From Bacteroidales bacterium (lineage in GTDB: Bacteria; Bacteroidota; Bacteroidia; Bacteroidales; F082): 64,000 nt of DNA. Positions within the stretch are counted from its first letter, which is position 1. The number at the start of each line of letters is the position of its first letter. Positions 1 through 64,000 of this stretch are shown piece after piece. A program made the position numbers and the translations under genes. Location: NCBI GenBank assembly GCA_017537965.1, contig JAFYJV010000016.1:57392-121391 (forward strand), in the 5' to 3' direction. Below the pieces are notes generated by a model. The model ran no database searches. It was not told the DNA's origin and saw only the letters and a list, made by a program, of their open reading frames with translations.

Positions 1-254
1 TGGATAGCGTGGATGCTGTTCGTGATATGGGTCATGGCGTCCATCTGGTTCGCAAGGGTGTCTCGGGAAAGACGCAGAACCAACGCATGGAGTTCAATAT
101 GTCCATCAACAACCCGGCTTTGACGGGACAGGTGCTGGTGAACGTAGCTCGTGCTACGATGCGTTTGCAGCCCGGCTGTTACACCATGGTGGAGATCCCC
201 GTGATCGACATGCTGCCTGGCGAACGTGAGGATTTGATCGGACATTTGGTATGA
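1..254 (+). CDS. ddh: meso-diaminopimelate D-dehydrogenase, C-terminal part
   Basis: The frame is open at the left edge, so only the last 84 or so residues are present. They match the C-terminus of NADP-dependent meso-diaminopimelate dehydrogenase: GVSGKTQNQ, the block FNMSINNPALTGQVL and the ending GCYTMVEIPVIDMLPG are hallmarks of the family. The enzyme reductively aminates tetrahydrodipicolinate to meso-diaminopimelate in one step, giving a precursor for lysine and peptidoglycan in the cytoplasm. The stop codon overlaps the start of the following glycosidase gene by four bases (ATGA), so the two are probably translated in a coupled way although their functions look unrelated. The GTG at position 9 is internal and is not the true start. 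Confidence 0.9.
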   Translation, partial: DSVDAVRDMGHGVHLVRKGVSGKTQNQRMEFNMSINNPALTGQVLVNVARATMRLQPGCYTMVEIPVIDMLPGEREDLIGHLV

Positions 255-2515
255 TGCGACGGATTTGGTTGGTTGGCTTTGTCGCCGCGCTCCTCGCAAT
301 GGCACTTGCCTCTTGCTCTGAACATCTGGGTAAGGTCGATGCGTTGCTTGAGCAGATGACCCTTGAGGAGAAATGTGGGCAGCTGACCTGTCCCATCGGC
401 TTTGGCTTTTATGGAAAGGAGGGCGATTCGATATGGCTCTCTGAGTCGTTCACGGAGATGATGGACACATTGCCGTTGGGCTCCTGCTGGGCAGTGCTGC
501 GTGCCGACCCGTGGTCACAAAAGACTGTGGAGACTGGCTTGCATCCTCGCGAATCTGCGAGGCTACTCAACATGATGCAACACCACGCGGTAGAGAATAC
601 TCGCCTTGGCATCCCCTTGCTGTTTTGCGAGGAGACGCCCCACGGCCACATGGCCGTGGGGACGACAGTGTTCCCTACAGGCATAGGACAAGCATCTACC
701 TGGGATCCGGAGCTGTTGGAACAGATGGGCGAGGTGATGGGACGTGAGATCCGGCTGCAAGGTGGACATATCGGTTACGGGCCGGTGCTTGACATCGCTC
801 GTGACCCACGTTGGTCGAGGGTGGAAGAGACCATGGGGGAGGATCCCTATCTTTCTGGCGTCCTTGGCACTGCGGTTGTCAAAGGAATGCAACGGCATGT
901 AGTCGCCACCTTGAAACATCTGGCGGCATACGGCATCCCCGAAGGGGGACACAACGCCGCCACCGCTGATGTCGGTCCCAACCGCTTGATGAATGACTAT
1001 CTGCCTGCCTTCGAGAAGGCAGTGAGGGAAGGACAGGCCGGCTCGGTGATGACTTCGTACAACACCATCGACGGTGTGCCGTGCTCAGCCAACAGTTGGC
1101 TAATGGAAGAGCTGTTGCGTAAGGCATGGAAATTCAACGGGGTGGTCTTCGCCGACCTCAACGCGATCAACGCCTTGTATGCCACGCATCGTGTGGCTGC
1201 TGATCCCGCCGAAGCGGCAGCCATGGCGCTGAAGGCGGGAGTTGACATCGACTTGGGCGGCTACAACTATGGCGGCTTCCTCAAGGAGGCTTTGCAAAGA
1301 CGGCTGATCACAGAGTTGGATATCGACCGTGCAGTACGTCGTGTGCTGCAACTGAAACTCGACCTTGGCCTCTTTGAGAATCCATACGTGGACGAGACCT
1401 TGGCGGATACAGAAGTGGGCACGCCGGAAAATGCCCAGCTGGCCAAACAGGTGGCCTTGGAATCGGCGGTACTGTTGAAGAACGACGGCATCCTGCCTTT
1501 CGGCGACGCCATCAAAAAGGTGGCGGTCATCGGGCCGAACGCCGACAATATGTATAACCAGCTGGGCGACTATACCGCACCGCAAGACCCCGACCATGTC
1601 GTGACCATGCTCGAAGGCATCCGCGAAAAGGGTAGGGCGACGGTGCTCTATGCCAGAGGATGTGCCGTCCGTGACGAGGCGGCAGACTGGATCGAGGAGG
1701 CCGTGCGTGTGGCCAAGTCGGCAGATGCCGTGGTGCTGGTGATGGGCGGCTCTTCAGCCCGTGACTTCAAGACGAGTTACGAGGAGACGGGCGCTGCCAT
1801 CGTTGACAAAAGAATTTCCGACATGGACTGTGGCGAGGGCTATGACCGAGCCACATTGAAACTTCTTGGAAACCAAGAGACCTTGATGCAACGCATCTAT
1901 GCCCTTGGCAAGCCTGTCGTGACGGTCTATGTCCAAGGCCGACCTTTGGATATGAACCTCGCTGCTGAAAAAAGCAATGCGCTGCTGACGTTGTGGTATC
2001 CTGGCATGGAAGGCGGCTCGGCATTGGCTGACATCCTATGGGGCGATTACAACCCCGCAGGACGTTTGCCCATCTCGGTGCCGCGATCGGTGGGCCAGAT
2101 TCCTGTCTATTACTCGCAGCCTTCCACAGGTGATTATGTGGAGGAATCGGCCAAGCCTTTGTTTCCTTTCGGATATGGCTTGAGCTATAGCCAATTCGAG
2201 TATGGCGAGCCGCAGGTGGAACGTATCGACAGTGCCGACACCTTCTATAGGGTCGCCTGCGAGGTGAGTAACCTTGGTCCTTTCGATGGCGACGATGTAG
2301 TGCAACTCTATATCCGTGACGAGGTGGCGTCCATCGCTCCGGCCTCAAAGTTGCTGAAAGGATTCCAGAGGATTCATCTCAAAAGTGGAGAATCCAAACA
2401 GGTTGTTTTCTGTCTTACAAAAAGGGATTTGTCAGTGTATAACAGCCAACAAGGGTGGAGTCTTGAACCCGGCTACATTACTGTCAAGGTGGGAGGGAGC
2501 TCGGATGTGCTCTGA
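251..2515 (+). CDS. glycoside hydrolase family 3 beta-glycosidase, lipoprotein
   Basis: 754 residues. The N-terminus has a signal peptide with a lipobox (LASC, Cys about residue 22), so the protein is expected to be lipid-anchored. The GH3 N-terminal barrel follows, with KHLAAYG in the substrate-binding region and a nucleophile motif VVFAD whose Asp is residue 302. Then come the GH3 C-terminal domain (LLKNDGILPF, about residue 410 onward) and a fibronectin III-like tail (FPFGYGLSYS onward). This three-domain layout is typical of BglX-type beta-glucosidases and beta-xylosidases that trim oligosaccharides in the periplasm or at the surface; the exact sugar cannot be read from sequence. The start overlaps the ddh stop by four bases. 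The stop abuts the convergent acyltransferase stop with no spacer. No SusC/SusD pair is next to it. Confidence 0.9.
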   Translation: MMRRIWLVGFVAALLAMALASCSEHLGKVDALLEQMTLEEKCGQLTCPIGFGFYGKEGDSIWLSESFTEMMDTLPLGSCWAVLRADPWSQKTVETGLHPRESARLLNMMQHHAVENTRLGIPLLFCEETPHGHMAVGTTVFPTGIGQASTWDPELLEQMGEVMGREIRLQGGHIGYGPVLDIARDPRWSRVEETMGEDPYLSGVLGTAVVKGMQRHVVATLKHLAAYGIPEGGHNAATADVGPNRLMNDYLPAFEKAVREGQAGSVMTSYNTIDGVPCSANSWLMEELLRKAWKFNGVVFADLNAINALYATHRVAADPAEAAAMALKAGVDIDLGGYNYGGFLKEALQRRLITELDIDRAVRRVLQLKLDLGLFENPYVDETLADTEVGTPENAQLAKQVALESAVLLKNDGILPFGDAIKKVAVIGPNADNMYNQLGDYTAPQDPDHVVTMLEGIREKGRATVLYARGCAVRDEAADWIEEAVRVAKSADAVVLVMGGSSARDFKTSYEETGAAIVDKRISDMDCGEGYDRATLKLLGNQETLMQRIYALGKPVVTVYVQGRPLDMNLAAEKSNALLTLWYPGMEGGSALADILWGDYNPAGRLPISVPRSVGQIPVYYSQPSTGDYVEESAKPLFPFGYGLSYSQFEYGEPQVERIDSADTFYRVACEVSNLGPFDGDDVVQLYIRDEVASIAPASKLLKGFQRIHLKSGESKQVVFCLTKRDLSVYNSQQGWSLEPGYITVKVGGSSDVL

Positions 2516-3088
2516 TCATCCCTGACGGTATTGCTCATCTAGGTTGAAGCCTTCGGGATGCTTTGCCTTTACATCTTTGTAATAATCCCAAATCTCAGCC
2601 AGGTCTTTCTCGTAGTCGCCAGTAGGATAGTAGATCCGCTCTATGCCGCAATACTTCTTCTTGTAGTCGATGAAGCCAAGCAGAATGGGTAAGTTGGCTC
2701 CTTCGGCGATGACATAGAAGCCTTTTTTCCAGTGGTTCACTTTCTTTCGGGTACCTTCGGGACAGATGATGAGATGGGTGTCTTTGTTTTTTCTGAACAT
2801 TTCAATCATCTGATCTACAAGATGGTTCTGATGGCCGCGGTTGACTGGGATGCCTCCCATCTTTTTTAGGATCCATCCTACCACGGGCTTGAAGAACTCT
2901 TTCTTCATCATCACCTTGAACTTGTAGCCGTATTTCCAATAAAATCCCATGCCGACGAAAAAGTCGGCGATGGCGGTGTGAGGCGCCATGATGCAAACGG
3001 CATTGCCAAGATCGGCGGGGACTTCATTGACAGTCCGCCACCCGCCGATCTTGAGGCCTAGTCTTCCTATGGCTTTTTTGAGCCCCAT
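2516..3088 (-). CDS. 1-acyl-sn-glycerol-3-phosphate acyltransferase (PlsC) family protein
   Basis: 190 residues. The catalytic HX4D motif appears as H37-TAIA-D42, followed by the second conserved block with CPEGTR near residue 110, the glycerophosphate-binding motif of PlsC-like acyltransferases. No clear membrane-spanning segment is visible, so it is probably a peripheral membrane enzyme. Members acylate lysophosphatidate or other lysolipids, and short Bacteroidota members like this one may act on other acceptors such as aminolipids. It follows the M13 peptidase on the same strand with a one-base overlap (TAATG), which implies translational coupling. The stop is directly adjacent to the convergent GH3 gene. 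Confidence 0.85.
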   Translation of the reverse strand: MGLKKAIGRLGLKIGGWRTVNEVPADLGNAVCIMAPHTAIADFFVGMGFYWKYGYKFKVMMKKEFFKPVVGWILKKMGGIPVNRGHQNHLVDQMIEMFRKNKDTHLIICPEGTRKKVNHWKKGFYVIAEGANLPILLGFIDYKKKYCGIERIYYPTGDYEKDLAEIWDYYKDVKAKHPEGFNLDEQYRQG

Positions 3089-5145
3089 TACCAGATTGCA
3101 GCACGCTCTTCGGGAGCGATATACATCTTGCTTCCTTCCGGGATGTTGAAAGCTTCATAGAAATGCGGCATGGAGCCGAGGGTGCGATTCACGCGGGCTT
3201 CCGCCGGCGAGTGCACGTCTTCCTTGATGCGGCGTTCAAGGGCCTTGTCACGGATGTTGTTGCGCCAGATGGTGCCATAGCTGATGAAGAAACGCTGGGC
3301 GGGGGTGAATCCGTCGATGTTTTGGTTGGCCTTGGCTTCATCGGTCATCTGATAGGCATCCCAAGCGATGTTGAGGCCGCCGAGGTCGGCGATGTTTTCG
3401 CCTAGTGTGAGCTCGCCATTGATATGGTTTCCACGAAGTTCAAACTCGTTGAACAGCTTGACCAGCTTTTGGGTGCGTTCCTTGAACTTGATGGTGTCTT
3501 CTGCACACCACCAGTCGTTGAGGTTGCCTTTTTCGTCATACTTGCGGCCTTGGTCGTCGAAGCCGTGGGTCATTTCATGGCCGATCACCACACCGATGCC
3601 GCCGTAGTTGACAGCGTCGTCGGCATTTTGATTGAAGAACGGAGGTTGCAGGATGCCCGCTGGGAAGACGATCTCGTTCATGTCGGGGCTGTAGTAGGCG
3701 TTGACGGTCTGGGGCGTCATGAACCACTCCTCCTTGTCAACGGGTTTGCCGATCTTGGCCATGTCAAGTTCGTTTTCGAAACTGATGAAGTTATGGAAGT
3801 TTTTGAAATAGGAATCGGGTGTGATCTCCAACTTGCTGTAGTCCTTCCATTTGTTGGGATAGCCCACCTTCACGTTGATGCATTCGAGTTTATGCAAAGC
3901 CTTGTCCTTGGTTTCCTCGCTCATCCAATCCAGTTGTTTGATGCGTTCTCCCAAGGCAATCTTCAAGTTGCCTACCAGATGTTCCATCCGCTCCTTGGCT
4001 TCGGCGGGGAAGAATTTCTCCACATAGAGTTGTCCAATGGCTTCGCCGAGGCAGTCGGAAGTCGCATTGAGCACGCGGCGCCAGCGAGGCTGCTGCACTT
4101 CCTGTCCGTAAAGATACTTGTTGTAGAAGTTGAAGTTTTCCGTGTCGAAGTCACTGCTTAGCATGGAGGCGCTTCCATGGATGATCTTCCACTTCAGGTA
4201 ATCCTTGATGATTTGGAGGTCGGCATTGAAAATGATGCCGTCCATGGCGGCGATAAAGTCTGGCATCCCTACGTTAAGACTGCTGAACTCGAATGCGGGA
4301 GCGCCTGAATGGATGAAGTAGTCTCTCCATTTGAAGTTCGGTGTGGACTTTTGGAGTTCGACAACGCTGCGCATGTTGTAAATGCGGTCGGGGTCACGGC
4401 GCTCCACACGGCTCAGTGAGTTCTTGGCGAGTTGGGTCTCGAAGTCGAGGATGGCTTTGGCCTTTTCAGTGGCGGCCTCAGGTTCGACCCCAACGAGCTG
4501 GAACATGTTCGACACATGCTCAACATATTTGTCGCGCATCTCCTGGGAGGATTCCTCAAGGTAGTCGTCGCGGTCGGGGAGACTCAGCCCACCTTGGTAA
4601 AGATGCATGATCACCATCTCGGCGTTTTTCGGATCGGGGCTGCCTCCTGCATGGAAGAAGCCGCCAAATCCATTGCTGTGAAGGTCGCCCAACAGCGCGC
4701 CAAGGTCGGCTTTGTTATTGAGTGCATCCACTTGTTCGAAATAGGGCAGTAGCTCGATGTAGCCACGCTCATTGATGGCAACAGTGTCCATGCCTGTGTT
4801 GTAGAAATCGCGGATTTTCTGCGACATGCTGCCTTGGATGGCATTGGTGTCGTTCGATACTTCGTCGATGATGCCTTGAAGCAGTTTCTCGTTGCGCTGG
4901 TCAATCTCAGTGAAGGCGCCAAATGTGGTGTACTCCTCCGGGATGGGATTGTTCTTCAGCCAGTTGTTGTTGCAATAGCGGAAAAAGTCATCTGCTGGAT
5001 TGATGTTTCGGTCCATGTTGCCCAGTTCGATGGCTGGATAGACTCCGTTGATTGGTTCGTCAGGTGTGTTTTTTGGTGCCTTTTCAGTGCAACCAGTAGC
5101 CATTGTGCAAATAATCGTCATGGCGATCATAATTTGTCTTCTCAT
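3088..5145 (-). CDS. M13 family zinc metallopeptidase, lipoprotein (PepO/neprilysin-like)
   Basis: 685 residues, the usual size of the family. The signal peptide ends in a lipobox-like TGC (Cys about residue 19), so a lipoprotein is likely. The zinc site is H523-EMTH (HEXXH); the third ligand is Glu583 in GENIAD, with the supporting Asp587. The upstream NAYYSP block is the substrate-binding NAY/FY element of M13. These endopeptidases cut small peptides in the periplasm or at the surface; in Porphyromonas PepO is linked to host interaction (family knowledge, not shown here). It lies between dnaX and the PlsC-like gene on the same strand. The dnaX-side gap is filled by a heptameric repeat tract. 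Confidence 0.92.
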   Translation of the reverse strand: MRRQIMIAMTIICTMATGCTEKAPKNTPDEPINGVYPAIELGNMDRNINPADDFFRYCNNNWLKNNPIPEEYTTFGAFTEIDQRNEKLLQGIIDEVSNDTNAIQGSMSQKIRDFYNTGMDTVAINERGYIELLPYFEQVDALNNKADLGALLGDLHSNGFGGFFHAGGSPDPKNAEMVIMHLYQGGLSLPDRDDYLEESSQEMRDKYVEHVSNMFQLVGVEPEAATEKAKAILDFETQLAKNSLSRVERRDPDRIYNMRSVVELQKSTPNFKWRDYFIHSGAPAFEFSSLNVGMPDFIAAMDGIIFNADLQIIKDYLKWKIIHGSASMLSSDFDTENFNFYNKYLYGQEVQQPRWRRVLNATSDCLGEAIGQLYVEKFFPAEAKERMEHLVGNLKIALGERIKQLDWMSEETKDKALHKLECINVKVGYPNKWKDYSKLEITPDSYFKNFHNFISFENELDMAKIGKPVDKEEWFMTPQTVNAYYSPDMNEIVFPAGILQPPFFNQNADDAVNYGGIGVVIGHEMTHGFDDQGRKYDEKGNLNDWWCAEDTIKFKERTQKLVKLFNEFELRGNHINGELTLGENIADLGGLNIAWDAYQMTDEAKANQNIDGFTPAQRFFISYGTIWRNNIRDKALERRIKEDVHSPAEARVNRTLGSMPHFYEAFNIPEGSKMYIAPEERAAIW

Positions 5146-5155
5146 TTTTTATCTG

Positions 5156-5198
5156 TTCTAAACTTCTTACTTCTAACTTCTGTCTTCTGTCTTCTATC
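5156..5198. repeat. heptameric tandem repeat tract (TTCTnnC units)
   Basis: Five consecutive 7-base units can be read: TTCTTAC, TTCTAAC, TTCTGTC, TTCTGTC, TTCTATC, preceded by a partial unit. On the coding strand of the flanking minus-strand genes these are AGAAGTC-like. The tract fills most of the 57-base gap between the dnaX stop and the M13 peptidase start. It belongs to the dispersed repeat family described in the findings. Confidence 0.85.
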
Positions 5199-5202
5199 AT
5201 TC

Positions 5203-6951
5203 TCACAAATCCCCCTCTAGTTTCAACTCATTCTGAAGCTTCCTGAGCTCTGGATGGGCTTGGGCAAGCTTCTCGAATTTCTCTTTATCGGTATAGGCTT
5301 CGATCTCCGCTGGTTTCTCCATGACCTCGGGAATCAGATCATATTGGTTGTTATGGAGCGTGTTTTTAAGGTGGCTTCTCAAGGCGGTCATGCCATCGGT
5401 GTCGTTTTCGAACAGCTTGTTATCGACATGGAAGTGGATTTCCTTTTCTCCTTTCAGCTCGGGTTTGTATTTGCCCAGTCCCGCAGCAAAATTGGGGGAT
5501 ATTTTCTTGTATTTGTTTACGAATTCGTTCCATGAAGCCTCCAGCTGCTCTTGCGTAAAGGAAGAGTCCCATTTTGGTTCCTCTTCTTCATCCTTCTTGC
5601 TGGCTTGTTCCATGCTGTTGGTGATGGAGATGGTGCTGGTGCTGTTTCGCTGACGGGGACGGGTTTGAATTGGCTCGGTTGGTGTTTTTCCTTTGTCTGA
5701 TTTGACTTCTTGGAGCGCTTCTCCGTTCTGTTTCCTGTCTTCCGTTTTGGCAAGAGTCTCCTTCGAAACTAGGTTTGTTTGGGGTTGTGGCGGATTAACT
5801 CCGCCTGACGTAGGGTTTGCCGTAGGTGTATTTGGCATTACTACTGTCTTCTGGCTTCTGTCTTCTGGATTCGTCATCTTCAATAGGCTCACCTCCAGGT
5901 GCAGACGCTTGTTGCTGGCGCTGCGGTAGTCGATGTCGCATTGGTCGTTGAGGTCCAATGCCCGTACCAGGAAGGGGAGGGAACAACGTTGCGACTGGGC
6001 GATGTAACGCTGGCGGAGCTGCTCGCTAACCTCCAGGAGTTGCGTTGTGGCGGGATCTTTGCTGACGAGCAGGCTCCTCAAGTGGTTGCCCATTCCAGTG
6101 ATAAAATGCTGAGGTTCAAATCCTTTCCCTATGATGTCGTTGAGTATCAAAAGGATGTCGCTGGTGTTGCTTTGCAACAGGTCGTCAACAATCCTGAAAT
6201 AGTAGTCGTAGTCGAGCACATTCAAGTTCTCGATCACCGAGGCATAGGTGATGGTTTTTCCTGAGAAGCTAACCATCTGGTCAAAAATGGAGAGGGCGTC
6301 GCGTAAGGCACCGTCGGCTTTTTGGGCGATGATATTCAACGCCTCCGGCTCGGCCTGGATGCCTTCCATGGCGGCGACATGAGCCAAGTGTTTCTCAATG
6401 TCTTCAATGGTAATGCGTTTAAAATCAAATATCTGGCATCTCGAAAGGATGGTCGGGATGATCTTATGCTTCTCAGTGGTGGCCAGGATGAACTTGGCAT
6501 ACGCTGGCGGTTCCTCCAAGGTCTTGAGGAAGGCGTTGAAGGCGGCGGCGCTAAGCATGTGTACCTCATCGATGATATAGACCTTGTATTGGCCTATCTG
6601 CGGAGGGATCCTGACTTGTTCCACCAAGTTGCGGATGTCTTCCACTGAGTTGTTGGAGGCGGCATCCAGCTCATAGATGTTGAACGAGGCATTGTTGTTG
6701 AAGGCACGGCACGACTCGCATTCGTTGCAGGCTTCCATGTTCTCGGTGGGATGGAGGCAGTTGATGGTCTTGGCCATGATACGGGCACAGGTCGTCTTGC
6801 CTACGCCTCGGGGACCGCAGAACAAAAACGCCTGGGCCAGGGTGTTGTTCTTGATGGCGTTCTTTAACGTGGTTGTGATGGATTGCTGGCCAACCACCGT
6901 GTCAAAGGTCGCCGGTCTGTATTTTCTCGCTGATACAATGAAGTTCTCCAT
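5203..6951 (-). CDS. dnaX: DNA polymerase III subunit gamma/tau
   Basis: 582 residues. Clamp-loader AAA+ domain with Walker A GPRGVGKT (46-53), a four-cysteine zinc module (C65, C75, C78, C81), Walker B DEVH (128-131) and the SRC sensor segment (about 168). A low-complexity linker (about 360-450) and a tau-like C-terminal domain follow. It builds the clamp loader that places the beta sliding clamp on DNA. I see no A/G-rich slippery heptamer of the E. coli type, so a frameshifted gamma form is not supported. The linker contains in-frame AGAAGNC-like heptamers at 5843-5868 (peptide EDRSQK) and a weaker set near 5725-5755. A minus-strand promoter -7 element lies just upstream. Confidence 0.97.
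   Translation of the reverse strand: MENFIVSARKYRPATFDTVVGQQSITTTLKNAIKNNTLAQAFLFCGPRGVGKTTCARIMAKTINCLHPTENMEACNECESCRAFNNNASFNIYELDAASNNSVEDIRNLVEQVRIPPQIGQYKVYIIDEVHMLSAAAFNAFLKTLEEPPAYAKFILATTEKHKIIPTILSRCQIFDFKRITIEDIEKHLAHVAAMEGIQAEPEALNIIAQKADGALRDALSIFDQMVSFSGKTITYASVIENLNVLDYDYYFRIVDDLLQSNTSDILLILNDIIGKGFEPQHFITGMGNHLRSLLVSKDPATTQLLEVSEQLRQRYIAQSQRCSLPFLVRALDLNDQCDIDYRSASNKRLHLEVSLLKMTNPEDRSQKTVVMPNTPTANPTSGGVNPPQPQTNLVSKETLAKTEDRKQNGEALQEVKSDKGKTPTEPIQTRPRQRNSTSTISITNSMEQASKKDEEEEPKWDSSFTQEQLEASWNEFVNKYKKISPNFAAGLGKYKPELKGEKEIHFHVDNKLFENDTDGMTALRSHLKNTLHNNQYDLIPEVMEKPAEIEAYTDKEKFEKLAQAHPELRKLQNELKLEGDL
5843..5868. repeat. heptameric repeat tract inside dnaX
   Basis: Units TTCTGGC, TTCTGTC and partial TTCTGG lie in the part of dnaX that encodes the flexible linker. 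Read on the coding strand they give EDRSQK. The same kind of sequence occurs in intergenic gaps elsewhere in the window, so this looks like a repeat that entered or arose in a tolerant part of the gene. Confidence 0.7.
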
Positions 6952-6976
6952 GAGCGCTGCTTAGTGATTGAACCAA

Positions 6977-6984
6977 CAAAGATA
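6977..6984 (-). promoter_or_regulatory. -7 promoter element of dnaX
   Basis: The plus strand reads CAAAGATA, which is TATCTTTG on the coding strand, an exact TAnnTTTG Bacteroidota -7 element. It lies about 25 bases before the dnaX start. No clear TTG -33 element is seen at the usual spacing. Confidence 0.6.
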
Positions 6985-7054
6985 GACTTTTTTTTGCTGC
7001 GATTTGGGTTTTGTCCGCTTTTTTTCCTTACGTTTGCTCCATAATTGCCAAATT

Positions 7055-8347
7055 ATGCTGATTCTTGTCTCAAGGATAACCAACAGGCTCCATTACACCT
7101 TCGACTTTGTCTTCCGCGACATGATGGGGGTGGAGATAGAGCTTACGACCGACAAGGCCTCCTTTAGGGATTTTGAAGGCCCGAAAATGAGCTATGGGGA
7201 GAATCCTCTTTGGGACGAGCCTTTCCAGAAAGCAGCCAAGTTGTTGTTTGAACGCGATATCTGCGAGCAGGATCTGAAACCAATTGATTTTCTGGATATC
7301 AAAGGCATTTTCCCGGTATATGGACAACGTTCCCTCATGCCTTTCGACGTGTTTGCGGCCACCTTCTATCTTGTTTCCCGCTATGAGGAATACCTTCCCC
7401 AGGTTCGCGATTGTTATGGAAGGTTCCAGCCCTCATCGTCTTGTCTTTACCAATTGGGCGTCTTGGCCAAGCCTGTGGTTGACATCTGGGTTTTGGAATT
7501 GGCAAAACGCTTGAACCTGGAAGTGTCTCCCCGGACAAGAAAGTATAGTTTTCAGGCCACATACGACATCGATGCCGCTTGGGCTTACCTCCATAAAGGC
7601 TTCTTTAGGACAACGGGCAGCTATCTGAAAGATCTGATGGCTGGCAATTTCAACGAGATCAAGCATCGAAATAGAGTGCTTTTCAAGCATGAAAAGGATC
7701 CTTTCGACAGTTTCGACCTGCAGTTTCAACTTCAAGAAGAGTTCCATCTGAAACCGATCTATTTTATTCATTGTGGCGACTATGACACCAACGACAAAAG
7801 CATCTCCATCAGAAAGGACGCTTTCAAGATGTTGATCAAACGCATTGGCGACCATGCCGATGTAGGAATCCATCCTTCGTTTTCGTCCTATTTGGATCCG
7901 GTGCGGCTTCATGAAGAGGTGGAGCGGCTTTCCCATGTGTTGAATCGCGAAGTCACTAAGAGCAGACAGCATTTTTTGAGGATGACATTGCCACGTAGTT
8001 ATCAACGTCTTATTGAGCTTGACATAAAGGATGACTTTACCATGGGTTATGCTTCCCAGGTGGGCTTCCGGGCAGGTGTTGCAACCCCCTTCAAGTTTTA
8101 CGATCTTGAAAACGACCTCTCCACTTCGCTGACCATCCATCCATTTGCAGTGATGGACGGCACACTTAAAGACTACTTAAATTATGGAATAAGTGATTCT
8201 TATAATGCGATAACTAAAGTGATAGATGAAGTAAGGAAAATAAACGGAACTTTCATCTTCTTGACCCATAATGAAACTCTTGGAGGCCAAAAACGCTGGC
8301 AGGGATGGCCTGAATTATATCGTAAAATACTGGAATACGGCGTATGA
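7055..8347 (+). CDS. polysaccharide deacetylase family protein
   Basis: About 430 residues from the ATG at 7055. An in-frame upstream ATG at 7004 exists but would add a basic stretch without homology. After an N-terminal domain of the kind that precedes NodB-like domains in Bacteroidota, the segment ATYDIDAAW supplies the metal-binding Asp pair, GIHPSFSSY resembles the metal-binding His motif, and FLTHNETLGG resembles the final catalytic block. Such enzymes remove N- or O-acetyl groups from cell-wall or capsular glycans. No signal peptide is visible, so a cytoplasmic role on precursors is possible. The stop overlaps the next gene by four bases (ATGA), so the pair probably acts together on surface polysaccharide. 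Confidence 0.78.
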   Translation: MLILVSRITNRLHYTFDFVFRDMMGVEIELTTDKASFRDFEGPKMSYGENPLWDEPFQKAAKLLFERDICEQDLKPIDFLDIKGIFPVYGQRSLMPFDVFAATFYLVSRYEEYLPQVRDCYGRFQPSSSCLYQLGVLAKPVVDIWVLELAKRLNLEVSPRTRKYSFQATYDIDAAWAYLHKGFFRTTGSYLKDLMAGNFNEIKHRNRVLFKHEKDPFDSFDLQFQLQEEFHLKPIYFIHCGDYDTNDKSISIRKDAFKMLIKRIGDHADVGIHPSFSSYLDPVRLHEEVERLSHVLNREVTKSRQHFLRMTLPRSYQRLIELDIKDDFTMGYASQVGFRAGVATPFKFYDLENDLSTSLTIHPFAVMDGTLKDYLNYGISDSYNAITKVIDEVRKINGTFIFLTHNETLGGQKRWQGWPELYRKILEYGV

Positions 8348-9243
8348 TCTCCTATTTGACACACGATCGGATTGATAAGTCACGTTGGGACCGTTGTATC
8401 GCTCAAGCCTGCAATGGCAATGTCTATGCCTGGTCATGGTATCTCGATCAAGTTCATCTTGGATGGGAAGCATTGGTTGAAATGGATGGTGACAATTATT
8501 TGTCAGTCATGCCACTTACGTGCAAGAGGAAGTATTTGATCCGCTATCTGTGCCAACCCTTTTTTGTCCAACAATTGGGGGTTTTTTCACTTTATCCGGT
8601 TACTGTGGAAACCACACGTTCCTTTTTGGCTGCCATTCCAAAAAAGTTCAAGCTGGTGGAGATCCGTCTCAACGAACAGAACCCTGTTCCCGAGGATTTG
8701 AATGGAGTAGAGTTCCATCGGAATTATTTGCTGGATTTGAATCAAAATTATGGCACATTATCATCTAATTATCATGATAATACAAAACGTAATCTAAAGA
8801 AATCATTAAACTATGGTCTTAGGGTGGTGAAGGACGTTGATGTGAATTCGGTTGTAGCACTTTTTCGAGCAAACAAAGGTGCTTCAGTCTCGCATTGGAG
8901 TGACCTCGAATATGCTCGTCTTGAATCGCTGACAACAACTGCCATTTCTTCAAGTAATGCTTTCGTTTACGGTATACAAACTGCTATTGATAAGGAGATT
9001 ATATGTGGAGCATTATTTATGATAAGCCACCAAAGAATCACTTTTTTGTTTTCTGGGAATAGTGAACAAGGGAAAGCTGCTGGTGCGATGACATTTTTAA
9101 TAGATCAAGTTATCCATGAATATGCCGGAAAACCGATGGTTTTTGATTTCGAGGGCTCCGATGATGATAATCTTGCGCGTTTTTATAGCGGATTTGGAGC
9201 CCAAGCAGTAACCTATCCGGGATATTCTTATCGTCGCTTTTGA
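8344..9243 (+). CDS. GNAT / FemAB-like acyltransferase family protein
   Basis: 299 residues. The protein resembles the tandem-GNAT proteins that sit in polysaccharide loci: an N-terminal half with YAWSWYLDQV, a central SSNYHDNTKRNLKKS that looks like the nucleotide-binding part of FemAB/GNAT folds, and the C-terminal FDFEGSDDDNLARFYSGFGA, which is characteristic of this group. These proteins acylate sugars or add amino acids to cell-wall precursors, but the acceptor here cannot be deduced. It is translationally coupled to the deacetylase gene, which suggests a shared glycan substrate. Codon use toward the 3' end looks AT-richer than in the neighbours. Confidence 0.7.
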   Translation: MISYLTHDRIDKSRWDRCIAQACNGNVYAWSWYLDQVHLGWEALVEMDGDNYLSVMPLTCKRKYLIRYLCQPFFVQQLGVFSLYPVTVETTRSFLAAIPKKFKLVEIRLNEQNPVPEDLNGVEFHRNYLLDLNQNYGTLSSNYHDNTKRNLKKSLNYGLRVVKDVDVNSVVALFRANKGASVSHWSDLEYARLESLTTTAISSSNAFVYGIQTAIDKEIICGALFMISHQRITFLFSGNSEQGKAAGAMTFLIDQVIHEYAGKPMVFDFEGSDDDNLARFYSGFGAQAVTYPGYSYRRF

Positions 9244-9294
9244 TATCTTTTGAAAAAAAAGTTCTTTTTTCTTTTTTTCAACCGCTATTTGTTG

Positions 9295-9302
9295 TATTTT
9301 TG
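9295..9302 (+). promoter_or_regulatory. -7 promoter element of upp
   Basis: TATTTTTG fits TAnnTTTG, with a T-rich block about 20 bases upstream. Because the possible GTG start at 9302 falls inside this element, the ATG at 9320 is the better start for upp. Confidence 0.65.
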
Positions 9303-9319
9303 TGTCAAACTCTAGCATT

Positions 9320-9982
9320 ATGATTGAAATTGTTAACCTTGAGAAAGAGGATAGTCTCTTTAACCACATTCTGTCAGAGATCCGTGACGCTGAGATTCAG
9401 CAGGATCGTATGCGTTTTCGTCGCAATCTGGAACGTATCGGCGAGATCATGGCCTATGAGATCAGCAAAACCATGCCTTACATGAGCAGGGAGGTGGTGA
9501 CGCCTCTCGGTGTCAAGGAAGTGCGCGTACTTGCCGAGCAACCTGTGCTGGCAACCATCCTGCGGGCAGGACTGCCTTTCCACAATGGTATGCTCAACAT
9601 GTTTGACGGTGCTGACAATGCCTTCATTGCAGCATATCGCAAGTATGACAAGGACGACGACTCTGAGATCCGGGTGGAGTATTTTTCCTCTCCTGACTTG
9701 AACGACAGGATACTGATTCTCAGCGATCCTTTGCTGGCAACGGGTGAGTCGCTGGTGAAGACCATCGATGGTCTTTTGGGCGATTATCAAGAGCCGAAAC
9801 ACATCCACATTGCTGTTGCGGTGGCCTCTTCCGACGGCTTGGAACATGTGCAACGCCGTATGTCGCGCAAGCCGGTCACGATCTGGGTCGGCTCGGTCGA
9901 TGATGAACTCACGGCTAGAGCCTATGTGGTTCCCGGACTGGGCGATGCTGGTGACCTTGCCTTTGGGGCAAAGCATAGTTAA
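9320..9982 (+). CDS. upp: uracil phosphoribosyltransferase
   Basis: About 220 residues from the ATG at 9320; the longer GTG reading overlaps the promoter. The PRPP-binding loop reads DPLLATGES, a variant of the canonical DPMLATGGS. The C-terminal YVVPGLGDAGDLAFG is the uracil-binding signature of UPRTase. The enzyme makes UMP from uracil and PRPP in pyrimidine salvage. It has its own promoter and is followed after 28 bases by a sodium symporter gene on the same strand. Confidence 0.93.
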   Translation: MIEIVNLEKEDSLFNHILSEIRDAEIQQDRMRFRRNLERIGEIMAYEISKTMPYMSREVVTPLGVKEVRVLAEQPVLATILRAGLPFHNGMLNMFDGADNAFIAAYRKYDKDDDSEIRVEYFSSPDLNDRILILSDPLLATGESLVKTIDGLLGDYQEPKHIHIAVAVASSDGLEHVQRRMSRKPVTIWVGSVDDELTARAYVVPGLGDAGDLAFGAKHS

Positions 9983-10010
9983 TCAAGGTTTTATGTAAAA
10001 TACCAAAAGG

Positions 10011-11345
10011 ATGAGTCGTGACGGTTTCGGATCCAAGTTAGGGATCATCGCCGCAGCAGCTGGATCTGCTGTTGGTTTGGGAAATATTTACCGGTTTCCA
10101 TGTGAGTTGGGCAATAATGGTGGAGGAGCATTCCTTTTGGTGTACCTATTAATAATTTTAGGCCTTGGAGTGCCCGTGATGCTCAGCGAGTTTGTCATCG
10201 GTCGTCGCACACAGCAAAACCCTATTGGTGCCTTTCGGACGCTGAGACCGAAGTCGGGGTGGCCTCTCATCGGTTATATGGGAGTTGCCTGTGCGTTGGT
10301 CATCATGGCATTCTATTCCACGGTGGCCGGCTGGACTCTGGAATATATCGTGAAGGCGGTTGGCAACCAGTTTCATGACAAGGATTTGGGTACGATAGAG
10401 CAGGAGTTTGCCGCATTCCATGATATAGGCTGGAAAAACGTGATGTGGCAGGGGATCTTCATCTTCCTGACCGCCTTTGTGGTCTTTAAGGGAGTTGCCA
10501 ACGGAATTGAGAAGTATTCGAAGGTCTTGATGCCTTTGCTGGTACTGATACTCATCGTTCTGGCGGTCCGTTCTCTCACGCTGCCCGGTGCTGGTGAAGG
10601 TGTGTCGTTTTTGTTCAAGCCGGATTTCTCCAAGATCACGGGGTCGGTGTTGATCAGTGCATTGGGGCAGGCGTTTTTCTCGCTCAGCATGGGTATGGGT
10701 GTGCTTATCACATACGGTTCCTATATCAGTAAAAAGGACAACCTCACGACGACAGCGTTGTCGGTCACGCTTTCCGACACTCTTGTGGCAGTGCTGGCTG
10801 GCGTCGTGATTTTCCCCGCAGCCTTCTCCTTCGGTGTCCAGCCTACGGCAGGAATGGGTTTGGTGTTCAATACTCTTCCGATGATTTTCAATCAGATGCC
10901 AGGAGGCTATTTTTTCTGCATCATCTTCTTTGTCCTCCTTGCAGTGGCCGCTCTTACTTCCACCATCTCGTTGCTGGAGGTCATCGTTGCCTATCTTGTC
11001 GAGGAACTGCGTCTCTCTCGTCGTTGGGCCACGGTCATTGCCGCTGTAGCCTGCATGGCGGTCGGAGTGTTTGCTTCCCTCAGTTTGAAGACCGGATCGG
11101 GATTCAACATAGGAGGACGTTCATTCTTCGATTGCCTCGATTTCGTCTCTTCCAATATCCTGCTTCCTGTCGGCGCCTTCTTCATTGTCCTCTTTGTCGG
11201 CTGGATCCTTGGCAAGACGAAGTTCTTCGAGGAGGTGACAAACGGCGGACAGCTGAAGCTCTCTGTCAAAGGGATTATCTATTTCATCATCAAGTTCTTG
11301 GCTCCTATCGCCATCGCGGTGATCTTCATTACGGGTTTGCTTTAG
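10011..11345 (+). CDS. neurotransmitter:sodium symporter (NSS) family transporter
   Basis: 444 residues with about eleven to twelve hydrophobic segments. The first helix carries AAAGSAVGLGNIYRFP, the unwound Na+ and substrate-binding region of NSS (LeuT-fold) proteins, followed by NNGGGAFLLVYL. Bacterial members couple Na+ entry to uptake of amino acids such as tryptophan, tyrosine or leucine; the substrate is not evident. The start ATG has AAAAGG just upstream, one of the few Shine-Dalgarno-like sites in the window. The gene may be cotranscribed with upp. Its stop overlaps the convergent helix-hairpin-helix gene by four bases. Confidence 0.92.
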   Translation: MSRDGFGSKLGIIAAAAGSAVGLGNIYRFPCELGNNGGGAFLLVYLLIILGLGVPVMLSEFVIGRRTQQNPIGAFRTLRPKSGWPLIGYMGVACALVIMAFYSTVAGWTLEYIVKAVGNQFHDKDLGTIEQEFAAFHDIGWKNVMWQGIFIFLTAFVVFKGVANGIEKYSKVLMPLLVLILIVLAVRSLTLPGAGEGVSFLFKPDFSKITGSVLISALGQAFFSLSMGMGVLITYGSYISKKDNLTTTALSVTLSDTLVAVLAGVVIFPAAFSFGVQPTAGMGLVFNTLPMIFNQMPGGYFFCIIFFVLLAVAALTSTISLLEVIVAYLVEELRLSRRWATVIAAVACMAVGVFASLSLKTGSGFNIGGRSFFDCLDFVSSNILLPVGAFFIVLFVGWILGKTKFFEEVTNGGQLKLSVKGIIYFIIKFLAPIAIAVIFITGLL

Positions 11346-12103
11346 TAGGTGACGTACCGCTCCAATAAGGGGTTGACGTCTCCAATGATGCTGCATAGCT
11401 GTGCCCAATCTTTGATGAATCCTCTGCGCTCGCGGTGGTTGACGATGGCTTTTACTTGTTCGTATTCCAGATAGGGATGTCGAAGTAGGCTCTTGAATGC
11501 GTCTTGGTTGACATTGATTTTATTGATATCCCGATCGTTGAGAAGAATATAGGGCTGGATGGTCTCAAAACGAGTGCTGTCCATGCCTTTGATCTCATAG
11601 AGTTGATCCGTAGTGACAAAACCGCCTAGACGGTCGCGATAGCGTTGGATACGGCTTGCCATGACCTCCCCGATCTGAGGAAGGGCAATCAGGGCTATGG
11701 AATCGGTGCTGTTGAGTTCGATTGGCTCGATGGCTTTTTGGGGGATGGTTGATGCCATTGTAATAGCAGTTTCTTTGGTGGGTGAAGCCCTTTTGGTGGC
11801 ATTCATATAAGTTGTTTTCTTGCTGGAATAGTCTTCTTTTTTATTGGTTTGCGAAGGTGCGTCAAGCTTGGTCTCGATTTCGGCCCTGTGACGCTGTTTT
11901 TCAACTGCAGCTTCCTGTATGGCAAGCAGGGAATCCAGGTTGTGGAAGGCTCGGCGTTCTTCTTTGGTTAGATGCATTACGGGTCGGAAGATGCTGAATC
12001 CAAGCAATATCACGATGATTGTCAATAGGTTGATGACGGCAATGCGTTCCCCTTTGTTGAGAATGATGAAGCCTTTGTTGAAGTATTTTTTCGAGGATGC
12101 CAT
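11342..12103 (-). CDS. membrane-anchored helix-hairpin-helix protein (ComEA-like)
   Basis: About 253 residues from the ATG at 12103. One N-terminal transmembrane segment (about residues 20-38) is followed by a charged linker and then tandem helix-hairpin-helix motifs: ALPQIGEVMASRI, then the YEIKGMD segment, and DAFKSLLRHPYLEYEQV with its following helix. HhH motifs bind DNA backbone non-specifically. In ComEA-like proteins this lets a membrane-tethered protein bind incoming DNA during natural transformation. No other competence genes are adjacent, so this role is inferred from architecture only. Confidence 0.82.
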   Translation of the reverse strand: MASSKKYFNKGFIILNKGERIAVINLLTIIVILLGFSIFRPVMHLTKEERRAFHNLDSLLAIQEAAVEKQRHRAEIETKLDAPSQTNKKEDYSSKKTTYMNATKRASPTKETAITMASTIPQKAIEPIELNSTDSIALIALPQIGEVMASRIQRYRDRLGGFVTTDQLYEIKGMDSTRFETIQPYILLNDRDINKINVNQDAFKSLLRHPYLEYEQVKAIVNHRERRGFIKDWAQLCSIIGDVNPLLERYVTY

Positions 12104-12215
12104 GTTGGGATGATATCGTTGCCGCAAAGATATAACAAATGTTATAAATATTCCAAAAATATTATATTAAATTCAACAATCATCAAATAATTGCGAGTAT
12201 TAGTGCGAAAAGTGC

Positions 12216-12223
12216 TATCTTTG
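12216..12223 (+). promoter_or_regulatory. -7 promoter element of the secreted protein gene at 12232
   Basis: TATCTTTG, an exact TAnnTTTG match. A TTG at 12191-12193 is the likely -33 (22-base spacer). The start codon follows within nine bases, so the leader would be very short. Confidence 0.6.
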
Positions 12224-12231
12224 CATCCAAT

Positions 12232-13509
12232 ATGAAAACGATGAACAAGAAACTATTGATCATACTGGGGCTGCTGTTGGCATGGGCGTTTCCTTCCCAG
12301 GGGGCCTATTTGCTGATTCCGATGGACCAGACCCAGACGAACCATCTCAAGGCATACGGGGTGGCGTATTTCGTGTTGGAGCGTGAGGTGGAGATCAGCT
12401 GGTTGTTGAATTACAAGGGAGGCAGCTATTTGATTCCTTACCATGAGATGTTTGAGAAGGAGTGCAAGATGCGGAATGTGTCGTATCAGGTGATTGCCGA
12501 TGCCCAAGCGGATGCGATCCTTGCCCAGATTGCGGATCCTGGTGTCAACATGGATGAGATGAAATTGCAAAAGGTGCCTCGCGTTGCTGTATATGCGCCA
12601 AAGAACTCCTTGCCTTGGGATGATGCCGTGACACTGGTGCTTACCTATGCCGAGATTCCATACGATGTGGTTTATGACGATGAGGTGTTGCAAGGGGTGC
12701 TGCCTTCGTACGATTGGTTGCATTTGCATCATGAGGACTTCACGGGACAGTATGGCAAGTTTTGGGCACGTTACCATAACTATCCTTGGTATCAAGAGGA
12801 CGTAAGGCTGCAGGAGGCCACCGCTGCCCGATGGGGATTTGCCAAGGTGTCGCAGTTGAAGTTGGCCGTAGCCAAGAAGATCCGTGAGTTCGTTGTAGGT
12901 GGCGGCTACATGTTTGCCATGTGTTCGGCTCCAGACAGTTTCGACATTGCCTTGGCTGCCGAGGGGCTTGACATTTGCGATTCGATGTTCGATGGCGATC
13001 CGATCCGGCCAGGTGATCCTCAGCGTTTGAATTACGACAACTGCTTTGCTTTCACTGACTTCTCGGTTTCGACCAACCCTCAGGAATACGAAGTGTCCAA
13101 CATCGATGTTCCAGTTGAGCGCGCCCGCACTGTCAAGGAGAGCAATGATTTCTTTTTACTGTTTGATTTTTCCGCCAAATGGGATCCGGTCCCCACGATG
13201 CTGACCCAGTGCCACGAGCGTTTGGTGAAGGGCTTTATGGGACAGACTACCGCGTTCAGAAAAGCGTTTGTCAAGCCAAGCGTCGTCGTATTGGGTGACA
13301 ATGCCGCGTTGGAAGAGGACAGGTATATCCACGGGAATTTCGGGAACGGATTCTGGACCTTTTTAGGGGGGCATGACCCTGAGGATTATAGGCATATTGT
13401 GGGTGATCCGCCTACTGAATTGGATATGGTTCCCAACTCTCCGGGATACCGTCTCATATTGAATAATATCTTGTTTCCTGCAGCGAAAAAAAAGGAGCAG
13501 AAAACTTAA
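12232..13509 (+). CDS. conserved secreted protein of unknown function (often labelled asparagine synthetase B in Bacteroidota)
   Basis: 425 residues with a clear cleavable signal peptide (MKTMNKKLLIILGLLLAWAF, cut near SQGA). The mature protein opens with YLLIPMDQTQTNHLKAYG, a conserved block that I recall in Bacteroidota proteins carrying the asparagine synthetase B label. I see no adenylation-domain or Ntn-glutaminase motif, so that label should not be trusted. The middle (VAVYAPKNSLPWDDAV, then VGGGYMFAMCSAPDS) resembles class I glutamine amidotransferase-like folds with a Cys after a Gly-rich turn. Function is unknown; the protein is exported and stands alone with its own promoter. Confidence 0.6.
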   Translation: MKTMNKKLLIILGLLLAWAFPSQGAYLLIPMDQTQTNHLKAYGVAYFVLEREVEISWLLNYKGGSYLIPYHEMFEKECKMRNVSYQVIADAQADAILAQIADPGVNMDEMKLQKVPRVAVYAPKNSLPWDDAVTLVLTYAEIPYDVVYDDEVLQGVLPSYDWLHLHHEDFTGQYGKFWARYHNYPWYQEDVRLQEATAARWGFAKVSQLKLAVAKKIREFVVGGGYMFAMCSAPDSFDIALAAEGLDICDSMFDGDPIRPGDPQRLNYDNCFAFTDFSVSTNPQEYEVSNIDVPVERARTVKESNDFFLLFDFSAKWDPVPTMLTQCHERLVKGFMGQTTAFRKAFVKPSVVVLGDNAALEEDRYIHGNFGNGFWTFLGGHDPEDYRHIVGDPPTELDMVPNSPGYRLILNNILFPAAKKKEQKT

Positions 13510-13558
13510 ATATTTACAAAACCTGCATTTTGTTGTGGCGACTATCGGATATTTTTTA

Positions 13559-13566
13559 TAAATTTG
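13559..13566 (+). promoter_or_regulatory. -7 promoter element of the C10 peptidase gene
   Basis: TAAATTTG fits TAnnTTTG. A TTG lies at 13533-13535, slightly far for a -33 element. About 45 bases separate it from the start codon. Confidence 0.5.
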
Positions 13567-13611
13567 TCCCCTTGATTTATTAGTAATTTTTGTTAAACAT
13601 TTATAACTACT

Positions 13612-16218
13612 ATGAAAAAGTACTTGTTCAGTGTATTGGCGCTTCTTCTCGGTATCGGCATGCTTCATGCCAATCCTGTGGATGAGAGTGTGGCCAGGAA
13701 GGTGGGTCGGCAATTTGCCCAAACCACCATGCAAACCAGAGGTGGTGACCTCGAACTCGTTTATGCTCCTGTTTCCGAAAGAGGAACAGCAGTGTTCTAT
13801 GTTTACAATGTGGGGCAGGAAGGTTATGTCGTTGTTTCAGGTGACGACTACTATCGTCCGATTATCGGTTATTCCAAGTCGGATCCTTTCGATCCCACCA
13901 ACCCTGGATTGGCCTATTATCTCAGAACCATCCAGTCGGGTCGCAACAAACTCACTGGAACCCCTTCGCCTGACATCGCGGCGGAATGGGAGATGGTGAT
14001 GAATGAAGGCCGTTTGATGTCGAAGAACGGCGGCCGTATGGTGGATGTTCTCGTGCAAACCAGATGGAACCAGAATTATCCTTATAACGCTATGTGCCCC
14101 GCATTTGCTGGTGGTCCTGGCGGACATTTTTACGTGGGTTGTGTGGCAACAGCCATGGCCCAGATAATGAAGTATTGGAACCATCCGCTTCAGGGACAGG
14201 GATCGCATACCTACACTTCGGAAGCACATCCCTATACTGCACAACATCCCGTTAACATTCCTGCAATCACATCTACCGCCAACTTCGGTGCTACGACCTA
14301 TGATTGGGATAATATGCCGAATAGTGTTTCGAGCTCTTCTCCTGCAGAGCAAATCAACGCTGTAGCCACATTGTCGTTCCATTGCGCAGTCGCTGTTGAT
14401 ATGGATTGGGACTATGACGGATCCGGTTCGAACTCTCAGTTGGCTTCCCAAAGAATCTCTCAATACTTTAGATATTCAAACGCTGCATCGTATCAGAGAA
14501 GAGCGAATTTCTCGGCTCCGGTCTGGGCTCAGAAAGTGAAAGAGTCACTGGATATGGGGTGGCCACTGCTTTATTCCGGTGTGGAAGAAGGAGCTCCTTA
14601 TGGTCACGCTTTTGTCCTTGACGGTTATGATGACAATGATATGTATCATTTCAACTGGGGATGGAGCGGCAGCGGCGACGACTGGTTTACTTTCGAAACC
14701 CAGGACTATCATGTGGGTGATGGCGCTGTCTTCAATTTTGCACCTGCAGAAGTTTACAACAACACGCCTCAGGCACCGACCGGACTTTCAGTCACTCCTG
14801 CTGCTAACAACCAGTTGAGTGCTACGCTGACATGGACAAATCCTTCCAAGAGCTTGAACAATTCCAATATTTCCAGCATCGATCAAATCGTCATCATGCG
14901 TGGAGGTGAGATCATTGGCACAATAGACAATCCTACTCCTGGTGCCCAGATGTCTTTCGTGGATGACCAAGTTCCTTGCTATGACATTTATCAATATCAT
15001 GTCTATGCAGTGGTTCAAGGTGCTCATGGTAAGACCGTTCATAGCGAATCTGTCAGTTTTGGCCCTACTTGCAACTGGACCATTATGATGACATCCTCGC
15101 ATGTCCAGGGATGGCGTGGCGGTTCTGTGTCGATTTACAATGCCGCTGGTAGTTTGATCAAGACTTGCACGACAACCAATGCCAGCCCATCGTCTGTTAT
15201 GGCTTCGATCCCGGTCGGTCGTGTGTATTTCTCTTGGAATACGCCTACCGCTGAGGTTGCTAACATGAACATTGTGATCAAAGACTCTCAGAACAATCAA
15301 GTTTATCAGTACGCTGGCTCTTCCAATGACCTGCCTGAGGGAGTGTTTTTTGAGGCCAACAATGGTTGCGGCAACGAACCTGGTATCGGCCTGCCGACGA
15401 ATCTTCTGGCCTTGCGCGATGAAACGAATCCCAATGACATCCTCGTGTCATGGGATGGCGTTGATGAAGAAGGCTATGGTTACAACATCTATCGCGACAA
15501 CGTGTTGCATCGCACGGTGATTGACGGCACTTCTTTTGTTGACCATAATGTTCCGGAAGGCGGCCATTGCTACTATGCCGTTTATCTGAGCTATGGCGGT
15601 GAGAATGAAGGTCAGTCGAACGAATCGTGTGCAAACGCTGGCGAAGGCTGCAATCCTCCAACCAATTTGGATGGTGAGGTGGCCCTTGTGGGTACTCAGT
15701 ACAAAGTCAACCTGAGATGGGAAAAGCCCGAGGTGTTTGATGGACTTTCAGGTTATTACATCTATCGTAAGGCTGAAGGAGAAGAGTACAAACGTATCAA
15801 GACTACGGGATCCTCGGCTACCTCCTATACTGACGGCGCATTGACCGCTGAAGGTGTTTATTACTATAAGGTGGTTGCCTACTATCATAGCATCGAATGC
15901 TATTCCGCTCCTGCACACTGGATCGGTGATGACAATCAGTTCTATCTGAGCGTTTATTGGTCGCCCACTGGCGTTGAGGAATCGCTTGCCCACAGCATCA
16001 AGCTCTTCCCGAATCCCACCAAGGACAGTTTCACTGTGGAGGGAGAAGGTCTTCAGAGCGTGATGGTGTACAATACCGTCGGTCAGTTGGTTTACAGCAG
16101 ACTTTGTGATGGTGACAATGCAGTCATCGAACTTGGCAATGTGGAGTCTGGCCTTTATATGGTCAAGATCATCACGGCCAATGGTGAGACGACAAAGAAA
16201 CTCTCTGTGACTCGTTAA
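13612..16218 (+). CDS. C10 family cysteine peptidase (streptopain/interpain-like) with T9SS sorting domain
   Basis: 868 residues. A signal peptide (about 1-20) is followed by a propeptide and a C10 catalytic domain: catalytic Cys177 in GCVATAMAQ and catalytic His332 in GHAFVLDGYD, with FNWGWSG downstream. Two or three fibronectin III-like modules follow (about 390-490 and 600-780). The C-terminus has a type A sorting domain of the type IX secretion system: LFPNPTKDSF, then YNTVGQLVY and SGLYMVKI. The protein should cross the outer membrane through T9SS and stay at the surface or be released. Relatives include Prevotella interpain and streptococcal SpeB. It has its own promoter and ends at a strong terminator. 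Confidence 0.93.
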   Translation: MKKYLFSVLALLLGIGMLHANPVDESVARKVGRQFAQTTMQTRGGDLELVYAPVSERGTAVFYVYNVGQEGYVVVSGDDYYRPIIGYSKSDPFDPTNPGLAYYLRTIQSGRNKLTGTPSPDIAAEWEMVMNEGRLMSKNGGRMVDVLVQTRWNQNYPYNAMCPAFAGGPGGHFYVGCVATAMAQIMKYWNHPLQGQGSHTYTSEAHPYTAQHPVNIPAITSTANFGATTYDWDNMPNSVSSSSPAEQINAVATLSFHCAVAVDMDWDYDGSGSNSQLASQRISQYFRYSNAASYQRRANFSAPVWAQKVKESLDMGWPLLYSGVEEGAPYGHAFVLDGYDDNDMYHFNWGWSGSGDDWFTFETQDYHVGDGAVFNFAPAEVYNNTPQAPTGLSVTPAANNQLSATLTWTNPSKSLNNSNISSIDQIVIMRGGEIIGTIDNPTPGAQMSFVDDQVPCYDIYQYHVYAVVQGAHGKTVHSESVSFGPTCNWTIMMTSSHVQGWRGGSVSIYNAAGSLIKTCTTTNASPSSVMASIPVGRVYFSWNTPTAEVANMNIVIKDSQNNQVYQYAGSSNDLPEGVFFEANNGCGNEPGIGLPTNLLALRDETNPNDILVSWDGVDEEGYGYNIYRDNVLHRTVIDGTSFVDHNVPEGGHCYYAVYLSYGGENEGQSNESCANAGEGCNPPTNLDGEVALVGTQYKVNLRWEKPEVFDGLSGYYIYRKAEGEEYKRIKTTGSSATSYTDGALTAEGVYYYKVVAYYHSIECYSAPAHWIGDDNQFYLSVYWSPTGVEESLAHSIKLFPNPTKDSFTVEGEGLQSVMVYNTVGQLVYSRLCDGDNAVIELGNVESGLYMVKIITANGETTKKLSVTR

Positions 16219-16242
16219 AGGAGTCGGGAGACAAAATAATAA

Positions 16243-16275
16243 AGGCGGGGCCTGCATGCAGGCCCCGCCTTTTTT
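16243..16275. terminator. bidirectional Rho-independent terminator
   Basis: A perfect 28-base palindrome (16243-16270, arm AGGCGGGGCCTGCA) is followed by a T run on the plus strand. A-rich sequence on the other side supplies a U-rich tail on the minus strand. It ends both the C10 peptidase gene and the convergent folA operon. Confidence 0.88.
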
Positions 16276-16294
16276 CATGTTTTGATTTACTGGA

Positions 16295-16786
16295 TTATTT
16301 CCTTTCCCAGACCTCAAACCGATAGGAATAGTCCACCTGTGGATCGTCGTCGATGACTTCCAACTCAATGAGGTTCCAGTTTTCGAAGTTGATGTAAGGG
16401 AAATAGGTGTCGGCCTCAAACTCTTTGTCCAAACGGGTGAGGTAAAGCTTGTCGGCTTTGGGCAGGAACTGTTCATAGATGCTGCCGCCACCCATGATGA
16501 AGACTTCCTCTTCGTCTTTGACAAGGTCAAGGGCTTCGGGGATCGAGGTGGCGAGTTCGTAGCCTTCGGGGGCTTCGTCCAAACGGTCGGAGATGATGAT
16601 GTTACGACGGTTGGGCAAGGCCTTTTGTCCAGGAAGGGAGAGCCATGTGTTGTGGCCCATGACGACACAATGTCCCAAGGTCACTTTCTTAAAGTGCTTC
16701 AAGTCGTTGCTGTTGTGCCAGATAAGCTGGTTGTTGATGCCGATGGCGCGATTTTTGGCCATCGCAACAATGATTGATATTGTCAT
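16295..16786 (-). CDS. folA: dihydrofolate reductase
   Basis: 163 residues, the normal size. The N-terminal ISIIVAMAKNRAIG, the substrate-binding SNDLKHFKKVT with its acidic Asp, GHNTWLSLPG and the NADPH-binding IMGGGSIYEQ are all present. The usual LPWxLPxD motif is changed to LIWHNSND, a Bacteroidota-type variation around the active site. The enzyme reduces dihydrofolate made by thymidylate synthase back to tetrahydrofolate. It is the last gene of the operon with thyA upstream, separated by 54 bases that contain a small hairpin. Confidence 0.95.
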   Translation of the reverse strand: MTISIIVAMAKNRAIGINNQLIWHNSNDLKHFKKVTLGHCVVMGHNTWLSLPGQKALPNRRNIIISDRLDEAPEGYELATSIPEALDLVKDEEEVFIMGGGSIYEQFLPKADKLYLTRLDKEFEADTYFPYINFENWNLIELEVIDDDPQVDYSYRFEVWERK

Positions 16787-16805
16787 TTTATTGTCCTTTC
16801 GTAGG

Positions 16806-16825
16806 GACAGACCTTCGTGTCTGTC
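16806..16825. repeat. small inverted repeat between thyA and folA
   Basis: GACAGAC and GTCTGTC flank a six-base CTTCGT loop, preceded by GTAGGG. This could be a mobile intergenic hairpin or an mRNA processing or stabilising element within the operon. Confidence 0.6.
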
Positions 16826-16840
16826 TGGATTATTATTGTC

Positions 16841-17668
16841 CTATACCGAAACCTCGCCTTTGATTGCGGGGTATGGGTCATAATTAATTAAGGTAAAGTC
16901 CTCGTATTTGAAGCTGAAGATGTCTTTCACTGCGGGGTTAAGCAGCATGGTGGGTAGCGGACGAGGGATCCTTGTCAGCTGGAGTTGAACCTGTTCGATG
17001 AGGTTGTTGTAGATGTGTACGTCGCCGAAGGTGTGTACGAAGTCGCCGGGTTGCAGGTCGCAGACCTGTGCCATCATCATGGTGAGGAGGGCGTAGGAGG
17101 CGATGTTGAATGGCACTCCGAGAAACACGTCGGCGCTGCGTTGGTAGAGTTGGCATGACAGCTTGCCGTTGGCCACGTAGAACTGGAAGAAGGCGTGGCA
17201 AGGCGGCAGCGCCGCCTTGTGCGCCGCCACGTTGGCGGCGAAATCCTTCTCGTGCTCGTCGGGGAGCACGGAAGGATTCCACGCACTGACAATGTGCCTT
17301 CGGCTATTGGGATTCTCTTTGATGCTTCTCACCACCTCGGCGATCTGGTCGATGCCTTCGTTGTTCCAGTTGCGCCACTGCGCACCGTAAACAGGTCCCA
17401 GGTCGCCGTTCGGGTCGGCCCACTCGTCCCAGATGCTGACCTTGTGGTCGTGCAGGTAACGGATGTTGGTATCGCCGCTCAACAGCCACAGCAACTCGTA
17501 GATGATGGATTTCAAGTGGACCTTTTTCGTGGTGACCAAAGGAAACCCCTCTGAAAGATCGAACCGCATCTGGTAGCCGAACACGCTGATGGTGCCGGTG
17601 CCTGTGCGGTCGCCCTTCTGGATGCCGTGGTCGAGGATGTGCTGGAGCAGGTCGAGGTATTGTTTCAT
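16841..17668 (-). CDS. thyA: thymidylate synthase
   Basis: 275 residues. The catalytic Cys lies in [13 protein letters not shown], followed by [20 protein letters not shown], the dUMP- and folate-binding block. The N-terminal [13 protein letters not shown] is also typical. It methylates dUMP to dTMP using methylene-tetrahydrofolate. It sits between a nucleoside permease (19 bases upstream, gap made of heptamer repeats) and folA, forming a dTMP/folate operon. Confidence 0.97.
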
Positions 17669-17696
17669 AGAAGTCAGAAGACAGAAGTTAGGAGTT
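17669..17696. repeat. heptameric repeat tract between the nucleoside permease gene and thyA
   Basis: Units AGAAGTC, AGAAGAC, AGAAGTT and AGGAGTT run in perfect 7-base register. They occupy the whole gap and include the stop codon and last residues of the permease gene. Confidence 0.85.
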
Positions 17697-18980
17697 TTGT
17701 TCGGGGGTGTGTTTGTATTTAAATAGGATGGCGAAAAGGATGCCTACCACCAGGGCGAAGGCGGCGAAGATATACCATGCAGTGGGCCAGTCGCCAACAG
17801 TGAACCACACTTCCTTTCCATCGATGATCTTGCTTGCCGAGTGGGTGAAGCGGTTGACGATAGCCTGAGCGCAAAGTGATCCCACCGTGGCACCGAAACC
17901 ATTGGTCATCATCATAAACACGCCTTGGGCGCTACTGCGGATGCTTACGTCCGTATTTTGATCAACATAAAGGGATCCGCTGATGTTGAAGAAGTCGAAG
18001 GCCACGCCATAAACGATCATGGAGAGGATGAAGAGCACGAGTCCAAATCCCGTTGGGTTGCCGGCGCCAAGGAAGAAGAATCTCAAAGCCCATGCGGCAA
18101 AGGCGATAATCATCACCTTCTTGATGCCGAACTTTTTCAGGAAGAAGGGGATTAGGAGAATGCACAACGTTTCAGACACCTGCGAGATGGAGGATAGGAA
18201 CACGCTGTTTTTCACGGCAAAGGCACTGGCAAACTCGTCCGAATAACCGAACGACTCAAGGAACGGGGTCGCAAATCCATTGGTCACCTGCAGGCACATG
18301 CCCAAAAGGAACGAGAAGATGAAAAAGATGCACATCTTAGAGTCCTTGAACAGCGAGAAAGCACGCAGTCCGAAGGTATCGACAAATGACTTGCTCTGCA
18401 CATTCTTGTTGACAGGGCAGTTCGGCAGCGTGAAGGCATAGACGGCCAAAATAAGGCCCCAAGCGGCAGAGACGAACAACTGCTCATAACCGTTTTTAAA
18501 ACCCGTGAAGTTGACGATCCACATTGAAAGGATGAAGCCGATGGTGCCGAACACACGGATGGGAGGGAAGGCCTTCACCGTATCCAGACCAGCTTGGGTC
18601 AAGGCGTTGTATGACACGGAGTTGCCCAAGGCGATGGTCGGCATGAAGAAGGCCACACTGATGGCATAGTAGGGGAATAACTGGCCGAAGGTGACCTCGT
18701 TGCCGTATTTCATGCCCATGTATCCCGCCAGTGCCATGAACACGGCGGCCAGGAAATGGCAGATCCCTAGCAGTTTCTGAGCAGGAATCCAACGGTCAGC
18801 TACGATGCCCATCAAGGCGGGCATGAACAGGGAGACAATGCCTTGGATGGCGAAAAATTTTCCGATGTTAGCCCCCATCCCGATACTGCCGAGATAGATG
18901 CCAAGTGAACAGAGATACGCTCCCCAAACGGCAAAGATCAGGAAGTTCATCACGATCAGTCTGAATTTGATACTTTTCAT
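17688..18980 (-). CDS. MFS nucleoside permease (NupG-like nucleoside:H+ symporter)
   Basis: 430 residues with about twelve hydrophobic segments. The start [20 protein letters not shown] and the loop [15 protein letters not shown] match the nucleoside:H+ symporter family (NupG/XapB). It would import nucleosides across the inner membrane. Being next to thyA and folA, it probably feeds thymidine and deoxynucleoside salvage into the same pool. The C-terminal end is encoded within a heptamer repeat tract. A second tract lies between this gene and the upstream bifunctional nuclease gene. Confidence 0.9.
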
Positions 18981-18994
18981 ATTTTTGAGAATTT

Positions 18995-19015
18995 AGAATG
19001 CAGAAGTAAGAATTA
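18995..19015. repeat. heptameric repeat tract upstream of the nucleoside permease gene
   Basis: Units AGAATGC, AGAAGTA and AGAATTA (a degenerate fourth unit follows) fill the 32-base gap before the stop of the next gene upstream. Confidence 0.7.
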
Positions 19016-19645
19016 AGGATTTTTGGAGTTGATGAGATCACGGAGCTCAGCTGCCTTTTGGTAGTCTTCCTCCTCGATGGCCATCTGAAGCAGTTTCTGA
19101 AGCTGTTCGAGTGTCAAGTTCTCAAACGTGTCGTGTCGGCTCAGGAACTCGTCGAAGCTGCCTCCCAGTGCTCCTTCGTCCTCTTCCTCAGTGCCCGTCG
19201 TCTCTTGCTCGGGATCGCCTTCCAGGTCTTTGACCTCATCCATCTCGATGCTTGCCTCGTCCATGACGCTCTCGTATGCTGCGATGGGGCAGCCGAAGCG
19301 TACCGCCAGGGCGATGGCGTCGGAAGGACGCGCGTCGATCATGGTGATGTCGTCTCCTTGTTTGCAGACCAGCATGGCATAGAACACGCCTTCGCGAAAA
19401 CGTGTGATGACAACCTCCATCAAGTCGATGCCGTAAGTCTCGGCAAACTTCTTGAACAGGTCGTGGGTGAGGGGACGGGAGCTTTTCATGTCTTCCAAGC
19501 CCAAAGCGATCGACTGTGCCTCGTTATTGCCAATTACAATAGGCAATCGGCGCATCGAATGCTTGTCGCCCAATATCAATACATACGCACCGCTTTGCGA
19601 TTCGCTGTACAACAATCCTTTGATTTCAAGTGCAATTTTATTCAT
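19013..19645 (-). CDS. bifunctional nuclease family protein (DUF151) with UvrB/UvrC motif
   Basis: About 210 residues from the ATG at 19645. The longer reading to 19705 would begin upstream of a good promoter and is rejected. The DUF151 (BFN) domain covers LEIKGLLYSESQSGAYVLIL to DARPSDAIALAVRFG; an acidic linker and a C-terminal UVR motif (LEQLQKLLQMAIEEEDYQKA) follow. Plant and bacterial relatives were reported to have RNase and DNase activity; in Bacteroidota the function is untested as far as I know. It is the first gene of the operon with the nucleoside permease, thyA and folA. Confidence 0.88.
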   Translation of the reverse strand: MNKIALEIKGLLYSESQSGAYVLILGDKHSMRRLPIVIGNNEAQSIALGLEDMKSSRPLTHDLFKKFAETYGIDLMEVVITRFREGVFYAMLVCKQGDDITMIDARPSDAIALAVRFGCPIAAYESVMDEASIEMDEVKDLEGDPEQETTGTEEEDEGALGGSFDEFLSRHDTFENLTLEQLQKLLQMAIEEEDYQKAAELRDLINSKNP

Positions 19646-19690
19646 TTTCAAAATGATAGGAGAAGCAGGGGCCTTCTCCTCTTCAAAGGA

Positions 19691-19721
19691 CAAAAGTAGA
19701 GACATTTCTTGACTTTTCCAA
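19691..19721 (-). promoter_or_regulatory. promoter of the bifunctional nuclease-nupG-thyA-folA operon
   Basis: On the minus strand the -7 element is TACTTTTG (plus strand CAAAAGTA, 19691-19698) and the -33 element is TTG (plus CAA, 19719-19721), with exactly 20 bases between. This is one of the best consensus matches in the window and fixes the gene start at 19645. Confidence 0.75.
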
Positions 19722-19780
19722 GAAAAAACCGTCTATGACAATTTTTTTAAAAAATGCTTTTTCTTTAAGGGATTTGTTCC

Positions 19781-19788
19781 TAATTTTG
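19781..19788 (+). promoter_or_regulatory. -7 promoter element of hppA
   Basis: TAATTTTG fits TAnnTTTG. A T-rich stretch lies at the -33 position but no clean TTG. The leader would be about 65 bases. Confidence 0.5.
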
Positions 19789-19860
19789 TCTGCTTAAAGT
19801 GATTTTGAAATCGCATAAACTTGAAATCTTAAAATCGTTGTATAATTAAATTAAACATTT

Positions 19861-22107
19861 ATGAGTCTTTCAATCGTTTATTGGGTGTTGGCTGCCTCTA
19901 TTTTGGCGCTGGCATTCGCTTTCTTCTTCTACAAGTCCATGATGAAAGAAGATGAAGGCACCGATTTAATGAAGAAGATCGCCGCGCACGTCCGCAAGGG
20001 CGCCATGGCCTACCTGAAGCAACAGTACAAGGTGGTCATCATCGTCTTTATCGTGTTGGCGATTGTGTTTTTCGTCATGAGCCTGTTCCATCTGCAGAAC
20101 GGCGTCGTGTGGTTCGCCTTCCTTACTGGCGGTTTCTTCTCCGGTCTGGCAGGTTTCTTCGGAATGAAGACGGCCACATACGCCTCGGCTCGTACGGCCA
20201 ATGCTGCCCGTCGTTCGTTGAACAGCGGCTTGAAGGTCGCCTTCCGTTCGGGTGCCGTGATGGGTCTTGTCGTGGTGGGTCTCGCCCTGCTCGACGTCTC
20301 TGTCTGGTTCCTGGTCTTGAAAGGCACCAAGCTGCTTGAGATGGTGGGAGCCCAAGCCGATCTTGTGACGATCACCACTACCATGCTGACCTTCGGTATG
20401 GGTGCTTCCACTCAGGCTCTGTTCGCCCGTGTGGGTGGCGGTATCTACACCAAGGCCGCCGACGTGGGTGCCGACCTCGTAGGTAAGACCGAGTACAACA
20501 TCCCCGAGGATGACCCGCGTAATCCTGCTACCATTGCCGATAACGTCGGTGACAACGTCGGCGACGTGGCAGGTATGGGTGCCGACCTCTATGAGTCATA
20601 CGCTGGTTCTATCCTGGCAACCATGGCCTTGGGCGCTTCCGCTTTCGCCACTGCGGCCACTCAGAGTGCCGCCGGTGCCGAGATGCAGCTGAAAGCCGTG
20701 TTCGCTCCCATGCTGATTGCCGCCGCAGGTGTGCTCCTTTCATTGATTGGCATCTTCCTGGTTCGTACCAAAGAGAATGCTGGCATGAAGCAATTGCTTG
20801 GTGCGTTGAGCCGTGGCACGAATACAGCAGCTGTGTTGATCGCCGCTGCAACGTTTGGCATCATGTATTTCCTCTTCGGAAAAGAGACGGGTGCCTACGC
20901 CAATATGTGGTGGCAGACCTCGCTCTCCGTGGTTGTTGGCTTGTTGGCAGGCGTGATCATCGGAAAAGCTACAGAATATTATACTTCACAGAGTTATAAA
21001 CCTACCCAGAAAGTGGCCGAGAGTTCCAAGACGGGACCCGCCACGGTGATCATCTCCGGTCTGGGTCTGGGTATGCTTTCAACAGCCATCCCGGTCATCA
21101 CCGTAGGTGTGGCTATCGTGTTGGCTTATCTTTGCGCCAATGGATTCAACATTGAATTCACTGCCGTCAACCTTTCGAGAGGTCTCTATGGTATCGGTAT
21201 CGCTGCCGTGGGTATGCTCTCTACATTGGGTATCACACTGGCTACCGACGCTTACGGTCCTATTGCCGACAACGCTGGCGGTAACGCCGAGATGAGCGGC
21301 CTCGATCCTGAAGTCCGCAAACGTACCGACGCTCTTGACGCTCTCGGCAATACCACTGCCGCCACCGGTAAGGGCTTCGCCATCGGTTCCGCTGCTCTGA
21401 CAGCTCTCGCATTGTTGGCATCGTATGTCGAGGAAATCAAGATCGCCTTGCTGCGTGTCGGTGAGGCTACGATGGATATCGGTGAAAGAATTGTTGACAC
21501 GGCAAGTGCTTCGTTGATCGACTTCATGGAGTTCTATCAGGTGAACCTGATGAATCCTGTCGTTCTCGTGGGTATCTTCATCGGTGCCATGATGGCATTC
21601 GTGTTCTGCGGCATGACGATGAACGCCGTGGGACGCGCTGCCCAGAAGATGGTTGAAGAGGTGCGCCGTCAGTTCAGCACCATCAAGGGTATCCTTGAAG
21701 GCAAGGCTGAACCTGACTATGAGCGTTGCGTTGCCATCTCCACCAAAGGTGCCCAGCATGAAATGCTCGTGCCTTCCATCCTCGCCATCCTTGTCCCGAT
21801 TCTCACAGGCTTGATCCTTGGTGTTCCTGGTGTCCTCGGCCTGTTGATCGGTGGTCTCGCCACTGGCTTCGTGTTGGCTGTGTTCATGGCTAACTCAGGC
21901 GGTGCTTGGGACAATGCCAAGAAGTATGTCGAGGAAGGCAACTTCGGCGGTAAAGGCTCTGACAACCACAAGGCTACCGTTGTTGGCGATACCGTCGGCG
22001 ATCCGTTCAAGGATACGTCAGGACCTTCGCTGAACATCCTCATCAAGTTGATGAGCATGGTGAGCATCGTGATGGCCGGATTGACCGTCACTTGCCACCT
22101 GCTGTAA
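19861..22107 (+). CDS. hppA: membrane-bound ion-translocating pyrophosphatase, K+-dependent type
   Basis: 748 residues with about sixteen hydrophobic segments. The PPi-binding loops DVGADLVGKTEYNIPEDDPRN and DNVGDNVGDVAGMGADLYES are intact, as is the C-terminal GDTVGDPFKDTSGPSLN. The position that separates K+-dependent from K+-independent enzymes carries Ala500 in GNTTAATGKG, which by family knowledge means K+-stimulated. Many K+-dependent members pump Na+, and those of Bacteroides can pump both Na+ and H+. The protein uses the energy of PPi hydrolysis to build a membrane gradient. A complex hairpin and repeat region follows the stop. Confidence 0.96.
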   Translation: MSLSIVYWVLAASILALAFAFFFYKSMMKEDEGTDLMKKIAAHVRKGAMAYLKQQYKVVIIVFIVLAIVFFVMSLFHLQNGVVWFAFLTGGFFSGLAGFFGMKTATYASARTANAARRSLNSGLKVAFRSGAVMGLVVVGLALLDVSVWFLVLKGTKLLEMVGAQADLVTITTTMLTFGMGASTQALFARVGGGIYTKAADVGADLVGKTEYNIPEDDPRNPATIADNVGDNVGDVAGMGADLYESYAGSILATMALGASAFATAATQSAAGAEMQLKAVFAPMLIAAAGVLLSLIGIFLVRTKENAGMKQLLGALSRGTNTAAVLIAAATFGIMYFLFGKETGAYANMWWQTSLSVVVGLLAGVIIGKATEYYTSQSYKPTQKVAESSKTGPATVIISGLGLGMLSTAIPVITVGVAIVLAYLCANGFNIEFTAVNLSRGLYGIGIAAVGMLSTLGITLATDAYGPIADNAGGNAEMSGLDPEVRKRTDALDALGNTTAATGKGFAIGSAALTALALLASYVEEIKIALLRVGEATMDIGERIVDTASASLIDFMEFYQVNLMNPVVLVGIFIGAMMAFVFCGMTMNAVGRAAQKMVEEVRRQFSTIKGILEGKAEPDYERCVAISTKGAQHEMLVPSILAILVPILTGLILGVPGVLGLLIGGLATGFVLAVFMANSGGAWDNAKKYVEEGNFGGKGSDNHKATVVGDTVGDPFKDTSGPSLNILIKLMSMVSIVMAGLTVTCHLL

Positions 22108-22141
22108 GAAGACAGAAGTCAGAAGTAAGAAGTTAGAATCC
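22107..22141. repeat. heptameric repeat tract after hppA
   Basis: Five units, AGAAGAC, AGAAGTC, AGAAGTA, AGAAGTT and AGAATCC, start on the last base of the hppA stop codon. The stretch 22121-22133 is an exact reverse complement of 22168-22180 in the next tract, so the transcript can fold. Confidence 0.85.
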
Positions 22142-22155
22142 TATTCTCAAAAAGC

Positions 22156-22182
22156 TTCTTGCTTCTTACTTCTTACTTCTGG
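22156..22182. repeat. heptameric repeat tract in opposite orientation
   Basis: Units TTCTTGC, TTCTTAC, TTCTTAC and partial TTCTGG. It is the complement of the preceding tract and pairs with it over at least 13 bases. Confidence 0.85.
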
Positions 22183-22220
22183 AATTTGGGGGATTTGCCA
22201 TTGACAAATCCCCCAAATTC
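22182..22220. repeat. perfect 16-bp hairpin between hppA and the antiporter gene
   Basis: Arms 22182-22197 (GAATTTGGGGGATTTG) and 22205-22220 are exact complements with a seven-base loop. It is not followed by a T run. The right arm and loop overlap the -33 region of the downstream promoter, so it may act as a terminator-like stop for hppA, an operator, or both. Confidence 0.8.
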
Positions 22221-22231
22221 TAGTATCTTTG
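22201..22231 (+). promoter_or_regulatory. promoter of the CPA2 antiporter gene
   Basis: -33 TTG at 22201-22203, 20-base spacer, -7 TATCTTTG at 22224-22231. The -33 sits inside the 16-bp hairpin. The short leader contains another heptamer-like set (22236-22263: TTCTTAC, TACTTTC, TTCTGTA, TTCTGAA). Confidence 0.75.
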
Positions 22232-22235
22232 CAAA

Positions 22236-22263
22236 TTCTTACTACTTTCTTCTGTATTCTGAA
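22236..22263. repeat. degenerate heptamer tract in the antiporter gene leader
   Basis: TTCTTAC, TACTTTC, TTCTGTA and TTCTGAA in 7-base register, lying between the promoter and the ATG at 22266. It would form the 5' untranslated region. Confidence 0.65.
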
Positions 22264-22265
22264 AA

Positions 22266-24530
22266 ATGGAATCTCTACCGGCATTATTCTCCGACCTTGC
22301 TTTGATCCTGATGACCGCTGGTATCACCACCGTGATCTTCAAGTGGTTGAAACAGCCTGTGGTTCTGGGTTACATCATCGCTGGTTTTTTGATCGGTCCC
22401 AACTTTGAGTGGTTCCCGGTCATCAACGACCACACCAGCGTAGAGACCTGGAGTGAGATCGGCATGGTGTTCATGCTCTTCGGTATCGGATTGGAGTTTA
22501 GTTTCAAAAAATTGAAAAAGGTGGGGGGGACTGTTGGCATCACCGCACTCACCGAACTGGTTACCATGTGCGTCGTGGGTTTCTTGTTGGGCAAGATCTT
22601 GGGATGGTCGCAAATGGACAGTATCTTCCTTGGAGCCATGCTTTCGATCTCATCCACTACGATTATCGCCAAGGCTTTTGAGGATATGAAGCTGTATCGT
22701 GAGAAGTTCAGCGGCAATGTCATCGGTGAGTTGGTGGTGGAAGACTTGGAGGCCGTGTTGCTCATGGTCGTCCTTTCCACTTTGGCTGTGAGTAAGACCT
22801 TTGATGGCATGCAGTTGATGTACAGTATGTTGAAGCTGGGATTTTTCCTGCTGGTATGGTTTATCGGTGGCATTTTCCTGGTGCCTACGGTCTTGCGATG
22901 GGCTAGAAGGTTTATGTCGGAAGAGACGTTGACGGTATTCTCGGTAGGCCTTTGTTTCATGATGGTTGTGTTGGCCAATCTTGCGGGGTTCTCTTCAGCC
23001 TTGGGCGCATTCATCATGGGTTCCATCCTGGCAGAAACGCTGGAGGCAGAGATGATACACAAACTCACGACCCCGATCAAGAACCTCTTCGGTGCGGTGT
23101 TTTTCGTGTCGGTAGGTATGATGGTGGATCCGCATATTCTGGTGAGTTACTGGAGGCAGATCTTGGTCATCACCATTGTGTTGGTCTTGTTCAAGCCTTT
23201 GAGCAATGTGGTGGGTCGTCTTATCGCTGGTTTGGGATTGAAACAGGCCATACAAGGTGGATTTTGCTTCAGTCAAATTGGCGAATTCTCTTTCATCATT
23301 GCTGCATTGGGTCTTAGCTATGGTGTCATCGACGAGTTTCTGTATCCCATCATCGTCTCGGTGTCCATCATCACCACCTTTCTTACTCCATATGCCATCA
23401 AGGCTGCACTTCCAACATATCGTTGGGTGAGCGGCCATTTCCCTAAGCATTGGCTGAACCATCTCGAGAACAAGGAAAGAGGTATCAAGGTGAAGAGTGG
23501 CAAAAAGGTGAGCATGGCCAGCTTCGTCGGGCGCCAGTTCAAGCATATCATTGTCTATGTCGCCATTGTCATTGCGGTGCTGTTTCTTTGTTTCTGGGCG
23601 GGATCCGTCATCATGGATTACGTGCCGGGTGTATGGGGCAACGCCATCAGTGCTGCTGTCACCTTAGTGCTGGTGTCGCCTTTTCTTTGGGCTATTGGAT
23701 TCCGTCATACGTTGGTCAAGACTACGAAGAAGTTGATGGAAAACAGCCGTTTTAACAAGACTTTGATCCTGTCGATCTTCATCATCCGTTTTATCATCGT
23801 GTGGATTGTCGCTACTTCCGTGCTGCGTCATTATTTTAACGCTTCGTTTTGGTCGCGTTTGAGTGTGGGGGCGCCATATTTCCGTTTGATCAACATTGGC
23901 TTCGGATTGATATATGCAGTGATGCTTCGTGTGCTGAGTCCGGCGATGAAGTTCCATAAACGCATTGAAGAACGGTTTACCGACAACCTCAACAAGCGTC
24001 AGTCGTCCCAAGTGTTCGCTATCCCTGAGATCCTGCAAGAGAATTGCCATTTGCAGAAGATGACACTCAGTCCCGACAGTGTGTATTCCGGAAGGCTGAT
24101 CAAGGACACGGATTTCCGCGACAACTACAATGTGAGCGTGGTCAGCGTGGAACGGGGGAAGCAGCTTTATGAGCTCCCCAAGTCCGATTTCCAACTTTTT
24201 CCTTACGACAAGATCACTTTCGTCGGTCACGAGGATCATTTGCGTCTTCTGGTGAGTCGTGTAGAGGCGTTTGATGACACTTTGATCCAGGAACATGAGG
24301 AGAGTGATGTGGACATGTTCAATGTGGAGGTGAGTCCTGACAGTCCCTTTGTGGGCGTAGCTTTGATGGATTCGGGTCTTGCTGACAAATATGAGACGAT
24401 GATCATTGCCATTGAACGCGACGGACAGTTCATCTTGAATCCTTCTGCCAAGATCAAGTTCCAGCCTGCCGATGTGGTGTGGTTTGTCGCCCAAAAAGCC
24501 AAAGCCGAGGTGTTAATGAGGAGTGAGTAA
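22266..24530 (+). CDS. CPA2 family cation:proton antiporter with TrkA-C domains
   Basis: 754 residues. The first ~390 residues form a Na+/H+ exchanger domain of about twelve to thirteen helices, with signature parts GYIIAGFLIGPN, FGIGLEFSFKKL, SISSTTIIAKAFED and FCFSQIGEFSFIIAALGL. A second membrane part (about 415-550) is followed by cytosolic TrkA-C-like repeats (about 590-750, with LFPYDKITFVG and IKFQPADVVWFV). It resembles KefB/RosB-type K+ or Na+/H+ antiporters controlled by small-molecule binding. Its position after the cation-pumping pyrophosphatase suggests both manage ion and pH balance. The stop is directly followed by the ATG of topB. Confidence 0.92.
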   Translation: MESLPALFSDLALILMTAGITTVIFKWLKQPVVLGYIIAGFLIGPNFEWFPVINDHTSVETWSEIGMVFMLFGIGLEFSFKKLKKVGGTVGITALTELVTMCVVGFLLGKILGWSQMDSIFLGAMLSISSTTIIAKAFEDMKLYREKFSGNVIGELVVEDLEAVLLMVVLSTLAVSKTFDGMQLMYSMLKLGFFLLVWFIGGIFLVPTVLRWARRFMSEETLTVFSVGLCFMMVVLANLAGFSSALGAFIMGSILAETLEAEMIHKLTTPIKNLFGAVFFVSVGMMVDPHILVSYWRQILVITIVLVLFKPLSNVVGRLIAGLGLKQAIQGGFCFSQIGEFSFIIAALGLSYGVIDEFLYPIIVSVSIITTFLTPYAIKAALPTYRWVSGHFPKHWLNHLENKERGIKVKSGKKVSMASFVGRQFKHIIVYVAIVIAVLFLCFWAGSVIMDYVPGVWGNAISAAVTLVLVSPFLWAIGFRHTLVKTTKKLMENSRFNKTLILSIFIIRFIIVWIVATSVLRHYFNASFWSRLSVGAPYFRLINIGFGLIYAVMLRVLSPAMKFHKRIEERFTDNLNKRQSSQVFAIPEILQENCHLQKMTLSPDSVYSGRLIKDTDFRDNYNVSVVSVERGKQLYELPKSDFQLFPYDKITFVGHEDHLRLLVSRVEAFDDTLIQEHEESDVDMFNVEVSPDSPFVGVALMDSGLADKYETMIIAIERDGQFILNPSAKIKFQPADVVWFVAQKAKAEVLMRSE

Positions 24531-24531
24531 A

Positions 24532-26532
24532 ATGATCGTTTGCATTGCCGAAAAACCGAGTGTTGCCAAAGACATTGCCAAGGTGCTGGGAGCCAACCAA
24601 GCGCATGATGGCTATATGGAAGGAAACGGCTATCAGGTGACGTGGACTTTCGGACATCTTTGTACCCTGAAAGAGCCGCAGGACTATACGGATCAATGGA
24701 AGGCATGGGCTTTGAGTAGATTGCCGATGATTCCGCCGCGGTTCGGCATCAAGCTGATTTCAGATAAAGGGGTGGAGAAGCAGTTTAGGATCATAGAATC
24801 GCTGTTTCAAAAAGCCGATAGCATCGTGAACTGTGGCGATGCTGGCCAGGAAGGCGAGTTGATCCAACGCTGGGTGATGCAGAAGGCCAAGGCGACCTGT
24901 CCCGTGCAGCGGCTGTGGATCTCATCATTGACGGAAGAGTCCATCCGCGAGGGTTTCAAGACCTTGAAGGACCAGTCGGAATACCAATCCCTATATGAGG
25001 CGGGCTTGTCGCGCGCCATCGGCGACTGGCTGCTGGGCATGAACGCCACGAGGCTCTATACGTTGAAATACGGACAAAATCGTCAGGTGCTGTCCATCGG
25101 TCGTGTGCAGACACCTACATTGGCCTTGATTGTCAACCGCTATCACGAGATCACCAACTTCAAGCCAGAGGCTTATTGGGTGCTGTCCACCATCTATCGC
25201 GATACCACTTTTACGGCTACCAAGGGCAAGTACGGTTCCGTCGAGGATGGACAGAAGGATCTGCAAAGCGTGGAAGGCAAAGAGTTTACTGTGACCGACA
25301 TCAGCACGAAGAAAGGTACGGAAGCTCCGCCACGGCTCTATGACTTGACTTCCTTGCAGGTGGAATGTAACAAGAAATATAACATGTCGGCCGAGCAGAC
25401 TTTGCAGACCATCCAGAGCCTGTACGAGAAGAAATACACCACCTATCCCCGTGTCGATACCACCTATCTGAGCGACGACATCTATCCCAAGTGTCCCGGT
25501 ATCTTGGCCAAGCTCACCAATTATGCTGACTTGACGGCACCGTTGGCAGGGAAAAAGCTGCCCAAGAGCAAGAAGGTGTTCGACAACAGCAAGGTCACCG
25601 ACCACCATGCCATCATCCCGACGGGCGTGGTGCCTTCGGGTTTGAGCTTTGCCGAGGAGAAGGTCTATGACGAGGTTTGTCGTCATTTCATCGCCGTGTT
25701 TTATCCCGATTGCCAGTTTGCCACGACCATTGTCTTGGGCAAGGTCGAAGATGTCGAGTTTAAAACCTCGGGAAAGCAAATCCTCGTTCCCGGTTGGCGA
25801 GAAGTCATAAGAAGTCAGAAGTCAGAAGACGGAAGTCAAGAGACAGAAGAAGAAAAGACGTTACCCATTTTTGCTAAAGGTGAACATGGCCCCCACAAGC
25901 CACAATTAGCTGAAAAATGGACCCAACCTCCGAAGCCTTACACCGAGGCGACCTTGCTCCGTGCCATGGAAACGGCAGGCAAATTGGTCGATGACGAATC
26001 CCTTCGCGAGGTCATGAAAGAGAACGGCATCGGCCGTCCTTCTACCCGTGCTGCCATCATCGAAACGCTGTTCAAGCGCAACTATATCCGCAAGATCCGT
26101 AAAAGCCTGGAACCCACACCCACGGGCATCGAGCTCATCGGCCTCATCCACGAGGATCTCTTGAAAAGCGCCGAACTCACCGGCATTTGGGAGAAAAAGC
26201 TTCGTGAGATAGAGCAGCACAAATACGAGGCACGACAGTTTCTTGAAGAGCTCAAGCAGATGGTTTCTGAGATCGTCAACACTGTGATGCTCGACAATAG
26301 CAATCGCCGAGTGGCAGTGACGGTTCAAGAAGAAAAGCCAAAGAAACAAGCCTCCAGAAAAACGACGACACCTAAGCCGAAAAAGGCTCCAGCCGCTCCA
26401 ACTGAAACCAATCCCGATGCCATTATTGGGCAACCTTGCCCCTTATGCGGCAAGGGCCATATCATCAAAGGAAAGACTGCTTACGGCTGTTCCGAATGGA
26501 AGAATGGATGCGGGTGGAGGAGGGTGTTTTAG
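24532..26532 (+). CDS. topB: DNA topoisomerase III
   Basis: About 666 residues from the ATG at 24532; a GTG at 24523 is possible but overlaps the previous gene. The TOPRIM domain starts with CIAEKPSVAKDIAKVLG and includes the NCGDAGQEGELI acidic motif. The catalytic Tyr305 lies in TTYPRVDTTYLS. GRPSTRAAIIETL follows, and one C-terminal zinc finger (CPLCGKG, then CSEWKNGCGW) ends the protein. It is a type IA enzyme that decatenates and relaxes negatively supercoiled DNA. An AGAAGTC heptamer array (25800-25851) adds the in-frame peptide RSQKSEDGSQETEE between the core and the GEHGPHKP segment. Confidence 0.95.
   Translation: MIVCIAEKPSVAKDIAKVLGANQAHDGYMEGNGYQVTWTFGHLCTLKEPQDYTDQWKAWALSRLPMIPPRFGIKLISDKGVEKQFRIIESLFQKADSIVNCGDAGQEGELIQRWVMQKAKATCPVQRLWISSLTEESIREGFKTLKDQSEYQSLYEAGLSRAIGDWLLGMNATRLYTLKYGQNRQVLSIGRVQTPTLALIVNRYHEITNFKPEAYWVLSTIYRDTTFTATKGKYGSVEDGQKDLQSVEGKEFTVTDISTKKGTEAPPRLYDLTSLQVECNKKYNMSAEQTLQTIQSLYEKKYTTYPRVDTTYLSDDIYPKCPGILAKLTNYADLTAPLAGKKLPKSKKVFDNSKVTDHHAIIPTGVVPSGLSFAEEKVYDEVCRHFIAVFYPDCQFATTIVLGKVEDVEFKTSGKQILVPGWREVIRSQKSEDGSQETEEEKTLPIFAKGEHGPHKPQLAEKWTQPPKPYTEATLLRAMETAGKLVDDESLREVMKENGIGRPSTRAAIIETLFKRNYIRKIRKSLEPTPTGIELIGLIHEDLLKSAELTGIWEKKLREIEQHKYEARQFLEELKQMVSEIVNTVMLDNSNRRVAVTVQEEKPKKQASRKTTTPKPKKAPAAPTETNPDAIIGQPCPLCGKGHIIKGKTAYGCSEWKNGCGWRRVF
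25800..25851. repeat. heptameric repeat array inside topB
   Basis: AGAAGTC at 25800, then AGAAGTC, AGAAGTC, AGAAGAC, GGAAGTC, AAGAGAC and AGAAGAA from 25810 on in continuous 7-base register. The frame of topB is kept through it. Three units are 21 bases, so an array can be read through in any frame without a stop. Confidence 0.85.
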
Positions 26533-26574
26533 CGGTTTTTGAAAAGAAAAACATTGGTTTTTCTTGATTTTTCT

Positions 26575-26582
26575 TATCTTTG
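26575..26582 (+). promoter_or_regulatory. -7 promoter element of the lipoprotein gene at 26607
   Basis: TATCTTTG, with TTGG at 26554-26557 about 17 bases upstream. A TTG start at 26580 would fall inside this element and is rejected. Confidence 0.6.
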
Positions 26583-26606
26583 ACGGAAATATTAAAAATG
26601 GAAATT

Positions 26607-28202
26607 ATGAGAAAGTTTACGAATGTCTTGGCAACCTTGATGCTGGCTTTGGCGATGCTTGCCGTTGTTGGATGTACTCCTGACGAAAACAAACTTGGAG
26701 TTATTTGCGGAACGGTATCTGACTATTCGTCAGGAGAGCCGATAGGTAATGCCAATGTACGCCTTAACCCTCGAGGAGAAACTACCTTGACTGGCTCGGA
26801 CGGCTCTTTCCAGTTTAATGATTTGGAAGCGGGCTCTTATTCGCTTTCCTTATCCAAAAATGGTTATGTGGATCTCGATGACGACTATGTTATGGAGATT
26901 AAAAACGGCAACACGGTTCGCCGTGATGTCCAGATGCAAAAACAATCTGCGTCATTGCAAATTGTTGATAATAATGGCAATGCCATCGCCATGCTTGACT
27001 TTGGTACGGACGAGGGTGTAACGCAAAAGACTTTCAATATATTCAACAATGGTAACATTTCACTTGATTTTACCATTACGAAAAGTGCCGCTTGGATTGA
27101 GGATGTGGTTCCCTCGCAGGGAACAGTGGCTATTGGCGACACCAAGCCGATCACGGTGATTATCAACAGGGCTTCGTTGGGAAGTGGCGAAAATAAATCG
27201 ACCTTGCTCGTCACCACACCGAGTGCCGGTGGCGTTGAGGTGTTGGTGAAAGCCACGGTTCCGTTCACAGCTACAGTGGTGACAGGTGAAGTGACAGAAG
27301 TGACCAACAACAGCGCAAAATGTAGTGGTGAAGTCACCGATAATGGCGGAGTGACCGTGATCGAAAAGGGTATTTGTTTTGCCCTAACGGAAAATCCGAC
27401 CATTGATGACCAACGTGTCAGTGCTGGTCCAGGAATAGGTGAGTTTACCTGCATCTTGACAGGCTTGACCCAGAATAAGACCTATTACGTGCGAGCCTAC
27501 GCTATCAACAGCGTTGGTACTTCATACGGCCTGCAAAGAAGCTTCACCACCAAAAGCGCTCCAACAGTTGCTACATTGAATGTGACTAATGTGACTGAAA
27601 ACAGTGCCACCTGTAGTGGAAATGTATCCTCCGAAGGCGGTTCTTCGGTTACCGAAAGAGGTGTTTGTTATAGTTTGGCTCCCAATCCTACTATCAACAA
27701 TACAACGGTGACGAGTGGCTCGGGTACAGGCTCATTCACTTGTGAGTTGACGAATTTGACCAAAAACACCAAGTATTATGTGAAGGCTTACGCCAAAAAC
27801 TCATATGGTGTCGCTTACGGTGATGAAAAGTCGTTTACCACCGATGCCTTTCCAACCTTCCAATATGGAGGACATACTTATTATGTAGCACCGGATCCGG
27901 GTAATTACATGGAATGGAGTGCGGCTAATTCCTATTGCAACAATCTGTCCCTGGAAGGAATGACAGGTTGGAAGATGCCTACGAGGGATGAATTGGTGCA
28001 AATGTATGCGGATAGGAATTCAATAGGAGGTTTTTATATTACCACCTCGACGATTTATACATATGTTTCCTATTATTGGTCTAGCACAATCGATAATGGA
28101 ACTGGCAACTATTTTCATGTTGGTTTTTCTAATGGCAACGTGTCTTCTGCTACAAATGAAACTTCAACATGTCGTGTTCGCCCAATAAAAAGAAAGAACT
28201 AA
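26607..28202 (+). CDS. surface lipoprotein with carboxypeptidase-regulatory, BACON-like, fibronectin and DUF1566 modules
   Basis: About 531 residues from the ATG at 26607 (26598 is also possible). A signal peptide with lipobox VVGC is followed by a carboxypeptidase regulatory-like beta sandwich (GVICGTVSDYSSGEPIGNA). A BACON-like domain follows (TFNIFNNGNISLDFTITK to STLLVTTPSAGG). Then come two similar fibronectin-like repeats of about 95 residues, each with a GV/GI-C-F/Y-LTPNPTI-type motif and YYVRAYA or YYVKAYA. A C-terminal DUF1566-like domain (WKMPTRDELVQMY, YYWSST, CRVRPI) ends it. The parts are typical of Bacteroidota surface lipoproteins that bind glycans or proteins; a precise role cannot be given. 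Confidence 0.8.
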   Translation: MRKFTNVLATLMLALAMLAVVGCTPDENKLGVICGTVSDYSSGEPIGNANVRLNPRGETTLTGSDGSFQFNDLEAGSYSLSLSKNGYVDLDDDYVMEIKNGNTVRRDVQMQKQSASLQIVDNNGNAIAMLDFGTDEGVTQKTFNIFNNGNISLDFTITKSAAWIEDVVPSQGTVAIGDTKPITVIINRASLGSGENKSTLLVTTPSAGGVEVLVKATVPFTATVVTGEVTEVTNNSAKCSGEVTDNGGVTVIEKGICFALTENPTIDDQRVSAGPGIGEFTCILTGLTQNKTYYVRAYAINSVGTSYGLQRSFTTKSAPTVATLNVTNVTENSATCSGNVSSEGGSSVTERGVCYSLAPNPTINNTTVTSGSGTGSFTCELTNLTKNTKYYVKAYAKNSYGVAYGDEKSFTTDAFPTFQYGGHTYYVAPDPGNYMEWSAANSYCNNLSLEGMTGWKMPTRDELVQMYADRNSIGGFYITTSTIYTYVSYYWSSTIDNGTGNYFHVGFSNGNVSSATNETSTCRVRPIKRKN

Positions 28203-28213
28203 CAAAAGCAAGG

Positions 28214-28240
28214 AAGGGCAGTGTGAGAGCTGCCCTTTTT
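28214..28240 (+). terminator. Rho-independent terminator after the DUF1566 lipoprotein gene
   Basis: AAGGGCAG and CTGCCCTT form an 8-bp stem with an eight-base loop, followed by five T. It lies 12 bases after the stop codon. Confidence 0.8.
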
Positions 28241-28276
28241 CGTTATAGTTGAATTTTTGATATGCAATTTTTTATG

Positions 28277-28284
28277 TAACTTTG
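28277..28284 (+). promoter_or_regulatory. -7 promoter element of the gene at 28306
   Basis: TAACTTTG, a TAnnTTTG match. A TTTG at 28256-28259 lies 17 bases upstream. Confidence 0.5.
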
Positions 28285-28305
28285 CTTTGATTAATTTTGT
28301 GAATC

Positions 28306-29022
28306 ATGAAAAAGTTCTTCTTTTTTATCATCGTTTTGCTTGGCATTGCTGCTCAAGCCCAGGAAATCCCAGAGAATAAAGTTTTGTCGGATGCCCAACA
28401 TTATCGCGCGATGGGTGTTGGAAAAAGCTATGAGGATGCAAAAGTATATGCTGCTTATGGGCTGGTGGAGCGAGAGATGGGATCCTTTTCGTTTGAATCA
28501 GATGAAAAGCTGGGAACGAAGGTGATGATCTATTTTGAGCCGTATTTGGATAAAGAAGGAGAGGTCCTGTACCTGAGACTTTTGGGCGAGATTTCGGTAA
28601 ATACCCAAAAGGCTGTGGGTGAACTGACCGAGCGATACCAAAAGTTGTTGGTGGATACCGACTTTGCTAAAGATATGCTAAGTATGATTGAACCTGTCGA
28701 TTTCGTGAAATTGAACTCAGCCGATGAAACGGATGATGGATTGAAAGTAACTGGTTTATCTGAACAAATATTGTCGGAAAATGTGTTGACCGAAAACAAA
28801 GCCTATGAGTTCTTGGGTTGCCTGAAATGGGAAGCCCTGAAATTCTCAAGTGATTCCACTTGTGTGGTTGACGGAAATGAATATCATGCTGCTACCGCTG
28901 AAGTCTCCAAAATAACAGTCCAAAAACTCCTGGTGTCCATTATCAGGAGAGTTAACCAAAAGCAATACATCTGTGATGAGAAATGGTTTTTGAACGAAGT
29001 TCGTAACCAAATTTCCAACTAA
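28306..29022 (+). CDS. exported protein of unknown function
   Basis: 238 residues. A clear signal peptide (FFFFIIVLLGIAAQAQ, cut after AQA) indicates export to the periplasm or beyond. I do not recognise the mature protein. Visible features are a region of mixed helices and strands starting HYRAMGVGKSYEDAKVYAAYGL, which recalls the LPP20/DUF4384-like domains where a GxGxSYxDAxxxA helix packs on a sheet, and a Cys-containing C-terminal half without repeats. It has its own promoter. The stop overlaps the convergent pncB stop by four bases. Its upstream neighbour is separated by a terminator, so it is monocistronic. Confidence 0.6.
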   Translation: MKKFFFFIIVLLGIAAQAQEIPENKVLSDAQHYRAMGVGKSYEDAKVYAAYGLVEREMGSFSFESDEKLGTKVMIYFEPYLDKEGEVLYLRLLGEISVNTQKAVGELTERYQKLLVDTDFAKDMLSMIEPVDFVKLNSADETDDGLKVTGLSEQILSENVLTENKAYEFLGCLKWEALKFSSDSTCVVDGNEYHAATAEVSKITVQKLLVSIIRRVNQKQYICDEKWFLNEVRNQISN

Positions 29023-30212
29023 TCAATTTCTAGGGTCTTCTTGCAGATCTCGATCTCTTCGGGATCGCCAGTGTATTTGCCGTGATCGTCGCTGAGCTTG
29101 ACCACCTTCTTCCATGTACGTTTCTCGGTGATCTTGGCAGCTGTGAGCTTCACCACGATGTTCATGGCCTTCACGTTGTCGATGTCGCAGGTGAGGTGGG
29201 TGCCGATGCCGAAGGAATCCTGCATGCGGCCGCCGACAGCCTCGTGGATGGCGATGGCCTCATCCACGTTCAGCCCATTGCTGAAGATGATGGACTTCTG
29301 TGCCGGGTCGATGCCAAGTTCCTTGTATTTGTTGATGATCTCTTCCAAGGCCTCGATGTTGTCGCCGCTGTCCACGCGCAGACCGTCGAACAGTTTGGCG
29401 TGCAGCGTGGTGAAGTTCTGGAAGAAGGCCTTGCGGGTATAGGTGTCGTAGAGGAACACGCCCAAACTGCCGGCATAAACCTCCTGCCAATAGTCCATGG
29501 CGAGGTAGTTGGCTTCGTTGTAGCCATACAAAGAGCAGGTCTCGATGAACTGGTGGCTCATGGTGCCGATGGGGGTGAGGTCATACTTCATGGCCAGTAG
29601 CACATTGGAGGTGCCTACAAAGCAGGTCTTGGTAAATTGCTTTTGTGCCTCGATGAACGAACGGATCACCAAGTCCTGATGTTCGAACGAGAAGCGGCGA
29701 CGGGTACCGAAATCACTGAACTTGACGCCGTTGCCAATCAAGCGGATACCTTTGTCGTACGACTTCTGGTATTCCTTTTCAGCATCGTAGTGCTCAAACT
29801 CGCCTTTCAGCTCGTGCGAGAGCTCTGAAACCGTAGCCAGGATGGGCATCTCCCAGAACACCGTGCGCCATAGCAATCCCGTGACTTGGATGTGGAGATG
29901 GCCTTCTTCGTCTTGGCTCACCTCGACTTCCGACGGTCTCAGATGGAAGCCTTTCAGGAAGGTGAAGAACCACAACGGAAAGTAGTAGCATTTCTGCTTC
30001 ATGAAACGTGCTTCCTCGCTGGTGATCCGAAGCTCGGAGAGGCTGTCGAACTGCTCCCGTAGCTTCTCTGCGAAGCCTTTCGGATAGACCGTGTTGTTGC
30101 GATCGACAAAGGTGTATTGACCCATGGCGCGTGGGAACTTCTGCAAATAGGCATAGCACACGCTGAACGTGTATAGGTCGTTGTCTAATAAGCTGTTAAT
30201 AATTCTTCTCAT
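29019..30212 (-). CDS. pncB: nicotinate phosphoribosyltransferase
   Basis: 397 residues, the standard length. The N-terminal LLDNDLYTFSVCYAYL, the central GTSNVLLAMKYDLTPIGTMSHQF (NAPRTase active-site His region) and FSNGLNVDEAIAIHE are diagnostic. It joins nicotinate to PRPP (ATP-assisted) in NAD salvage. The first codons (ATGAGAAGAATTATT) lie inside a heptamer repeat tract that also forms the 5' untranslated region. It may be cotranscribed with the DUF47-PiT-DUF47 genes upstream. Confidence 0.95.
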   Translation of the reverse strand: MRRIINSLLDNDLYTFSVCYAYLQKFPRAMGQYTFVDRNNTVYPKGFAEKLREQFDSLSELRITSEEARFMKQKCYYFPLWFFTFLKGFHLRPSEVEVSQDEEGHLHIQVTGLLWRTVFWEMPILATVSELSHELKGEFEHYDAEKEYQKSYDKGIRLIGNGVKFSDFGTRRRFSFEHQDLVIRSFIEAQKQFTKTCFVGTSNVLLAMKYDLTPIGTMSHQFIETCSLYGYNEANYLAMDYWQEVYAGSLGVFLYDTYTRKAFFQNFTTLHAKLFDGLRVDSGDNIEALEEIINKYKELGIDPAQKSIIFSNGLNVDEAIAIHEAVGGRMQDSFGIGTHLTCDIDNVKAMNIVVKLTAAKITEKRTWKKVVKLSDDHGKYTGDPEEIEICKKTLEID

Positions 30213-30256
30213 TCTTCTTACTCCTTTCTTCTTTCTTCTGACTTCTTTCTTCTATA
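30203..30256. repeat. heptameric repeat tract spanning the DUF47 stop and pncB start
   Basis: Units TTCTTAC, TCCTTTC, TTCTTTC, TTCTGAC, TTCTTTC and TTCTATA in register (30215-30256), with a degenerate left end. It contains the TAG stop of the upstream gene and the pncB start codon. Confidence 0.85.
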
Positions 30257-30905
30257 ATTTACTGATAATACTTCTGATTTTATCGGATATATACTTCACG
30301 GAATTGGTGGCGTCTTCGAGCACTTGTACCAAGTCCTTCCGCTTGATGATTTCGGTGAGGTTATAGCTCTGTGTGAAGAGCTTGTGGATATAGCTGCCGT
30401 AACGTTCGTCGTTGTCGTGCTCAAGAGTCTTGATTTCCTGGCAGAGACGGTTGATCTCCTTGCGTTTGCTGGTATCCGACAGATAGGGGAGACGGCTGAT
30501 GATGTTGTTTAGGCTCTCGGAGGCGAACATGATGTTTTCCGCCATGGTGGTGAGGTCTTCGTCAACATCAAGGAAACGACGCGTGAAGACGATGTTGCCG
30601 CAGTCGTCGATGCGGTCCATGAAGTCGTCCATCAACTCAGCCAGCTCGTGGACGTCTTCGCGCTGGAAAGGCGTCAGGACGGTGCTGAAGAGCGTGCTGT
30701 GGAACTCATCTAAGACGGCATCGCCACCCGTCTCACAGGCCTTGATGTCTTTCTTCAGGCTTTCCAAGCGCTTGAGGTCGGTTTCGAGAAGCATCTGCCG
30801 CAGCAGTTTGGCAGCCTTGTCGATGTAGGTTGCCTGCTTCTCGTAAAGCGGGTAGAACTTCTTTTCCTTGGGAACGAAATATTGGAAGAAACTGTTGAGG
30901 CTCAT
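30252..30905 (-). CDS. DUF47 (PhoU-like) phosphate transport regulator
   Basis: 217 residues, almost entirely helical by composition, with the DUF47 pattern LNSFFQYFVPKEKKFYPLYEKQA at the start and FQREDVHELAELMDDFMDRID in the middle. That second block carries the E/DxxxD metal-binding motif of PhoU-like proteins. DUF47 proteins are usual partners of PiT transporters and are thought to regulate them. It lies four bases downstream of the PiT gene. A second DUF47 paralogue lies upstream of PiT. Confidence 0.88.
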   Translation of the reverse strand: MSLNSFFQYFVPKEKKFYPLYEKQATYIDKAAKLLRQMLLETDLKRLESLKKDIKACETGGDAVLDEFHSTLFSTVLTPFQREDVHELAELMDDFMDRIDDCGNIVFTRRFLDVDEDLTTMAENIMFASESLNNIISRLPYLSDTSKRKEINRLCQEIKTLEHDNDERYGSYIHKLFTQSYNLTEIIKRKDLVQVLEDATNSVKYISDKIRSIISKL

Positions 30906-30909
30906 GGCG

Positions 30910-31980
30910 TTACTTGACTAAGAGGTGAAACAACAGGTTCAAGAGTCCGGCAATGACCAAGGGCACAGGAATGGTGAGAATCCACGACAGGACGATGCGC
31001 TTGGCGGTGGCCCATTTCACCGACTTCATGCCGTCGGTGAGACCCACGCCAATGACGCCGCCGGTGATGGTGTGGGTGGTACTTACTGGGATGCCGAGGA
31101 ATGAGGTTGCTATCAAAGTGGTGGCGCCGGCAAATTCGGCGGAGAAACCTCTAACGGGGGTGATTTTTGCCAAACCGCCGCCCATGGTCTTGATGACGTT
31201 CTTGCCACCAATGAGGATGCCTAACGACATGATGACGTAGCATACCACGGCCAAAATGTCGGGGATGTGGAAGCCTTGGCTATGGTCGTAGAAGTTGCCG
31301 ATGAAGTCTTGCATCCCGGGACTGACGCCTTGGGTGGTGAACACGCTGGCCATCAGCACGGCGATGATACCCATGGTCTTGGGCGCGTCGTTGGAGCCGT
31401 GGCCGATGCAGAAAGCCGCCGTGGAGAAATGCTGAAGGATCTTGAAGACCTTATCGACCCGTTTGCGGGGCCTGTTCTTGGAGATCTTCAGGAAGAGGCA
31501 CTCCAAAAAGAATCCCAGAAGCAATCCGATTAGCGGGGAAAGGACGATGAAGGCCAACGTGATAAGAATGGGTTTCATGTGAAGCACTGCGCTGCCATTG
31601 ACGAACCATGCCGCCCCGATGATGCCGCCGATGAGGGCATGTGAAGTCGAGATGGGCATGCCACTCTTGGTACACACCCATACCCAGATGGCCGCGCCGA
31701 CGAGGGCGGCGAGGATGAGGTAGGGGTCGATGACGCTTTGCTCGGCGAAGTTGGCCATGGTGTTACCCACAGCGAACTGTTGGTTGAAAACCAACCTGAT
31801 GATGATGAAGGCGGCGAACTCCCAGAACGAGGCCCAAAGGATGGCCTGCACTGGTGTCATCACCTTAGTGGCGATGATGGTCGAGATGGAGTTGGCCGCG
31901 TCGTTCATGCCGTTGAGGAAGGTGAACACAAAGGCAAGGACGATGGACAGGATGATGGCTATGGTCAGGAGGTTCATCAC
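30910..31980 (-). CDS. low-affinity inorganic phosphate transporter, PiT family
   Basis: 356 residues with about ten hydrophobic segments. Both inverted PiT signatures are seen: FTFLNGMNDAANSISTIIAT near the N-terminus and GHGSNDAPKTMGIIAV in the middle, along with SGMPISTSHALIGGI and LGIPVSTTHTITGGV. It moves metal-phosphate with H+ or Na+. The gene overlaps the upstream DUF47 gene by four bases and is followed by another DUF47 gene, an unusual double-regulator layout. Confidence 0.95.
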   Translation of the reverse strand: MMNLLTIAIILSIVLAFVFTFLNGMNDAANSISTIIATKVMTPVQAILWASFWEFAAFIIIRLVFNQQFAVGNTMANFAEQSVIDPYLILAALVGAAIWVWVCTKSGMPISTSHALIGGIIGAAWFVNGSAVLHMKPILITLAFIVLSPLIGLLLGFFLECLFLKISKNRPRKRVDKVFKILQHFSTAAFCIGHGSNDAPKTMGIIAVLMASVFTTQGVSPGMQDFIGNFYDHSQGFHIPDILAVVCYVIMSLGILIGGKNVIKTMGGGLAKITPVRGFSAEFAGATTLIATSFLGIPVSTTHTITGGVIGVGLTDGMKSVKWATAKRIVLSWILTIPVPLVIAGLLNLLFHLLVK

Positions 31981-32627
31981 GATTCTTTTATAATCAGCAG
32001 TTTCACGATGCCTGTGACGTCTTTCGCGCGGTCGGTGGTGTCTTCCACGGCTTGAGCGATCTCTTTGTATTTCAGCAACTCGATCTCGTCTTTCTCGTTC
32101 TCGAAGAGGTAGGAGATGTAGTCGCCGTAGATTTCATCGACGGTGTGCTCGATCTGGGTGACCCTGTCGCACAGGTCGCCGATTTGCTTGTGGTTCTTGC
32201 CGAGCTCGTCAAGCAGACCGAAGATCTGGATCATGGTGCTGGCGTCCTCGTGGATGTTATCGACAATCTCCTTGATCTGTTTGTCGATCTTCTTGGGCGT
32301 GTACATCAGGATGGTCTTGGCCGAGTGGTTGATGAAGTCGAGGAAGGTGTCGAGTCCCATGGCGAGGGCGTTCATGTCCTCGTGGTCGAAGGGCGTGACG
32401 AAGGCCTCGTTAAGCTCGACATAGAACTCGCGCAGCAGCTCGTCGCCCGTGGTTTCCTGTTTTTTGATCATGCGGGTGAGCAGCCGGCGTTCCTCGGGAT
32501 CATCGGATTTTACGAGCTCCTTGAGGTATTTGGCAGCCACCTGAGCCGCCTCGGCCTGTTGCAGGTAAGTAGGGAAGAAGTGCTTCTCGCGGCTGCTTCC
32601 TTTGGTAAAAAGGTTGTTCAGTGCCAT
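31977..32627 (-). CDS. DUF47 (PhoU-like) phosphate transport regulator, second copy
   Basis: 216 residues. Start MALNNLFTKGSSREKHFFPT and central FDHEDMNALAMGLDTFLDFIN match DUF47. It is clearly diverged from the copy on the other side of PiT, so the two may respond differently or form mixed oligomers. It is the first gene of the operon. A minus-strand -7 element lies 22 bases upstream. Confidence 0.88.
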   Translation of the reverse strand: MALNNLFTKGSSREKHFFPTYLQQAEAAQVAAKYLKELVKSDDPEERRLLTRMIKKQETTGDELLREFYVELNEAFVTPFDHEDMNALAMGLDTFLDFINHSAKTILMYTPKKIDKQIKEIVDNIHEDASTMIQIFGLLDELGKNHKQIGDLCDRVTQIEHTVDEIYGDYISYLFENEKDEIELLKYKEIAQAVEDTTDRAKDVTGIVKLLIIKES

Positions 32628-32649
32628 TTTCGAAATGGTTTTGATGGCC

Positions 32650-32657
32650 CAAAGATA
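32650..32657 (-). promoter_or_regulatory. -7 promoter element of the DUF47-PiT-DUF47 operon
   Basis: Plus strand CAAAGATA, that is TATCTTTG on the minus strand, in an A/T-rich region. No clear -33 TTG is present. Confidence 0.55.
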
Positions 32658-32718
32658 AGGTTTTTTTGAAAAATTTTTATTTTTTAGGTGTAAAAAGGTT
32701 TTATTTCAAAAGTGTTGC

Positions 32719-33060
32719 TTGCAAACTGCATTTTTTATAAAAAGTGTTGTTTATGCGCAACATTTTATTGTATTGATTCGCGGAGGCGAGTTGCTGGTGA
32801 TTGACGAGATTCACAAATACCATCTTGGCACCACGACTGGGACATGCCCGACGGAGCCAAACTACCTCTTTGGATGCTGGGATTCCTTTATTAGTGTTGA
32901 AAACAGGGTTGTAACCATAACGGATAATAGCCGAACACAGAGTCGAGCTTGCTCGAGCTATGTTGAGGCAAAGCGAAATCAGCGAAGCTAAAGAATCAAG
33001 GCCGACATCAAGGGCCTGCCGCACATGGCGGGCTTGACTCTTCCCCCTTTTAGGTATTCA
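32719..33060. other. degenerate intergenic region with an ATPase Walker B remnant
   Basis: This 400-base gap has no convincing intact gene. On the plus strand, 32770-32820 encodes RGGELLVIDEIHKY, the Walker B block of the AAA/DUF4143-type ATPases common in Bacteroidota. Homology stops abruptly afterwards, so it looks like a remnant of a lost gene. The rest includes a small inverted repeat CGAGCTTGCTCG near 32945-32957. Short frames exist on both strands, but none has a start site or domain I can support. Confidence 0.35.
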
Positions 33061-33063
33061 CGA

Positions 33064-34128
33064 TCACTTCTTGCTATAACTGCGGTTCTTGTTTGCCCCA
33101 TGTGCCTCTAAATAGCCGAACTCCGTCAGTTGACGAAGGTAGCGTTTGGCAGTGGTGGGATTGAAGCTGAAATGCTTGACAATAGCTTCCGTTGTAATCT
33201 GGTCTTTATCGGCCGCAAAATCCAAAATATCGACCAGTTTCTCTGCCAAAGAGGGTTTTATCGACCATTTATCGACCATTTCCTGCTTCAAAGATAATTT
33301 ATCGACCATTTTCTCGGTTGTTGACTTCAGGTATTGGTCGATATCAGCCTGTAAATGTTGACAGTGCAGTCGGGTCATGCAGTCGACGAAGATGCTGATA
33401 TCCTCTTGTTCGCGAGTATCTACCAATGCCTGGATGTATTCGGCTTTGTCTTCTTTGAGCACCTTGGTTGGCAGAACGCCAAACTCCCATTGCAGCAGGT
33501 TCATCAGCAGGCGGCTGGTGCGTCCGTTGCCGTCGGCCCAAGGATGAATGGTCACCAATTCATAGTGTGCCCAGAAGCTAAGTTCGTAGATGGAAGCCAC
33601 ATCAGCAGGATCTATGGCCTTGCGTCGTTTGTTAAGTTCCTCGCAGAAAGCAGCCAGACGAGCAGGCACTTTCTGATACGGCAGGTACGACTTGCCGCCT
33701 ATTCCAGCCGTGACGTTCAACTTGCGCAGTTCGCCTTTGGCAGCAGAGAAATCCCCACCTATCGAGTGGTACTCACTCCCCGTGCGAGCCATTACCTTAG
33801 ACGCCAGCAGAACGAGCCAATCGACGGTGATGGGGTCATGCTTTTTAATCCACTCCCGTCCGTAGTCGTAGGCCACTTTAAGGTCGAGGTTCATCATCTG
33901 CTCCATCATGGTTCGCTTGCTGCTGGTGATGCCTTCGTCAAACAGCAGTTGCGCCTCCACCTCCGTCACCGTACTGCCCTCAATGGCGGTAGAGTGCGTA
34001 ATAATGGAGTACAGATAAAACTTCTCAAAGTCTATCTGATCCGAAATGCCCAGCGCCTTATGTTGCTGGAGCAACCTCAACAATATGTCCTTGTTCTCCT
34101 GTGTCATATTGGCTGCAAAGGTACTCAT
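33064..34128 (-). CDS. class II Fic family protein with C-terminal winged helix
   Basis: About 354 residues from the ATG at 34128; the longer frame adds a low-complexity N-terminus that overlaps a hairpin. The N-terminal inhibitory helix motif (S/T)xxxE(G/N) is S46-TAI-E50-G51. The catalytic FIC motif is H195-PWADGNGRTSR, fully canonical, so the enzyme should be active. Fic enzymes transfer AMP or related groups from nucleotides to target proteins. The C-terminus (about 265-354) has repeated MVDKLS/MVDKWS segments and a winged-helix domain (TTEAIVKHFSFNPTTAKRYL). The gene is on the same strand as the Wadjet operon, 297 bases further on, and may belong to the same island. Confidence 0.9.
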   Translation of the reverse strand: MSTFAANMTQENKDILLRLLQQHKALGISDQIDFEKFYLYSIITHSTAIEGSTVTEVEAQLLFDEGITSSKRTMMEQMMNLDLKVAYDYGREWIKKHDPITVDWLVLLASKVMARTGSEYHSIGGDFSAAKGELRKLNVTAGIGGKSYLPYQKVPARLAAFCEELNKRRKAIDPADVASIYELSFWAHYELVTIHPWADGNGRTSRLLMNLLQWEFGVLPTKVLKEDKAEYIQALVDTREQEDISIFVDCMTRLHCQHLQADIDQYLKSTTEKMVDKLSLKQEMVDKWSIKPSLAEKLVDILDFAADKDQITTEAIVKHFSFNPTTAKRYLRQLTEFGYLEAHGANKNRSYSKK

Positions 34129-34153
34129 TTTTTTAAAAAGACAAGCCGAAAAG

Positions 34154-34205
34154 GCCGACATCATCGGACCTCCCCACAAAGCGGGCGCTTCCCCGCCATG
34201 TCGGC
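34154..34205. repeat. nested hairpin between fic and jetD
   Basis: Outer arms GCCGACAT (34154-34161) and ATGTCGGC (34198-34205) enclose inner GCGGG and CCCGC arms. A GCCGACAT copy also occurs at about 33001-33010. A further inverted repeat, TTATTATC with GATAATAA, lies at 34260-34278. The element could terminate the Wadjet transcript or be an intergenic repeat. Confidence 0.6.
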
Positions 34206-34425
34206 TATGGCCCGCGCACCCAGCCCGGACTGGTTTGGGCAAACCCGGGAAAGAGCACATTATTATCTCAGATAATAAGCGTTGGTTTTGTGTAAAGCGG
34301 AATAAAAATAGGGTAATTCTTCCATAATTCTAGGGTAATTATAGGAGAATATATCCGAAGCAAGCCCGCACTTGGCTCTTACCAAGCCGACGGAGAGCAT
34401 GGAGGAAGCAAAGGATATTGTTGAA

Positions 34426-35568
34426 TCAGTACTCCTTTTCTGGTATTCTCTTTGAGGCATAGTTAAACGGTATTTTCTCTTGCTCCAGTCGGTAATTCTT
34501 CTCTTTGAGAAATTTAAACATCTCATTCTCTTCTCTGGTTAGGCATAGTTCCTTTTCAACATTCGTCTCTGAGCCTTTATCTCCTTCAAAGTATTTGTCA
34601 AAGGTTGCTCTGTCCATCAAGAAACTTTCAACCTGATTGAAATGAGATCTAATCTCAGAAAGAATCTGGAAACCATGTGCATCCAAATCACCCCAGTAAA
34701 AGATTCTTTTCTTTTTCATCCATTCCACATCTTTCATGATATCTACACCAAACCCATGCCCCCAAACTACAATGCTGTTAGCTATGCTTGGGAATGTCAA
34801 CATATTCATTTTGTTTTCGACAATATATACTGTACGAATCGGTAAGTTGAGAAGTTGGAATTGATTGATCGGGATGCTTAAATCTTCTGCTCCATCAAAG
34901 CACTGTTGGCATATTGAATTGTCAAGTATTCTAAAACGCACCAATGGCTCATCGTATCTGAGATTAAACCTGCGTTCAAATGTCTTTACTTCAACATTGA
35001 TATGCTCGGCAATAATGATATCTAACAATTCTCGAATAATACCCTTATTTTTCTCAATGAATTTGGTGTGTATCGTTATTGGCAATTCACGGATATAAAG
35101 ATGAGGTTTCGGATTGCTCTTGAAATATTCGCACACCTTTAGCAAATCTTCCCATAAATCATGATTATCTATCACTTTACCAGGATACCTGCAAATCCAT
35201 TCTTTCAGCTCTGGAAATAACGAAAGAATCATTTCTAAATCCTTTCGAAAGAAGGCCGTATCCTGACCTTTCCCGATGAATCTTAGATAGTCTTGTTCTG
35301 TTTCAAAACTAATTGACATAGGTATATCTTGTTTCCCAAGAGTCCTCGTCCTTACATTTTGATAAACTAACGAATATCCAAACCCTTTCTTTTCTTTTGA
35401 GTAGGCCATCAAATCCGTCAGTTCTTTCTCAAATAGAACAGAATTATTATTCGGTTTTTTGTTGCCGGCAATAATTATCGGGCAGAATGATTCTCCCGAA
35501 ACAATGCTTTGCAAATAAGAGACATACTTATTCTCTGCTTTTTTCTTTATTTCAGCTGGTGTAATCAT
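34426..35568 (-). CDS. jetD: Wadjet defence system protein JetD (TOPRIM-fold nuclease)
   Basis: About 380 residues from the ATG at 35568 (35586 also possible). The C-terminal half has a TOPRIM fold: the Glu in YIVENKMNMLTFP, the DxD in YWGDLDAHGFQIL, and GHGFGVDIM between them. This is the DUF2220/JetD signature. In studied Wadjet systems JetD cuts closed circular DNA after the JetABC motor has extruded the plasmid loop. The gene overlaps jetC by 17 bases with the chosen start. It is the last gene of the operon. Confidence 0.92.
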   Translation of the reverse strand: MITPAEIKKKAENKYVSYLQSIVSGESFCPIIIAGNKKPNNNSVLFEKELTDLMAYSKEKKGFGYSLVYQNVRTRTLGKQDIPMSISFETEQDYLRFIGKGQDTAFFRKDLEMILSLFPELKEWICRYPGKVIDNHDLWEDLLKVCEYFKSNPKPHLYIRELPITIHTKFIEKNKGIIRELLDIIIAEHINVEVKTFERRFNLRYDEPLVRFRILDNSICQQCFDGAEDLSIPINQFQLLNLPIRTVYIVENKMNMLTFPSIANSIVVWGHGFGVDIMKDVEWMKKKRIFYWGDLDAHGFQILSEIRSHFNQVESFLMDRATFDKYFEGDKGSETNVEKELCLTREENEMFKFLKEKNYRLEQEKIPFNYASKRIPEKEY

Positions 35569-38500
35569 TGCCTTGATACTTTTCACGTTCTTCCTTAAAT
35601 ACTTCTATCGGCATATCAAATAGTCGCGATTCATTTCCATTGCGTTCCACGTAGTGAACAAACGATATGTCATTTTCTACAATATGGATATTGTCGCTTG
35701 GGGTAACCACCAACAACTGTAGGTTCAATTGTTTGCATAGTGATATCAGGTATCTCGCTTTGTCTTCATCTTGGGCTTTGAAGGCCTCATCAATGGCGAT
35801 GAATCTCAAAGATTTTGCCTGTAAACCGTCTTTGGTAAGTCCAAACTGATAGGCAATGGCTGAACCTAAAATAGTGTATGTCAACTGGGCTTTTTCTCCA
35901 CCAGACAGCTGCCCCATACTCTCGTAAGTCTTGAACTTCTGATCTGTTTCTTTATAAAACTCCTCCGCCTTATATGAATACCAACTCCTGACATCCATTA
36001 CCTTCTTTCTCCATTGCTCATTTTTCAGAAGGTTCATCAAAGGCTGGATTTTATTCTCAAAATGAGTTCGCTTTCCGTCAATTGTTGCGTTGATTTCGTG
36101 GATATTAGGAATTGCATCCTCCAACACACGCCTAAAGTCTGCTATTTCGGTATTAATCCTTTTCGAGTTAACCAACTGGATATACGTGGTCGGTGTCGAA
36201 CTAAAATCTATCGCATAAAGCGACTGGTTAAGCATCTGAATGGTGTCTCTTATTGACTTTTCCCAGTTATTGAAGAACATTCTGAAGTCAGAAACTTTGT
36301 TGATGACTGTCTCTTGCAGATATTCATCAAACTTCTTCTCGTGCCTAACCAAGTCCTCGTTCTGCAACCGCTCATAGAGCTTTTGATATTCACTGATTAA
36401 GTTAATACTGCTTGCCTCCGGCAAAGCGTGTACATCAGAACGCCAGTCTTTGAACTTCTGAGTAATCTCTTCTGATGGATTCTTAAACCTTCTTATCAAA
36501 TCAGCCGCTTCGCTTTCCAATCTCATTTTTGCTGTTGTTTTATTCTCTTTCTGTTTGCTGATTTCAGATTGGAAAGTGGTCTTTCTGGATTCGATTGATT
36601 CATAATCGACATCTAATACTTGGCGATTATGTTCCTCAAAATAACTGGTGTCAATAATTCCACATGCATTTATTACAGGTGTATTATCCGATAATCTCTT
36701 TCTTGCTTCAACTAAATCCACCTGTTCTATTCGATAAACTTCCTGGTCCTTAGCTTTAATTGTTACGTTTTCTAATGTGTCTAATGCTTTTTTAACACCA
36801 TTTAGTTGTTCTTCTAATGCTTTAACCTTATCATTAGCGGCCTCTAACTCTTTCCTCTTCTCCTCTTTTTCTTGGATTGCATAAGCCGTTTCTTCCCAGT
36901 TTATCTCTTCGTACTTCGTAAACTTCTCAAATATGTCATGAAAACAAAGTCTTCGTGCATCTATGGTCTTGGACTCTGCCTCAATTCTTCGGATATCATC
37001 TTTGTTTTGTTTTTGCTGTTCTTGTAAATCCTTTACTATGTTACGAATAGCGGTAATTTTCTCCTTATTATCCCATCCGAGGACATAGTTCTCCCTATTG
37101 TTTGTGTGGGGGCGGTCATCTTTCTCATGCTTATTATGTGCCGACTTGATTAGACCCTTAATAGTTACGGCATTCTCTTTGTAACGATAGAAATCGTCCA
37201 AATCAGTTACGCAGGCGTAATTATAATGGTCATTTATTGCGTCTTCAACCCAACCAGCGTATGGGCTCTTTGTGTTAAACTCCAGTTTATTAAGCAGACA
37301 ATTATTGGGAGGTATTTGGAATCCCCTCAAAGAAGATGTTCCCTCATAGCGATGGTATACAATTCTTCCTCGCAAATTATGAGAGTTCACAAATTCACTG
37401 ACAGCTTTATAATACTTTTCAGGCACAATAAGACGGAGTCCAAAATTGTGCAAAATCTTCTCTATAGAATTTTCCCATTCCTTTTCTTCATCTTTAACGC
37501 GAATTAGTTCTCCCACAAAGGGTATCTCACTTGCTGTCGCTCCAACCTCTGCCAATATCTCCTCGCGTATTTCTGCTTCACGACCAGATATGTTGTTTTT
37601 ATTCTTTTGCAAAATTTGTAGCGTCTTGATATTCTCTTCAATATCCTCCTTCAACTTGTCCGCTTTGTTTTTTGCTAAGCGCAATTCTTCATTCTTTGCA
37701 TCTAGGTCTGATTGGCACCTGCCTTTTTCAACACGTGCTGTCTCGCGATTCTCAATAAAAAACTGTTCTGTTGGATTCTCCACAAGTCCAACCTCAACAA
37801 CTTTTTTGTTATAATCGTTGAGTTTGGATTGGCGAGTTTGCTTTGTGCTGTTTAAACCTCTAATCTCTTTTTCGAGATCTTTAATCTGTCTTCCAACATC
37901 GTCGTTTTCAATAGACAAAGACAAGTCTCGCTCTCGTTGCTTAAGCTGCTCTTTTTCCTCTTCCAATCTTGCAAGTTCATCATTTAGCCTAGCCACCTTT
38001 TCATTCAGATCTGCAATCTTTGAATTTGCCAACTCAACATTCTTCTTCGCAAACCAATACACGGCCAACTCTCGTGTATTATTTAACTCATCAAGAGCCT
38101 TGGCTATTTTTTCAAGATTCCTTGCTTTTTCGTCAATCGGTTGCAACTGCGCTATTTGCTCTTTGACTTTTTCGATAGTGATCTTCGCCTCCATCAACGT
38201 GGCAAAACTCTCGCTTAGGTGAATGTATTCGCTTTCTGCATCACGCTGTTCCAACATATTGTTGCGAATGAATTCATCCAAATCATTCAGCACTTTAACA
38301 CCCACAATCTGATTGAATAGCGTGAGCGCCTTGTCCGAACGTAATCCAAATGCATTGATAATTCTATCCTTATAATCCTTGATAGTGTCATAGAACTCTA
38401 TTTGTTTTTGGGGCACATTGGTATTGTAACGCTTCTCTAATGACTTTTTCCAGTCCCCTTTACTGCCATTAAACCCTGAAAAATCTTCTTTAATGGATAA

Positions 38501-38968
38501 TTGCTTTAACGAGAATCCATACGAGCATTTTAACTCACCATTTACAAACCATCGGATCTGAAAGAGCGTTATAACATTATCGTGGTTATTGACGAACGAG
38601 GCTAACAAGACAGAGTAGGTCTTTTTATCACGCAGTTGCTGCATTTTGGTGGCTGCCTCTCCTTCTGCTTGAATGTTGCCATAGTTACCTAGAACATAAG
38701 TTTCCTCGGTTCTGTCTCCCTTCCGTTCATTGCCTGACGATTGGTTATAGAACCTGTCTTTCTTTGCTGGAACAAGCAGCGTTAATAAAGCATCAATTAA
38801 AGTGCTCTTGCCAGACGCATTGGCTCCAGTTAACAGCGAGTTGTTACCTCTTGGAGCAATTCGATAAATCCTATTGTTGAATGTGCCCCAGTTGAATATT
38901 TCCATATAACTCAACCGATAGCCAGCAGTTCCGGCATTGGTTGTAAACAAATCATATTGTTCCAGCAT
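35552..38968 (-). CDS. jetC: Wadjet defence system protein JetC (SMC-like ATPase)
   Basis: About 1138 residues from the ATG at 38968; the longer frame reads through jetB. Walker A is GANASGKST (48-56), the ABC signature LSGGEKAQL starts at residue 1021, and Walker B with AIDEAFKAQDEDKARYL follows near 1060. Between them are two long coiled-coil arms around a hinge (about 450-750), the MukB/SMC layout. JetC is the loop-extruding motor that forms a complex with JetA (kleisin) and JetB (KITE). The tight overlaps with jetB and jetD show one translational unit. The region is AT-rich compared with the flanking metabolic genes. Confidence 0.95.
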   Translation of the reverse strand: MLEQYDLFTTNAGTAGYRLSYMEIFNWGTFNNRIYRIAPRGNNSLLTGANASGKSTLIDALLTLLVPAKKDRFYNQSSGNERKGDRTEETYVLGNYGNIQAEGEAATKMQQLRDKKTYSVLLASFVNNHDNVITLFQIRWFVNGELKCSYGFSLKQLSIKEDFSGFNGSKGDWKKSLEKRYNTNVPQKQIEFYDTIKDYKDRIINAFGLRSDKALTLFNQIVGVKVLNDLDEFIRNNMLEQRDAESEYIHLSESFATLMEAKITIEKVKEQIAQLQPIDEKARNLEKIAKALDELNNTRELAVYWFAKKNVELANSKIADLNEKVARLNDELARLEEEKEQLKQRERDLSLSIENDDVGRQIKDLEKEIRGLNSTKQTRQSKLNDYNKKVVEVGLVENPTEQFFIENRETARVEKGRCQSDLDAKNEELRLAKNKADKLKEDIEENIKTLQILQKNKNNISGREAEIREEILAEVGATASEIPFVGELIRVKDEEKEWENSIEKILHNFGLRLIVPEKYYKAVSEFVNSHNLRGRIVYHRYEGTSSLRGFQIPPNNCLLNKLEFNTKSPYAGWVEDAINDHYNYACVTDLDDFYRYKENAVTIKGLIKSAHNKHEKDDRPHTNNRENYVLGWDNKEKITAIRNIVKDLQEQQKQNKDDIRRIEAESKTIDARRLCFHDIFEKFTKYEEINWEETAYAIQEKEEKRKELEAANDKVKALEEQLNGVKKALDTLENVTIKAKDQEVYRIEQVDLVEARKRLSDNTPVINACGIIDTSYFEEHNRQVLDVDYESIESRKTTFQSEISKQKENKTTAKMRLESEAADLIRRFKNPSEEITQKFKDWRSDVHALPEASSINLISEYQKLYERLQNEDLVRHEKKFDEYLQETVINKVSDFRMFFNNWEKSIRDTIQMLNQSLYAIDFSSTPTTYIQLVNSKRINTEIADFRRVLEDAIPNIHEINATIDGKRTHFENKIQPLMNLLKNEQWRKKVMDVRSWYSYKAEEFYKETDQKFKTYESMGQLSGGEKAQLTYTILGSAIAYQFGLTKDGLQAKSLRFIAIDEAFKAQDEDKARYLISLCKQLNLQLLVVTPSDNIHIVENDISFVHYVERNGNESRLFDMPIEVFKEEREKYQGNDYTS

Positions 38969-39521
38969 ACTCTTCCAATTTTTTCTTGAATGCATCCAAA
39001 TCCTCAAGCGTAACTTTCTCTTTGATAATGCGGTGTATTTTGTATCGCACTTCATCGTTGTTTCGCTTGACTTCTTTTAGAAATCCCAATTCGGCAACTC
39101 TCTGTATATATGTATCCAAGTCCTTTTCCAGCTTTACTTTATTGTAATTCTGAGGCAAAAACAATCGGACTTCATCCTTTATCTCATTACTCGTAATAAT
39201 CCTATCTGTCGATTGTGTTTCAACTGGGTTATTGTCATAATCTTCCAGAATCTGACGCAGAACAATCACTACGATTGACACCTCGAATCCTAATTGCCGT
39301 CTGGATACCAAATTCAATGTGGTGTCATCATCAAATACTATCTGTTTTACAAAAGCGAAACCCTCGTCTTTTTTCAGAATCAGCTCCAGCCCAATAACCG
39401 CCAGATAGTCTTGAATCTCTACTTGGTAGTTTATGATATCCTCCCATACAGGCGAGCCTTTTTCAACCGTCTTTTTTAATAGGAGTATTATCGCTTTAGA
39501 ATATGGTTTTTGCTCGTTCAT
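38952..39521 (-). CDS. jetB: Wadjet defence system protein JetB (DUF4194, KITE subunit)
   Basis: 189 residues with the DUF4194 pattern: a winged-helix layout with VWEDIINYQVEIQDYLAVIG near the N-terminus and RVAELGFLKEVKRNNDEVRYKI in the C-terminal half. It is related to MukE-like KITE proteins that bridge kleisin and DNA in condensin-like complexes. It starts within the end of jetA (four-base ATGA overlap) and overlaps jetC by 17 bases. Confidence 0.9.
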   Translation of the reverse strand: MNEQKPYSKAIILLLKKTVEKGSPVWEDIINYQVEIQDYLAVIGLELILKKDEGFAFVKQIVFDDDTTLNLVSRRQLGFEVSIVVIVLRQILEDYDNNPVETQSTDRIITSNEIKDEVRLFLPQNYNKVKLEKDLDTYIQRVAELGFLKEVKRNNDEVRYKIHRIIKEKVTLEDLDAFKKKLEEYAGTI

Positions 39522-40975
39522 ATTGATATGATGATTTCTGGAATTCGTATACGTTTGTTATTCTGATAGTCAAACACAATGGCTTGACTCTTGTCTTCAT
39601 TGATTGACTTATGTGGGAATTGACCTAATGCGCCAAAATATGCGAATAATTCCGGAAGTCCTTGCTGTAATGGGAATTGCTCGATGACATCTGATAGAGT
39701 TATTTGGCTTTTGCCTTCCATAACCTCTCTAATGTTCCTCTCAAGTTTCTTACGGTCAATATATAAATTACCAAACACCTTGCCCAACTCACCAAATTCT
39801 TCAATTGAAAGAGCCTCTAAATCTGGCTTAAAATCATATTCAGTATTCTCACTTTGCTCAAAGGTTATTTTTCTGTCAAATGGGATGTTTATCTCCATTC
39901 CGTCATCAACTTCCAATGACAAATCCGGCTTTCGACCTTTTTTGGAAATTTCGATGAGGGTGTTCTTGATTTCTTGTACGATACGCTTGGACGTGTCCGC
40001 TTTCGACATCTCATTTTCACGAATGATACGGCTCAGCTTGTCTGCCATCTTATCGTTAGTCTGATATACCTTACGACCTGATTCATATAGGTATTCTACC
40101 ATATTCTGTAAGAATGTATCACCACTGTTGATGTTCTTTTCCTTTAGTGTCTGGAAAAGTTCTGTAATCAATGTGTCTAACTCTGATTGCATTTCGCGGG
40201 CCAAGAGAAACTCCCAAAACGCATAAAAGCTCTTGCCTTGAGAACTTGATTTCAATTCATCCAAAGCGTCAAAGGTGTATTGCAGAATGCCTCCTTTGTT
40301 TAATGAAGGATCAATCTGTTTTTGATATATCTCTTTGATAATCGTCTTGAAATTATCATCCACATCTTTAAAATCGGTCAATAGTTCTTTTGCCAGCTTG
40401 TTTATCTGTTGGAATCTGGGCACAATCTCATATTCCTCAAACACCTTTACATCCTCGCCCATCTGTAACTGCTGAATCTGATGCTCTATTTCCATTTTCT
40501 TATCTTCCAACAGTTGCAAACGTTTCTCTCTATCCTCATTGGTGTATTCAACCAATTCTTTCAGTTGATTAATAATCGACCTAAACTTCGATTCGGTTCC
40601 AATATATTCCTCTTGCTTTAAACCGGACAACCAGTCAATCACCTTGCTTGAATGCGAAGACAACTCATAATAAATCTCTCCATCTTCGTTCCTGTAATTT
40701 GTCAGGAAACCGCTATCAGTCCACTTTTTGATGTACTTAATTGCCTTCTCTTCGAATGTATCTGTAAAGAATATTTCGTTCTCTTCATCCACTTCAATCC
40801 CATGGTTATTCAGGTATTCAGCCAACTGGCTATGGATATTCTCGTGTGAAATGGCAGTAACGTCATCAAAGACTTCCGTCAAGAATTCAATAATGATATT
40901 ACAACTCCTTGCCCGCAATAAAGTAACACTTGGAGAATTGTTTAGAATTTCTAGTATTTGACTTTGTTTTGTCAT
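39518..40975 (-). CDS. jetA: Wadjet defence system protein JetA (DUF3375, kleisin subunit)
   Basis: 485 residues. The N-terminal winged helix (LLRARSCNIIIEFLTEVFDD), long helical central part, and C-terminal DVIEQFPLQQGLPELFAYFG block are characteristic of DUF3375/JetA, the MukF-like kleisin of type I Wadjet. It links the JetC heads and carries JetB. It is the first gene of the four-gene operon; a minus-strand -7 element lies just upstream. The order A-B-C-D matches the described type I systems. Confidence 0.92.
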   Translation of the reverse strand: MTKQSQILEILNNSPSVTLLRARSCNIIIEFLTEVFDDVTAISHENIHSQLAEYLNNHGIEVDEENEIFFTDTFEEKAIKYIKKWTDSGFLTNYRNEDGEIYYELSSHSSKVIDWLSGLKQEEYIGTESKFRSIINQLKELVEYTNEDREKRLQLLEDKKMEIEHQIQQLQMGEDVKVFEEYEIVPRFQQINKLAKELLTDFKDVDDNFKTIIKEIYQKQIDPSLNKGGILQYTFDALDELKSSSQGKSFYAFWEFLLAREMQSELDTLITELFQTLKEKNINSGDTFLQNMVEYLYESGRKVYQTNDKMADKLSRIIRENEMSKADTSKRIVQEIKNTLIEISKKGRKPDLSLEVDDGMEINIPFDRKITFEQSENTEYDFKPDLEALSIEEFGELGKVFGNLYIDRKKLERNIREVMEGKSQITLSDVIEQFPLQQGLPELFAYFGALGQFPHKSINEDKSQAIVFDYQNNKRIRIPEIIISI

Positions 40976-40994
40976 TCAAGATTTACTGAGATTG

Positions 40995-41002
40995 CAAATA
41001 TA
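40995..41002 (-). promoter_or_regulatory. -7 promoter element of the jetABCD operon
   Basis: Plus strand CAAATATA, that is TATATTTG on the coding strand, a TAnnTTTG match 20 bases before the jetA start. I see no clear -33 TTG at normal spacing, which may mean weak or activated expression. Confidence 0.5.
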
Positions 41003-41131
41003 CTAACTTTTCATTCCAGCATTATTCATCGTACTCAAAAAACACCTTAATCATAAAGTCTCTAATCCTTTTTCTCACAATCCTGTTTTCCATTTCTTTC
41101 CTCTCAATTACCCTCATCATCCATTTTTCCC

Positions 41132-41139
41132 TATCTTTG
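41132..41139 (+). promoter_or_regulatory. -7 promoter element of the DIP1984 family gene
   Basis: TATCTTTG, 20 bases before the start codon. It is divergent from the jetA promoter about 130 bases away. Confidence 0.55.
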
Positions 41140-41159
41140 TCCCTAAATTCCACCCACTA

Positions 41160-41615
41160 ATGAAACTCGCAGAAGCATTAAGCATCAGGAAAGACCTGCA
41201 GAAGCGCATCCAACAGCTGGGACAGCGCATACAGAACAACGTGAAAGTGCAGGAGGGCGACGCGCCTTCGGAAGAACCCATGGAGCTGATGAAGGAACTC
41301 GACGCCTGCCTGACACAACTGGAAGACCTCATCTGGCGCATCAACGCCACCAACATGCAGACCAAGAACGCCGAAGGCGTCACCCTCACCCAACTCATGG
41401 CCCGCAAGGACGTGCTGACCATGCGCGTCGGCAACCTGCGCAACATCTTCGAGACCGCCTCGGCGGGACAGGATCGCTACTCGCGCTCGGAGATCAAGAC
41501 TGTGACCGTGGTCGACGTGAAAGCCATCGGCAAACAGGCGGACGAATGCTCCGCCCAGCTGCGCCAACTCGACATGGAGATCCAAGCGCTGAACTTCCAG
41601 ACGGAGCTGGTCTGA
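41160..41615 (+). CDS. DIP1984 family protein
   Basis: 151 residues, nearly all helical, with KLAEALSIRKDLQKRIQQL at the start, LMKELDACLTQLEDLIWRIN in the middle and DRYSRSEIK followed by KTVTVVDVKAIGKQAD. These are the hallmarks of the DIP1984 family, earlier called septicolysin-like. The fold is a coiled-coil or four-helix bundle; no activity is established. The family turns up in accessory regions. Here it is divergent to the Wadjet operon and GC-richer than it, so it need not share that origin. Confidence 0.85.
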   Translation: MKLAEALSIRKDLQKRIQQLGQRIQNNVKVQEGDAPSEEPMELMKELDACLTQLEDLIWRINATNMQTKNAEGVTLTQLMARKDVLTMRVGNLRNIFETASAGQDRYSRSEIKTVTVVDVKAIGKQADECSAQLRQLDMEIQALNFQTELV

Positions 41616-41621
41616 ACCCAT

Positions 41622-41793
41622 AGGCATCCGCATCCGTAGGGCGAACCGAACCCCCACACTGACCGTTGCCCGGAGCCGACAACACCCGTTCACGATGAAC
41701 CGCACGGCGCAGGCTCAGCACGTTGTCATTCGAATGCACGGCTTAGGCCGCACGGCGCACTACCTACCGGTTGACTATGGGTGTCGGATGCCT
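41622..41793. other. non-coding region bounded by a short inverted repeat
   Basis: No supported gene lies between 41616 and about 41964. AGGCATCCG at 41622-41630 and CGGATGCCT at 41785-41793 are exact inverted copies. The stretch between has two copies of CCGCACGGCGCA (about 41698 and 41751). It is GC-rich and could fold as RNA; I cannot name it. Confidence 0.35.
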
Positions 41794-41822
41794 TACTTTT
41801 TTTCGGTGGTCCAAACGAAAAA

Positions 41823-41878
41823 CGCAGCCATAGATCCCAAAACGCCCCACATGCCCACGTAGGGATGACATGGCTGCG
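41823..41878. repeat. long hairpin upstream of the truncated AlbA_2 gene
   Basis: CGCAGCCAT (41823-41831) and ATGGCTGCG (41870-41878) are exact complements. An inner ATCCC (41834-41838) and GGGAT (41862-41866) extend the stem after a small internal loop. It lies about 85 bases before the point where AlbA_2-like coding sequence begins. Confidence 0.75.
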
Positions 41879-41964
41879 CTCAAGGATCTGACGCTTGTGC
41901 TTCTGTTGGCATAAATTTACACGTTTAAATTAGTTATTTCGGCTTTGCTATGGGAATTTTTTAG

Positions 41965-43476
41965 TTAGATGCATATCCACACGAGGTTATCGGCACCAGG
42001 CAGAATGAAAATGCCCTTGGCGATTTGGAAGGCAATATCTATAGAGACTTGGGCATCCGCACAGAGGTGTATGAGCTGTATGAGGATGAGGTAAACAAGA
42101 CTGGTCGTGTCGTGGTCATCGAAGTGCCTTCAAGACCGACTGGCAAGGCGTTCAGGTTTGAGGACGTGCCACTGATGAGGGTTGGTGAAGACTTGCATCC
42201 GATGGATGACAAGACCTATCTTTCCATCATTCAGGAGTCGGAACCTGACTTTTCGGAGCAAATCTGCGAGGGTGCCACATTCAAGGATTTAGACACCAAT
42301 GCCATCAAGGTGATGAAGGAGAAGTATGCCAAGAGGCAGAACAATCCTTCTTTCGTCTCGCTTGATGACAGACAGGCATTGAACGACCTGAAGTTCATCG
42401 ATGGCGACCGCGTGACCAACGCTGCCGTGCTTCTGGTTGGCAAGGAGACGTTCATCAACAAACGGTTCCCACAGGCCAAAGTGATGCTGGAATATAGGAA
42501 CACCGAGCCACAAATCCATTTCGACAACCGCTTTGAGTTTGGCCAGCCATTTTTCATCCTAATAGACAAACTCTGGGATGCCATCAACCTGCGTAATGGC
42601 TCGGTTCCCATCCGGGAAGGCTCCTATATTTTCGGCATTCCGTTCTTCAATGAGGATGTCATCAGAGAGGTGGCAAATAACGCCTTTGCGCACAGAAACT
42701 ATAGGATTAACAGCGAAATCGTAGTCAAGCAATATCCGATGAAACTGGTCATCATCAATGCGGGCGGGTTCCCCAAGGGTGTGACCATCGACAATCTACT
42801 GACAACACCCAGTATCCCACGCAATAGGTTGCTGGCTGACATTCTGGCCAAGACCGGTGTCGTGGAGCGCTCCGGCCAAGGCATAGACAAGATTTTCTTG
42901 AACACGCTTTCGGAGGGCAAGCCTGAACCTGACTATTCAGAAAGCGACGACTTCAATGTGACGGCCATACTGTCGGCGAATGTGAAGGACAAGGCTTTTG
43001 CCATGTTTGTGCAAGGCATCCAGCAGTCGTTGCCTGAGGATAAGAAACTGACCGTGTTTGACGTGATGACGCTTTGCGAAGTCCGAGACGGCAAGAAACC
43101 TCTTTCCAACAAACTGATCGCCCACAAGCTGGAACAAATAGGATTCTTGGAGAAGCGGGGCAAGACGAATGCTGTCCATTATATCCTGCCAAGACGCTAC
43201 TACGAGCTGGCTGGCGACACGGCGGCCTACTCGTTAGCGACGGACTGGGACATCGATCAGGTGTGGGCGGTGATTAAGCCGTTCTTGCAGAAGTATGGGA
43301 AGGCAAAGCGGGCGGACTTGGATAAGGTTGTAGGAAACCATATTTCAGAGAAACAGATGCGGAGGTGTCTTGATGAGCTCAGAGAGAAAGGCTTAGTTGT
43401 GACAGAGGGGAAAAGGAATTACATGTATTACATGATTGGAAAGGGCGAAGAAAAGGGCGAAGAAAATAGCAAATAA
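41965..43476 (+). pseudogene. AlbA_2-type ATP-binding / putative transcriptional regulator gene, 5'-truncated
   Basis: The open frame starts after an in-frame TAG at 41962 and encodes about 503 residues beginning DAYPHEVIGTRQNENALG. Relatives of this divergent AAA/AlbA_2 family normally have another 55-65 residues containing the first AlbA strands (GExxxxEFK), which are missing here. No ATG stands at a sensible place; the nearest candidates are a TTG at 42025 or an ATG near 42174, inside the domain. Downstream parts are intact: NNAFAHRNYR, INAGGFPKGVTIDNLL, ERSGQGIDKIF, then two winged-helix regions and a Lys/Glu-rich end. It is probably a deletion-derived pseudogene, though a shortened product from a non-ATG start is possible. 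Confidence 0.7.
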
Positions 43477-43549
43477 CAGCTTTTTTAAGGATTCAATTGG
43501 GTGTAATCAATTGAATTTCAGCATTATTGAAAGGGCGAAGAAAAGGGCG
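43439..43549. repeat. 21-base direct repeat at the 3' end of the AlbA_2 gene
   Basis: GAAAGGGCGAAGAAAAGGGC plus G occurs at 43439-43459, inside the gene, and again at 43529-43549, after the stop. Between them is an inverted repeat, ATTCAATTG with CAATTGAAT (43491-43516). It looks like a local duplication, perhaps a footprint of an excised element. Confidence 0.75.
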
Positions 43550-43581
43550 GATAGAGTTGTCTAGAGGTGGAGGGGGAATAT

Positions 43582-45309
43582 CTATTCCCCTTCCTCAATA
43601 ATCGCCTCCGACACGTTAATAATATAGTCCCCCATGCGCTCCAGCTCGGCCACGATGTCCATGTAATAGACGCCAGTCTGGTAGTTGTATGATGGACTTT
43701 CGATGTTGTTGATGTGCTCGTCACGGAGTTGGTTGCGGAAAAGGTTGATCTTGGTCTCGGCGTTCTTGGCGTTGCTGATGTCCTTGAGCTGATGGTAGGG
43801 GAAGCTGAGGTTCTCCTTCATGGCGAGGTAGGCGTCGCCGACTCGGTCCATCATCATGTTCAGCCGCTCGACCATGTCCTTGTCGAAATGCCGGTTGTGG
43901 GACTGGGCACGGCGCAGGATGCGGCTGATGGACTCACCCGAGTCGCCGAGGCTCTCCATCTCACCGATGATCTTATACATCGCCTTGATGCGCTTGGCTG
44001 AGTTGCTCGAGATCTCTCCCTTCGAGACCTCGTTGAGGAAAAAGGCGATTTCGTATTCTATCTTGTCGGTGATCTCCTCGTATTTGACAAGTTTCGCCAA
44101 ACGGTCAGAGTATTTCTCCTTGTCGGTCTCGTTGATGGCTTCGCGGACATGGTTGAAGCCCCGATAGCACACGTCGCAGAAATTGGAGATCTCCATCTTG
44201 GCTTCGTCAAGCGAGAGCTCGGCCGTCGATAGAGGACCGCCGCTGATGTATTGCAGGCGGTATTCCTCTTCTTCGTTTTTTGTGGGGAAAATCCTGCAGA
44301 GCAATCTCACGAAACTCGGCACAAACCATACGAAGATCAAGGTGATCACCACGTTGAACAAGGTGTGCATCACGCAAACGCTATACAATAAAGATTTCTG
44401 TACCGCATCAGCTTCAGGTCCAGATGAAAGCGTCAAATCGGCGGTGTTGGGGTTGGGAAGGCCGAAAAGCTCCACAATCCAGCCAATCGACTGGAGGAAC
44501 CAAGGATAGATGATGAGCACGAAGATCACGCCGACGGTGTTCATGATGGTGTGCGAGATGGCCGTCCGTTTGGCAGCTACGTTGCCAACCGAGGCTGCGA
44601 TGTTGGCTGCGAAGGTGGCTCCAATGTTTCCTCCCATCATGATGGCCGTTGCCAACCTGAAATCCAACATGCCTGTCGTGATGAGTGTCATGGTAATGGC
44701 CATGGTGGCTGCCGACGATTGGAAACAGATCGTCAACACAATGCCGATAAACATGTAAATCAGGATGGACCACCAGCCCAGATTGGACCATGAGACAAGG
44801 AATCCGAGGTTGTCGGCGGTGAGGAGACCTTGTGCCGTGGAGCGCAAGGTGGCAAAGCCGATGAAGAACAGTGCGAAACCGATAATGATTTCGCCGGTGT
44901 CATGTCGCTTTTGGTTTTTCTTCATCTGCAACAAGATATAGCCAAACAGCAGCAAGGGGAAGGCGAAATCGGCCATGTTGAACGAGAAGCCGAATACCGC
45001 CAGGATCCACGCGGTGATGGTGGTGCCGATGTTGGCACCCATGATGACGCCAATGGCTTGGCCCAACTCCAATAATCCGGCATTCACGAAACTGACCACC
45101 ATGATGGTGGTGGCCGTAGAGCTTTGGATGAGTGCGGTGACTCCGATGCCGGTCAGGATTTGCGTGAATGGGTTGGAGGTCATGGCGGCAAGGATGCGGC
45201 GCATGCCGTCGCCGGCTACTTTCTGAAGTCCGTTTGAGAGCAGGTTGAGACCGAAAAGGAAGAGCGTGACAGCTCCTAAAAGCGTGAGGATCTGAAGGAA
45301 GATTTCCAT
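43582..45309 (-). CDS. Na/Pi cotransporter family protein with C-terminal PhoU domain
   Basis: About 575 residues from the ATG at 45309; the longer frame extends through the promoter. The first ~340 residues have paired Na_Pi_cotransport repeats with QSSTATTIMVVSF and QSSAATMAITMTLI, the QSS motifs of SLC34-like transporters. A PhoU-like helical domain fills about 360-575. Bacterial NptA-type members import phosphate with Na+, or export it; the direction is not evident. This is the second phosphate transport locus in the window, on the far side of the accessory island from PiT/DUF47. Confidence 0.92.
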   Translation of the reverse strand: MEIFLQILTLLGAVTLFLFGLNLLSNGLQKVAGDGMRRILAAMTSNPFTQILTGIGVTALIQSSTATTIMVVSFVNAGLLELGQAIGVIMGANIGTTITAWILAVFGFSFNMADFAFPLLLFGYILLQMKKNQKRHDTGEIIIGFALFFIGFATLRSTAQGLLTADNLGFLVSWSNLGWWSILIYMFIGIVLTICFQSSAATMAITMTLITTGMLDFRLATAIMMGGNIGATFAANIAASVGNVAAKRTAISHTIMNTVGVIFVLIIYPWFLQSIGWIVELFGLPNPNTADLTLSSGPEADAVQKSLLYSVCVMHTLFNVVITLIFVWFVPSFVRLLCRIFPTKNEEEEYRLQYISGGPLSTAELSLDEAKMEISNFCDVCYRGFNHVREAINETDKEKYSDRLAKLVKYEEITDKIEYEIAFFLNEVSKGEISSNSAKRIKAMYKIIGEMESLGDSGESISRILRRAQSHNRHFDKDMVERLNMMMDRVGDAYLAMKENLSFPYHQLKDISNAKNAETKINLFRNQLRDEHINNIESPSYNYQTGVYYMDIVAELERMGDYIINVSEAIIEEGE

Positions 45310-45335
45310 TGTATCAGATGGTTTCAAAAGATAGG

Positions 45336-45343
45336 CAAAAATA
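45336..45343 (-). promoter_or_regulatory. -7 promoter element of the Na/Pi cotransporter gene
   Basis: Plus strand CAAAAATA, TATTTTTG on the coding strand, 27 bases before the ATG at 45309. It supports that start over the upstream one. Confidence 0.6.
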
Positions 45344-45428
45344 AGAAAATTGTTTATTAGTCTATACCCGAAAATTATTGCATTTTTATTCAAAATAACA
45401 AAAATTTTAAAAAAATTCTTCAATATTG

Positions 45429-45459
45429 TTGTATGATATAAAAAATTGCTTTAATTTTG
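45429..45459 (+). promoter_or_regulatory. promoter of the Rpn-family gene
   Basis: -33 TTG at 45429-45431, 20-base spacer, -7 TAATTTTG at 45452-45459. A consensus Bacteroidota promoter 28 bases before the start codon. Confidence 0.75.
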
Positions 45460-45486
45460 CGGAAAATTTTATAAAAAATTACTGCA

Positions 45487-46338
45487 ATGGAACAGATACT
45501 CAACAACAATGAAATTTTTATGAACCCCTACACGGACTTCGGGTTCAAGAAACTATTCGGCACGGAGCCGAACAAAGACATCCTCATCAGCTTCCTCAAC
45601 GCCTTGTTCGAGGGTGACCGTCCTCCAATCGTCGATCTGCAATACCTCAACACAGAACAGCTTGGACCATACTACGGCGAACGCAGCTCGGTGTTCGACG
45701 TTTACTGCAAGACGGAGGACGAAAACTACTTCATTGTGGAGATGCAACGCTCCGACCAGCCGTACTTCAAGGACCGTACCGTGTATTACGCGTCGGCGGC
45801 AATAGCCCAGCAAGGGCCTAGAGGACCGTGGAACTATGAACTCAAGGACGTGTGTGTGATCGGTATCCTCGACTTCGTGTTTCCCAATAACGAGTACGGA
45901 AAAGACAGCTACATCCACAAGGTGATGCTGAAGGATATGGAAGACCACCACCTGGTGTACGACAAGCTGACGTTCTACTACGTGGAGATGCCGAAGTTCA
46001 CGAAGAAGGAAGACGAGTTGGAGACGATGCAGGACAAGTGGCTTTACGTGGTGAAGAACATCTGTTATCTGCTACGGCAACCAAAGGAATTGCAGGAAAA
46101 AGTGTTCACGAAGTTCTTCGAGGAGGCACGAATCGGGATGTTCACCGGCGAAGAACGCTTCGCGTACATGGTGAGCCAAAAGCACTATTGGGACAATATC
46201 AACACCTTGAATTACTCTTTCGAGAAAGGGGTGAAACGAGGCAAAGAGGAGGCCTTGAAAGAGGTCGCACACAAACTGCTCTCCCGGGGAATGAGCAAGG
46301 AAAGCGTACGGCAGATGACTGGACTAAATGAAATCTAA
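45487..46338 (+). CDS. Rpn family recombination-promoting nuclease / PD-(D/E)XK transposase family protein
   Basis: 283 residues. The start FMNPYTDFGFKKLFGTEPNK is the family hallmark. The nuclease core shows an Asp in SVFDVYCKTEDENY and E-x-Q in FIVEMQRSDQ, as in PD-(D/E)XK Rpn proteins. The C-terminal part (ALKEVAHKLLSRGMSKESV) is the usual helical tail. E. coli RpnA promotes RecA-independent recombination and cuts DNA; relatives are abundant in gut Bacteroidales, though no terminal inverted repeats are seen here, so it is not a complete transposon. It has its own good promoter. Confidence 0.9.
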   Translation: MEQILNNNEIFMNPYTDFGFKKLFGTEPNKDILISFLNALFEGDRPPIVDLQYLNTEQLGPYYGERSSVFDVYCKTEDENYFIVEMQRSDQPYFKDRTVYYASAAIAQQGPRGPWNYELKDVCVIGILDFVFPNNEYGKDSYIHKVMLKDMEDHHLVYDKLTFYYVEMPKFTKKEDELETMQDKWLYVVKNICYLLRQPKELQEKVFTKFFEEARIGMFTGEERFAYMVSQKHYWDNINTLNYSFEKGVKRGKEEALKEVAHKLLSRGMSKESVRQMTGLNEI

Positions 46339-46353
46339 CCGTTGGACTTCGTT

Positions 46354-47385
46354 TTATTTGCTCGCCACCCCACACAAATGGAACAGCACCCTTGCGCCCA
46401 CGTTACCGTCCCAGTCGCCGCCGTTGGGAGAGGGCGAGACCTCGCAGAGGTCGAAGCCCACAATCTCTTTGCCCGCTTTGCGGATTCGGTTGAGCAAATA
46501 CATCAGCTCCTCGTATTCAAGGCCTCCGGGGACAGGCGTGCCCGTGTTGGGGCAGAGCTTCGGATCCAAAGCGTCGATGTCGATGGATAGATAGACTTTG
46601 CTAGGCAAGGCATCGACCATCTCGTCCACAAGGTCTTTCCACAGGGCGCCTTCGTACATCCTGCGTCGGCAGTCGCGGTCAAAGAAGATCTTGATGCGCT
46701 CGGGCTGGCTTAGCGCCAGTTCCTTTTCTTGGTGGCAATAGTCGCGGATGCCCACTTGGACGAGCTTTTTTACATTGTTGAACTTCAGGGTGTTGTAGAA
46801 TATGGAGGCGTGTGAGTATTTGAAACCTTCGAAAGCCTCGCGTAGGTCGCAATGGGCGTCGGCGTGAAGAATGCCATATTCCACACCTTGTTTATTAAGG
46901 TATTGGTGATAGGCGAGGGGACAGCTGTGGTCGCCGCCCAACAAGCCAACCACCTTGCCTTGTGCCTTCCAGTAGGCGATGCGCTCACACAGCCAGGCGT
47001 TTTTCTTCTCCGTGGCGGCTTCGATACTGGCGTACAGGGCGGCGTACTTCTCGGGCTCGTCGTCGATGGTGCCTTCATACAGTGCGTTGATGATGTCTTC
47101 GCTCAACGGCGCCAACTCATCGTGCAATGCTCGCAACTCCTCGGGAAACTCGTCCATCCAAATGCCTTTTTGCCAGAGGTCGGGATAGTCGTGGTGACAA
47201 AGGTCCACCTGCAATGAGGCCTCCATGATGGCGGCGGGACCGTCAACGGTCCCGCGGTTGTAGCTGGTAGTCAGCTCCCATTCCACAGGGATGATGATGA
47301 TTTGCGCTTCTTCGGCGGTGCAGGGCAGTCCGTAAATGCCGGAGTCGGCCACGGCGGCCGCATTGGGATCAAAGGTGTTTTCCAT
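46354..47385 (-). CDS. arginase/agmatinase family ureohydrolase
   Basis: 343 residues. All Mn2+-binding motifs are present: LLGGDHSCP, HADAHCDLRE and SIDIDALDP, followed by CPNTGTPVPGGLEYEEL. The family includes agmatinase, arginase and formimidoylglutamase; the usual length of agmatinase is shorter (about 300), so the substrate is not certain. Context does not help: no his or arg genes are adjacent. The upstream region has a -7 element overlapped by or next to an array of TTCCACAA sites, which suggests a dedicated regulator. Confidence 0.88.
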   Translation of the reverse strand: MENTFDPNAAAVADSGIYGLPCTAEEAQIIIIPVEWELTTSYNRGTVDGPAAIMEASLQVDLCHHDYPDLWQKGIWMDEFPEELRALHDELAPLSEDIINALYEGTIDDEPEKYAALYASIEAATEKKNAWLCERIAYWKAQGKVVGLLGGDHSCPLAYHQYLNKQGVEYGILHADAHCDLREAFEGFKYSHASIFYNTLKFNNVKKLVQVGIRDYCHQEKELALSQPERIKIFFDRDCRRRMYEGALWKDLVDEMVDALPSKVYLSIDIDALDPKLCPNTGTPVPGGLEYEELMYLLNRIRKAGKEIVGFDLCEVSPSPNGGDWDGNVGARVLFHLCGVASK

Positions 47386-47407
47386 GTTCGTTCAATTTCA
47401 TTTTTTG

Positions 47408-47415
47408 CAAAAATA
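47408..47415 (-). promoter_or_regulatory. -7 promoter element of the ureohydrolase gene
   Basis: Plus strand CAAAAATA, TATTTTTG on the coding strand, 23 bases before the start codon. The region where its -33 would lie is within the TTCCAC repeat array. Confidence 0.6.
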
Positions 47416-47432
47416 CAAATTCTATCGTAGCC

Positions 47433-47499
47433 TTCCACGTTTTCCACAAAATTCCACAATTGATTGTATTTGTGGAATTGGTTCCACAAAATTCCACAA
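47433..47499. repeat. TTCCACAA site array (possible operator)
   Basis: An 18-base sequence, TTCCACAAAATTCCACAA, occurs exactly twice (47442-47459 and 47482-47499), 40 bases apart. A reversed copy, TTGTGGAA (47470-47477), lies between them and a TTCCACG precedes them. The array lies between divergent promoters of the ureohydrolase and the lipoprotein genes, as expected of an operator bound by a multimeric regulator. The sites also resemble degenerate DnaA boxes (TTATCCACA). Confidence 0.75.
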
Positions 47500-47529
47500 C
47501 TATAAAAATTGATAGAATTTTATAAATAA

Positions 47530-47561
47530 TTGAATATCAAAATAATATGAAATTATTTTTG
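47530..47561 (+). promoter_or_regulatory. promoter of the coiled-coil lipoprotein gene
   Basis: -33 TTG at 47530-47532, 21-base spacer, -7 TATTTTTG at 47554-47561; the start codon follows 44 bases later. Confidence 0.7.
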
Positions 47562-47605
47562 TTTGGCACAAAAATGGCTCATAGCGAGACCGAATAAAAA
47601 ATGGT

Positions 47606-48487
47606 ATGAAAAAGATCACTTCCATAGTATGTTTGATGGTTTCGGTGCTGCTTCTTGGCTCCTGTGTGGAAAGTTCCAAGAAGTATAAGGCTCTTGAGTC
47701 GGAAAGGGATTCTCTCTTGGTTGTGGCTTCCAACGTCACCACCGACTTCGAGTCCTCGCTGCGCACCATCAACGAGATCGAAATGGCCCTCCAGACTGTC
47801 CGCGAGGCTGAGAACATCATCATCCTGGAGAATCAGGAAGGCAACACCAACTATGCAGTGTCGCAAATTGAAGCCATCGACCGTACCATCCAGCAAAACA
47901 AGGCAAAGATCGCTGAACTTGAAAAACAACTTGCCGATGCAGGTTCCAAGTCGAAACAGCTGAATGCCACCATCAACCGCCTGAAGAAAGAACTGGACGA
48001 AAAGGACACCTACATCAACGACTTGAGGAACGAGTTGAGGAACAGCCAGGCTCAAGTGGCTGAACTGACCACTCAGGTCGAAGATCTCAACAAGAATGTG
48101 GAAGACCTGACCGAGAATGTGGACAACCTCAGCGCTCAGTCAGCTGAACAACAGGCGACGATCCGTCTTCAGGATGCCATGATGAACACCGTGTATTATA
48201 TGGTGGCTCCCATGGAGACCTTGAAAGAGAATGATCTGGTGACCAAAGGCGGACTTTTCAAGAAGGAAAGTGTCTCCAAAAGCATCGACAAGAACTTGCT
48301 CAACACCGCTGACAAGCGTGAACTGACCACTCTTCCACTGAACACCAAGAAAGCAACAATATTGACTAATCATCCAGAAAGCAGTTATCAACTCACTAAA
48401 GGCGACGATGAAATGCTCTCTCTCGTTATCGTTGACCAAGAGGCTTTTTGGAATATATCTAATTATTTGATTATCTCCATCAAATAA
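47606..48487 (+). CDS. lipoprotein with long coiled coil
   Basis: 293 residues. A signal peptide with lipobox LLGSC (Cys about 20) is followed by a long heptad-patterned helix (about 95-195: LEKQLADAG, TINRLKKELDEK, EDLNKNVEDLTENVDNLSAQ). A C-terminal globular part (TVYYMVAPMETLKENDLVTK, then FKKESVSKSIDKNLL) recurs in Bacteroidota lipoproteins of unknown function. It is probably tethered in the periplasm and may act as a spacer or scaffold. No operon partner; the downstream gene has its own promoter. Confidence 0.7.
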   Translation: MKKITSIVCLMVSVLLLGSCVESSKKYKALESERDSLLVVASNVTTDFESSLRTINEIEMALQTVREAENIIILENQEGNTNYAVSQIEAIDRTIQQNKAKIAELEKQLADAGSKSKQLNATINRLKKELDEKDTYINDLRNELRNSQAQVAELTTQVEDLNKNVEDLTENVDNLSAQSAEQQATIRLQDAMMNTVYYMVAPMETLKENDLVTKGGLFKKESVSKSIDKNLLNTADKRELTTLPLNTKKATILTNHPESSYQLTKGDDEMLSLVIVDQEAFWNISNYLIISIK

Positions 48488-48570
48488 AATTCTGCTCGTT
48501 TTCAATTTTTACGAATGCCTTGCTTCTCCCCGTTGCAAGGCTTCTTTTTTTTGTATATCCCATATTTTTA

Positions 48571-48578
48571 TATCTTTG
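48571..48578 (+). promoter_or_regulatory. -7 promoter element of the response regulator gene
   Basis: TATCTTTG, 17 bases before the ATG at 48596. A TTG at 48551-48553 lies 17 bases upstream. It shows that the longer frame from 48515 is not translated. Confidence 0.6.
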
Positions 48579-48595
48579 CCGCAGAATTCGTTGTC

Positions 48596-49924
48596 ATGAA
48601 ACACACCATCTTGATCGTTGAGGACGATGCCGCTTTTGGCGTGATGCTGCAAACCTGGCTGAAAAAGAACGACTATGACGTCGTCCTGGCCACCCAATAT
48701 GCCCAAGCGAAAAAGGAGATATCCTCCCGGAAACTCGACCTGATTTTGACCGACTTGCGTCTTCCCGACGGAGATGGCATCTTGCTGATGGCATGGGTGA
48801 GGGAACAGCTGAAGAGCCATGTGCCATTCATCGTCATGACAGGATACGCCGAGGTCCAGACTGCCGTGTCGGCCATGAAACTGGGTGCCTTCGACTACCT
48901 GAAGAAGCCGATCAACCCCAGCGTGCTCGAAGAGAAGATCGTAGCCGCACTCGAATCGGAGCAGGAGGCCGAAGAGTTGTTCCGTCCAAAGAAGGTCATG
49001 GTCAAAGGCAGCAGCGACGCCATCCAGCGACTGTACAAGCATGTGGAACTGGTGGCTCCAACCAAGTTTTCCGTCCTTATCCTCGGGGAGAGCGGCACGG
49101 GCAAGGAATACATTGCGGAGATGATCCATGAATGCAGCCCTCGACGCGACAAGCCTTTTATCGCCGTTGATTGTGGAAGCCTATCCAAGGAACTGGCTCC
49201 CAGTGAGCTTTTCGGTCATCTCAAAGGCTCTTTCACCTCGGCCATCGCTGATAAGAAAGGCGTTTTTGAACAAGCCAAGGGAGGCACCGTGTTTCTCGAT
49301 GAGGTGGGCAACCTTCCTTACGAGGTGCAGATGCAACTGCTCCGGTCGCTTCAGGAACAGAAGGTGCGCCCGGTAGGCTCGGCAGTGGACGTCCCCGTTG
49401 ATGTGAGGATTGTAGCGGCAACGAACGAAAACATTGAGCAAGCCATTGAACAGGGCAAGTTCCGCCAGGATCTTTACCACCGTATCAACGAGTTTACGTT
49501 GCAGGTTCCGCCGCTGCGAGACCGCATGGAGGACCTTGAGGAGTTTGTAGGCTTCTTCCTTTCACAAGCCAACGAAGAGCTGGGAAAGGAAATCAAAGGG
49601 GTCTCGCCCAAGGCCATCGCTGCCATGAAGCAGATGTCGTGGAAAGGCAACCTTCGTGAACTTCGCAACGTGATCCGTCGTTGTGTCCTCTTTGCCGAAG
49701 GCGATTACATCGAAGCGGAGGACCTTCCCGTGTATCTTGAGGCTCCGGAGAAGCCATCCGCCTCCTCCAACGAGGACTTCGCACTTCGTCCAGGTAACGA
49801 AAGGGAACAGATCGAAGCGGCGCTGATGAAGGCTAGAGGCAACAAAACGGTGGCGGCACGATTGCTGCAAGTTGACCGTAAGACACTCTATAACAAGATG
49901 CATCAGCTTGGACTTGAGCTTTGA
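48596..49924 (+). CDS. sigma-54-dependent response regulator (NtrC family)
   Basis: 442 residues. Receiver domain 1-115 with acidic EDD, phospho-acceptor Asp53 in LTDLRLPDGDG and Lys in LKKP. An AAA+ sigma-54 interaction domain follows (about 135-370) with Walker A GESGTGKE from 164 and FLDEVGNLP. A C-terminal Fis-type helix-turn-helix (TVAARLLQVDRKTLYNKMHQ) binds DNA. The loop that contacts sigma-54 is GSFTSA (211-216), not the canonical GAFTGA; the key Phe and Thr remain. The gene converges with a hybrid histidine kinase 11 bases away, its probable partner. Confidence 0.93.
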   Translation: MKHTILIVEDDAAFGVMLQTWLKKNDYDVVLATQYAQAKKEISSRKLDLILTDLRLPDGDGILLMAWVREQLKSHVPFIVMTGYAEVQTAVSAMKLGAFDYLKKPINPSVLEEKIVAALESEQEAEELFRPKKVMVKGSSDAIQRLYKHVELVAPTKFSVLILGESGTGKEYIAEMIHECSPRRDKPFIAVDCGSLSKELAPSELFGHLKGSFTSAIADKKGVFEQAKGGTVFLDEVGNLPYEVQMQLLRSLQEQKVRPVGSAVDVPVDVRIVAATNENIEQAIEQGKFRQDLYHRINEFTLQVPPLRDRMEDLEEFVGFFLSQANEELGKEIKGVSPKAIAAMKQMSWKGNLRELRNVIRRCVLFAEGDYIEAEDLPVYLEAPEKPSASSNEDFALRPGNEREQIEAALMKARGNKTVAARLLQVDRKTLYNKMHQLGLEL

Positions 49925-49935
49925 GGCTCATTCCC

Positions 49936-52446
49936 TTAAACGATGTCGTAACGCTCTGCGAGGAGCTCCAGCAAATTGTCGGCATGACTCATGAACAGGA
50001 CGGCGTCGTCTTTCCATTCGGGATATTCGCGAGCACCGCGTTTGTTGGCACGCAAGCCGTTCATCTTCGACAGGAAAGGGATGGCTTCTTGCTGCTGCAA
50101 CTGGATGAACATGGGTAACATTTTGTGGCATAGCCCTTGGGCGGTGGCGAAATCATTCTTCTCAATGGCTTCGTTCATGCTCACCACATGGTCGGCGGTG
50201 GACTGGGCAAAGACGGTCAGGACGCCTTTGATGGCCTCCTCGTCGTCACCCATCATGGCGCATAGCTCAGGAAAGTCTTTGAAACGACCGCCCTCCGATC
50301 CTTCAGCGGGGGATGAGGATGGGTCGGTGGGGCTTTCTTGGAGGTGTCGCCCGAAGAGGCTTTCCAAGTCCTTGAGGTTGAAAGGCTTCTGCAAAAAACC
50401 GTCAAAGCCTTCTCGCTGGGCGATCTCGTTGGTGTAGTCCATGCGCGCCGTCATGAGATAGACGGGTTTCTTTTTGTCCGCTTTCTTGAATAGCTTCAGG
50501 ATGTCGTTGCCCGACAAGGCACCCATCTCACGGTCGGTAAGGATGTAATCGTACGTGTCCACTTGCTGCAGCGCACCATCGATGTCGTTTTTCGAACGGC
50601 ATATCATGACCTGATGTCCCAGTTTCCCGATCATGTTGCTGACCACGGTCAGCAAAGTGTCGTCGTCGTCGATGATAAGGATGTGTCGCTGCGGTACGAG
50701 TTCAATGGTCTCGACAGCAGAGACATCCGATTCGCTGGTGATCTGGTCTTCCTCAGACTGGCGATTTTCTTCAAGAAGCTGTATCTCAACAGGGATTTTG
50801 ACCGTGAAGAGACTGCCTTTACCCACCTCTGATTGTACTTCGATTTGGCCTTCCATCAGATCGACAAGACCCTTGACCACGGACAAGCCGTAGCCGCTGC
50901 CTTCTGAGAGCGTGCTGCTGTTGTCGATGCGCACGAATGGCTTGAAGATGTCTTCCAACTTGTCCTCGGGAATGCCGATGCCACTGTCTTTGACGCGGTA
51001 CACCAGGCAACCGTTCTCCAGACTGGCCCTGAAGCCGATATTGCCCTCGATGGTGTATTTGATGGCGTTGGAAATCAAGTTGCTGATGATCTGCTTGAGT
51101 TTCAGCCTGTCGGAGTTGGCGATGAGCTGGCTACGGATGTCATTCTTATAGTCGAAGACCAAGTTCTTCTTTTGGGCGATGGGCTCGAACATTGAGGCGG
51201 TCTCGTCGCATAACGCCTTGACGTTGAAAGGCTTCTTTTCGACCTGCAGTTTGCCTTGTTCCAGTCTGGAGAATTCCAGCAGGTTGCCTAGCAGGTTCAG
51301 GATATGGTCGGCTGATTGCTGTATGGAGACGACCTCTTTCTCATTGCCGTTGTTGTCCATCAGTTCCAGGTTGCCCAAAATCGACGACAGAGGGGTCTTG
51401 ATGTCGTGCGAGACGGCGAGTAGCATCTTGTGCCTTGTCTCCATGAGTTCTTCGGTCTTGCGTTGCGCCTCTTCGGCGATGAGCTTGGCTTTCTCAGCGG
51501 CTTGACGAGCCCTAAAACCTTTACTTACATCGCTGAGAATCAATATGATGAAAATAATGATCAGTACCAAAACCGCTCCTCCGATGATGGTAGAGGAACG
51601 GGAGTTTTCCTTGATGAGGGTCTCACTGTTCTCTATTTCCAGCACGGAACTGTCGAGGATCTCTTTGTTGAGGGTCAGTAAGAGTTCGGAGATCTGCTCG
51701 GAGAGATGGTTGTCGTCCCTGATCAGCTCCGCGGTCTTTTTCTCGTATTCCTGGATGCGCTGTTTGTATTCGAGTCGGGCTTTCTGCGACAATAACTTCA
51801 AGTCTTCCAATATGTTGAGCGAGTCGTTTTGGAGCGTCATGGCAGTGTCAACGGTCTGTTGGGAGACCTGAACGATACTGTCTTCCTCTGGGTTGAATAC
51901 ATCGCCGATACGTTGCCAAAGGTTCTTTTTCGGCTTGTTGTGGATGATGGTGTCGCTTTGTGTTACGGTGGTGACGGTCGTAGCACTGGGCTGTTGTGGC
52001 ACGTACGACTGCAGTTTGGCGTCGATTTCGGCCAAGGGGTCGTAATAGTAGAACTGGCGGGAAAGCACGTAGCTGATCTGTCCTTTCCTCAGAATCAAAC
52101 GTTCCACCTCGCGGATCCTACGTTCGTTTTCTTCGCTGGGCAGGATGGAGAGCAGTGAGTCGGCGCAGCGATTGATCTCGTTGTTGATGTTTCCGAAACG
52201 TTTCAGATGCTTGGGGTTGTCGGTGAAGGCGAACAGGTTGGCTTCGGATTGCGCTTCATGGACGAGCTGGGTGAATTGGTTGGTGAGGTCAAGGGCACGG
52301 CTTTGTACCGAGATGTTGATTTTCTGGTTCTGGATGCTGCCTTGGATCTTGTAAATGAAATAGAACATGGCACCGCATAAGGCGATGACAAACAGGTAGG
52401 TGATGACAACCTTCCAACTTGTTCTTCTTTCAACTCGATTCTTCAT
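49936..52446 (-). CDS. hybrid sensor histidine kinase with receiver and HPt domains
   Basis: 836 residues. Transmembrane segments near 12-32 and 292-310 flank a periplasmic, mostly helical sensor. HisKA with His347 in SHDIKTPLSS, an HATPase domain with NLISNAIKYT and GSGYGLSVVKGLVDLM, a receiver with Asp638 in LTDREMG, and a C-terminal HPt with His774 in LCHKMLP follow in order. This is a complete phosphorelay in one chain, which could pass phosphate to the sigma-54 regulator encoded convergently. The signal sensed is unknown. Confidence 0.93.
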   Translation of the reverse strand: MKNRVERRTSWKVVITYLFVIALCGAMFYFIYKIQGSIQNQKINISVQSRALDLTNQFTQLVHEAQSEANLFAFTDNPKHLKRFGNINNEINRCADSLLSILPSEENERRIREVERLILRKGQISYVLSRQFYYYDPLAEIDAKLQSYVPQQPSATTVTTVTQSDTIIHNKPKKNLWQRIGDVFNPEEDSIVQVSQQTVDTAMTLQNDSLNILEDLKLLSQKARLEYKQRIQEYEKKTAELIRDDNHLSEQISELLLTLNKEILDSSVLEIENSETLIKENSRSSTIIGGAVLVLIIIFIILILSDVSKGFRARQAAEKAKLIAEEAQRKTEELMETRHKMLLAVSHDIKTPLSSILGNLELMDNNGNEKEVVSIQQSADHILNLLGNLLEFSRLEQGKLQVEKKPFNVKALCDETASMFEPIAQKKNLVFDYKNDIRSQLIANSDRLKLKQIISNLISNAIKYTIEGNIGFRASLENGCLVYRVKDSGIGIPEDKLEDIFKPFVRIDNSSTLSEGSGYGLSVVKGLVDLMEGQIEVQSEVGKGSLFTVKIPVEIQLLEENRQSEEDQITSESDVSAVETIELVPQRHILIIDDDDTLLTVVSNMIGKLGHQVMICRSKNDIDGALQQVDTYDYILTDREMGALSGNDILKLFKKADKKKPVYLMTARMDYTNEIAQREGFDGFLQKPFNLKDLESLFGRHLQESPTDPSSSPAEGSEGGRFKDFPELCAMMGDDEEAIKGVLTVFAQSTADHVVSMNEAIEKNDFATAQGLCHKMLPMFIQLQQQEAIPFLSKMNGLRANKRGAREYPEWKDDAVLFMSHADNLLELLAERYDIV

Positions 52447-52482
52447 TTGTTCGCAAAAGTACTATTAAATCTGAAAAAAATG

Positions 52483-52490
52483 TATTTTTG
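52483..52490 (+). promoter_or_regulatory. -7 promoter element of the 5'-nucleotidase gene
   Basis: TATTTTTG, 18 bases before the ATG at 52508, in the 61-base gap shared with the divergent kinase gene. Confidence 0.55.
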
Positions 52491-52507
52491 CAAAAAAATT
52501 CTACAAA

Positions 52508-53965
52508 ATGAAACGGATTTTTCTTTGGATCGTGATCATTGTCGTGGTGGCATACGGCTTGAAAACTTGCTTTTTCAAGAATTCGGATGGGGCGGATTCT
52601 GATCAGAGGTCTGACAAGGACGCGACAGTAGCCGTACTCTCTGTCAACGACATGCATTCAGCCATCGATATGATGCCGCGTTTTGCCGCCTTGACGGACA
52701 GCTTGAGGCAGGTCTATCCCGACTTGTTGGTTTTCTCCGCCGGTGACAACCGCACTGGAAATCCCATCAACGACCAGTATGATCCCACCAACCATCCCAT
52801 GATCGCCTTGATGAACAAGGTGGGCTTTGACTTGTGTGCGATAGGCAACCATGAGTGGGATGGCGGTGTCGATGCCCTTCAGAGGAACATCGAAGAGGCG
52901 AAATTCCCCTTTTTGTGTGCCAATGTCGTGGTACCTGGCGACATGAAGTTGGAGGTGAAACCTTATGAGATTTTGGAAAACCAAGGTCTCAAAATTGCTG
53001 TGTTGGGTTTGGTTGAGGTAGGCGCCGGAGGTATTCCCGGTGTACATCCCAAGCTCTTGGCCAAGCTTCGTTTCAAACGTCCGGAAGAAGTCTTGCCAGA
53101 ATATCAATATCTTAGAAATCAATGTGATGTATTCATCTTGCTTTCTCATCTTGGCTATGAGGAAGACTTGGAAGTGGCGCGGCAATATTCCGGTTTCGAT
53201 GCTATCTTGGGCGGTCACAGCCATACCTTGGTGGAATATCCAAAGAAAGAGAACGGGGTGATGGTCACCCAAGCGGGATCTGGCCTCCGCAATGCCACTT
53301 TAACGCTTTTCAAGGTAAGGAATGGCAAGGTGGTGGATGTCACGGCGACTACCCTTGATGTGGAACATTTTGGCAAGAAAAACCATGAAGTGCAGTCGAT
53401 GCTTGATGGGTTCAATGACGACAGCCGTTTCAACATGGCGTTGGCCACTGCGACAACGCCTTTCCAGAACAGAGAGGAGTTGGGATGTATGGTGACGGAT
53501 GCCATCCGTGAAGTTTCGGGTGCCGACTTTGCCTTCAACAACACGGGAGGGCTTCGCATCGACCGGATGAAGAAAGGCCCCATCACCATCAAGGACGTGT
53601 ACAACATCGATCCTTTCAACAATGAGATTGTGGTTTATAAGATGAAGGGGAGTCAGCTGGAACGTTTCATCATGGAAAGCTACAAGAAAAACGGTCGATA
53701 CCCATCTTTCGTATCGGGAATGAGCTATGAGGTGAACACGGCTTCTGACGGCTATCCCAAGTCGGTGAGCATCACACTGGATCATGGTCGGTTCTCACGT
53801 GAAGCCATCTATACAGTGGCGATGAATAGTTTCATGGCTTCCACGGTGCGTTTCGAGAGCGTCGATGACGGTGAGAGCCAGTTTATGACCTCCGAAGAGA
53901 TGGTGATCGAGTTCCTGAAGAACCACAAGACGGTGTCTTATCAAGGGGTGTCGAGGACGAAATGA
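52508..53965 (+). CDS. 5'-nucleotidase / UshA-like metallophosphoesterase
   Basis: 485 residues with an N-terminal membrane anchor or signal (RIFLWIVIIVVVAYGLKTC). The calcineurin-like domain has NDMHSAID, AGDNRTGNP, GNHEWDGG, LLSHLGYEED and GGHSHT, all metal-site motifs. The C-terminal 5'-nucleotidase domain includes FAFNNTGGLRID and YNIDPFNNEIVV. It should release phosphate and nucleosides from nucleotides outside the cytoplasm. No neighbouring gene is clearly linked to it in function, although the nucleoside permease at 17.7-19.0 kb could import its products. Confidence 0.92.
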   Translation: MKRIFLWIVIIVVVAYGLKTCFFKNSDGADSDQRSDKDATVAVLSVNDMHSAIDMMPRFAALTDSLRQVYPDLLVFSAGDNRTGNPINDQYDPTNHPMIALMNKVGFDLCAIGNHEWDGGVDALQRNIEEAKFPFLCANVVVPGDMKLEVKPYEILENQGLKIAVLGLVEVGAGGIPGVHPKLLAKLRFKRPEEVLPEYQYLRNQCDVFILLSHLGYEEDLEVARQYSGFDAILGGHSHTLVEYPKKENGVMVTQAGSGLRNATLTLFKVRNGKVVDVTATTLDVEHFGKKNHEVQSMLDGFNDDSRFNMALATATTPFQNREELGCMVTDAIREVSGADFAFNNTGGLRIDRMKKGPITIKDVYNIDPFNNEIVVYKMKGSQLERFIMESYKKNGRYPSFVSGMSYEVNTASDGYPKSVSITLDHGRFSREAIYTVAMNSFMASTVRFESVDDGESQFMTSEEMVIEFLKNHKTVSYQGVSRTK

Positions 53966-54006
53966 GCCATTCTATCATTTTCGCAACAACTTTGAACGGA
54001 AAACAC

Positions 54007-54014
54007 TATTTTTG
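54007..54014 (+). promoter_or_regulatory. -7 promoter element of the galM-like gene
   Basis: TATTTTTG, 18 bases before the ATG at 54033. A TTG start at 54012 would lie inside it and is rejected. Confidence 0.6.
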
Positions 54015-54032
54015 CCAATCAAAAGTACGACC

Positions 54033-55160
54033 ATGAAGAAGTTTTTGTTTTTTGCGGTCATCGCATTGCTGATGGCCAGTTGCGCCCCCAAGAAGGTGCA
54101 ACTCATTGATGCTGCCAACTTTACCAAAGAAGTGGATGGGAAGCAAGTCTCCTTGTTTACCATGCATAATGGTGACGTCACCATGCAGGTTACCAACTAT
54201 GGAGGCCGTGTGGTGGCGTTGTGGACTCCCGACAAACGCGGTAGCTACGAGGATATCACTTTGGGCTATGACCATATTGACAAGTACCTTGACCATCCAG
54301 GGGAACGTTACTTGGGAGCTGTTGTGGGACGCTGTGCCAATCGTATTGCTCATGGAAGCTTTGTGTTGAACGACACGGTTTATTCTTTGGTGAAAAACGA
54401 CGGTGACAACACCCTTCATGGAGGCGCCCTGGGTACGGATAATGTTGTGTGGGATGTCGTGGAATCGAACGACAGCATCCTCGTGATGCATGTCGTGTTG
54501 CCCGACGGACAAGACGGGTTCCCAGGCAATCTCGACATCACCATGACTTATACGTTGACGCATGACAACGCATTCAGGATCGACTATCAGGCTACGACCG
54601 ACAAGCCTACGCTGTGCAACCTCTCCAACCATACCTTCTTCAACTTGAGAGGGGAGGGCAAGGACATCCTTCGCCATCAGCTGAAGATCAACTCCAAGTG
54701 GGCGCTTTCTGTTGACTCGACGCTGATTCCCGACGGGAAGTTCATCTCTGTGAAGAAGACACCGTTCAACTTCCTGGAGTTGCATGCCATCGGCGACAGT
54801 ATTAAGGCCAATGACATACAGCTCGTCTATGGGCACGGCTATGACCACAACTGGATCATCAGCCGCATGACGCCCGACAAGGTGGAGTATGCTGCCACCC
54901 TGTATGAACCCAAGAGTCGCCGCCAGGTGGATGTTTACACTGACCAGATGGGCTTGCAGTTCTATAGCGGCAACTTCTTCGAGGGACATGTTCAAGGGAA
55001 ATGGGGGCCGCACCGCTACCGCGGTGCGGTGGCTCTCGAGACCCAGAACTTCCCTGATGCCATCAACCAAGAGAACTTCTCAAAGAAGCCGGTGCTGAAC
55101 CCAGGAGAGACTTATACCCATACCTGCATCTATCAATTCAGCGTCGCTCCCCGCCCATGA
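54033..55160 (+). CDS. galM: aldose 1-epimerase (mutarotase), lipoprotein
   Basis: About 375 residues from the ATG at 54033. A short signal peptide ends in lipobox MASC, so the enzyme is probably periplasmic and lipid-anchored, unlike cytoplasmic E. coli GalM. Diagnostic blocks: GAVVGRCANRIAHG, NTLHGG, the catalytic-His region LSNHTFFNL and ALETQNFPDAIN with the catalytic Glu. It interconverts alpha and beta anomers of sugars. Its stop overlaps the ABC-F gene start by four bases. Confidence 0.93.
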   Translation: MKKFLFFAVIALLMASCAPKKVQLIDAANFTKEVDGKQVSLFTMHNGDVTMQVTNYGGRVVALWTPDKRGSYEDITLGYDHIDKYLDHPGERYLGAVVGRCANRIAHGSFVLNDTVYSLVKNDGDNTLHGGALGTDNVVWDVVESNDSILVMHVVLPDGQDGFPGNLDITMTYTLTHDNAFRIDYQATTDKPTLCNLSNHTFFNLRGEGKDILRHQLKINSKWALSVDSTLIPDGKFISVKKTPFNFLELHAIGDSIKANDIQLVYGHGYDHNWIISRMTPDKVEYAATLYEPKSRRQVDVYTDQMGLQFYSGNFFEGHVQGKWGPHRYRGAVALETQNFPDAINQENFSKKPVLNPGETYTHTCIYQFSVAPRP

Positions 55161-57043
55161 ACTATCTCAGCGTCGAAGGCATCTCCAAGTCGTATGGCAT
55201 CAAGACCTTGTTCTCCGATGTCACCTTCGGCATCGAGAAGGGCGACAAGACGGCGTTGATTGCCTCCAACGGATCGGGAAAGTCAACCATGCTCAAGATC
55301 ATCGTGGGCAAGGAGTCGATGGACACGGGCACGGTGACTTTCGCCAACGACATACGCGTGGGCTATCTGGAACAACTGCCTCAATATGATCCCGACCTCA
55401 CCATTCAGGAGGTAGTCGCTGCTGGACATGTGGAGCTGATGCGTGTGGTGGGACGTTATGAGAAAGCACTCCGTGAACACACCGATGAGACCAACAAGGT
55501 CACTAAAGCGGCTTTGGAACTTGCCATAGCAGAGATGGATGCCATGGAGGCTTGGTCGTATGAGCAAAGACTCATTCAGCTGCTGACCCGTTTCGAGCTC
55601 ACCGACTTGCAGCAACGTATCGGCAACCTCTCTGGTGGACAGGTCAAACGTTTGGCTCTTGCCTTGGTGTTGCTCGACAATCCCGACCTGCTGATCCTCG
55701 ACGAGCCCACCAATCACCTCGACGTGGAGATGGTGGAGTGGCTGGAGAAATACCTCTCGCAATCGAACGTCACCCTGCTGATGGTCACCCACGACCGTTA
55801 TTTCCTGGATCGAGTCTGTAATAAGATATTCGAGCTCTATCAGAGCGTGATGTACACCCATTACGGCAACTTCGACTATTATGTGGAAAAGAGCCGTGAG
55901 CGGGAAGAGGTGAAACGTGCCACGGCACAGAAGGCTTCGGCACAACTCCGTCATGAGTTGGAGTGGATCCGTGCCACTCCACAGGCACGCACCGGCAAGT
56001 CGAAAAGCCGCATCGATGCTTTCTACGAGCTGAAGGACAAAGCTAAGTATCAGGAGCCGGAGGAGTCGCTGCAGTTTGGATTGCAGGCACAACGTCTGGG
56101 CGGAAAGATCTTGGAGATGTACAATGTCACCAAACGCTATGACGACGTCACCGTCTTGAAAGACTTTGATTATGTGTTCCAACGTGGCGAGCGGATCGGG
56201 CTGATCGGCAAGAACGGGGTAGGGAAGTCGTCGTTCCTGAATCTGATTACACGCCAGGTAGCTCCTGACCGAGGCAAGATCATCGTGGGCGATACGGTCA
56301 CCTTCGGCTATTATCGGCAAGGCGGCATCACTTTCGATGAGGACAAGACCGTCATCGATGCCATTCGTGACATTGCCGAAGTCATCAACTACGGCAAGGA
56401 TCAAGTCTATACCGCCGACCAGCTGCTGGCACATTTCATGTTTCCACACAAAATGCACCGTCAGCCAATCTCCCTGCTTTCAGGAGGGGAGAAACGGAGA
56501 CTTTACCTGCTGACGGTGTTGGTGTCAAATCCTAACTTCCTGATTCTCGACGAGCCTACCAACGACCTCGACCTGTTGACTTTGCAGAAACTGGAGGACT
56601 TCCTGAAAGCCTATAAGGGATGCCTTCTTGTGGTATCGCACGATCGTTTCTTCATGGATCAAGTTGTTGATCAACTCTTTGTCTTTCAGGGTGATGGCAA
56701 GGTGAAAGGTTTTATGGGAAATTATTCCCAATACAAGGACTACTTGCAAGAAAAGGAAGCACAACAGCGGCTTGTACAGCAGACTCAGAAGTCGGTTGCA
56801 AAGGAGGAGGAACCCAAGCGTCTCCGTGAGAAGAAGAAACGTTCTTTCAAGGAAGACCGCGAGTATGCGCAGCTGACTGAGGAGATTGCCGCCCTTGAAG
56901 CGGAGAAACAGCAGATCAGCCAGGAGATGAACTCTGTGACTGATTACCAACTACTGCAACAGCTGGGCAACCGACTCCAGGAAATCAACGCCCTGCTCGA
57001 CGAGAAAGAGCTTCGCTGGCTGGAGCTGGATGAGTGGTCGTGA
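55157..57043 (+). CDS. ABC-F family ATPase (Uup-like)
   Basis: 628 residues with two ABC domains: Walker A ASNGSGKST and GKNGVGKSS, signatures LSGGQVKRLALALVLL and LSGGEKRRLYLLTVLV, Walker B LILDEPTNHLDVEM and LILDEPTNDLDLLT. A linker lies between them and a charged C-terminal coiled coil at about 545-628 (with DREYAQLTEEIAALEAE). There are no membrane segments. Proteins of this type act on ribosomes or, for Uup, on DNA intermediates; the C-terminal coiled coil favours a Uup-like assignment. Translation is coupled to galM. Confidence 0.9.
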   Translation: MNYLSVEGISKSYGIKTLFSDVTFGIEKGDKTALIASNGSGKSTMLKIIVGKESMDTGTVTFANDIRVGYLEQLPQYDPDLTIQEVVAAGHVELMRVVGRYEKALREHTDETNKVTKAALELAIAEMDAMEAWSYEQRLIQLLTRFELTDLQQRIGNLSGGQVKRLALALVLLDNPDLLILDEPTNHLDVEMVEWLEKYLSQSNVTLLMVTHDRYFLDRVCNKIFELYQSVMYTHYGNFDYYVEKSREREEVKRATAQKASAQLRHELEWIRATPQARTGKSKSRIDAFYELKDKAKYQEPEESLQFGLQAQRLGGKILEMYNVTKRYDDVTVLKDFDYVFQRGERIGLIGKNGVGKSSFLNLITRQVAPDRGKIIVGDTVTFGYYRQGGITFDEDKTVIDAIRDIAEVINYGKDQVYTADQLLAHFMFPHKMHRQPISLLSGGEKRRLYLLTVLVSNPNFLILDEPTNDLDLLTLQKLEDFLKAYKGCLLVVSHDRFFMDQVVDQLFVFQGDGKVKGFMGNYSQYKDYLQEKEAQQRLVQQTQKSVAKEEEPKRLREKKKRSFKEDREYAQLTEEIAALEAEKQQISQEMNSVTDYQLLQQLGNRLQEINALLDEKELRWLELDEWS

Positions 57044-57118
57044 TTGAATTGCCAATATTGTTGGTTGAAATACCAAAACTCTTTTCCGAATGGCATGCTA
57101 AGTTGCGAGTAATTGTGT

Positions 57119-57126
57119 TATCTTTG
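57119..57126 (+). promoter_or_regulatory. -7 promoter element of the RND efflux operon
   Basis: TATCTTTG, 20 bases before the TolC-like start codon. No clear -33 TTG at normal spacing, so an activator may be needed. Confidence 0.55.
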
Positions 57127-57146
57127 CAACTTAATAAATAGGTATC

Positions 57147-58454
57147 ATGGAAAGACGATGTTATAAACTTGTGCCGGTGTTGTTGGCTTTGGGCCTAGCT
57201 TTTTCTGTTGCCAAAGCGCAGGAGCCGGTGCGAATCACGTTAGAACAAGCCCTTGAGATCGCCTTGTCGGAAAGCAACACCATCAAGATCGCCGACATGA
57301 CGGTGGAGAAAAGTGGCTATGCCAAGAAGGGCAGTTATGCCTCACTATATCCAAACGTCAGTTTGAGCGGTTCCTATCAGCGCACCTTGTTGAAGCAGGT
57401 GATGGTGATGGATATGGGTGGTCAGCCTATGGAAATCAAGGTGGGACGCGACAATAACATCAGTACGGCCGCTACGGCAAGCGTACCTTTGGTAAATGCC
57501 CAACTCTGGGAAAGCCTCAAGTTGTCGGCTCTCGACGTGGAGATGGCAGTGGAACAAGCCCGTTCTTCAAAGGTATCAATGATTTCACAGGTCAAGCAGG
57601 CGTTCTATGGAGTGCTCCTTGCCAAGGAGTCGCTTGCAGTGATGACACAAGTGTATGAGAACGCTCAGGCGAACTATGAGAAGACCCTTCAGCGTTTTCA
57701 GGTGGGCAAGGCATCAGAAGTGGAGAAGCTTAGGGCGCAGGTCACAGTGATGAATGCCGAACCCAATGTCTCCAGTGCCGAGAATGCTGTCCTGCTCGCC
57801 ACCTGGCAGCTGAAAGCCGTCATGGGCATGGATCTTGAGACGGACATCGAAGCCATTGGCGACATCAAGGATTATTCCAACCAGCTGTTGGCGCCCTACG
57901 CCAGTGAAGACGACATCAGCAACAACAGTTCCTTGCTTCAATTGGACATTCAGGATCGGATGTTGGAATCCACATTGAGGATGCAAAAGAGGCAATATCT
58001 CCCTACATTGTCAGCCAGCATCAACTACAACTATAGCGCAATGGGCGATGAAGAGCTCCGTTGGTTCCCATCTTCGGTGGCCGCAGTGAGCCTTAACATC
58101 CCTGTTTTCGATGGTTTCCAAAAGCATTTCAACATCAAACAAAGCAAGATCAACAAGGACATGCTTGCCCTTCAAAGGGAAGACGCTGAACGTCAGATCC
58201 GTATAGCCATCCGTAACTATAACGACCGTATCGCCTTGTGCGTGAAAAACTTTACCGCCGCCAATGCTACCGTGGAGATCGCCCAAAAGAGTTATGAGAT
58301 CTCGGAGAAGATGTATGAAGTGGGCAAGGCTACCTTGGTGGAACTCAACGACGCGCAGCTGGCATTGCAACAAGCCCAGCTCACGCAAGCCCAAGCAGTC
58401 TATAACTTCCTGGTGGCCAGGGCTTCATTGGATGAGTTGATTGGAAAAGAATAG
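57147..58454 (+). CDS. TolC family outer membrane efflux protein
   Basis: 435 residues with a cleavable signal peptide (end AKAQ). Mature TolC-like repeats start ITLEQALEIALSESNTIKIA and recur at about 205 and in the C-terminal half (LVELNDAQLALQQAQLTQAQ). This is the outer membrane duct of a tripartite pump whose other parts follow immediately. It is the first gene of the operon. Confidence 0.93.
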   Translation: MERRCYKLVPVLLALGLAFSVAKAQEPVRITLEQALEIALSESNTIKIADMTVEKSGYAKKGSYASLYPNVSLSGSYQRTLLKQVMVMDMGGQPMEIKVGRDNNISTAATASVPLVNAQLWESLKLSALDVEMAVEQARSSKVSMISQVKQAFYGVLLAKESLAVMTQVYENAQANYEKTLQRFQVGKASEVEKLRAQVTVMNAEPNVSSAENAVLLATWQLKAVMGMDLETDIEAIGDIKDYSNQLLAPYASEDDISNNSSLLQLDIQDRMLESTLRMQKRQYLPTLSASINYNYSAMGDEELRWFPSSVAAVSLNIPVFDGFQKHFNIKQSKINKDMLALQREDAERQIRIAIRNYNDRIALCVKNFTAANATVEIAQKSYEISEKMYEVGKATLVELNDAQLALQQAQLTQAQAVYNFLVARASLDELIGKE

Positions 58455-58489
58455 TGAATTTGTAGATTAGAATAATAACACAGAACAAT

Positions 58490-59512
58490 ATGAAACTAAA
58501 CAGATTTTTCATTTTGATGACGGCTGGTGCGCTGTTGTGCGCCTGTGGTACGAAAAACGAGGAACAAGCCCAGAAAACGCAGGTCAACCCCGTGGTCAGT
58601 GTGGTGACGGCACAAGCTGAGGATGTGGAGATCAACAACACTTATACCTCCAATATCGAGCCTTACGCCACCAACAATATCGTCTCCCAGACCGCTGGCC
58701 GTATCGTGAGCATCAATGCCGAAGTGGGCAGCCAGGTACGAAAGGGACAGGTGCTGGCCAAGATGGATGATGTCAATTTGACCAAGACCCGTCTCCAGAT
58801 CATCAATGACTCTACTGAGTTGAGCCGTCTCACAGAGCTCTATAACATTGGAGCTGTATCTCAAGCAGACTACGACCTCGCCAAACTCTCACTAAACCTC
58901 TCCAAGAAAACCTACAGCAATTTGGTTGAGAACACCTACCTGCGCAGCCCTATTCACGGTGTGGTGACGGCCCGCAATTACGACAAGGGTGACATGTATT
59001 CCATGACGCAGCCCATCTTCGTGGTAGAACAGATCGTTCCTGTGAAGATGCTGATCAACTTGTCGGAGAGTCTCTTCACCCAGGTGCACAAGGGCATGGA
59101 GTTTGACATCACCGTAGAGGCTTATCCGGGCGAGAGCTTTAAAGGCAAGGTCAACTTGATCTATCCTACGATCAATGCAACGACACATACCTTCCCGGTA
59201 GAGGTGGTCTGTCAGAACAACGACCAGCGGTTGCGTCCCGGTATGTTCGCTCGCGTGACGGCTACTTTTGGTGTCAACCATCATGTGGTGGTTCCTGATA
59301 TCGCCGTGGTGAAGCAGATGGGATCAGGCGAGCATTTTATCTACGTGTTGCAACCTGATAACACCGTGAAATACCAACTGGTGGAGCTGGGCAAGCGCCT
59401 CGGCAACAGATACGAGATCATCAGCGGCATCAACGAGGGCGACCAAATTGTCACCGAAGGCCAGGCCCGCCTGAAAGATGGCATCGCTGTTCAGGTGAAA
59501 GGTGATAATTGA
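58490..59512 (+). CDS. RND efflux periplasmic adaptor (membrane fusion) lipoprotein
   Basis: 340 residues. Lipobox LCAC near residue 18. Barrel-sandwich hybrid and short helical hairpin: SQTAGRIVSINAEVGSQVRK, then GQVLAKMDDVNL and YLRSPIHGVVTARNYDKGDM. The beta-barrel and membrane-proximal domains include RPGMFARVTATF and EGDQIVTEGQARLKDG. It joins the inner membrane RND protein to the TolC-like duct. Only a heptamer repeat tract separates it from the RND gene. Confidence 0.93.
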   Translation: MKLNRFFILMTAGALLCACGTKNEEQAQKTQVNPVVSVVTAQAEDVEINNTYTSNIEPYATNNIVSQTAGRIVSINAEVGSQVRKGQVLAKMDDVNLTKTRLQIINDSTELSRLTELYNIGAVSQADYDLAKLSLNLSKKTYSNLVENTYLRSPIHGVVTARNYDKGDMYSMTQPIFVVEQIVPVKMLINLSESLFTQVHKGMEFDITVEAYPGESFKGKVNLIYPTINATTHTFPVEVVCQNNDQRLRPGMFARVTATFGVNHHVVVPDIAVVKQMGSGEHFIYVLQPDNTVKYQLVELGKRLGNRYEIISGINEGDQIVTEGQARLKDGIAVQVKGDN

Positions 59513-59547
59513 TTCTTACTTCTTTCTTCTGACTTCTAACTTCTTAA
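59513..59547. repeat. heptameric repeat tract between adaptor and RND genes
   Basis: TTCTTAC, TTCTTTC, TTCTGAC, TTCTAAC and TTCTTAA in perfect register, starting on the first base after the adaptor stop codon and ending four bases before the RND start codon. Confidence 0.85.
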
Positions 59548-59551
59548 AGAA

Positions 59552-62500
59552 ATGAGCTTACAAAGAACAGCAGTCAACAATCCAGTGACAACGGCCTTGG
59601 TCTTTGTCGCCATTGCCATATTTGGCATCTTCTCCCTGATGAACCTCTCCATCAACCAATTGCCTAACATGGAGACCAACTTCATCATGGTGATGACCTC
59701 CTATCCTGGAGCCAGTGCCGCCGATATCGAGACCAATATCTCCAAGACCTTGGAGAATACTTTGAACGCCGTTCCCGACCTGAAACACCTTTCGTCCACT
59801 TCGCGTGAGAACACCTCGGTGCTTTCGTTGGAATTTGAGAGCGGCATTGACATCGAGACTGCCACCAACAACGTGCGTGACAAGATCGACATGGTGCGCA
59901 ACTATCTGCCGGATGGCGCCACCAATCCCATCCTGTTTAAGTTCAATGCCGAGGATATGCCCATCATGCTGCTTAGCGTGACGGCGGAGGAGAGCTTGCC
60001 AGCCTTGGACAAAATCATCGAAGACCGCGTTACCACACCATTGGCGCGTGTGAGCGGTGTTGGTACGGTGTCTGCCAACGGCGCCCCAAAACGTGAGATT
60101 CAGGTCTATGTCGATCCCAACAAGTTGGAGGCCTACAACCTGACTTTGGAAAGCATCTCCAACACCTTGGCCACTGAAAACCGCAATGTGCCTGCCGGTT
60201 ACATCGACATCGGCTCCAACAGCTATAGCCTGCGCATTCAGAAAGAATTTACTTCCGCCAAGGAGATGGAAAGTGTCATCGTCGGCTCACGCGGCACAGC
60301 GCCCATCTATCTGCGCGACGTGGCCACAGTCATCGACGGCTCTGAGGAACGCATTCAGGAGTCGTACAGCAACGGTCGTCAGGGTGCCACCATTGTTATC
60401 CAGAAGCAGACTGACGCCAACGCTGTCAACGTCATCAAAGGCATCAAGAAACAATTGAAAGAGATCGAGCCTACGCTGCCTTCCGATGTCAAGTTGAACG
60501 TCATTGTCGATGGATCCACTTCTATCCAAAACACCATCAACAACCTACGCGACACCATTTTCATCACCTTCATCCTGGTGATGTTAGTCGTGTTTGTCTT
60601 CTTGGGTCGCTGGCGTGCCACTTTCATCATTGTGCTGGCCATCCCGATTTCGCTGTTGGCTTCGTTGATTTACCTGTATGCCACCGGTAACACGCTGAAC
60701 ATCATTTCCATGTCTTCATTGACCATTGCCATCGGTATGGTAGTGGACGATGCCATTGTGGTGTTGGAGAACATCACCACGCATATCGAACGCGGCTCCA
60801 AGCCTAAGGAAGCTGCCGTGCATGCCACCCAAGAGGTGCAGCTTTCGGTGATTGCCTCGACCTTGACCATGTTGGCGGTATTCCTGCCTTTGACGATGAT
60901 CAAGGGTACCACTGGCGTTATGTTCAAGCAGTTGGGCTGGATTGTGTCCATCATCATGATCGTTTCCACCACGGGTGCCTTGACGTTGGTGCCGATGATG
61001 TGCTCCAGGATGTTGGTGATGAACCCGCATGAGAGCAAGTTCCATAAGGCGATTTTCCGTCCTATCAACAAGGGATTGGATGCCATCAGCAATGGCTATG
61101 CCCGTCTGATCAATTGGTGCATCAACCATCGTAAGGTGATTATCTTCAGTATGCTAGGATTGTTTGTCTTATCGGTCGTATTGTTGGCTCCGACCTTGAA
61201 GACAGAGATGATGCCCAAGTTGGACGAAGGCCGTTTGAGCATCAACATAGAGTTGCCGACGGGTACTGGCCAAGACATCACCGGTGCCTTCGCCAAGAGT
61301 CTCGCTGAAGACTTCATGCAGATTCCAGAAGTGAAGATCTGTAACTACAGCTTCGGTCAGGCCGACTCCGACAATGCCTTCGCCTCGATGCGCAGCAACG
61401 GCACCCACATCATGTCGTTCAACCTCCGTCTTGGCACCAAGACTGAACGTCGCAAGGCGGGTCTGCGGAAGACTAGTGAGGTGGCCGATGAAATCCGTGC
61501 CAAGCTTAATGCCATGCCTGAAATCAAGAAAGCCAACGTCAGCGAAGGTGGTGGCGGCATGGGCGGCATGAGCACGGTACAGATCGAGGTCTATGGATAT
61601 GACTTCCATAAGACCGACAAGATAGCCAATGAGTTGGCCCAGAAGCTGCGTGACCGCGGCATCCTGCAAGTCATTGTGGGTCGTGACGCCTACACACCGG
61701 AATACCAAATCGATTTCGATCGTGAGAAGCTTGCCTACAATGGCTTGAACAGCACCACGGCGGCCACTTACGTCAAGAACCGCATTAACGGATCGGTGGG
61801 ATCTTACTATCGTGAGGACGGTGAGGAGTATGACATCCGTGTGCGCTATGCTCCCGAATTCCGCAAGAGTGTGGAGGATATCGAAAACATCAAGATTTAC
61901 AATAGCTACGGACAGCCCATCCGTGTGGGGGATCTCGGCGTAGTGGTCGAGTCGTTGACACCTCCTCAGATTCAACGCAAGGACCGTGAGCGTATGGTTA
62001 GCGTCACAGCCGTCGTCGGCAAGGGACAGGTGCTGAGCGATGTGGTCAAGATGTGCGAGGAGGTCATTGCCGAAACCGCCATTCCGCCTGAGATTATGAC
62101 CAAAATTGCTGGAGACTATGAGACCCAGCAGGAGATGTTCGGCGATCTGCTAACTTTGTTGATCCTCATCATCATTTTGGTTTACATTGTGATGGCTTCG
62201 CAGTTCGAGAATTTGATGAAACCTTTCGTCATCATGTTTTCCGTGCCCTTTACCTTTACGGGCGTGTTGCTCGGTCTGTGGGCCACTAACACTGCCTTGG
62301 GTGCCATGGCTTTTGTCGGCGTCTTGATCTTGATGGGTATCGTCGTGAAAAACGGTATCGTGTTGATTGACTACACCACCTTGCTTGAGGAGCGTGGCGT
62401 AGAGGTCAAGGAAGCCACTGTGAAGGCTGCCCGCTCGCGTTTGCGTCCTATCTTGATGACTACGTTGACCACCGTATTGGGTATGATCCCGTTGGCCATC

Positions 62501-62686
62501 GGCCGCGGTGAAGGTGCTGAGATGTGGAACTCGTTGGGTGTTACCGTGGCATGGGGCCTTACTGTTTCAACATTAATCACCTTATTATTAATACCGGCGT
62601 TGTATTGTTCTCTGGAGACTCGTGCTGTCCGCCGCAAACAACGCAAGGCAGAAGAGGCAAAGACGAAAACGGAAAATATTAGATAA
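59552..62686 (+). CDS. RND multidrug efflux permease (HAE1 / AcrB-like)
   Basis: 1044 residues, twelve transmembrane segments and two large periplasmic loops. The proton-relay helix has GMVVDDAIVVLEN with the two essential Asp. Other conserved parts are QLPNMETNFIMV, YPGASAADIETNI, FLGRWRATFIIVLAIP and GIVVKNGIVLIDY. A Gly/Met-rich GGGGMGGM in the first half-to-second half junction region (about 669) is unusual. Substrates are not evident. The operon also encodes a TolC-like duct, an adaptor and a small PII-like protein. Confidence 0.95.
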   Translation: MSLQRTAVNNPVTTALVFVAIAIFGIFSLMNLSINQLPNMETNFIMVMTSYPGASAADIETNISKTLENTLNAVPDLKHLSSTSRENTSVLSLEFESGIDIETATNNVRDKIDMVRNYLPDGATNPILFKFNAEDMPIMLLSVTAEESLPALDKIIEDRVTTPLARVSGVGTVSANGAPKREIQVYVDPNKLEAYNLTLESISNTLATENRNVPAGYIDIGSNSYSLRIQKEFTSAKEMESVIVGSRGTAPIYLRDVATVIDGSEERIQESYSNGRQGATIVIQKQTDANAVNVIKGIKKQLKEIEPTLPSDVKLNVIVDGSTSIQNTINNLRDTIFITFILVMLVVFVFLGRWRATFIIVLAIPISLLASLIYLYATGNTLNIISMSSLTIAIGMVVDDAIVVLENITTHIERGSKPKEAAVHATQEVQLSVIASTLTMLAVFLPLTMIKGTTGVMFKQLGWIVSIIMIVSTTGALTLVPMMCSRMLVMNPHESKFHKAIFRPINKGLDAISNGYARLINWCINHRKVIIFSMLGLFVLSVVLLAPTLKTEMMPKLDEGRLSINIELPTGTGQDITGAFAKSLAEDFMQIPEVKICNYSFGQADSDNAFASMRSNGTHIMSFNLRLGTKTERRKAGLRKTSEVADEIRAKLNAMPEIKKANVSEGGGGMGGMSTVQIEVYGYDFHKTDKIANELAQKLRDRGILQVIVGRDAYTPEYQIDFDREKLAYNGLNSTTAATYVKNRINGSVGSYYREDGEEYDIRVRYAPEFRKSVEDIENIKIYNSYGQPIRVGDLGVVVESLTPPQIQRKDRERMVSVTAVVGKGQVLSDVVKMCEEVIAETAIPPEIMTKIAGDYETQQEMFGDLLTLLILIIILVYIVMASQFENLMKPFVIMFSVPFTFTGVLLGLWATNTALGAMAFVGVLILMGIVVKNGIVLIDYTTLLEERGVEVKEATVKAARSRLRPILMTTLTTVLGMIPLAIGRGEGAEMWNSLGVTVAWGLTVSTLITLLLIPALYCSLETRAVRRKQRKAEEAKTKTENIR

Positions 62687-62709
62687 GAGTTTAAAGTTTA
62701 GAGTGGACA

Positions 62710-63003
62710 ATGAAAGCGATATTGATCACATACAACCAGGCGTATTATGACGACATTGCCTTGGTGTTGAACAACAATGGTGTGAAGGGCTATACCGAGT
62801 GGAATGAAATCAAGGGTCACGGTAGCGATACGGGTGAACCGCACATGGGCACTCATGCATGGCCCACCTTGAACAATGCCATCATCTCGATGGTTGAGGA
62901 CGACCAGGTGGATGGCATTTTGCAGGAGTTGCACGAACACGATGTGAAAGCGCCGGAATTGGGCCTGCGTGCTTTTGTTTGGCAGATTGAAAAAATGATA
63001 TGA
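62710..63003 (+). CDS. PG0541 family transporter-associated protein (PII/NikR-C-like)
   Basis: 97 residues. MKAILITYNQAYYDDIALVL and the C-terminal GLRAFVWQIEKMI frame a small ferredoxin-like fold typical of PII and NikR C-terminal domains. GHGSDTGEPHMGTHAWPTLNN has several His that could bind metal. Members are repeatedly found next to RND or other efflux genes in Bacteroidota, and here it follows the RND permease by 23 bases. It may sense metal or a metabolite to control the pump; this is inference. Confidence 0.8.
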   Translation: MKAILITYNQAYYDDIALVLNNNGVKGYTEWNEIKGHGSDTGEPHMGTHAWPTLNNAIISMVEDDQVDGILQELHEHDVKAPELGLRAFVWQIEKMI

Positions 63004-63004
63004 T

Positions 63005-63040
63005 TTTTTTTGTTGGATTTTTGGAATTTGATTATATTTG
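63005..63040 (+). promoter_or_regulatory. promoter of the YegP-family gene
   Basis: -7 TATATTTG at 63033-63040, preceded by a T run ending in TTTG (to 63012) with a 20-base spacer. The leader is about 45 bases. Confidence 0.65.
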
Positions 63041-63093
63041 CGATCTGAAAAACCTAAATAATTCAACAATAAACACTTAAACAATCTACATCG

Positions 63094-63429
63094 ATGGGAA
63101 AGTTTGTTATTACTCTTAGAAAAAACGGTGAATTCCAATTCAATCTTAAGGCCACCAATGGCCAGGTGATTCTCACCAGCGAAGGCTACACTACCAAATC
63201 CGCTTGCATGAACGGCATTGAGTCAGTGAGGAAAAACTGCAAAACCGAGGCTCGTTTCGACAAGAAGGTGGCTTCCAACGGCAAGCCATTCTTCAACTTG
63301 AAGGCTACCAATGGCCAGATCATCGGTTCGAGCCAGATGTATGTCAATGAGAAGAACATGCTCAACGGTGTCGCTTCGGTGATGAAGAACGCTCCGGAAG
63401 CACCAGTTGTTGACATGACTGCCGAATAA
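63094..63429 (+). CDS. YegP family protein (DUF1508)
   Basis: 111 residues made of two similar halves: FQFNLKATNGQVILTSEGY and FFNLKATNGQIIGSSQMY, each with KSACMNGI/ KNMLNGV-like helices. This tandem repeat is the DUF1508/YegP fold, a small protein of unknown function conserved in many phyla. It has its own promoter and ends at a strong terminator just before the rRNA operon. Confidence 0.92.
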   Translation: MGKFVITLRKNGEFQFNLKATNGQVILTSEGYTTKSACMNGIESVRKNCKTEARFDKKVASNGKPFFNLKATNGQIIGSSQMYVNEKNMLNGVASVMKNAPEAPVVDMTAE

Positions 63430-63457
63430 TTCGGTATTTTGACACAAAAAAAACCTC

Positions 63458-63487
63458 AGAGACGCCGCAATGCGGCGTCTCTTTTTT
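63458..63487 (+). terminator. Rho-independent terminator after the YegP-family gene
   Basis: Stem GAGACGCCGC (63459-63468) and GCGGCGTCTC (63472-63481), three-base loop, followed by a six-base T run. It isolates the rRNA operon from upstream transcription. Confidence 0.9.
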
Positions 63488-63490
63488 GTT

Positions 63491-63513
63491 CTCCGGCGCC
63501 TTCGGCGCCGGAG
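63491..63513. repeat. second GC hairpin before the rRNA promoter
   Basis: CTCCGGCGCC and GGCGCCGGAG pair over ten bases with a TTC loop. No T run follows. It may reinforce termination. Confidence 0.75.
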
Positions 63514-63590
63514 AATTCGTTTGCAACACGCTGTCATCCAGTATGTTACCTATGATAGAAAAATTTTTTAAAAAAAAGATCCCGAAAGTG

Positions 63591-63620
63591 TTGCGCGTAT
63601 CGGAAAAAGCCGTACTTTTG
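63591..63620 (+). promoter_or_regulatory. rRNA operon promoter
   Basis: -33 TTG at 63591-63593, 19-base spacer, -7 TACTTTTG at 63613-63620. An A/T-rich stretch upstream (about 63558-63580) resembles an UP element. It is about 190 bases before mature 16S rRNA. Confidence 0.75.
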
Positions 63621-63811
63621 CACCCGTTTTCGGCCTTGAAAAAGAGGGTGTGGAAGAGGGGCTGGGCCGGAAGCGGAGTTCTTTGAAAGCTTGATGCCAG
63701 CATAAGAAGCGAGGGTCCTGCGCGCCGCCTTGTGGCGCCGCGCCGGGCCGAGGGAAAAAGGAATCATAGCGGAGCCCTAGAAACAGGAAAAAGAAAAAGT
63801 ACAGAAATACT
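63621..63811 (+). other. 16S rRNA leader with boxA-like site
   Basis: The transcribed leader runs from about seven bases after the -7 element to the 16S start. GTTCTTTGAAA at 63678-63688 resembles the boxA antitermination element seen before rRNA in Bacteroidota. The GC-rich 63718-63750 region can fold and may take part in RNase III processing. No protein gene is seen here. Confidence 0.5.
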
Positions 63812-64000
63812 ACAATGAAGAGTGTGATCCTGGCTCAGGATGTACGCTAGCGGCAGGCCTAATACATGCAAGTCGAACGGTAAAATCCCCTTCGGGGGAG
63901 TGAGAGTGGCGCACGGGTGCGTAACGCGTATGCAACCAACCCCTTTCCGGGGGACAGCCGGTGGAAACGCCGGGTAATACCCCATGGCGACGCTCCGGGA
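63812..64000 (+). rRNA. rrs: 16S ribosomal RNA, 5' end (partial)
   Basis: Aligned to the E. coli 5' end, the mature RNA should begin near 63812 and runs off the window. TGGCTCAGGATGTACGCTAG and ATACATGCAAGTCGAACGG, then GTGGCGCACGGGTGCGTAAC, are unmistakable. The details fit Bacteroidales. The usual 27F site reads AGAGTGTGATCCTGGCTCAG, with a G where T is normal. Confidence 0.97.

Follow-up and report, generated by a model that had tools for sequence, protein, structure and literature searches.

The window, a 64-kb stretch of DNA from a rumen Bacteroidales bacterium that was analysed at its whole length, contains short head-to-tail runs of 7-base units of the AGAAG type, dispersed through gaps and genes, and raises the question of what these tracts are and how they came to be there. 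We consider it fairly probable that they are solo terminal arrays of small elements that carry an S23 gene and resemble rRNA intervening sequences (IVS). The data suggest that heptad arrays and S23 genes belong together, as parts of a single type of small mobile element that has so far been overlooked.

Heptad tracts, their placement and their internal order

A tract was defined as at least three consecutive 7-base units, each with at least 4/5 matches to AGAAG, and the scan of the whole window yielded ten tracts with 4–6 units each. The ten places listed in the initial annotation were all recovered, with ends moved by 0–14 bases. Among 40 order-3 Markov shuffles, one contained any tract of at least four units (that one had two). 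In a stricter scan eight tracts passed, and the degenerate ones at 18988–19015 and 22233–22260 failed.

With the neighboring genes named by Pfam, the tracts were located as follows. A solo array of five units (AGAAGAC twice, then AGAAGTT, AGAAGTA and AGAAGTT) on the minus strand at 5161–5195 lies in the gap between a dnaX-like ORF (5203–6951, minus strand) and an ORF at 3088–5145, and a four-unit array at 5839–5866 (minus) lies within the dnaX-like ORF itself. The four-unit solo array at 17669–17696 (plus) abuts the ATG of a thymidylate synthase gene (16841–17668, minus) and overlaps a nucleoside symporter gene at its 3′ end. The degenerate array at 18988–19015 (plus; AGAATTT, AGAATGC, AGAAGTA, AGAATTA) lies 7 nt before the ATG of the symporter gene. 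An inverted array pair is formed by a left arm of five units at 22107–22141 (plus), which begins at the final base of the H+-pyrophosphatase stop codon, and a right arm of four units at 22153–22180 (minus), with no ORF between the arms. The second degenerate array, at 22233–22260 (minus), sits directly before the ATG of a Na/H-exchanger-like gene (22266–24530). At 25810–25837 (plus) an array lies in frame within a topoisomerase III-like ORF (24532–26532) and encodes part of an RSQKSEDG-type stretch, which is variable among relatives. A six-unit solo array at 30212–30253 (minus) occupies the entire gap that separates a DUF47 gene (stop 30252) from a nicotinate phosphoribosyltransferase gene (start 30212), and the five-unit solo array at 59510–59544 (minus) is flanked by a pair of genes on the same strand (stop 59512, start 59552).

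That tracts often lie at a stop codon or over a start codon, as had been remarked, was thus borne out, several of them occupying stop-to-start gaps of 25–41 bp on either strand. On contig C17 (377,596 b, approximately 16% of the assembly), for which the gene calls used in gap statistics were simple longest-ORF calls, only 1/24 intergenic tracts lay between divergent genes, vs. 47 divergent gaps among the 186 of at least 20 bp; within same-strand gaps the purine strand was on the mRNA in 18 cases vs. 6. Such placement would be expected of host elements under selection, namely sites for RNA- or DNA-binding proteins, terminators or leaders, and MacGregor reportedly proposed in 2015 a host role of this kind for TAACTGA repeats. 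However, both orientations occur, some arrays are inside ORFs, and the Pfam-named neighbors of the window tracts are diverse; we regard this explanation as improbable.

The tracts are not confined to the window. The pattern AGAAGNCAGAAGNC had 60 matches, partly overlapping, in the 2.32-Mb assembly, compared with 18 for the reversed control pattern. On C17, period 7 accounted for 34 segments vs. 0.0 in order-4 shuffles, and each remaining period in the range 4–13 for 0–5 segments; the head-to-tail 7-bp units of this contig are above chance and can be described as heptanucleotide simple sequence repeats. Units within the arrays follow a common order, with AGAAGTC or AGAAGAC early, AGAAGTA later and AGAATNN last, an arrangement that was reached in 0/5000 permutations over 46 distinct arrays (the 51 tracts of the order test included one duplicate, L008 being identical to L007, and the repeat test used 50). 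Because this internal order is shared, the tracts resemble copies of one element of approximately 35 bp and not independent slippage products.

Replication slippage, one of three origins offered in the initial annotation, therefore fares poorly in its plain form, which fails to explain a common unit order at dispersed sites. The proposal, which PMC4679880 and PMC4692102 attribute to Mrazek et al. (2007), would have AGAAG-rich seeds expanded by the polymerase, with 7 nt as a favored length and gaps as the places where arrays are tolerated; heptamers are also reported to be the commonest long class of simple sequence repeats in most genomes studied. A further candidate origin is synthesis by a reverse transcriptase that works like telomerase, the chromosome having captured tandem-repeat cDNA of the DRT10 kind. 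It seems extremely improbable: RNA-templated synthesis of tandem-repeat DNA is known from bacterial enzymes (PMC12632851), but the unit variants are ordered rather than uniform, and the assembly, which is 93.8% complete, had no PF00078 (RVT_1) match.

Array turnover and the S23 gene

Arrays come and go between relatives, and the unit is not conserved base for base in orthologues, some orthologous gaps being empty or carrying other heptads. The gap at 17669–17696 contained AGAAG arrays in L032, L034 and L070, a GGAATGC array in L060 and none in L063 and L064. Tract length in this gap differed among the window, L032, L034 and L070, and length differences between orthologues are a point in favor of slippage. 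AGAATTT arrays were present in the gap at 18988–19015 in L032, L063, L066 and L070, and at 22233–22260 the relatives had ACCTCTA (L031), AACTCTA (L032) or AACTTTC (L063). Such gaps, empty or with other sequence in relatives, also speak against host elements under selection.

The gap at 30212–30253 is 3 bp in the nearest relative, L032, and contains a full S23 insert in other relatives. Full S23 inserts measured 506–522 bp, and the five found in this gap comparison lay between two protein genes. The elements work like IVS but are not classed as such, because the inserts lie between protein genes and not in 23S rRNA. Between sisters, L072 has the full element and L054 is empty; L040 has the full element and L075 only the arrays, the left junction being common to both, so that an ORF-less derivative shares its left junction with full elements. 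The 3-bp empty gap recurs in several clades and is compatible with gain, loss or allele exchange.

The genome of the window has a strong S23 protein (P0001; PF05635, E 2.1e-36), encoded on another contig of the assembly, outside the window. At this locus, L130, AGAAG-type heptads flank the S23 gene on both sides and are inverted; the word is AGAAGWC, with AGAATNN frequent as the inner end unit. The element is predicted to fold at -141.2 kcal/mol (z -4.68) into a structure whose long end stem contains the arrays, so that a function in mRNA processing, as first offered, is possible. The arms of the window tracts use the same word as these flanks, but the majority of copies consist of one arm alone, and they have no known transposase. 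P0001 had no match in phages, and none of 13 pattern matches in viral_contigs was confirmed, for which reason a phage origin was rejected. Weak PF05635 relatives on four contigs (C12, C22, C27 and C31) had no array adjoining the gene and were set aside.

Bracketing was evaluated in set A, a phylum set (B) and a genus set (C, 40 matches hand-picked from a longer list of S23 matches), after 3/30, 1/30 and 1/40 loci, respectively, had been dropped for contig ends or the lack of a clean frame. In set C, arrays were found upstream of the gene in 27/39 loci, downstream in 29/39 and on both sides in 23/39, vs. 7/160 control bins of 200 bp; inverted complementarity of at least 20 between a locus' own flanks was seen in 29/39, vs. 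7/195 with the flanks of other loci and 7/39 in direct orientation. Set B had arrays on both sides at 1/29 loci (upstream 3, downstream 5; control 4/289). The combination of arrays on both sides and inverted complementarity occurred at 18/39 S23 loci in set C, 9/27 in set A and 1/29 in set B; it was found at 0/335 ORFs of C17 and the window, and at 7/694 ORFs of L031–L084, five of the seven being S23 genes. S23 proteins were present in 232 of the 296 Bacteroidota genomes sampled.

Single arms far outnumber inverted pairs, with one pair among 28 tracts on C17 and one among eight in the window. This imbalance counts against reading the tracts as solo ends of S23 elements, and would fit S23 genes that are parasites homing into pre-existing arrays of their own word, in which case the solo arrays would be targets and not remnants. 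Two observations speak against homing. Where the pncB-side gap is empty, it measures 3 bp and has no array, also in L054, the sister of the full L072; and the second strong S23 of the host has AAGATTT-type flanks (assigned partly by eye), even though words of the AGAAG type prevail on the contig sampled. We consider homing unlikely, and take the elements themselves to be the more plausible source of the solo arrays: of the three origins first offered (slippage, a mobile seed, or mRNA processing and spacing), the mobile seed is best supported, by array turnover in orthologous gaps, by the polarity of the arrays and by their likeness to S23 ends.

Repeat words and S23 proteins

Word and S23 protein co-vary within the genus and, more weakly, across phyla. 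Among S23 pairs from different genomes at non-orthologous locations, defined by the lack of a tblastx or blastn match between flanks of 220–800 bp, a filter that may overlook orthologous sites, the 116 pairs with a similarity of at least 0.5 had a mean word distance of 2.25 and included 16 with identical words, and the 1008 pairs below 0.3 included none; 10/66 loci of sets A and C had no array and dropped out of this comparison. The statistic linking word and protein (similarity at least 0.3, 457 pairs) was matched by 0/5000 permutations. We rejected the idea that the genome by itself sets the word, since S23 relatives in different genomes share words; same-genome S23 pairs mostly differ in word (43 pairs, one at distance 0–1). 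This coupling of arrays to S23 genes and to S23 protein similarity counts further against slippage, already weakened by the unit order, and we judge slippage to be quite unlikely.

The plasmid set comprised 24/25 loci (the split gene L251 was omitted), 21 of them with arrays and one, from Bernardetia, itself from Bacteroidota; the 25 loci were taken from 16/23 records of one match list and nine further matches, and all lay in gaps below 600 bp between annotated protein genes, in a gene table that lists no RNA genes. Across this set the link between word and protein was again matched by 0/5000 permutations. Six cyanobacterial S23s (Nostoc, Aulosira, Trichormus, Scytonema and Picosynechococcus) are 57–61% identical to that of the host, and 5/6 had AGGAGTC/AGAAGTC arrays; the Picosynechococcus protein (58%) had no array above threshold, and a Monoglobus S23 (60.5%) carries AATTAGG, as does L209. 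Ten loci reached at least 53% identity, a cut chosen by us, and included four near relatives; their best-match word distance was 0 once, 2 eight times and 3 once. The outer unit AGAATTY, present in 6/8 Nostoc arrays, opens only 4/50 host tracts. Inverted scores of at least 20 with annotated CDS ends were obtained at 8/16 plasmid loci, the right array overlapping the ORF end in four AGAAG-type loci, and the arms in Pseudanabaena are mostly in direct orientation, which scored 69 vs. 28 for the inverted one. In a fresh sample, in which L297 = L304 and L299 = L307 appeared in both groups, L291 was incomplete and L294 had stops, an AGAAG-like flank was found in 6/15 relatives of P0001 vs. 0/15 others; for the GCTAAC type only 2/15 matched.

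At the level of whole genomes the link is looser. Eight genomes of the genus had at least 10 AGAAGNC pairs (G000, G004, G008, G010, G013, G020, G023 and G034), and a cognate S23 was found only in G000; two of the others, G020 and G034, have a completeness rating of 100%. A strict association between AGAAG solos and a cognate S23 across the genus was thus not supported (7/8 AGAAG-rich genomes without one), and such genomes are a second point for homing and against the reading as solo ends. G001 has a cognate S23 (71%) and 0 AGAAGNC pairs. For the AGTTKAG word the genome-level link was moderate (S23 present in eight genomes and lacking in 28; one-sided p = 0.012, uncorrected for kinship), genomes with S23 matches of 44–54% identity being counted as without.

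A complete element would consist of an S23 gene (PF05635) flanked on either side by an array of a 7-bp word, the two arrays usually being inverted, with each S23 subfamily having its own word. Whole elements probably insert between genes, those observed having entered short gaps, and their arms in transcripts could pair into a long stem, as in IVS. Loss of the ORF could leave inverted pairs, with single arms dispersed through the genome; the window would then hold one inverted pair plus single arms, the latter probably derived from S23 elements, and S23 may act on its own word. We tentatively propose, as a possibility short of a conclusion, that S23 is a word-specific agent, each subfamily recognizing its own 7-nt word and copying arrays into gaps with the aid of host enzymes, and that S23 with its cognate heptad would be a new type of minimal mobile element found across Bacteroidota, Cyanobacteriota, Bacillota and Spirochaetota.

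Comparison with known systems

We know of no role of S23 proteins outside rRNA IVS. The IVS with an S23 ORF of Coxiella and Leptospira, like the elements described here, place that ORF between complementary, stem-forming ends; the Coxiella IVS measures 428–444 nt and is suspected to be a selfish or mobile element (PMC4990558, seen in part). Unlike IVS, the present elements lie between protein genes, their arms are tandem heptads with a word tied to the S23 subfamily, and single arms are dispersed. MITEs and REP/RAYT systems are likewise small, dispersed, non-coding intergenic repeats, possibly dependent on a trans-acting protein, but their likeness does not extend to arms made of tandem heptads, and REP/RAYT was rejected since the assembly had no match to the Y1 transposase PF01797 (Y1_Tnp). 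P0001 also weakly resembles the Avd of diversity-generating retroelements (bAvd, PF22296; E 2.6e-5, 25.1 bits, under the curated cut-off of 40), and the assembly had no reverse transcriptase match.

Closest in form are the heptameric repeats: TAACTGA of Beggiatoaceae, cyanobacteria and Bacteroidetes, GGGAATC of Xanthomonas, and those of Calothrix, which, as far as the parts seen of these sources go, are also tandem 7-mers, mostly intergenic and many per genome. Heptamer repeats have lacked an agreed origin since a 1990 report from a cyanobacterium, which PMC4692102 cites; the repeats of that later paper are described as generally unlinked to mobile elements, and indels in 7-nt steps are reported in Cyanothece. 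As far as these sources were covered, they do not connect their repeats with S23. The initial annotation knew of no description in Bacteroidales. For the AGAAG type this stands, in that our literature search gave no title on bacterial repeats among the matches listed; for heptamers at large it does not, as TAACTGA repeats are reported in five Bacteroidetes genomes, Paludibacter included (PMC4679880, seen in part). The terms S23 and four helix are absent from the part of PMC4679880 searched, and among the matches listed, with partial coverage of the literature, no title or abstract opening joined S23 to heptads or inverted repeats.

The present elements stand apart from the known heptamers in their word, polarity and S23 bracketing, and two orphan puzzles, heptamer repeats and S23 proteins, meet in them. 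Provided that each S23 subfamily is paired with its heptad, the repeat word would be predictable from the S23 gene sequence, the arrays would be readable scars of past S23 activity, and the small helical S23 protein would be a candidate sequence-reading mobility factor. Should S23 be a word-specific agent, this would explain the long-known heptamer repeats of cyanobacteria and other bacteria and would give the S23 family a role.

Heptad tracts in the window and the host assembly

The ten AGAAG-core tracts claimed by the initial annotation are present in the window where it placed them, with 4–6 units each and ends off by at most 14 bases; two degenerate tracts among them were lost under a stricter scan. 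A tract of at least four units was obtained in only one of 40 shuffles of the window. Across the 2.32-Mb host assembly, AGAAGNCAGAAGNC gave 60 matches vs. 18 for the reversed control pattern. On C17, a host contig of 377,596 b (approximately 16% of the assembly), period 7 was the strongly enriched short period (34 segments vs. 0.0 expected), with 0–5 segments for each of the other periods from 4 to 13. Twenty-four of the 28 C17 tracts are localized to gaps and four lie within ORFs; many occupy the whole stop-to-start gap (25–41 bp). The gap tracts comprised 18 same-strand, five convergent and one divergent, the corresponding numbers for all C17 gaps of at least 20 bp being 113, 26 and 47. Within ORFs of the window, one tract is found in a dnaX-like gene and one in a topoisomerase III-like gene; the latter codes for a variable stretch, and similar peptides were observed there in relatives such as L031, L036, L066 and L070. 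The window also contains two-copy tandem repeats of ~41 bp (33228–33311) and ~40 bp (47442–47519) that bear no relation to the heptads.

Sampling of parts of the genome yielded 50 distinct tracts (51 rows, one a duplicate). When read on the array's own strand, regardless of gene direction, these tend to share the unit order AGAAGTC, AGAAGAC, AGAAGTA/TT, AGAAGTA, AGAATNN, and AGAATNN is the last unit in 17 of them. Among the 46 distinct arrays of at least four units, C-ending units were located earlier and AGAATNN later than in all 5000 within-array permutations; the same outcome was obtained with 47 rows. Replication slippage, proposed earlier as a source of the tracts, implies independent local origins and is not borne out, since the dispersed tracts have a common unit order.

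S23 genes bracketed by inverted arrays

The gap that separates the nicotinate phosphoribosyltransferase and DUF47 genes of the window contains, in L038, L040, L049, L057 and L072, an insert of 506–522 bp that codes for an S23 protein (PF05635) between inverted GCTAAC arrays. A PF05635 search of 60 genomes, including the host, identified matches in 49. The host S23 gene on contig C18 (locus L130, protein P0001) possesses inverted AGAAG arrays on both sides, and a second strong host S23 on contig C10 is bracketed by AAGATTT-type repeats, as judged partly by eye. In L080, L144 and L141, AAGATTT/AAAGATTC repeats mix 7- and 8-base steps, and the register is hence not always 7. P0001 matched PF05635 and, weakly, bAvd, as well as two proteins of known structure, 2gsc (E 2.5e-18) and 2rld (6.7e-6). 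An alignment of 12 S23 proteins showed no variation at residues Q40, R43, S47, N51, E54 and E77. The predicted RNA fold of the host element places both arrays in an end stem (-141.2 kcal/mol, z -4.68).

Arrays were counted within 200 bp of S23 genes and compared with control bins. At the examined genus loci (set C), they were found upstream in 27/39, downstream in 29/39 and on both sides in 23/39 (control 7/160); for the genus plus other Bacteroidales (set A), the values were 17/27, 14/27 and 10/27 (control 5/269). Phylum-wide sampling (set B) gave 3/29, 5/29 and 1/29 (control 4/289); the heptad form is therefore weak at this scale, and inverted complementarity still exceeded that of permuted pairs (9/29 vs. 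1/145). Both-side arrays with inverted complementarity occurred at 18/39, 9/27 and 1/29 S23 loci in sets C, A and B, respectively, at none of 335 ORFs of C17 and the window, and at 7/694 ORFs of L031–L084. Five of these seven are S23 genes, and the two others come from L060, a relative with many heptads of several words, or 7-base units (GGAATGC, AGATAAA, AACGGAA, AATTAGG).

In a 29-taxon tree, L072 carries the full insert and its sister L054 a 3-bp gap, while L040 carries the full insert and L075 the arrays only, with an identical left junction in both. L061 appears by eye to have kept arrays around a short S23 remnant. The identical 3-bp gap was found in several clades and may represent the ancestral state, precise loss or an exchanged allele.

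The exact AGAAGNC-pair pattern reached at least 10 matches in 7/35 genus relatives and 1/24 genomes from other families. A scan centred on one gene of the window covered named Bacteroidales MAGs, most of them from the ruminant gut, and showed that the window's gaps hold heptad arrays of different words, or no array, in these genomes; the position is therefore reused while the word changes. Other dispersed sequences were also seen: a second repeat of the type CGTCATTGCGAGG...GAAGCAATCC (L031, L036, L066) fills gaps holding heptads in other species, and a third, ACCCCGTTAGGGGTTAAAGCTCGGTAG-like segment (L031, L034, L063) recurs in several relatives' gaps. AACTGAT arrays upstream of the Na/H-exchanger-like gene in L037–L041, L055 and L057 correspond to the TAACTGA word of Beggiatoaceae and cyanobacteria; one candidate cognate is the S23 type of L208/L212, flanked by AACTGAT/AACTGCC.

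Correspondence between heptad word and S23 protein

The words at 56 S23 loci with an array were compared in pairs across genomes, with no detected flank homology. At S23 similarity of at least 0.5, 116 pairs had a mean word distance of 2.25 and 16 identical words; below 0.3, none of 1008 pairs shared a word. The tested statistic, for the 457 pairs at 0.3 or above, was a mean of 2.89 vs. 3.13, a value reached in 0/5000 label permutations. Members of the MEVFGYRK subfamily have AGTTTAG or AGTTGAG in 8/9 loci from seven genomes, the ninth (L140) having ACTATGA. Among 395 newly drawn Bacteroidia genomes, AGAAG-like flanks occurred in 6/15 relatives of the host S23 (46–61% identity) and in 0/15 loci of the GCTAAC type, two loci being counted in both groups; the expected word was present in 2/15 of the latter. 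The pairing fades under roughly 50% identity.

A weaker correspondence was seen across phyla. A tblastn search of plasmids with the host S23 returned 23 records, mostly from cyanobacteria. Of six fetched copies at 57–61% identity, five (from Aulosira, Trichormus, Scytonema and, twice, Nostoc) are accompanied by AGGAGTC/AGAAGTC/AGAATTC arrays that flank both sides or overlap the gene end; in the sixth, from Picosynechococcus, the array scan found none over threshold. A 50-kb segment of a Nostoc plasmid contains eight AGAAG-type arrays, four of them distant from the S23 gene. Most finish with AGAATNN, and AGAATTC is the first unit in 6/8, vs. 4/50 host tracts. Pseudanabaena and Calothrix copies nearest the GCTAAC-type S23 (54%) have GCTAAA/TTAGCTG arrays, mainly direct repeats in Pseudanabaena, and a Monoglobus S23 gene (Bacillota), which has internal stops, is accompanied by AATTAGG, as in its nearest Bacteroidales relative, L209. 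For 39 pairs of at least 53% identity, a cut-off we picked, involving 10 loci of which four are near relatives, mean word distance was 2.23, below all 5000 permutations (mean 3.12); best-hit distances for the 10 loci were 0 once, 2 eight times and 3 once. Within plasmid loci L250–L274, S23 genes are located in tightly packed operons: the gene is flanked by cas6 and cas4 in Pseudanabaena and Anabaena sp. 90, by cmr2 and cmr3 in Picosynechococcus, by hsdS and hsdR in Monoglobus, and by the two ribonucleotide reductase genes in Nostoc edaphicum.

Origin of the window tracts and relation to known repeats

The best explanation is that the window tracts are probably solo (single-arm) terminal arrays of small S23 elements, and would thus descend, or be copied, from S23 element ends. 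More tentatively, and with somewhat less than even expectation, we propose that S23 subfamilies could be word-specific agents, each acting on its own word and copying arrays of that word into gaps with the help of host enzymes. Neither a reverse transcriptase nor a Y1 transposase was matched in the host assembly. Against the solo-array explanation, cognate (P0001-type) S23 is absent from 7/8 genus genomes that are rich in AGAAG, including two with a completeness rating of 100%; single arms outnumber inverted pairs; the genus genome G001 carries a cognate S23 yet has no AGAAGNC pairs; and the link between the AGTTKAG word and its S23 is modest at the genome level. Our confidence in both was slightly lowered because the shared outer end unit is rare in the host and the Picosynechococcus copy has no array.

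Heptamer repeats form a known class, with examples from Xanthomonas as well as from cyanobacteria, Beggiatoaceae and a number of Bacteroidetes (PMC4679880, PMC4692102). Complementary ends around an S23 ORF are likewise known, from rRNA intervening sequences (PMC4990558). Among the titles and abstract openings of the listed literature matches on S23 with heptads or inverted repeats, none joins the two. This suggests that what is new here is the joining of S23 elements to heptamer repeats, each of which was known separately.
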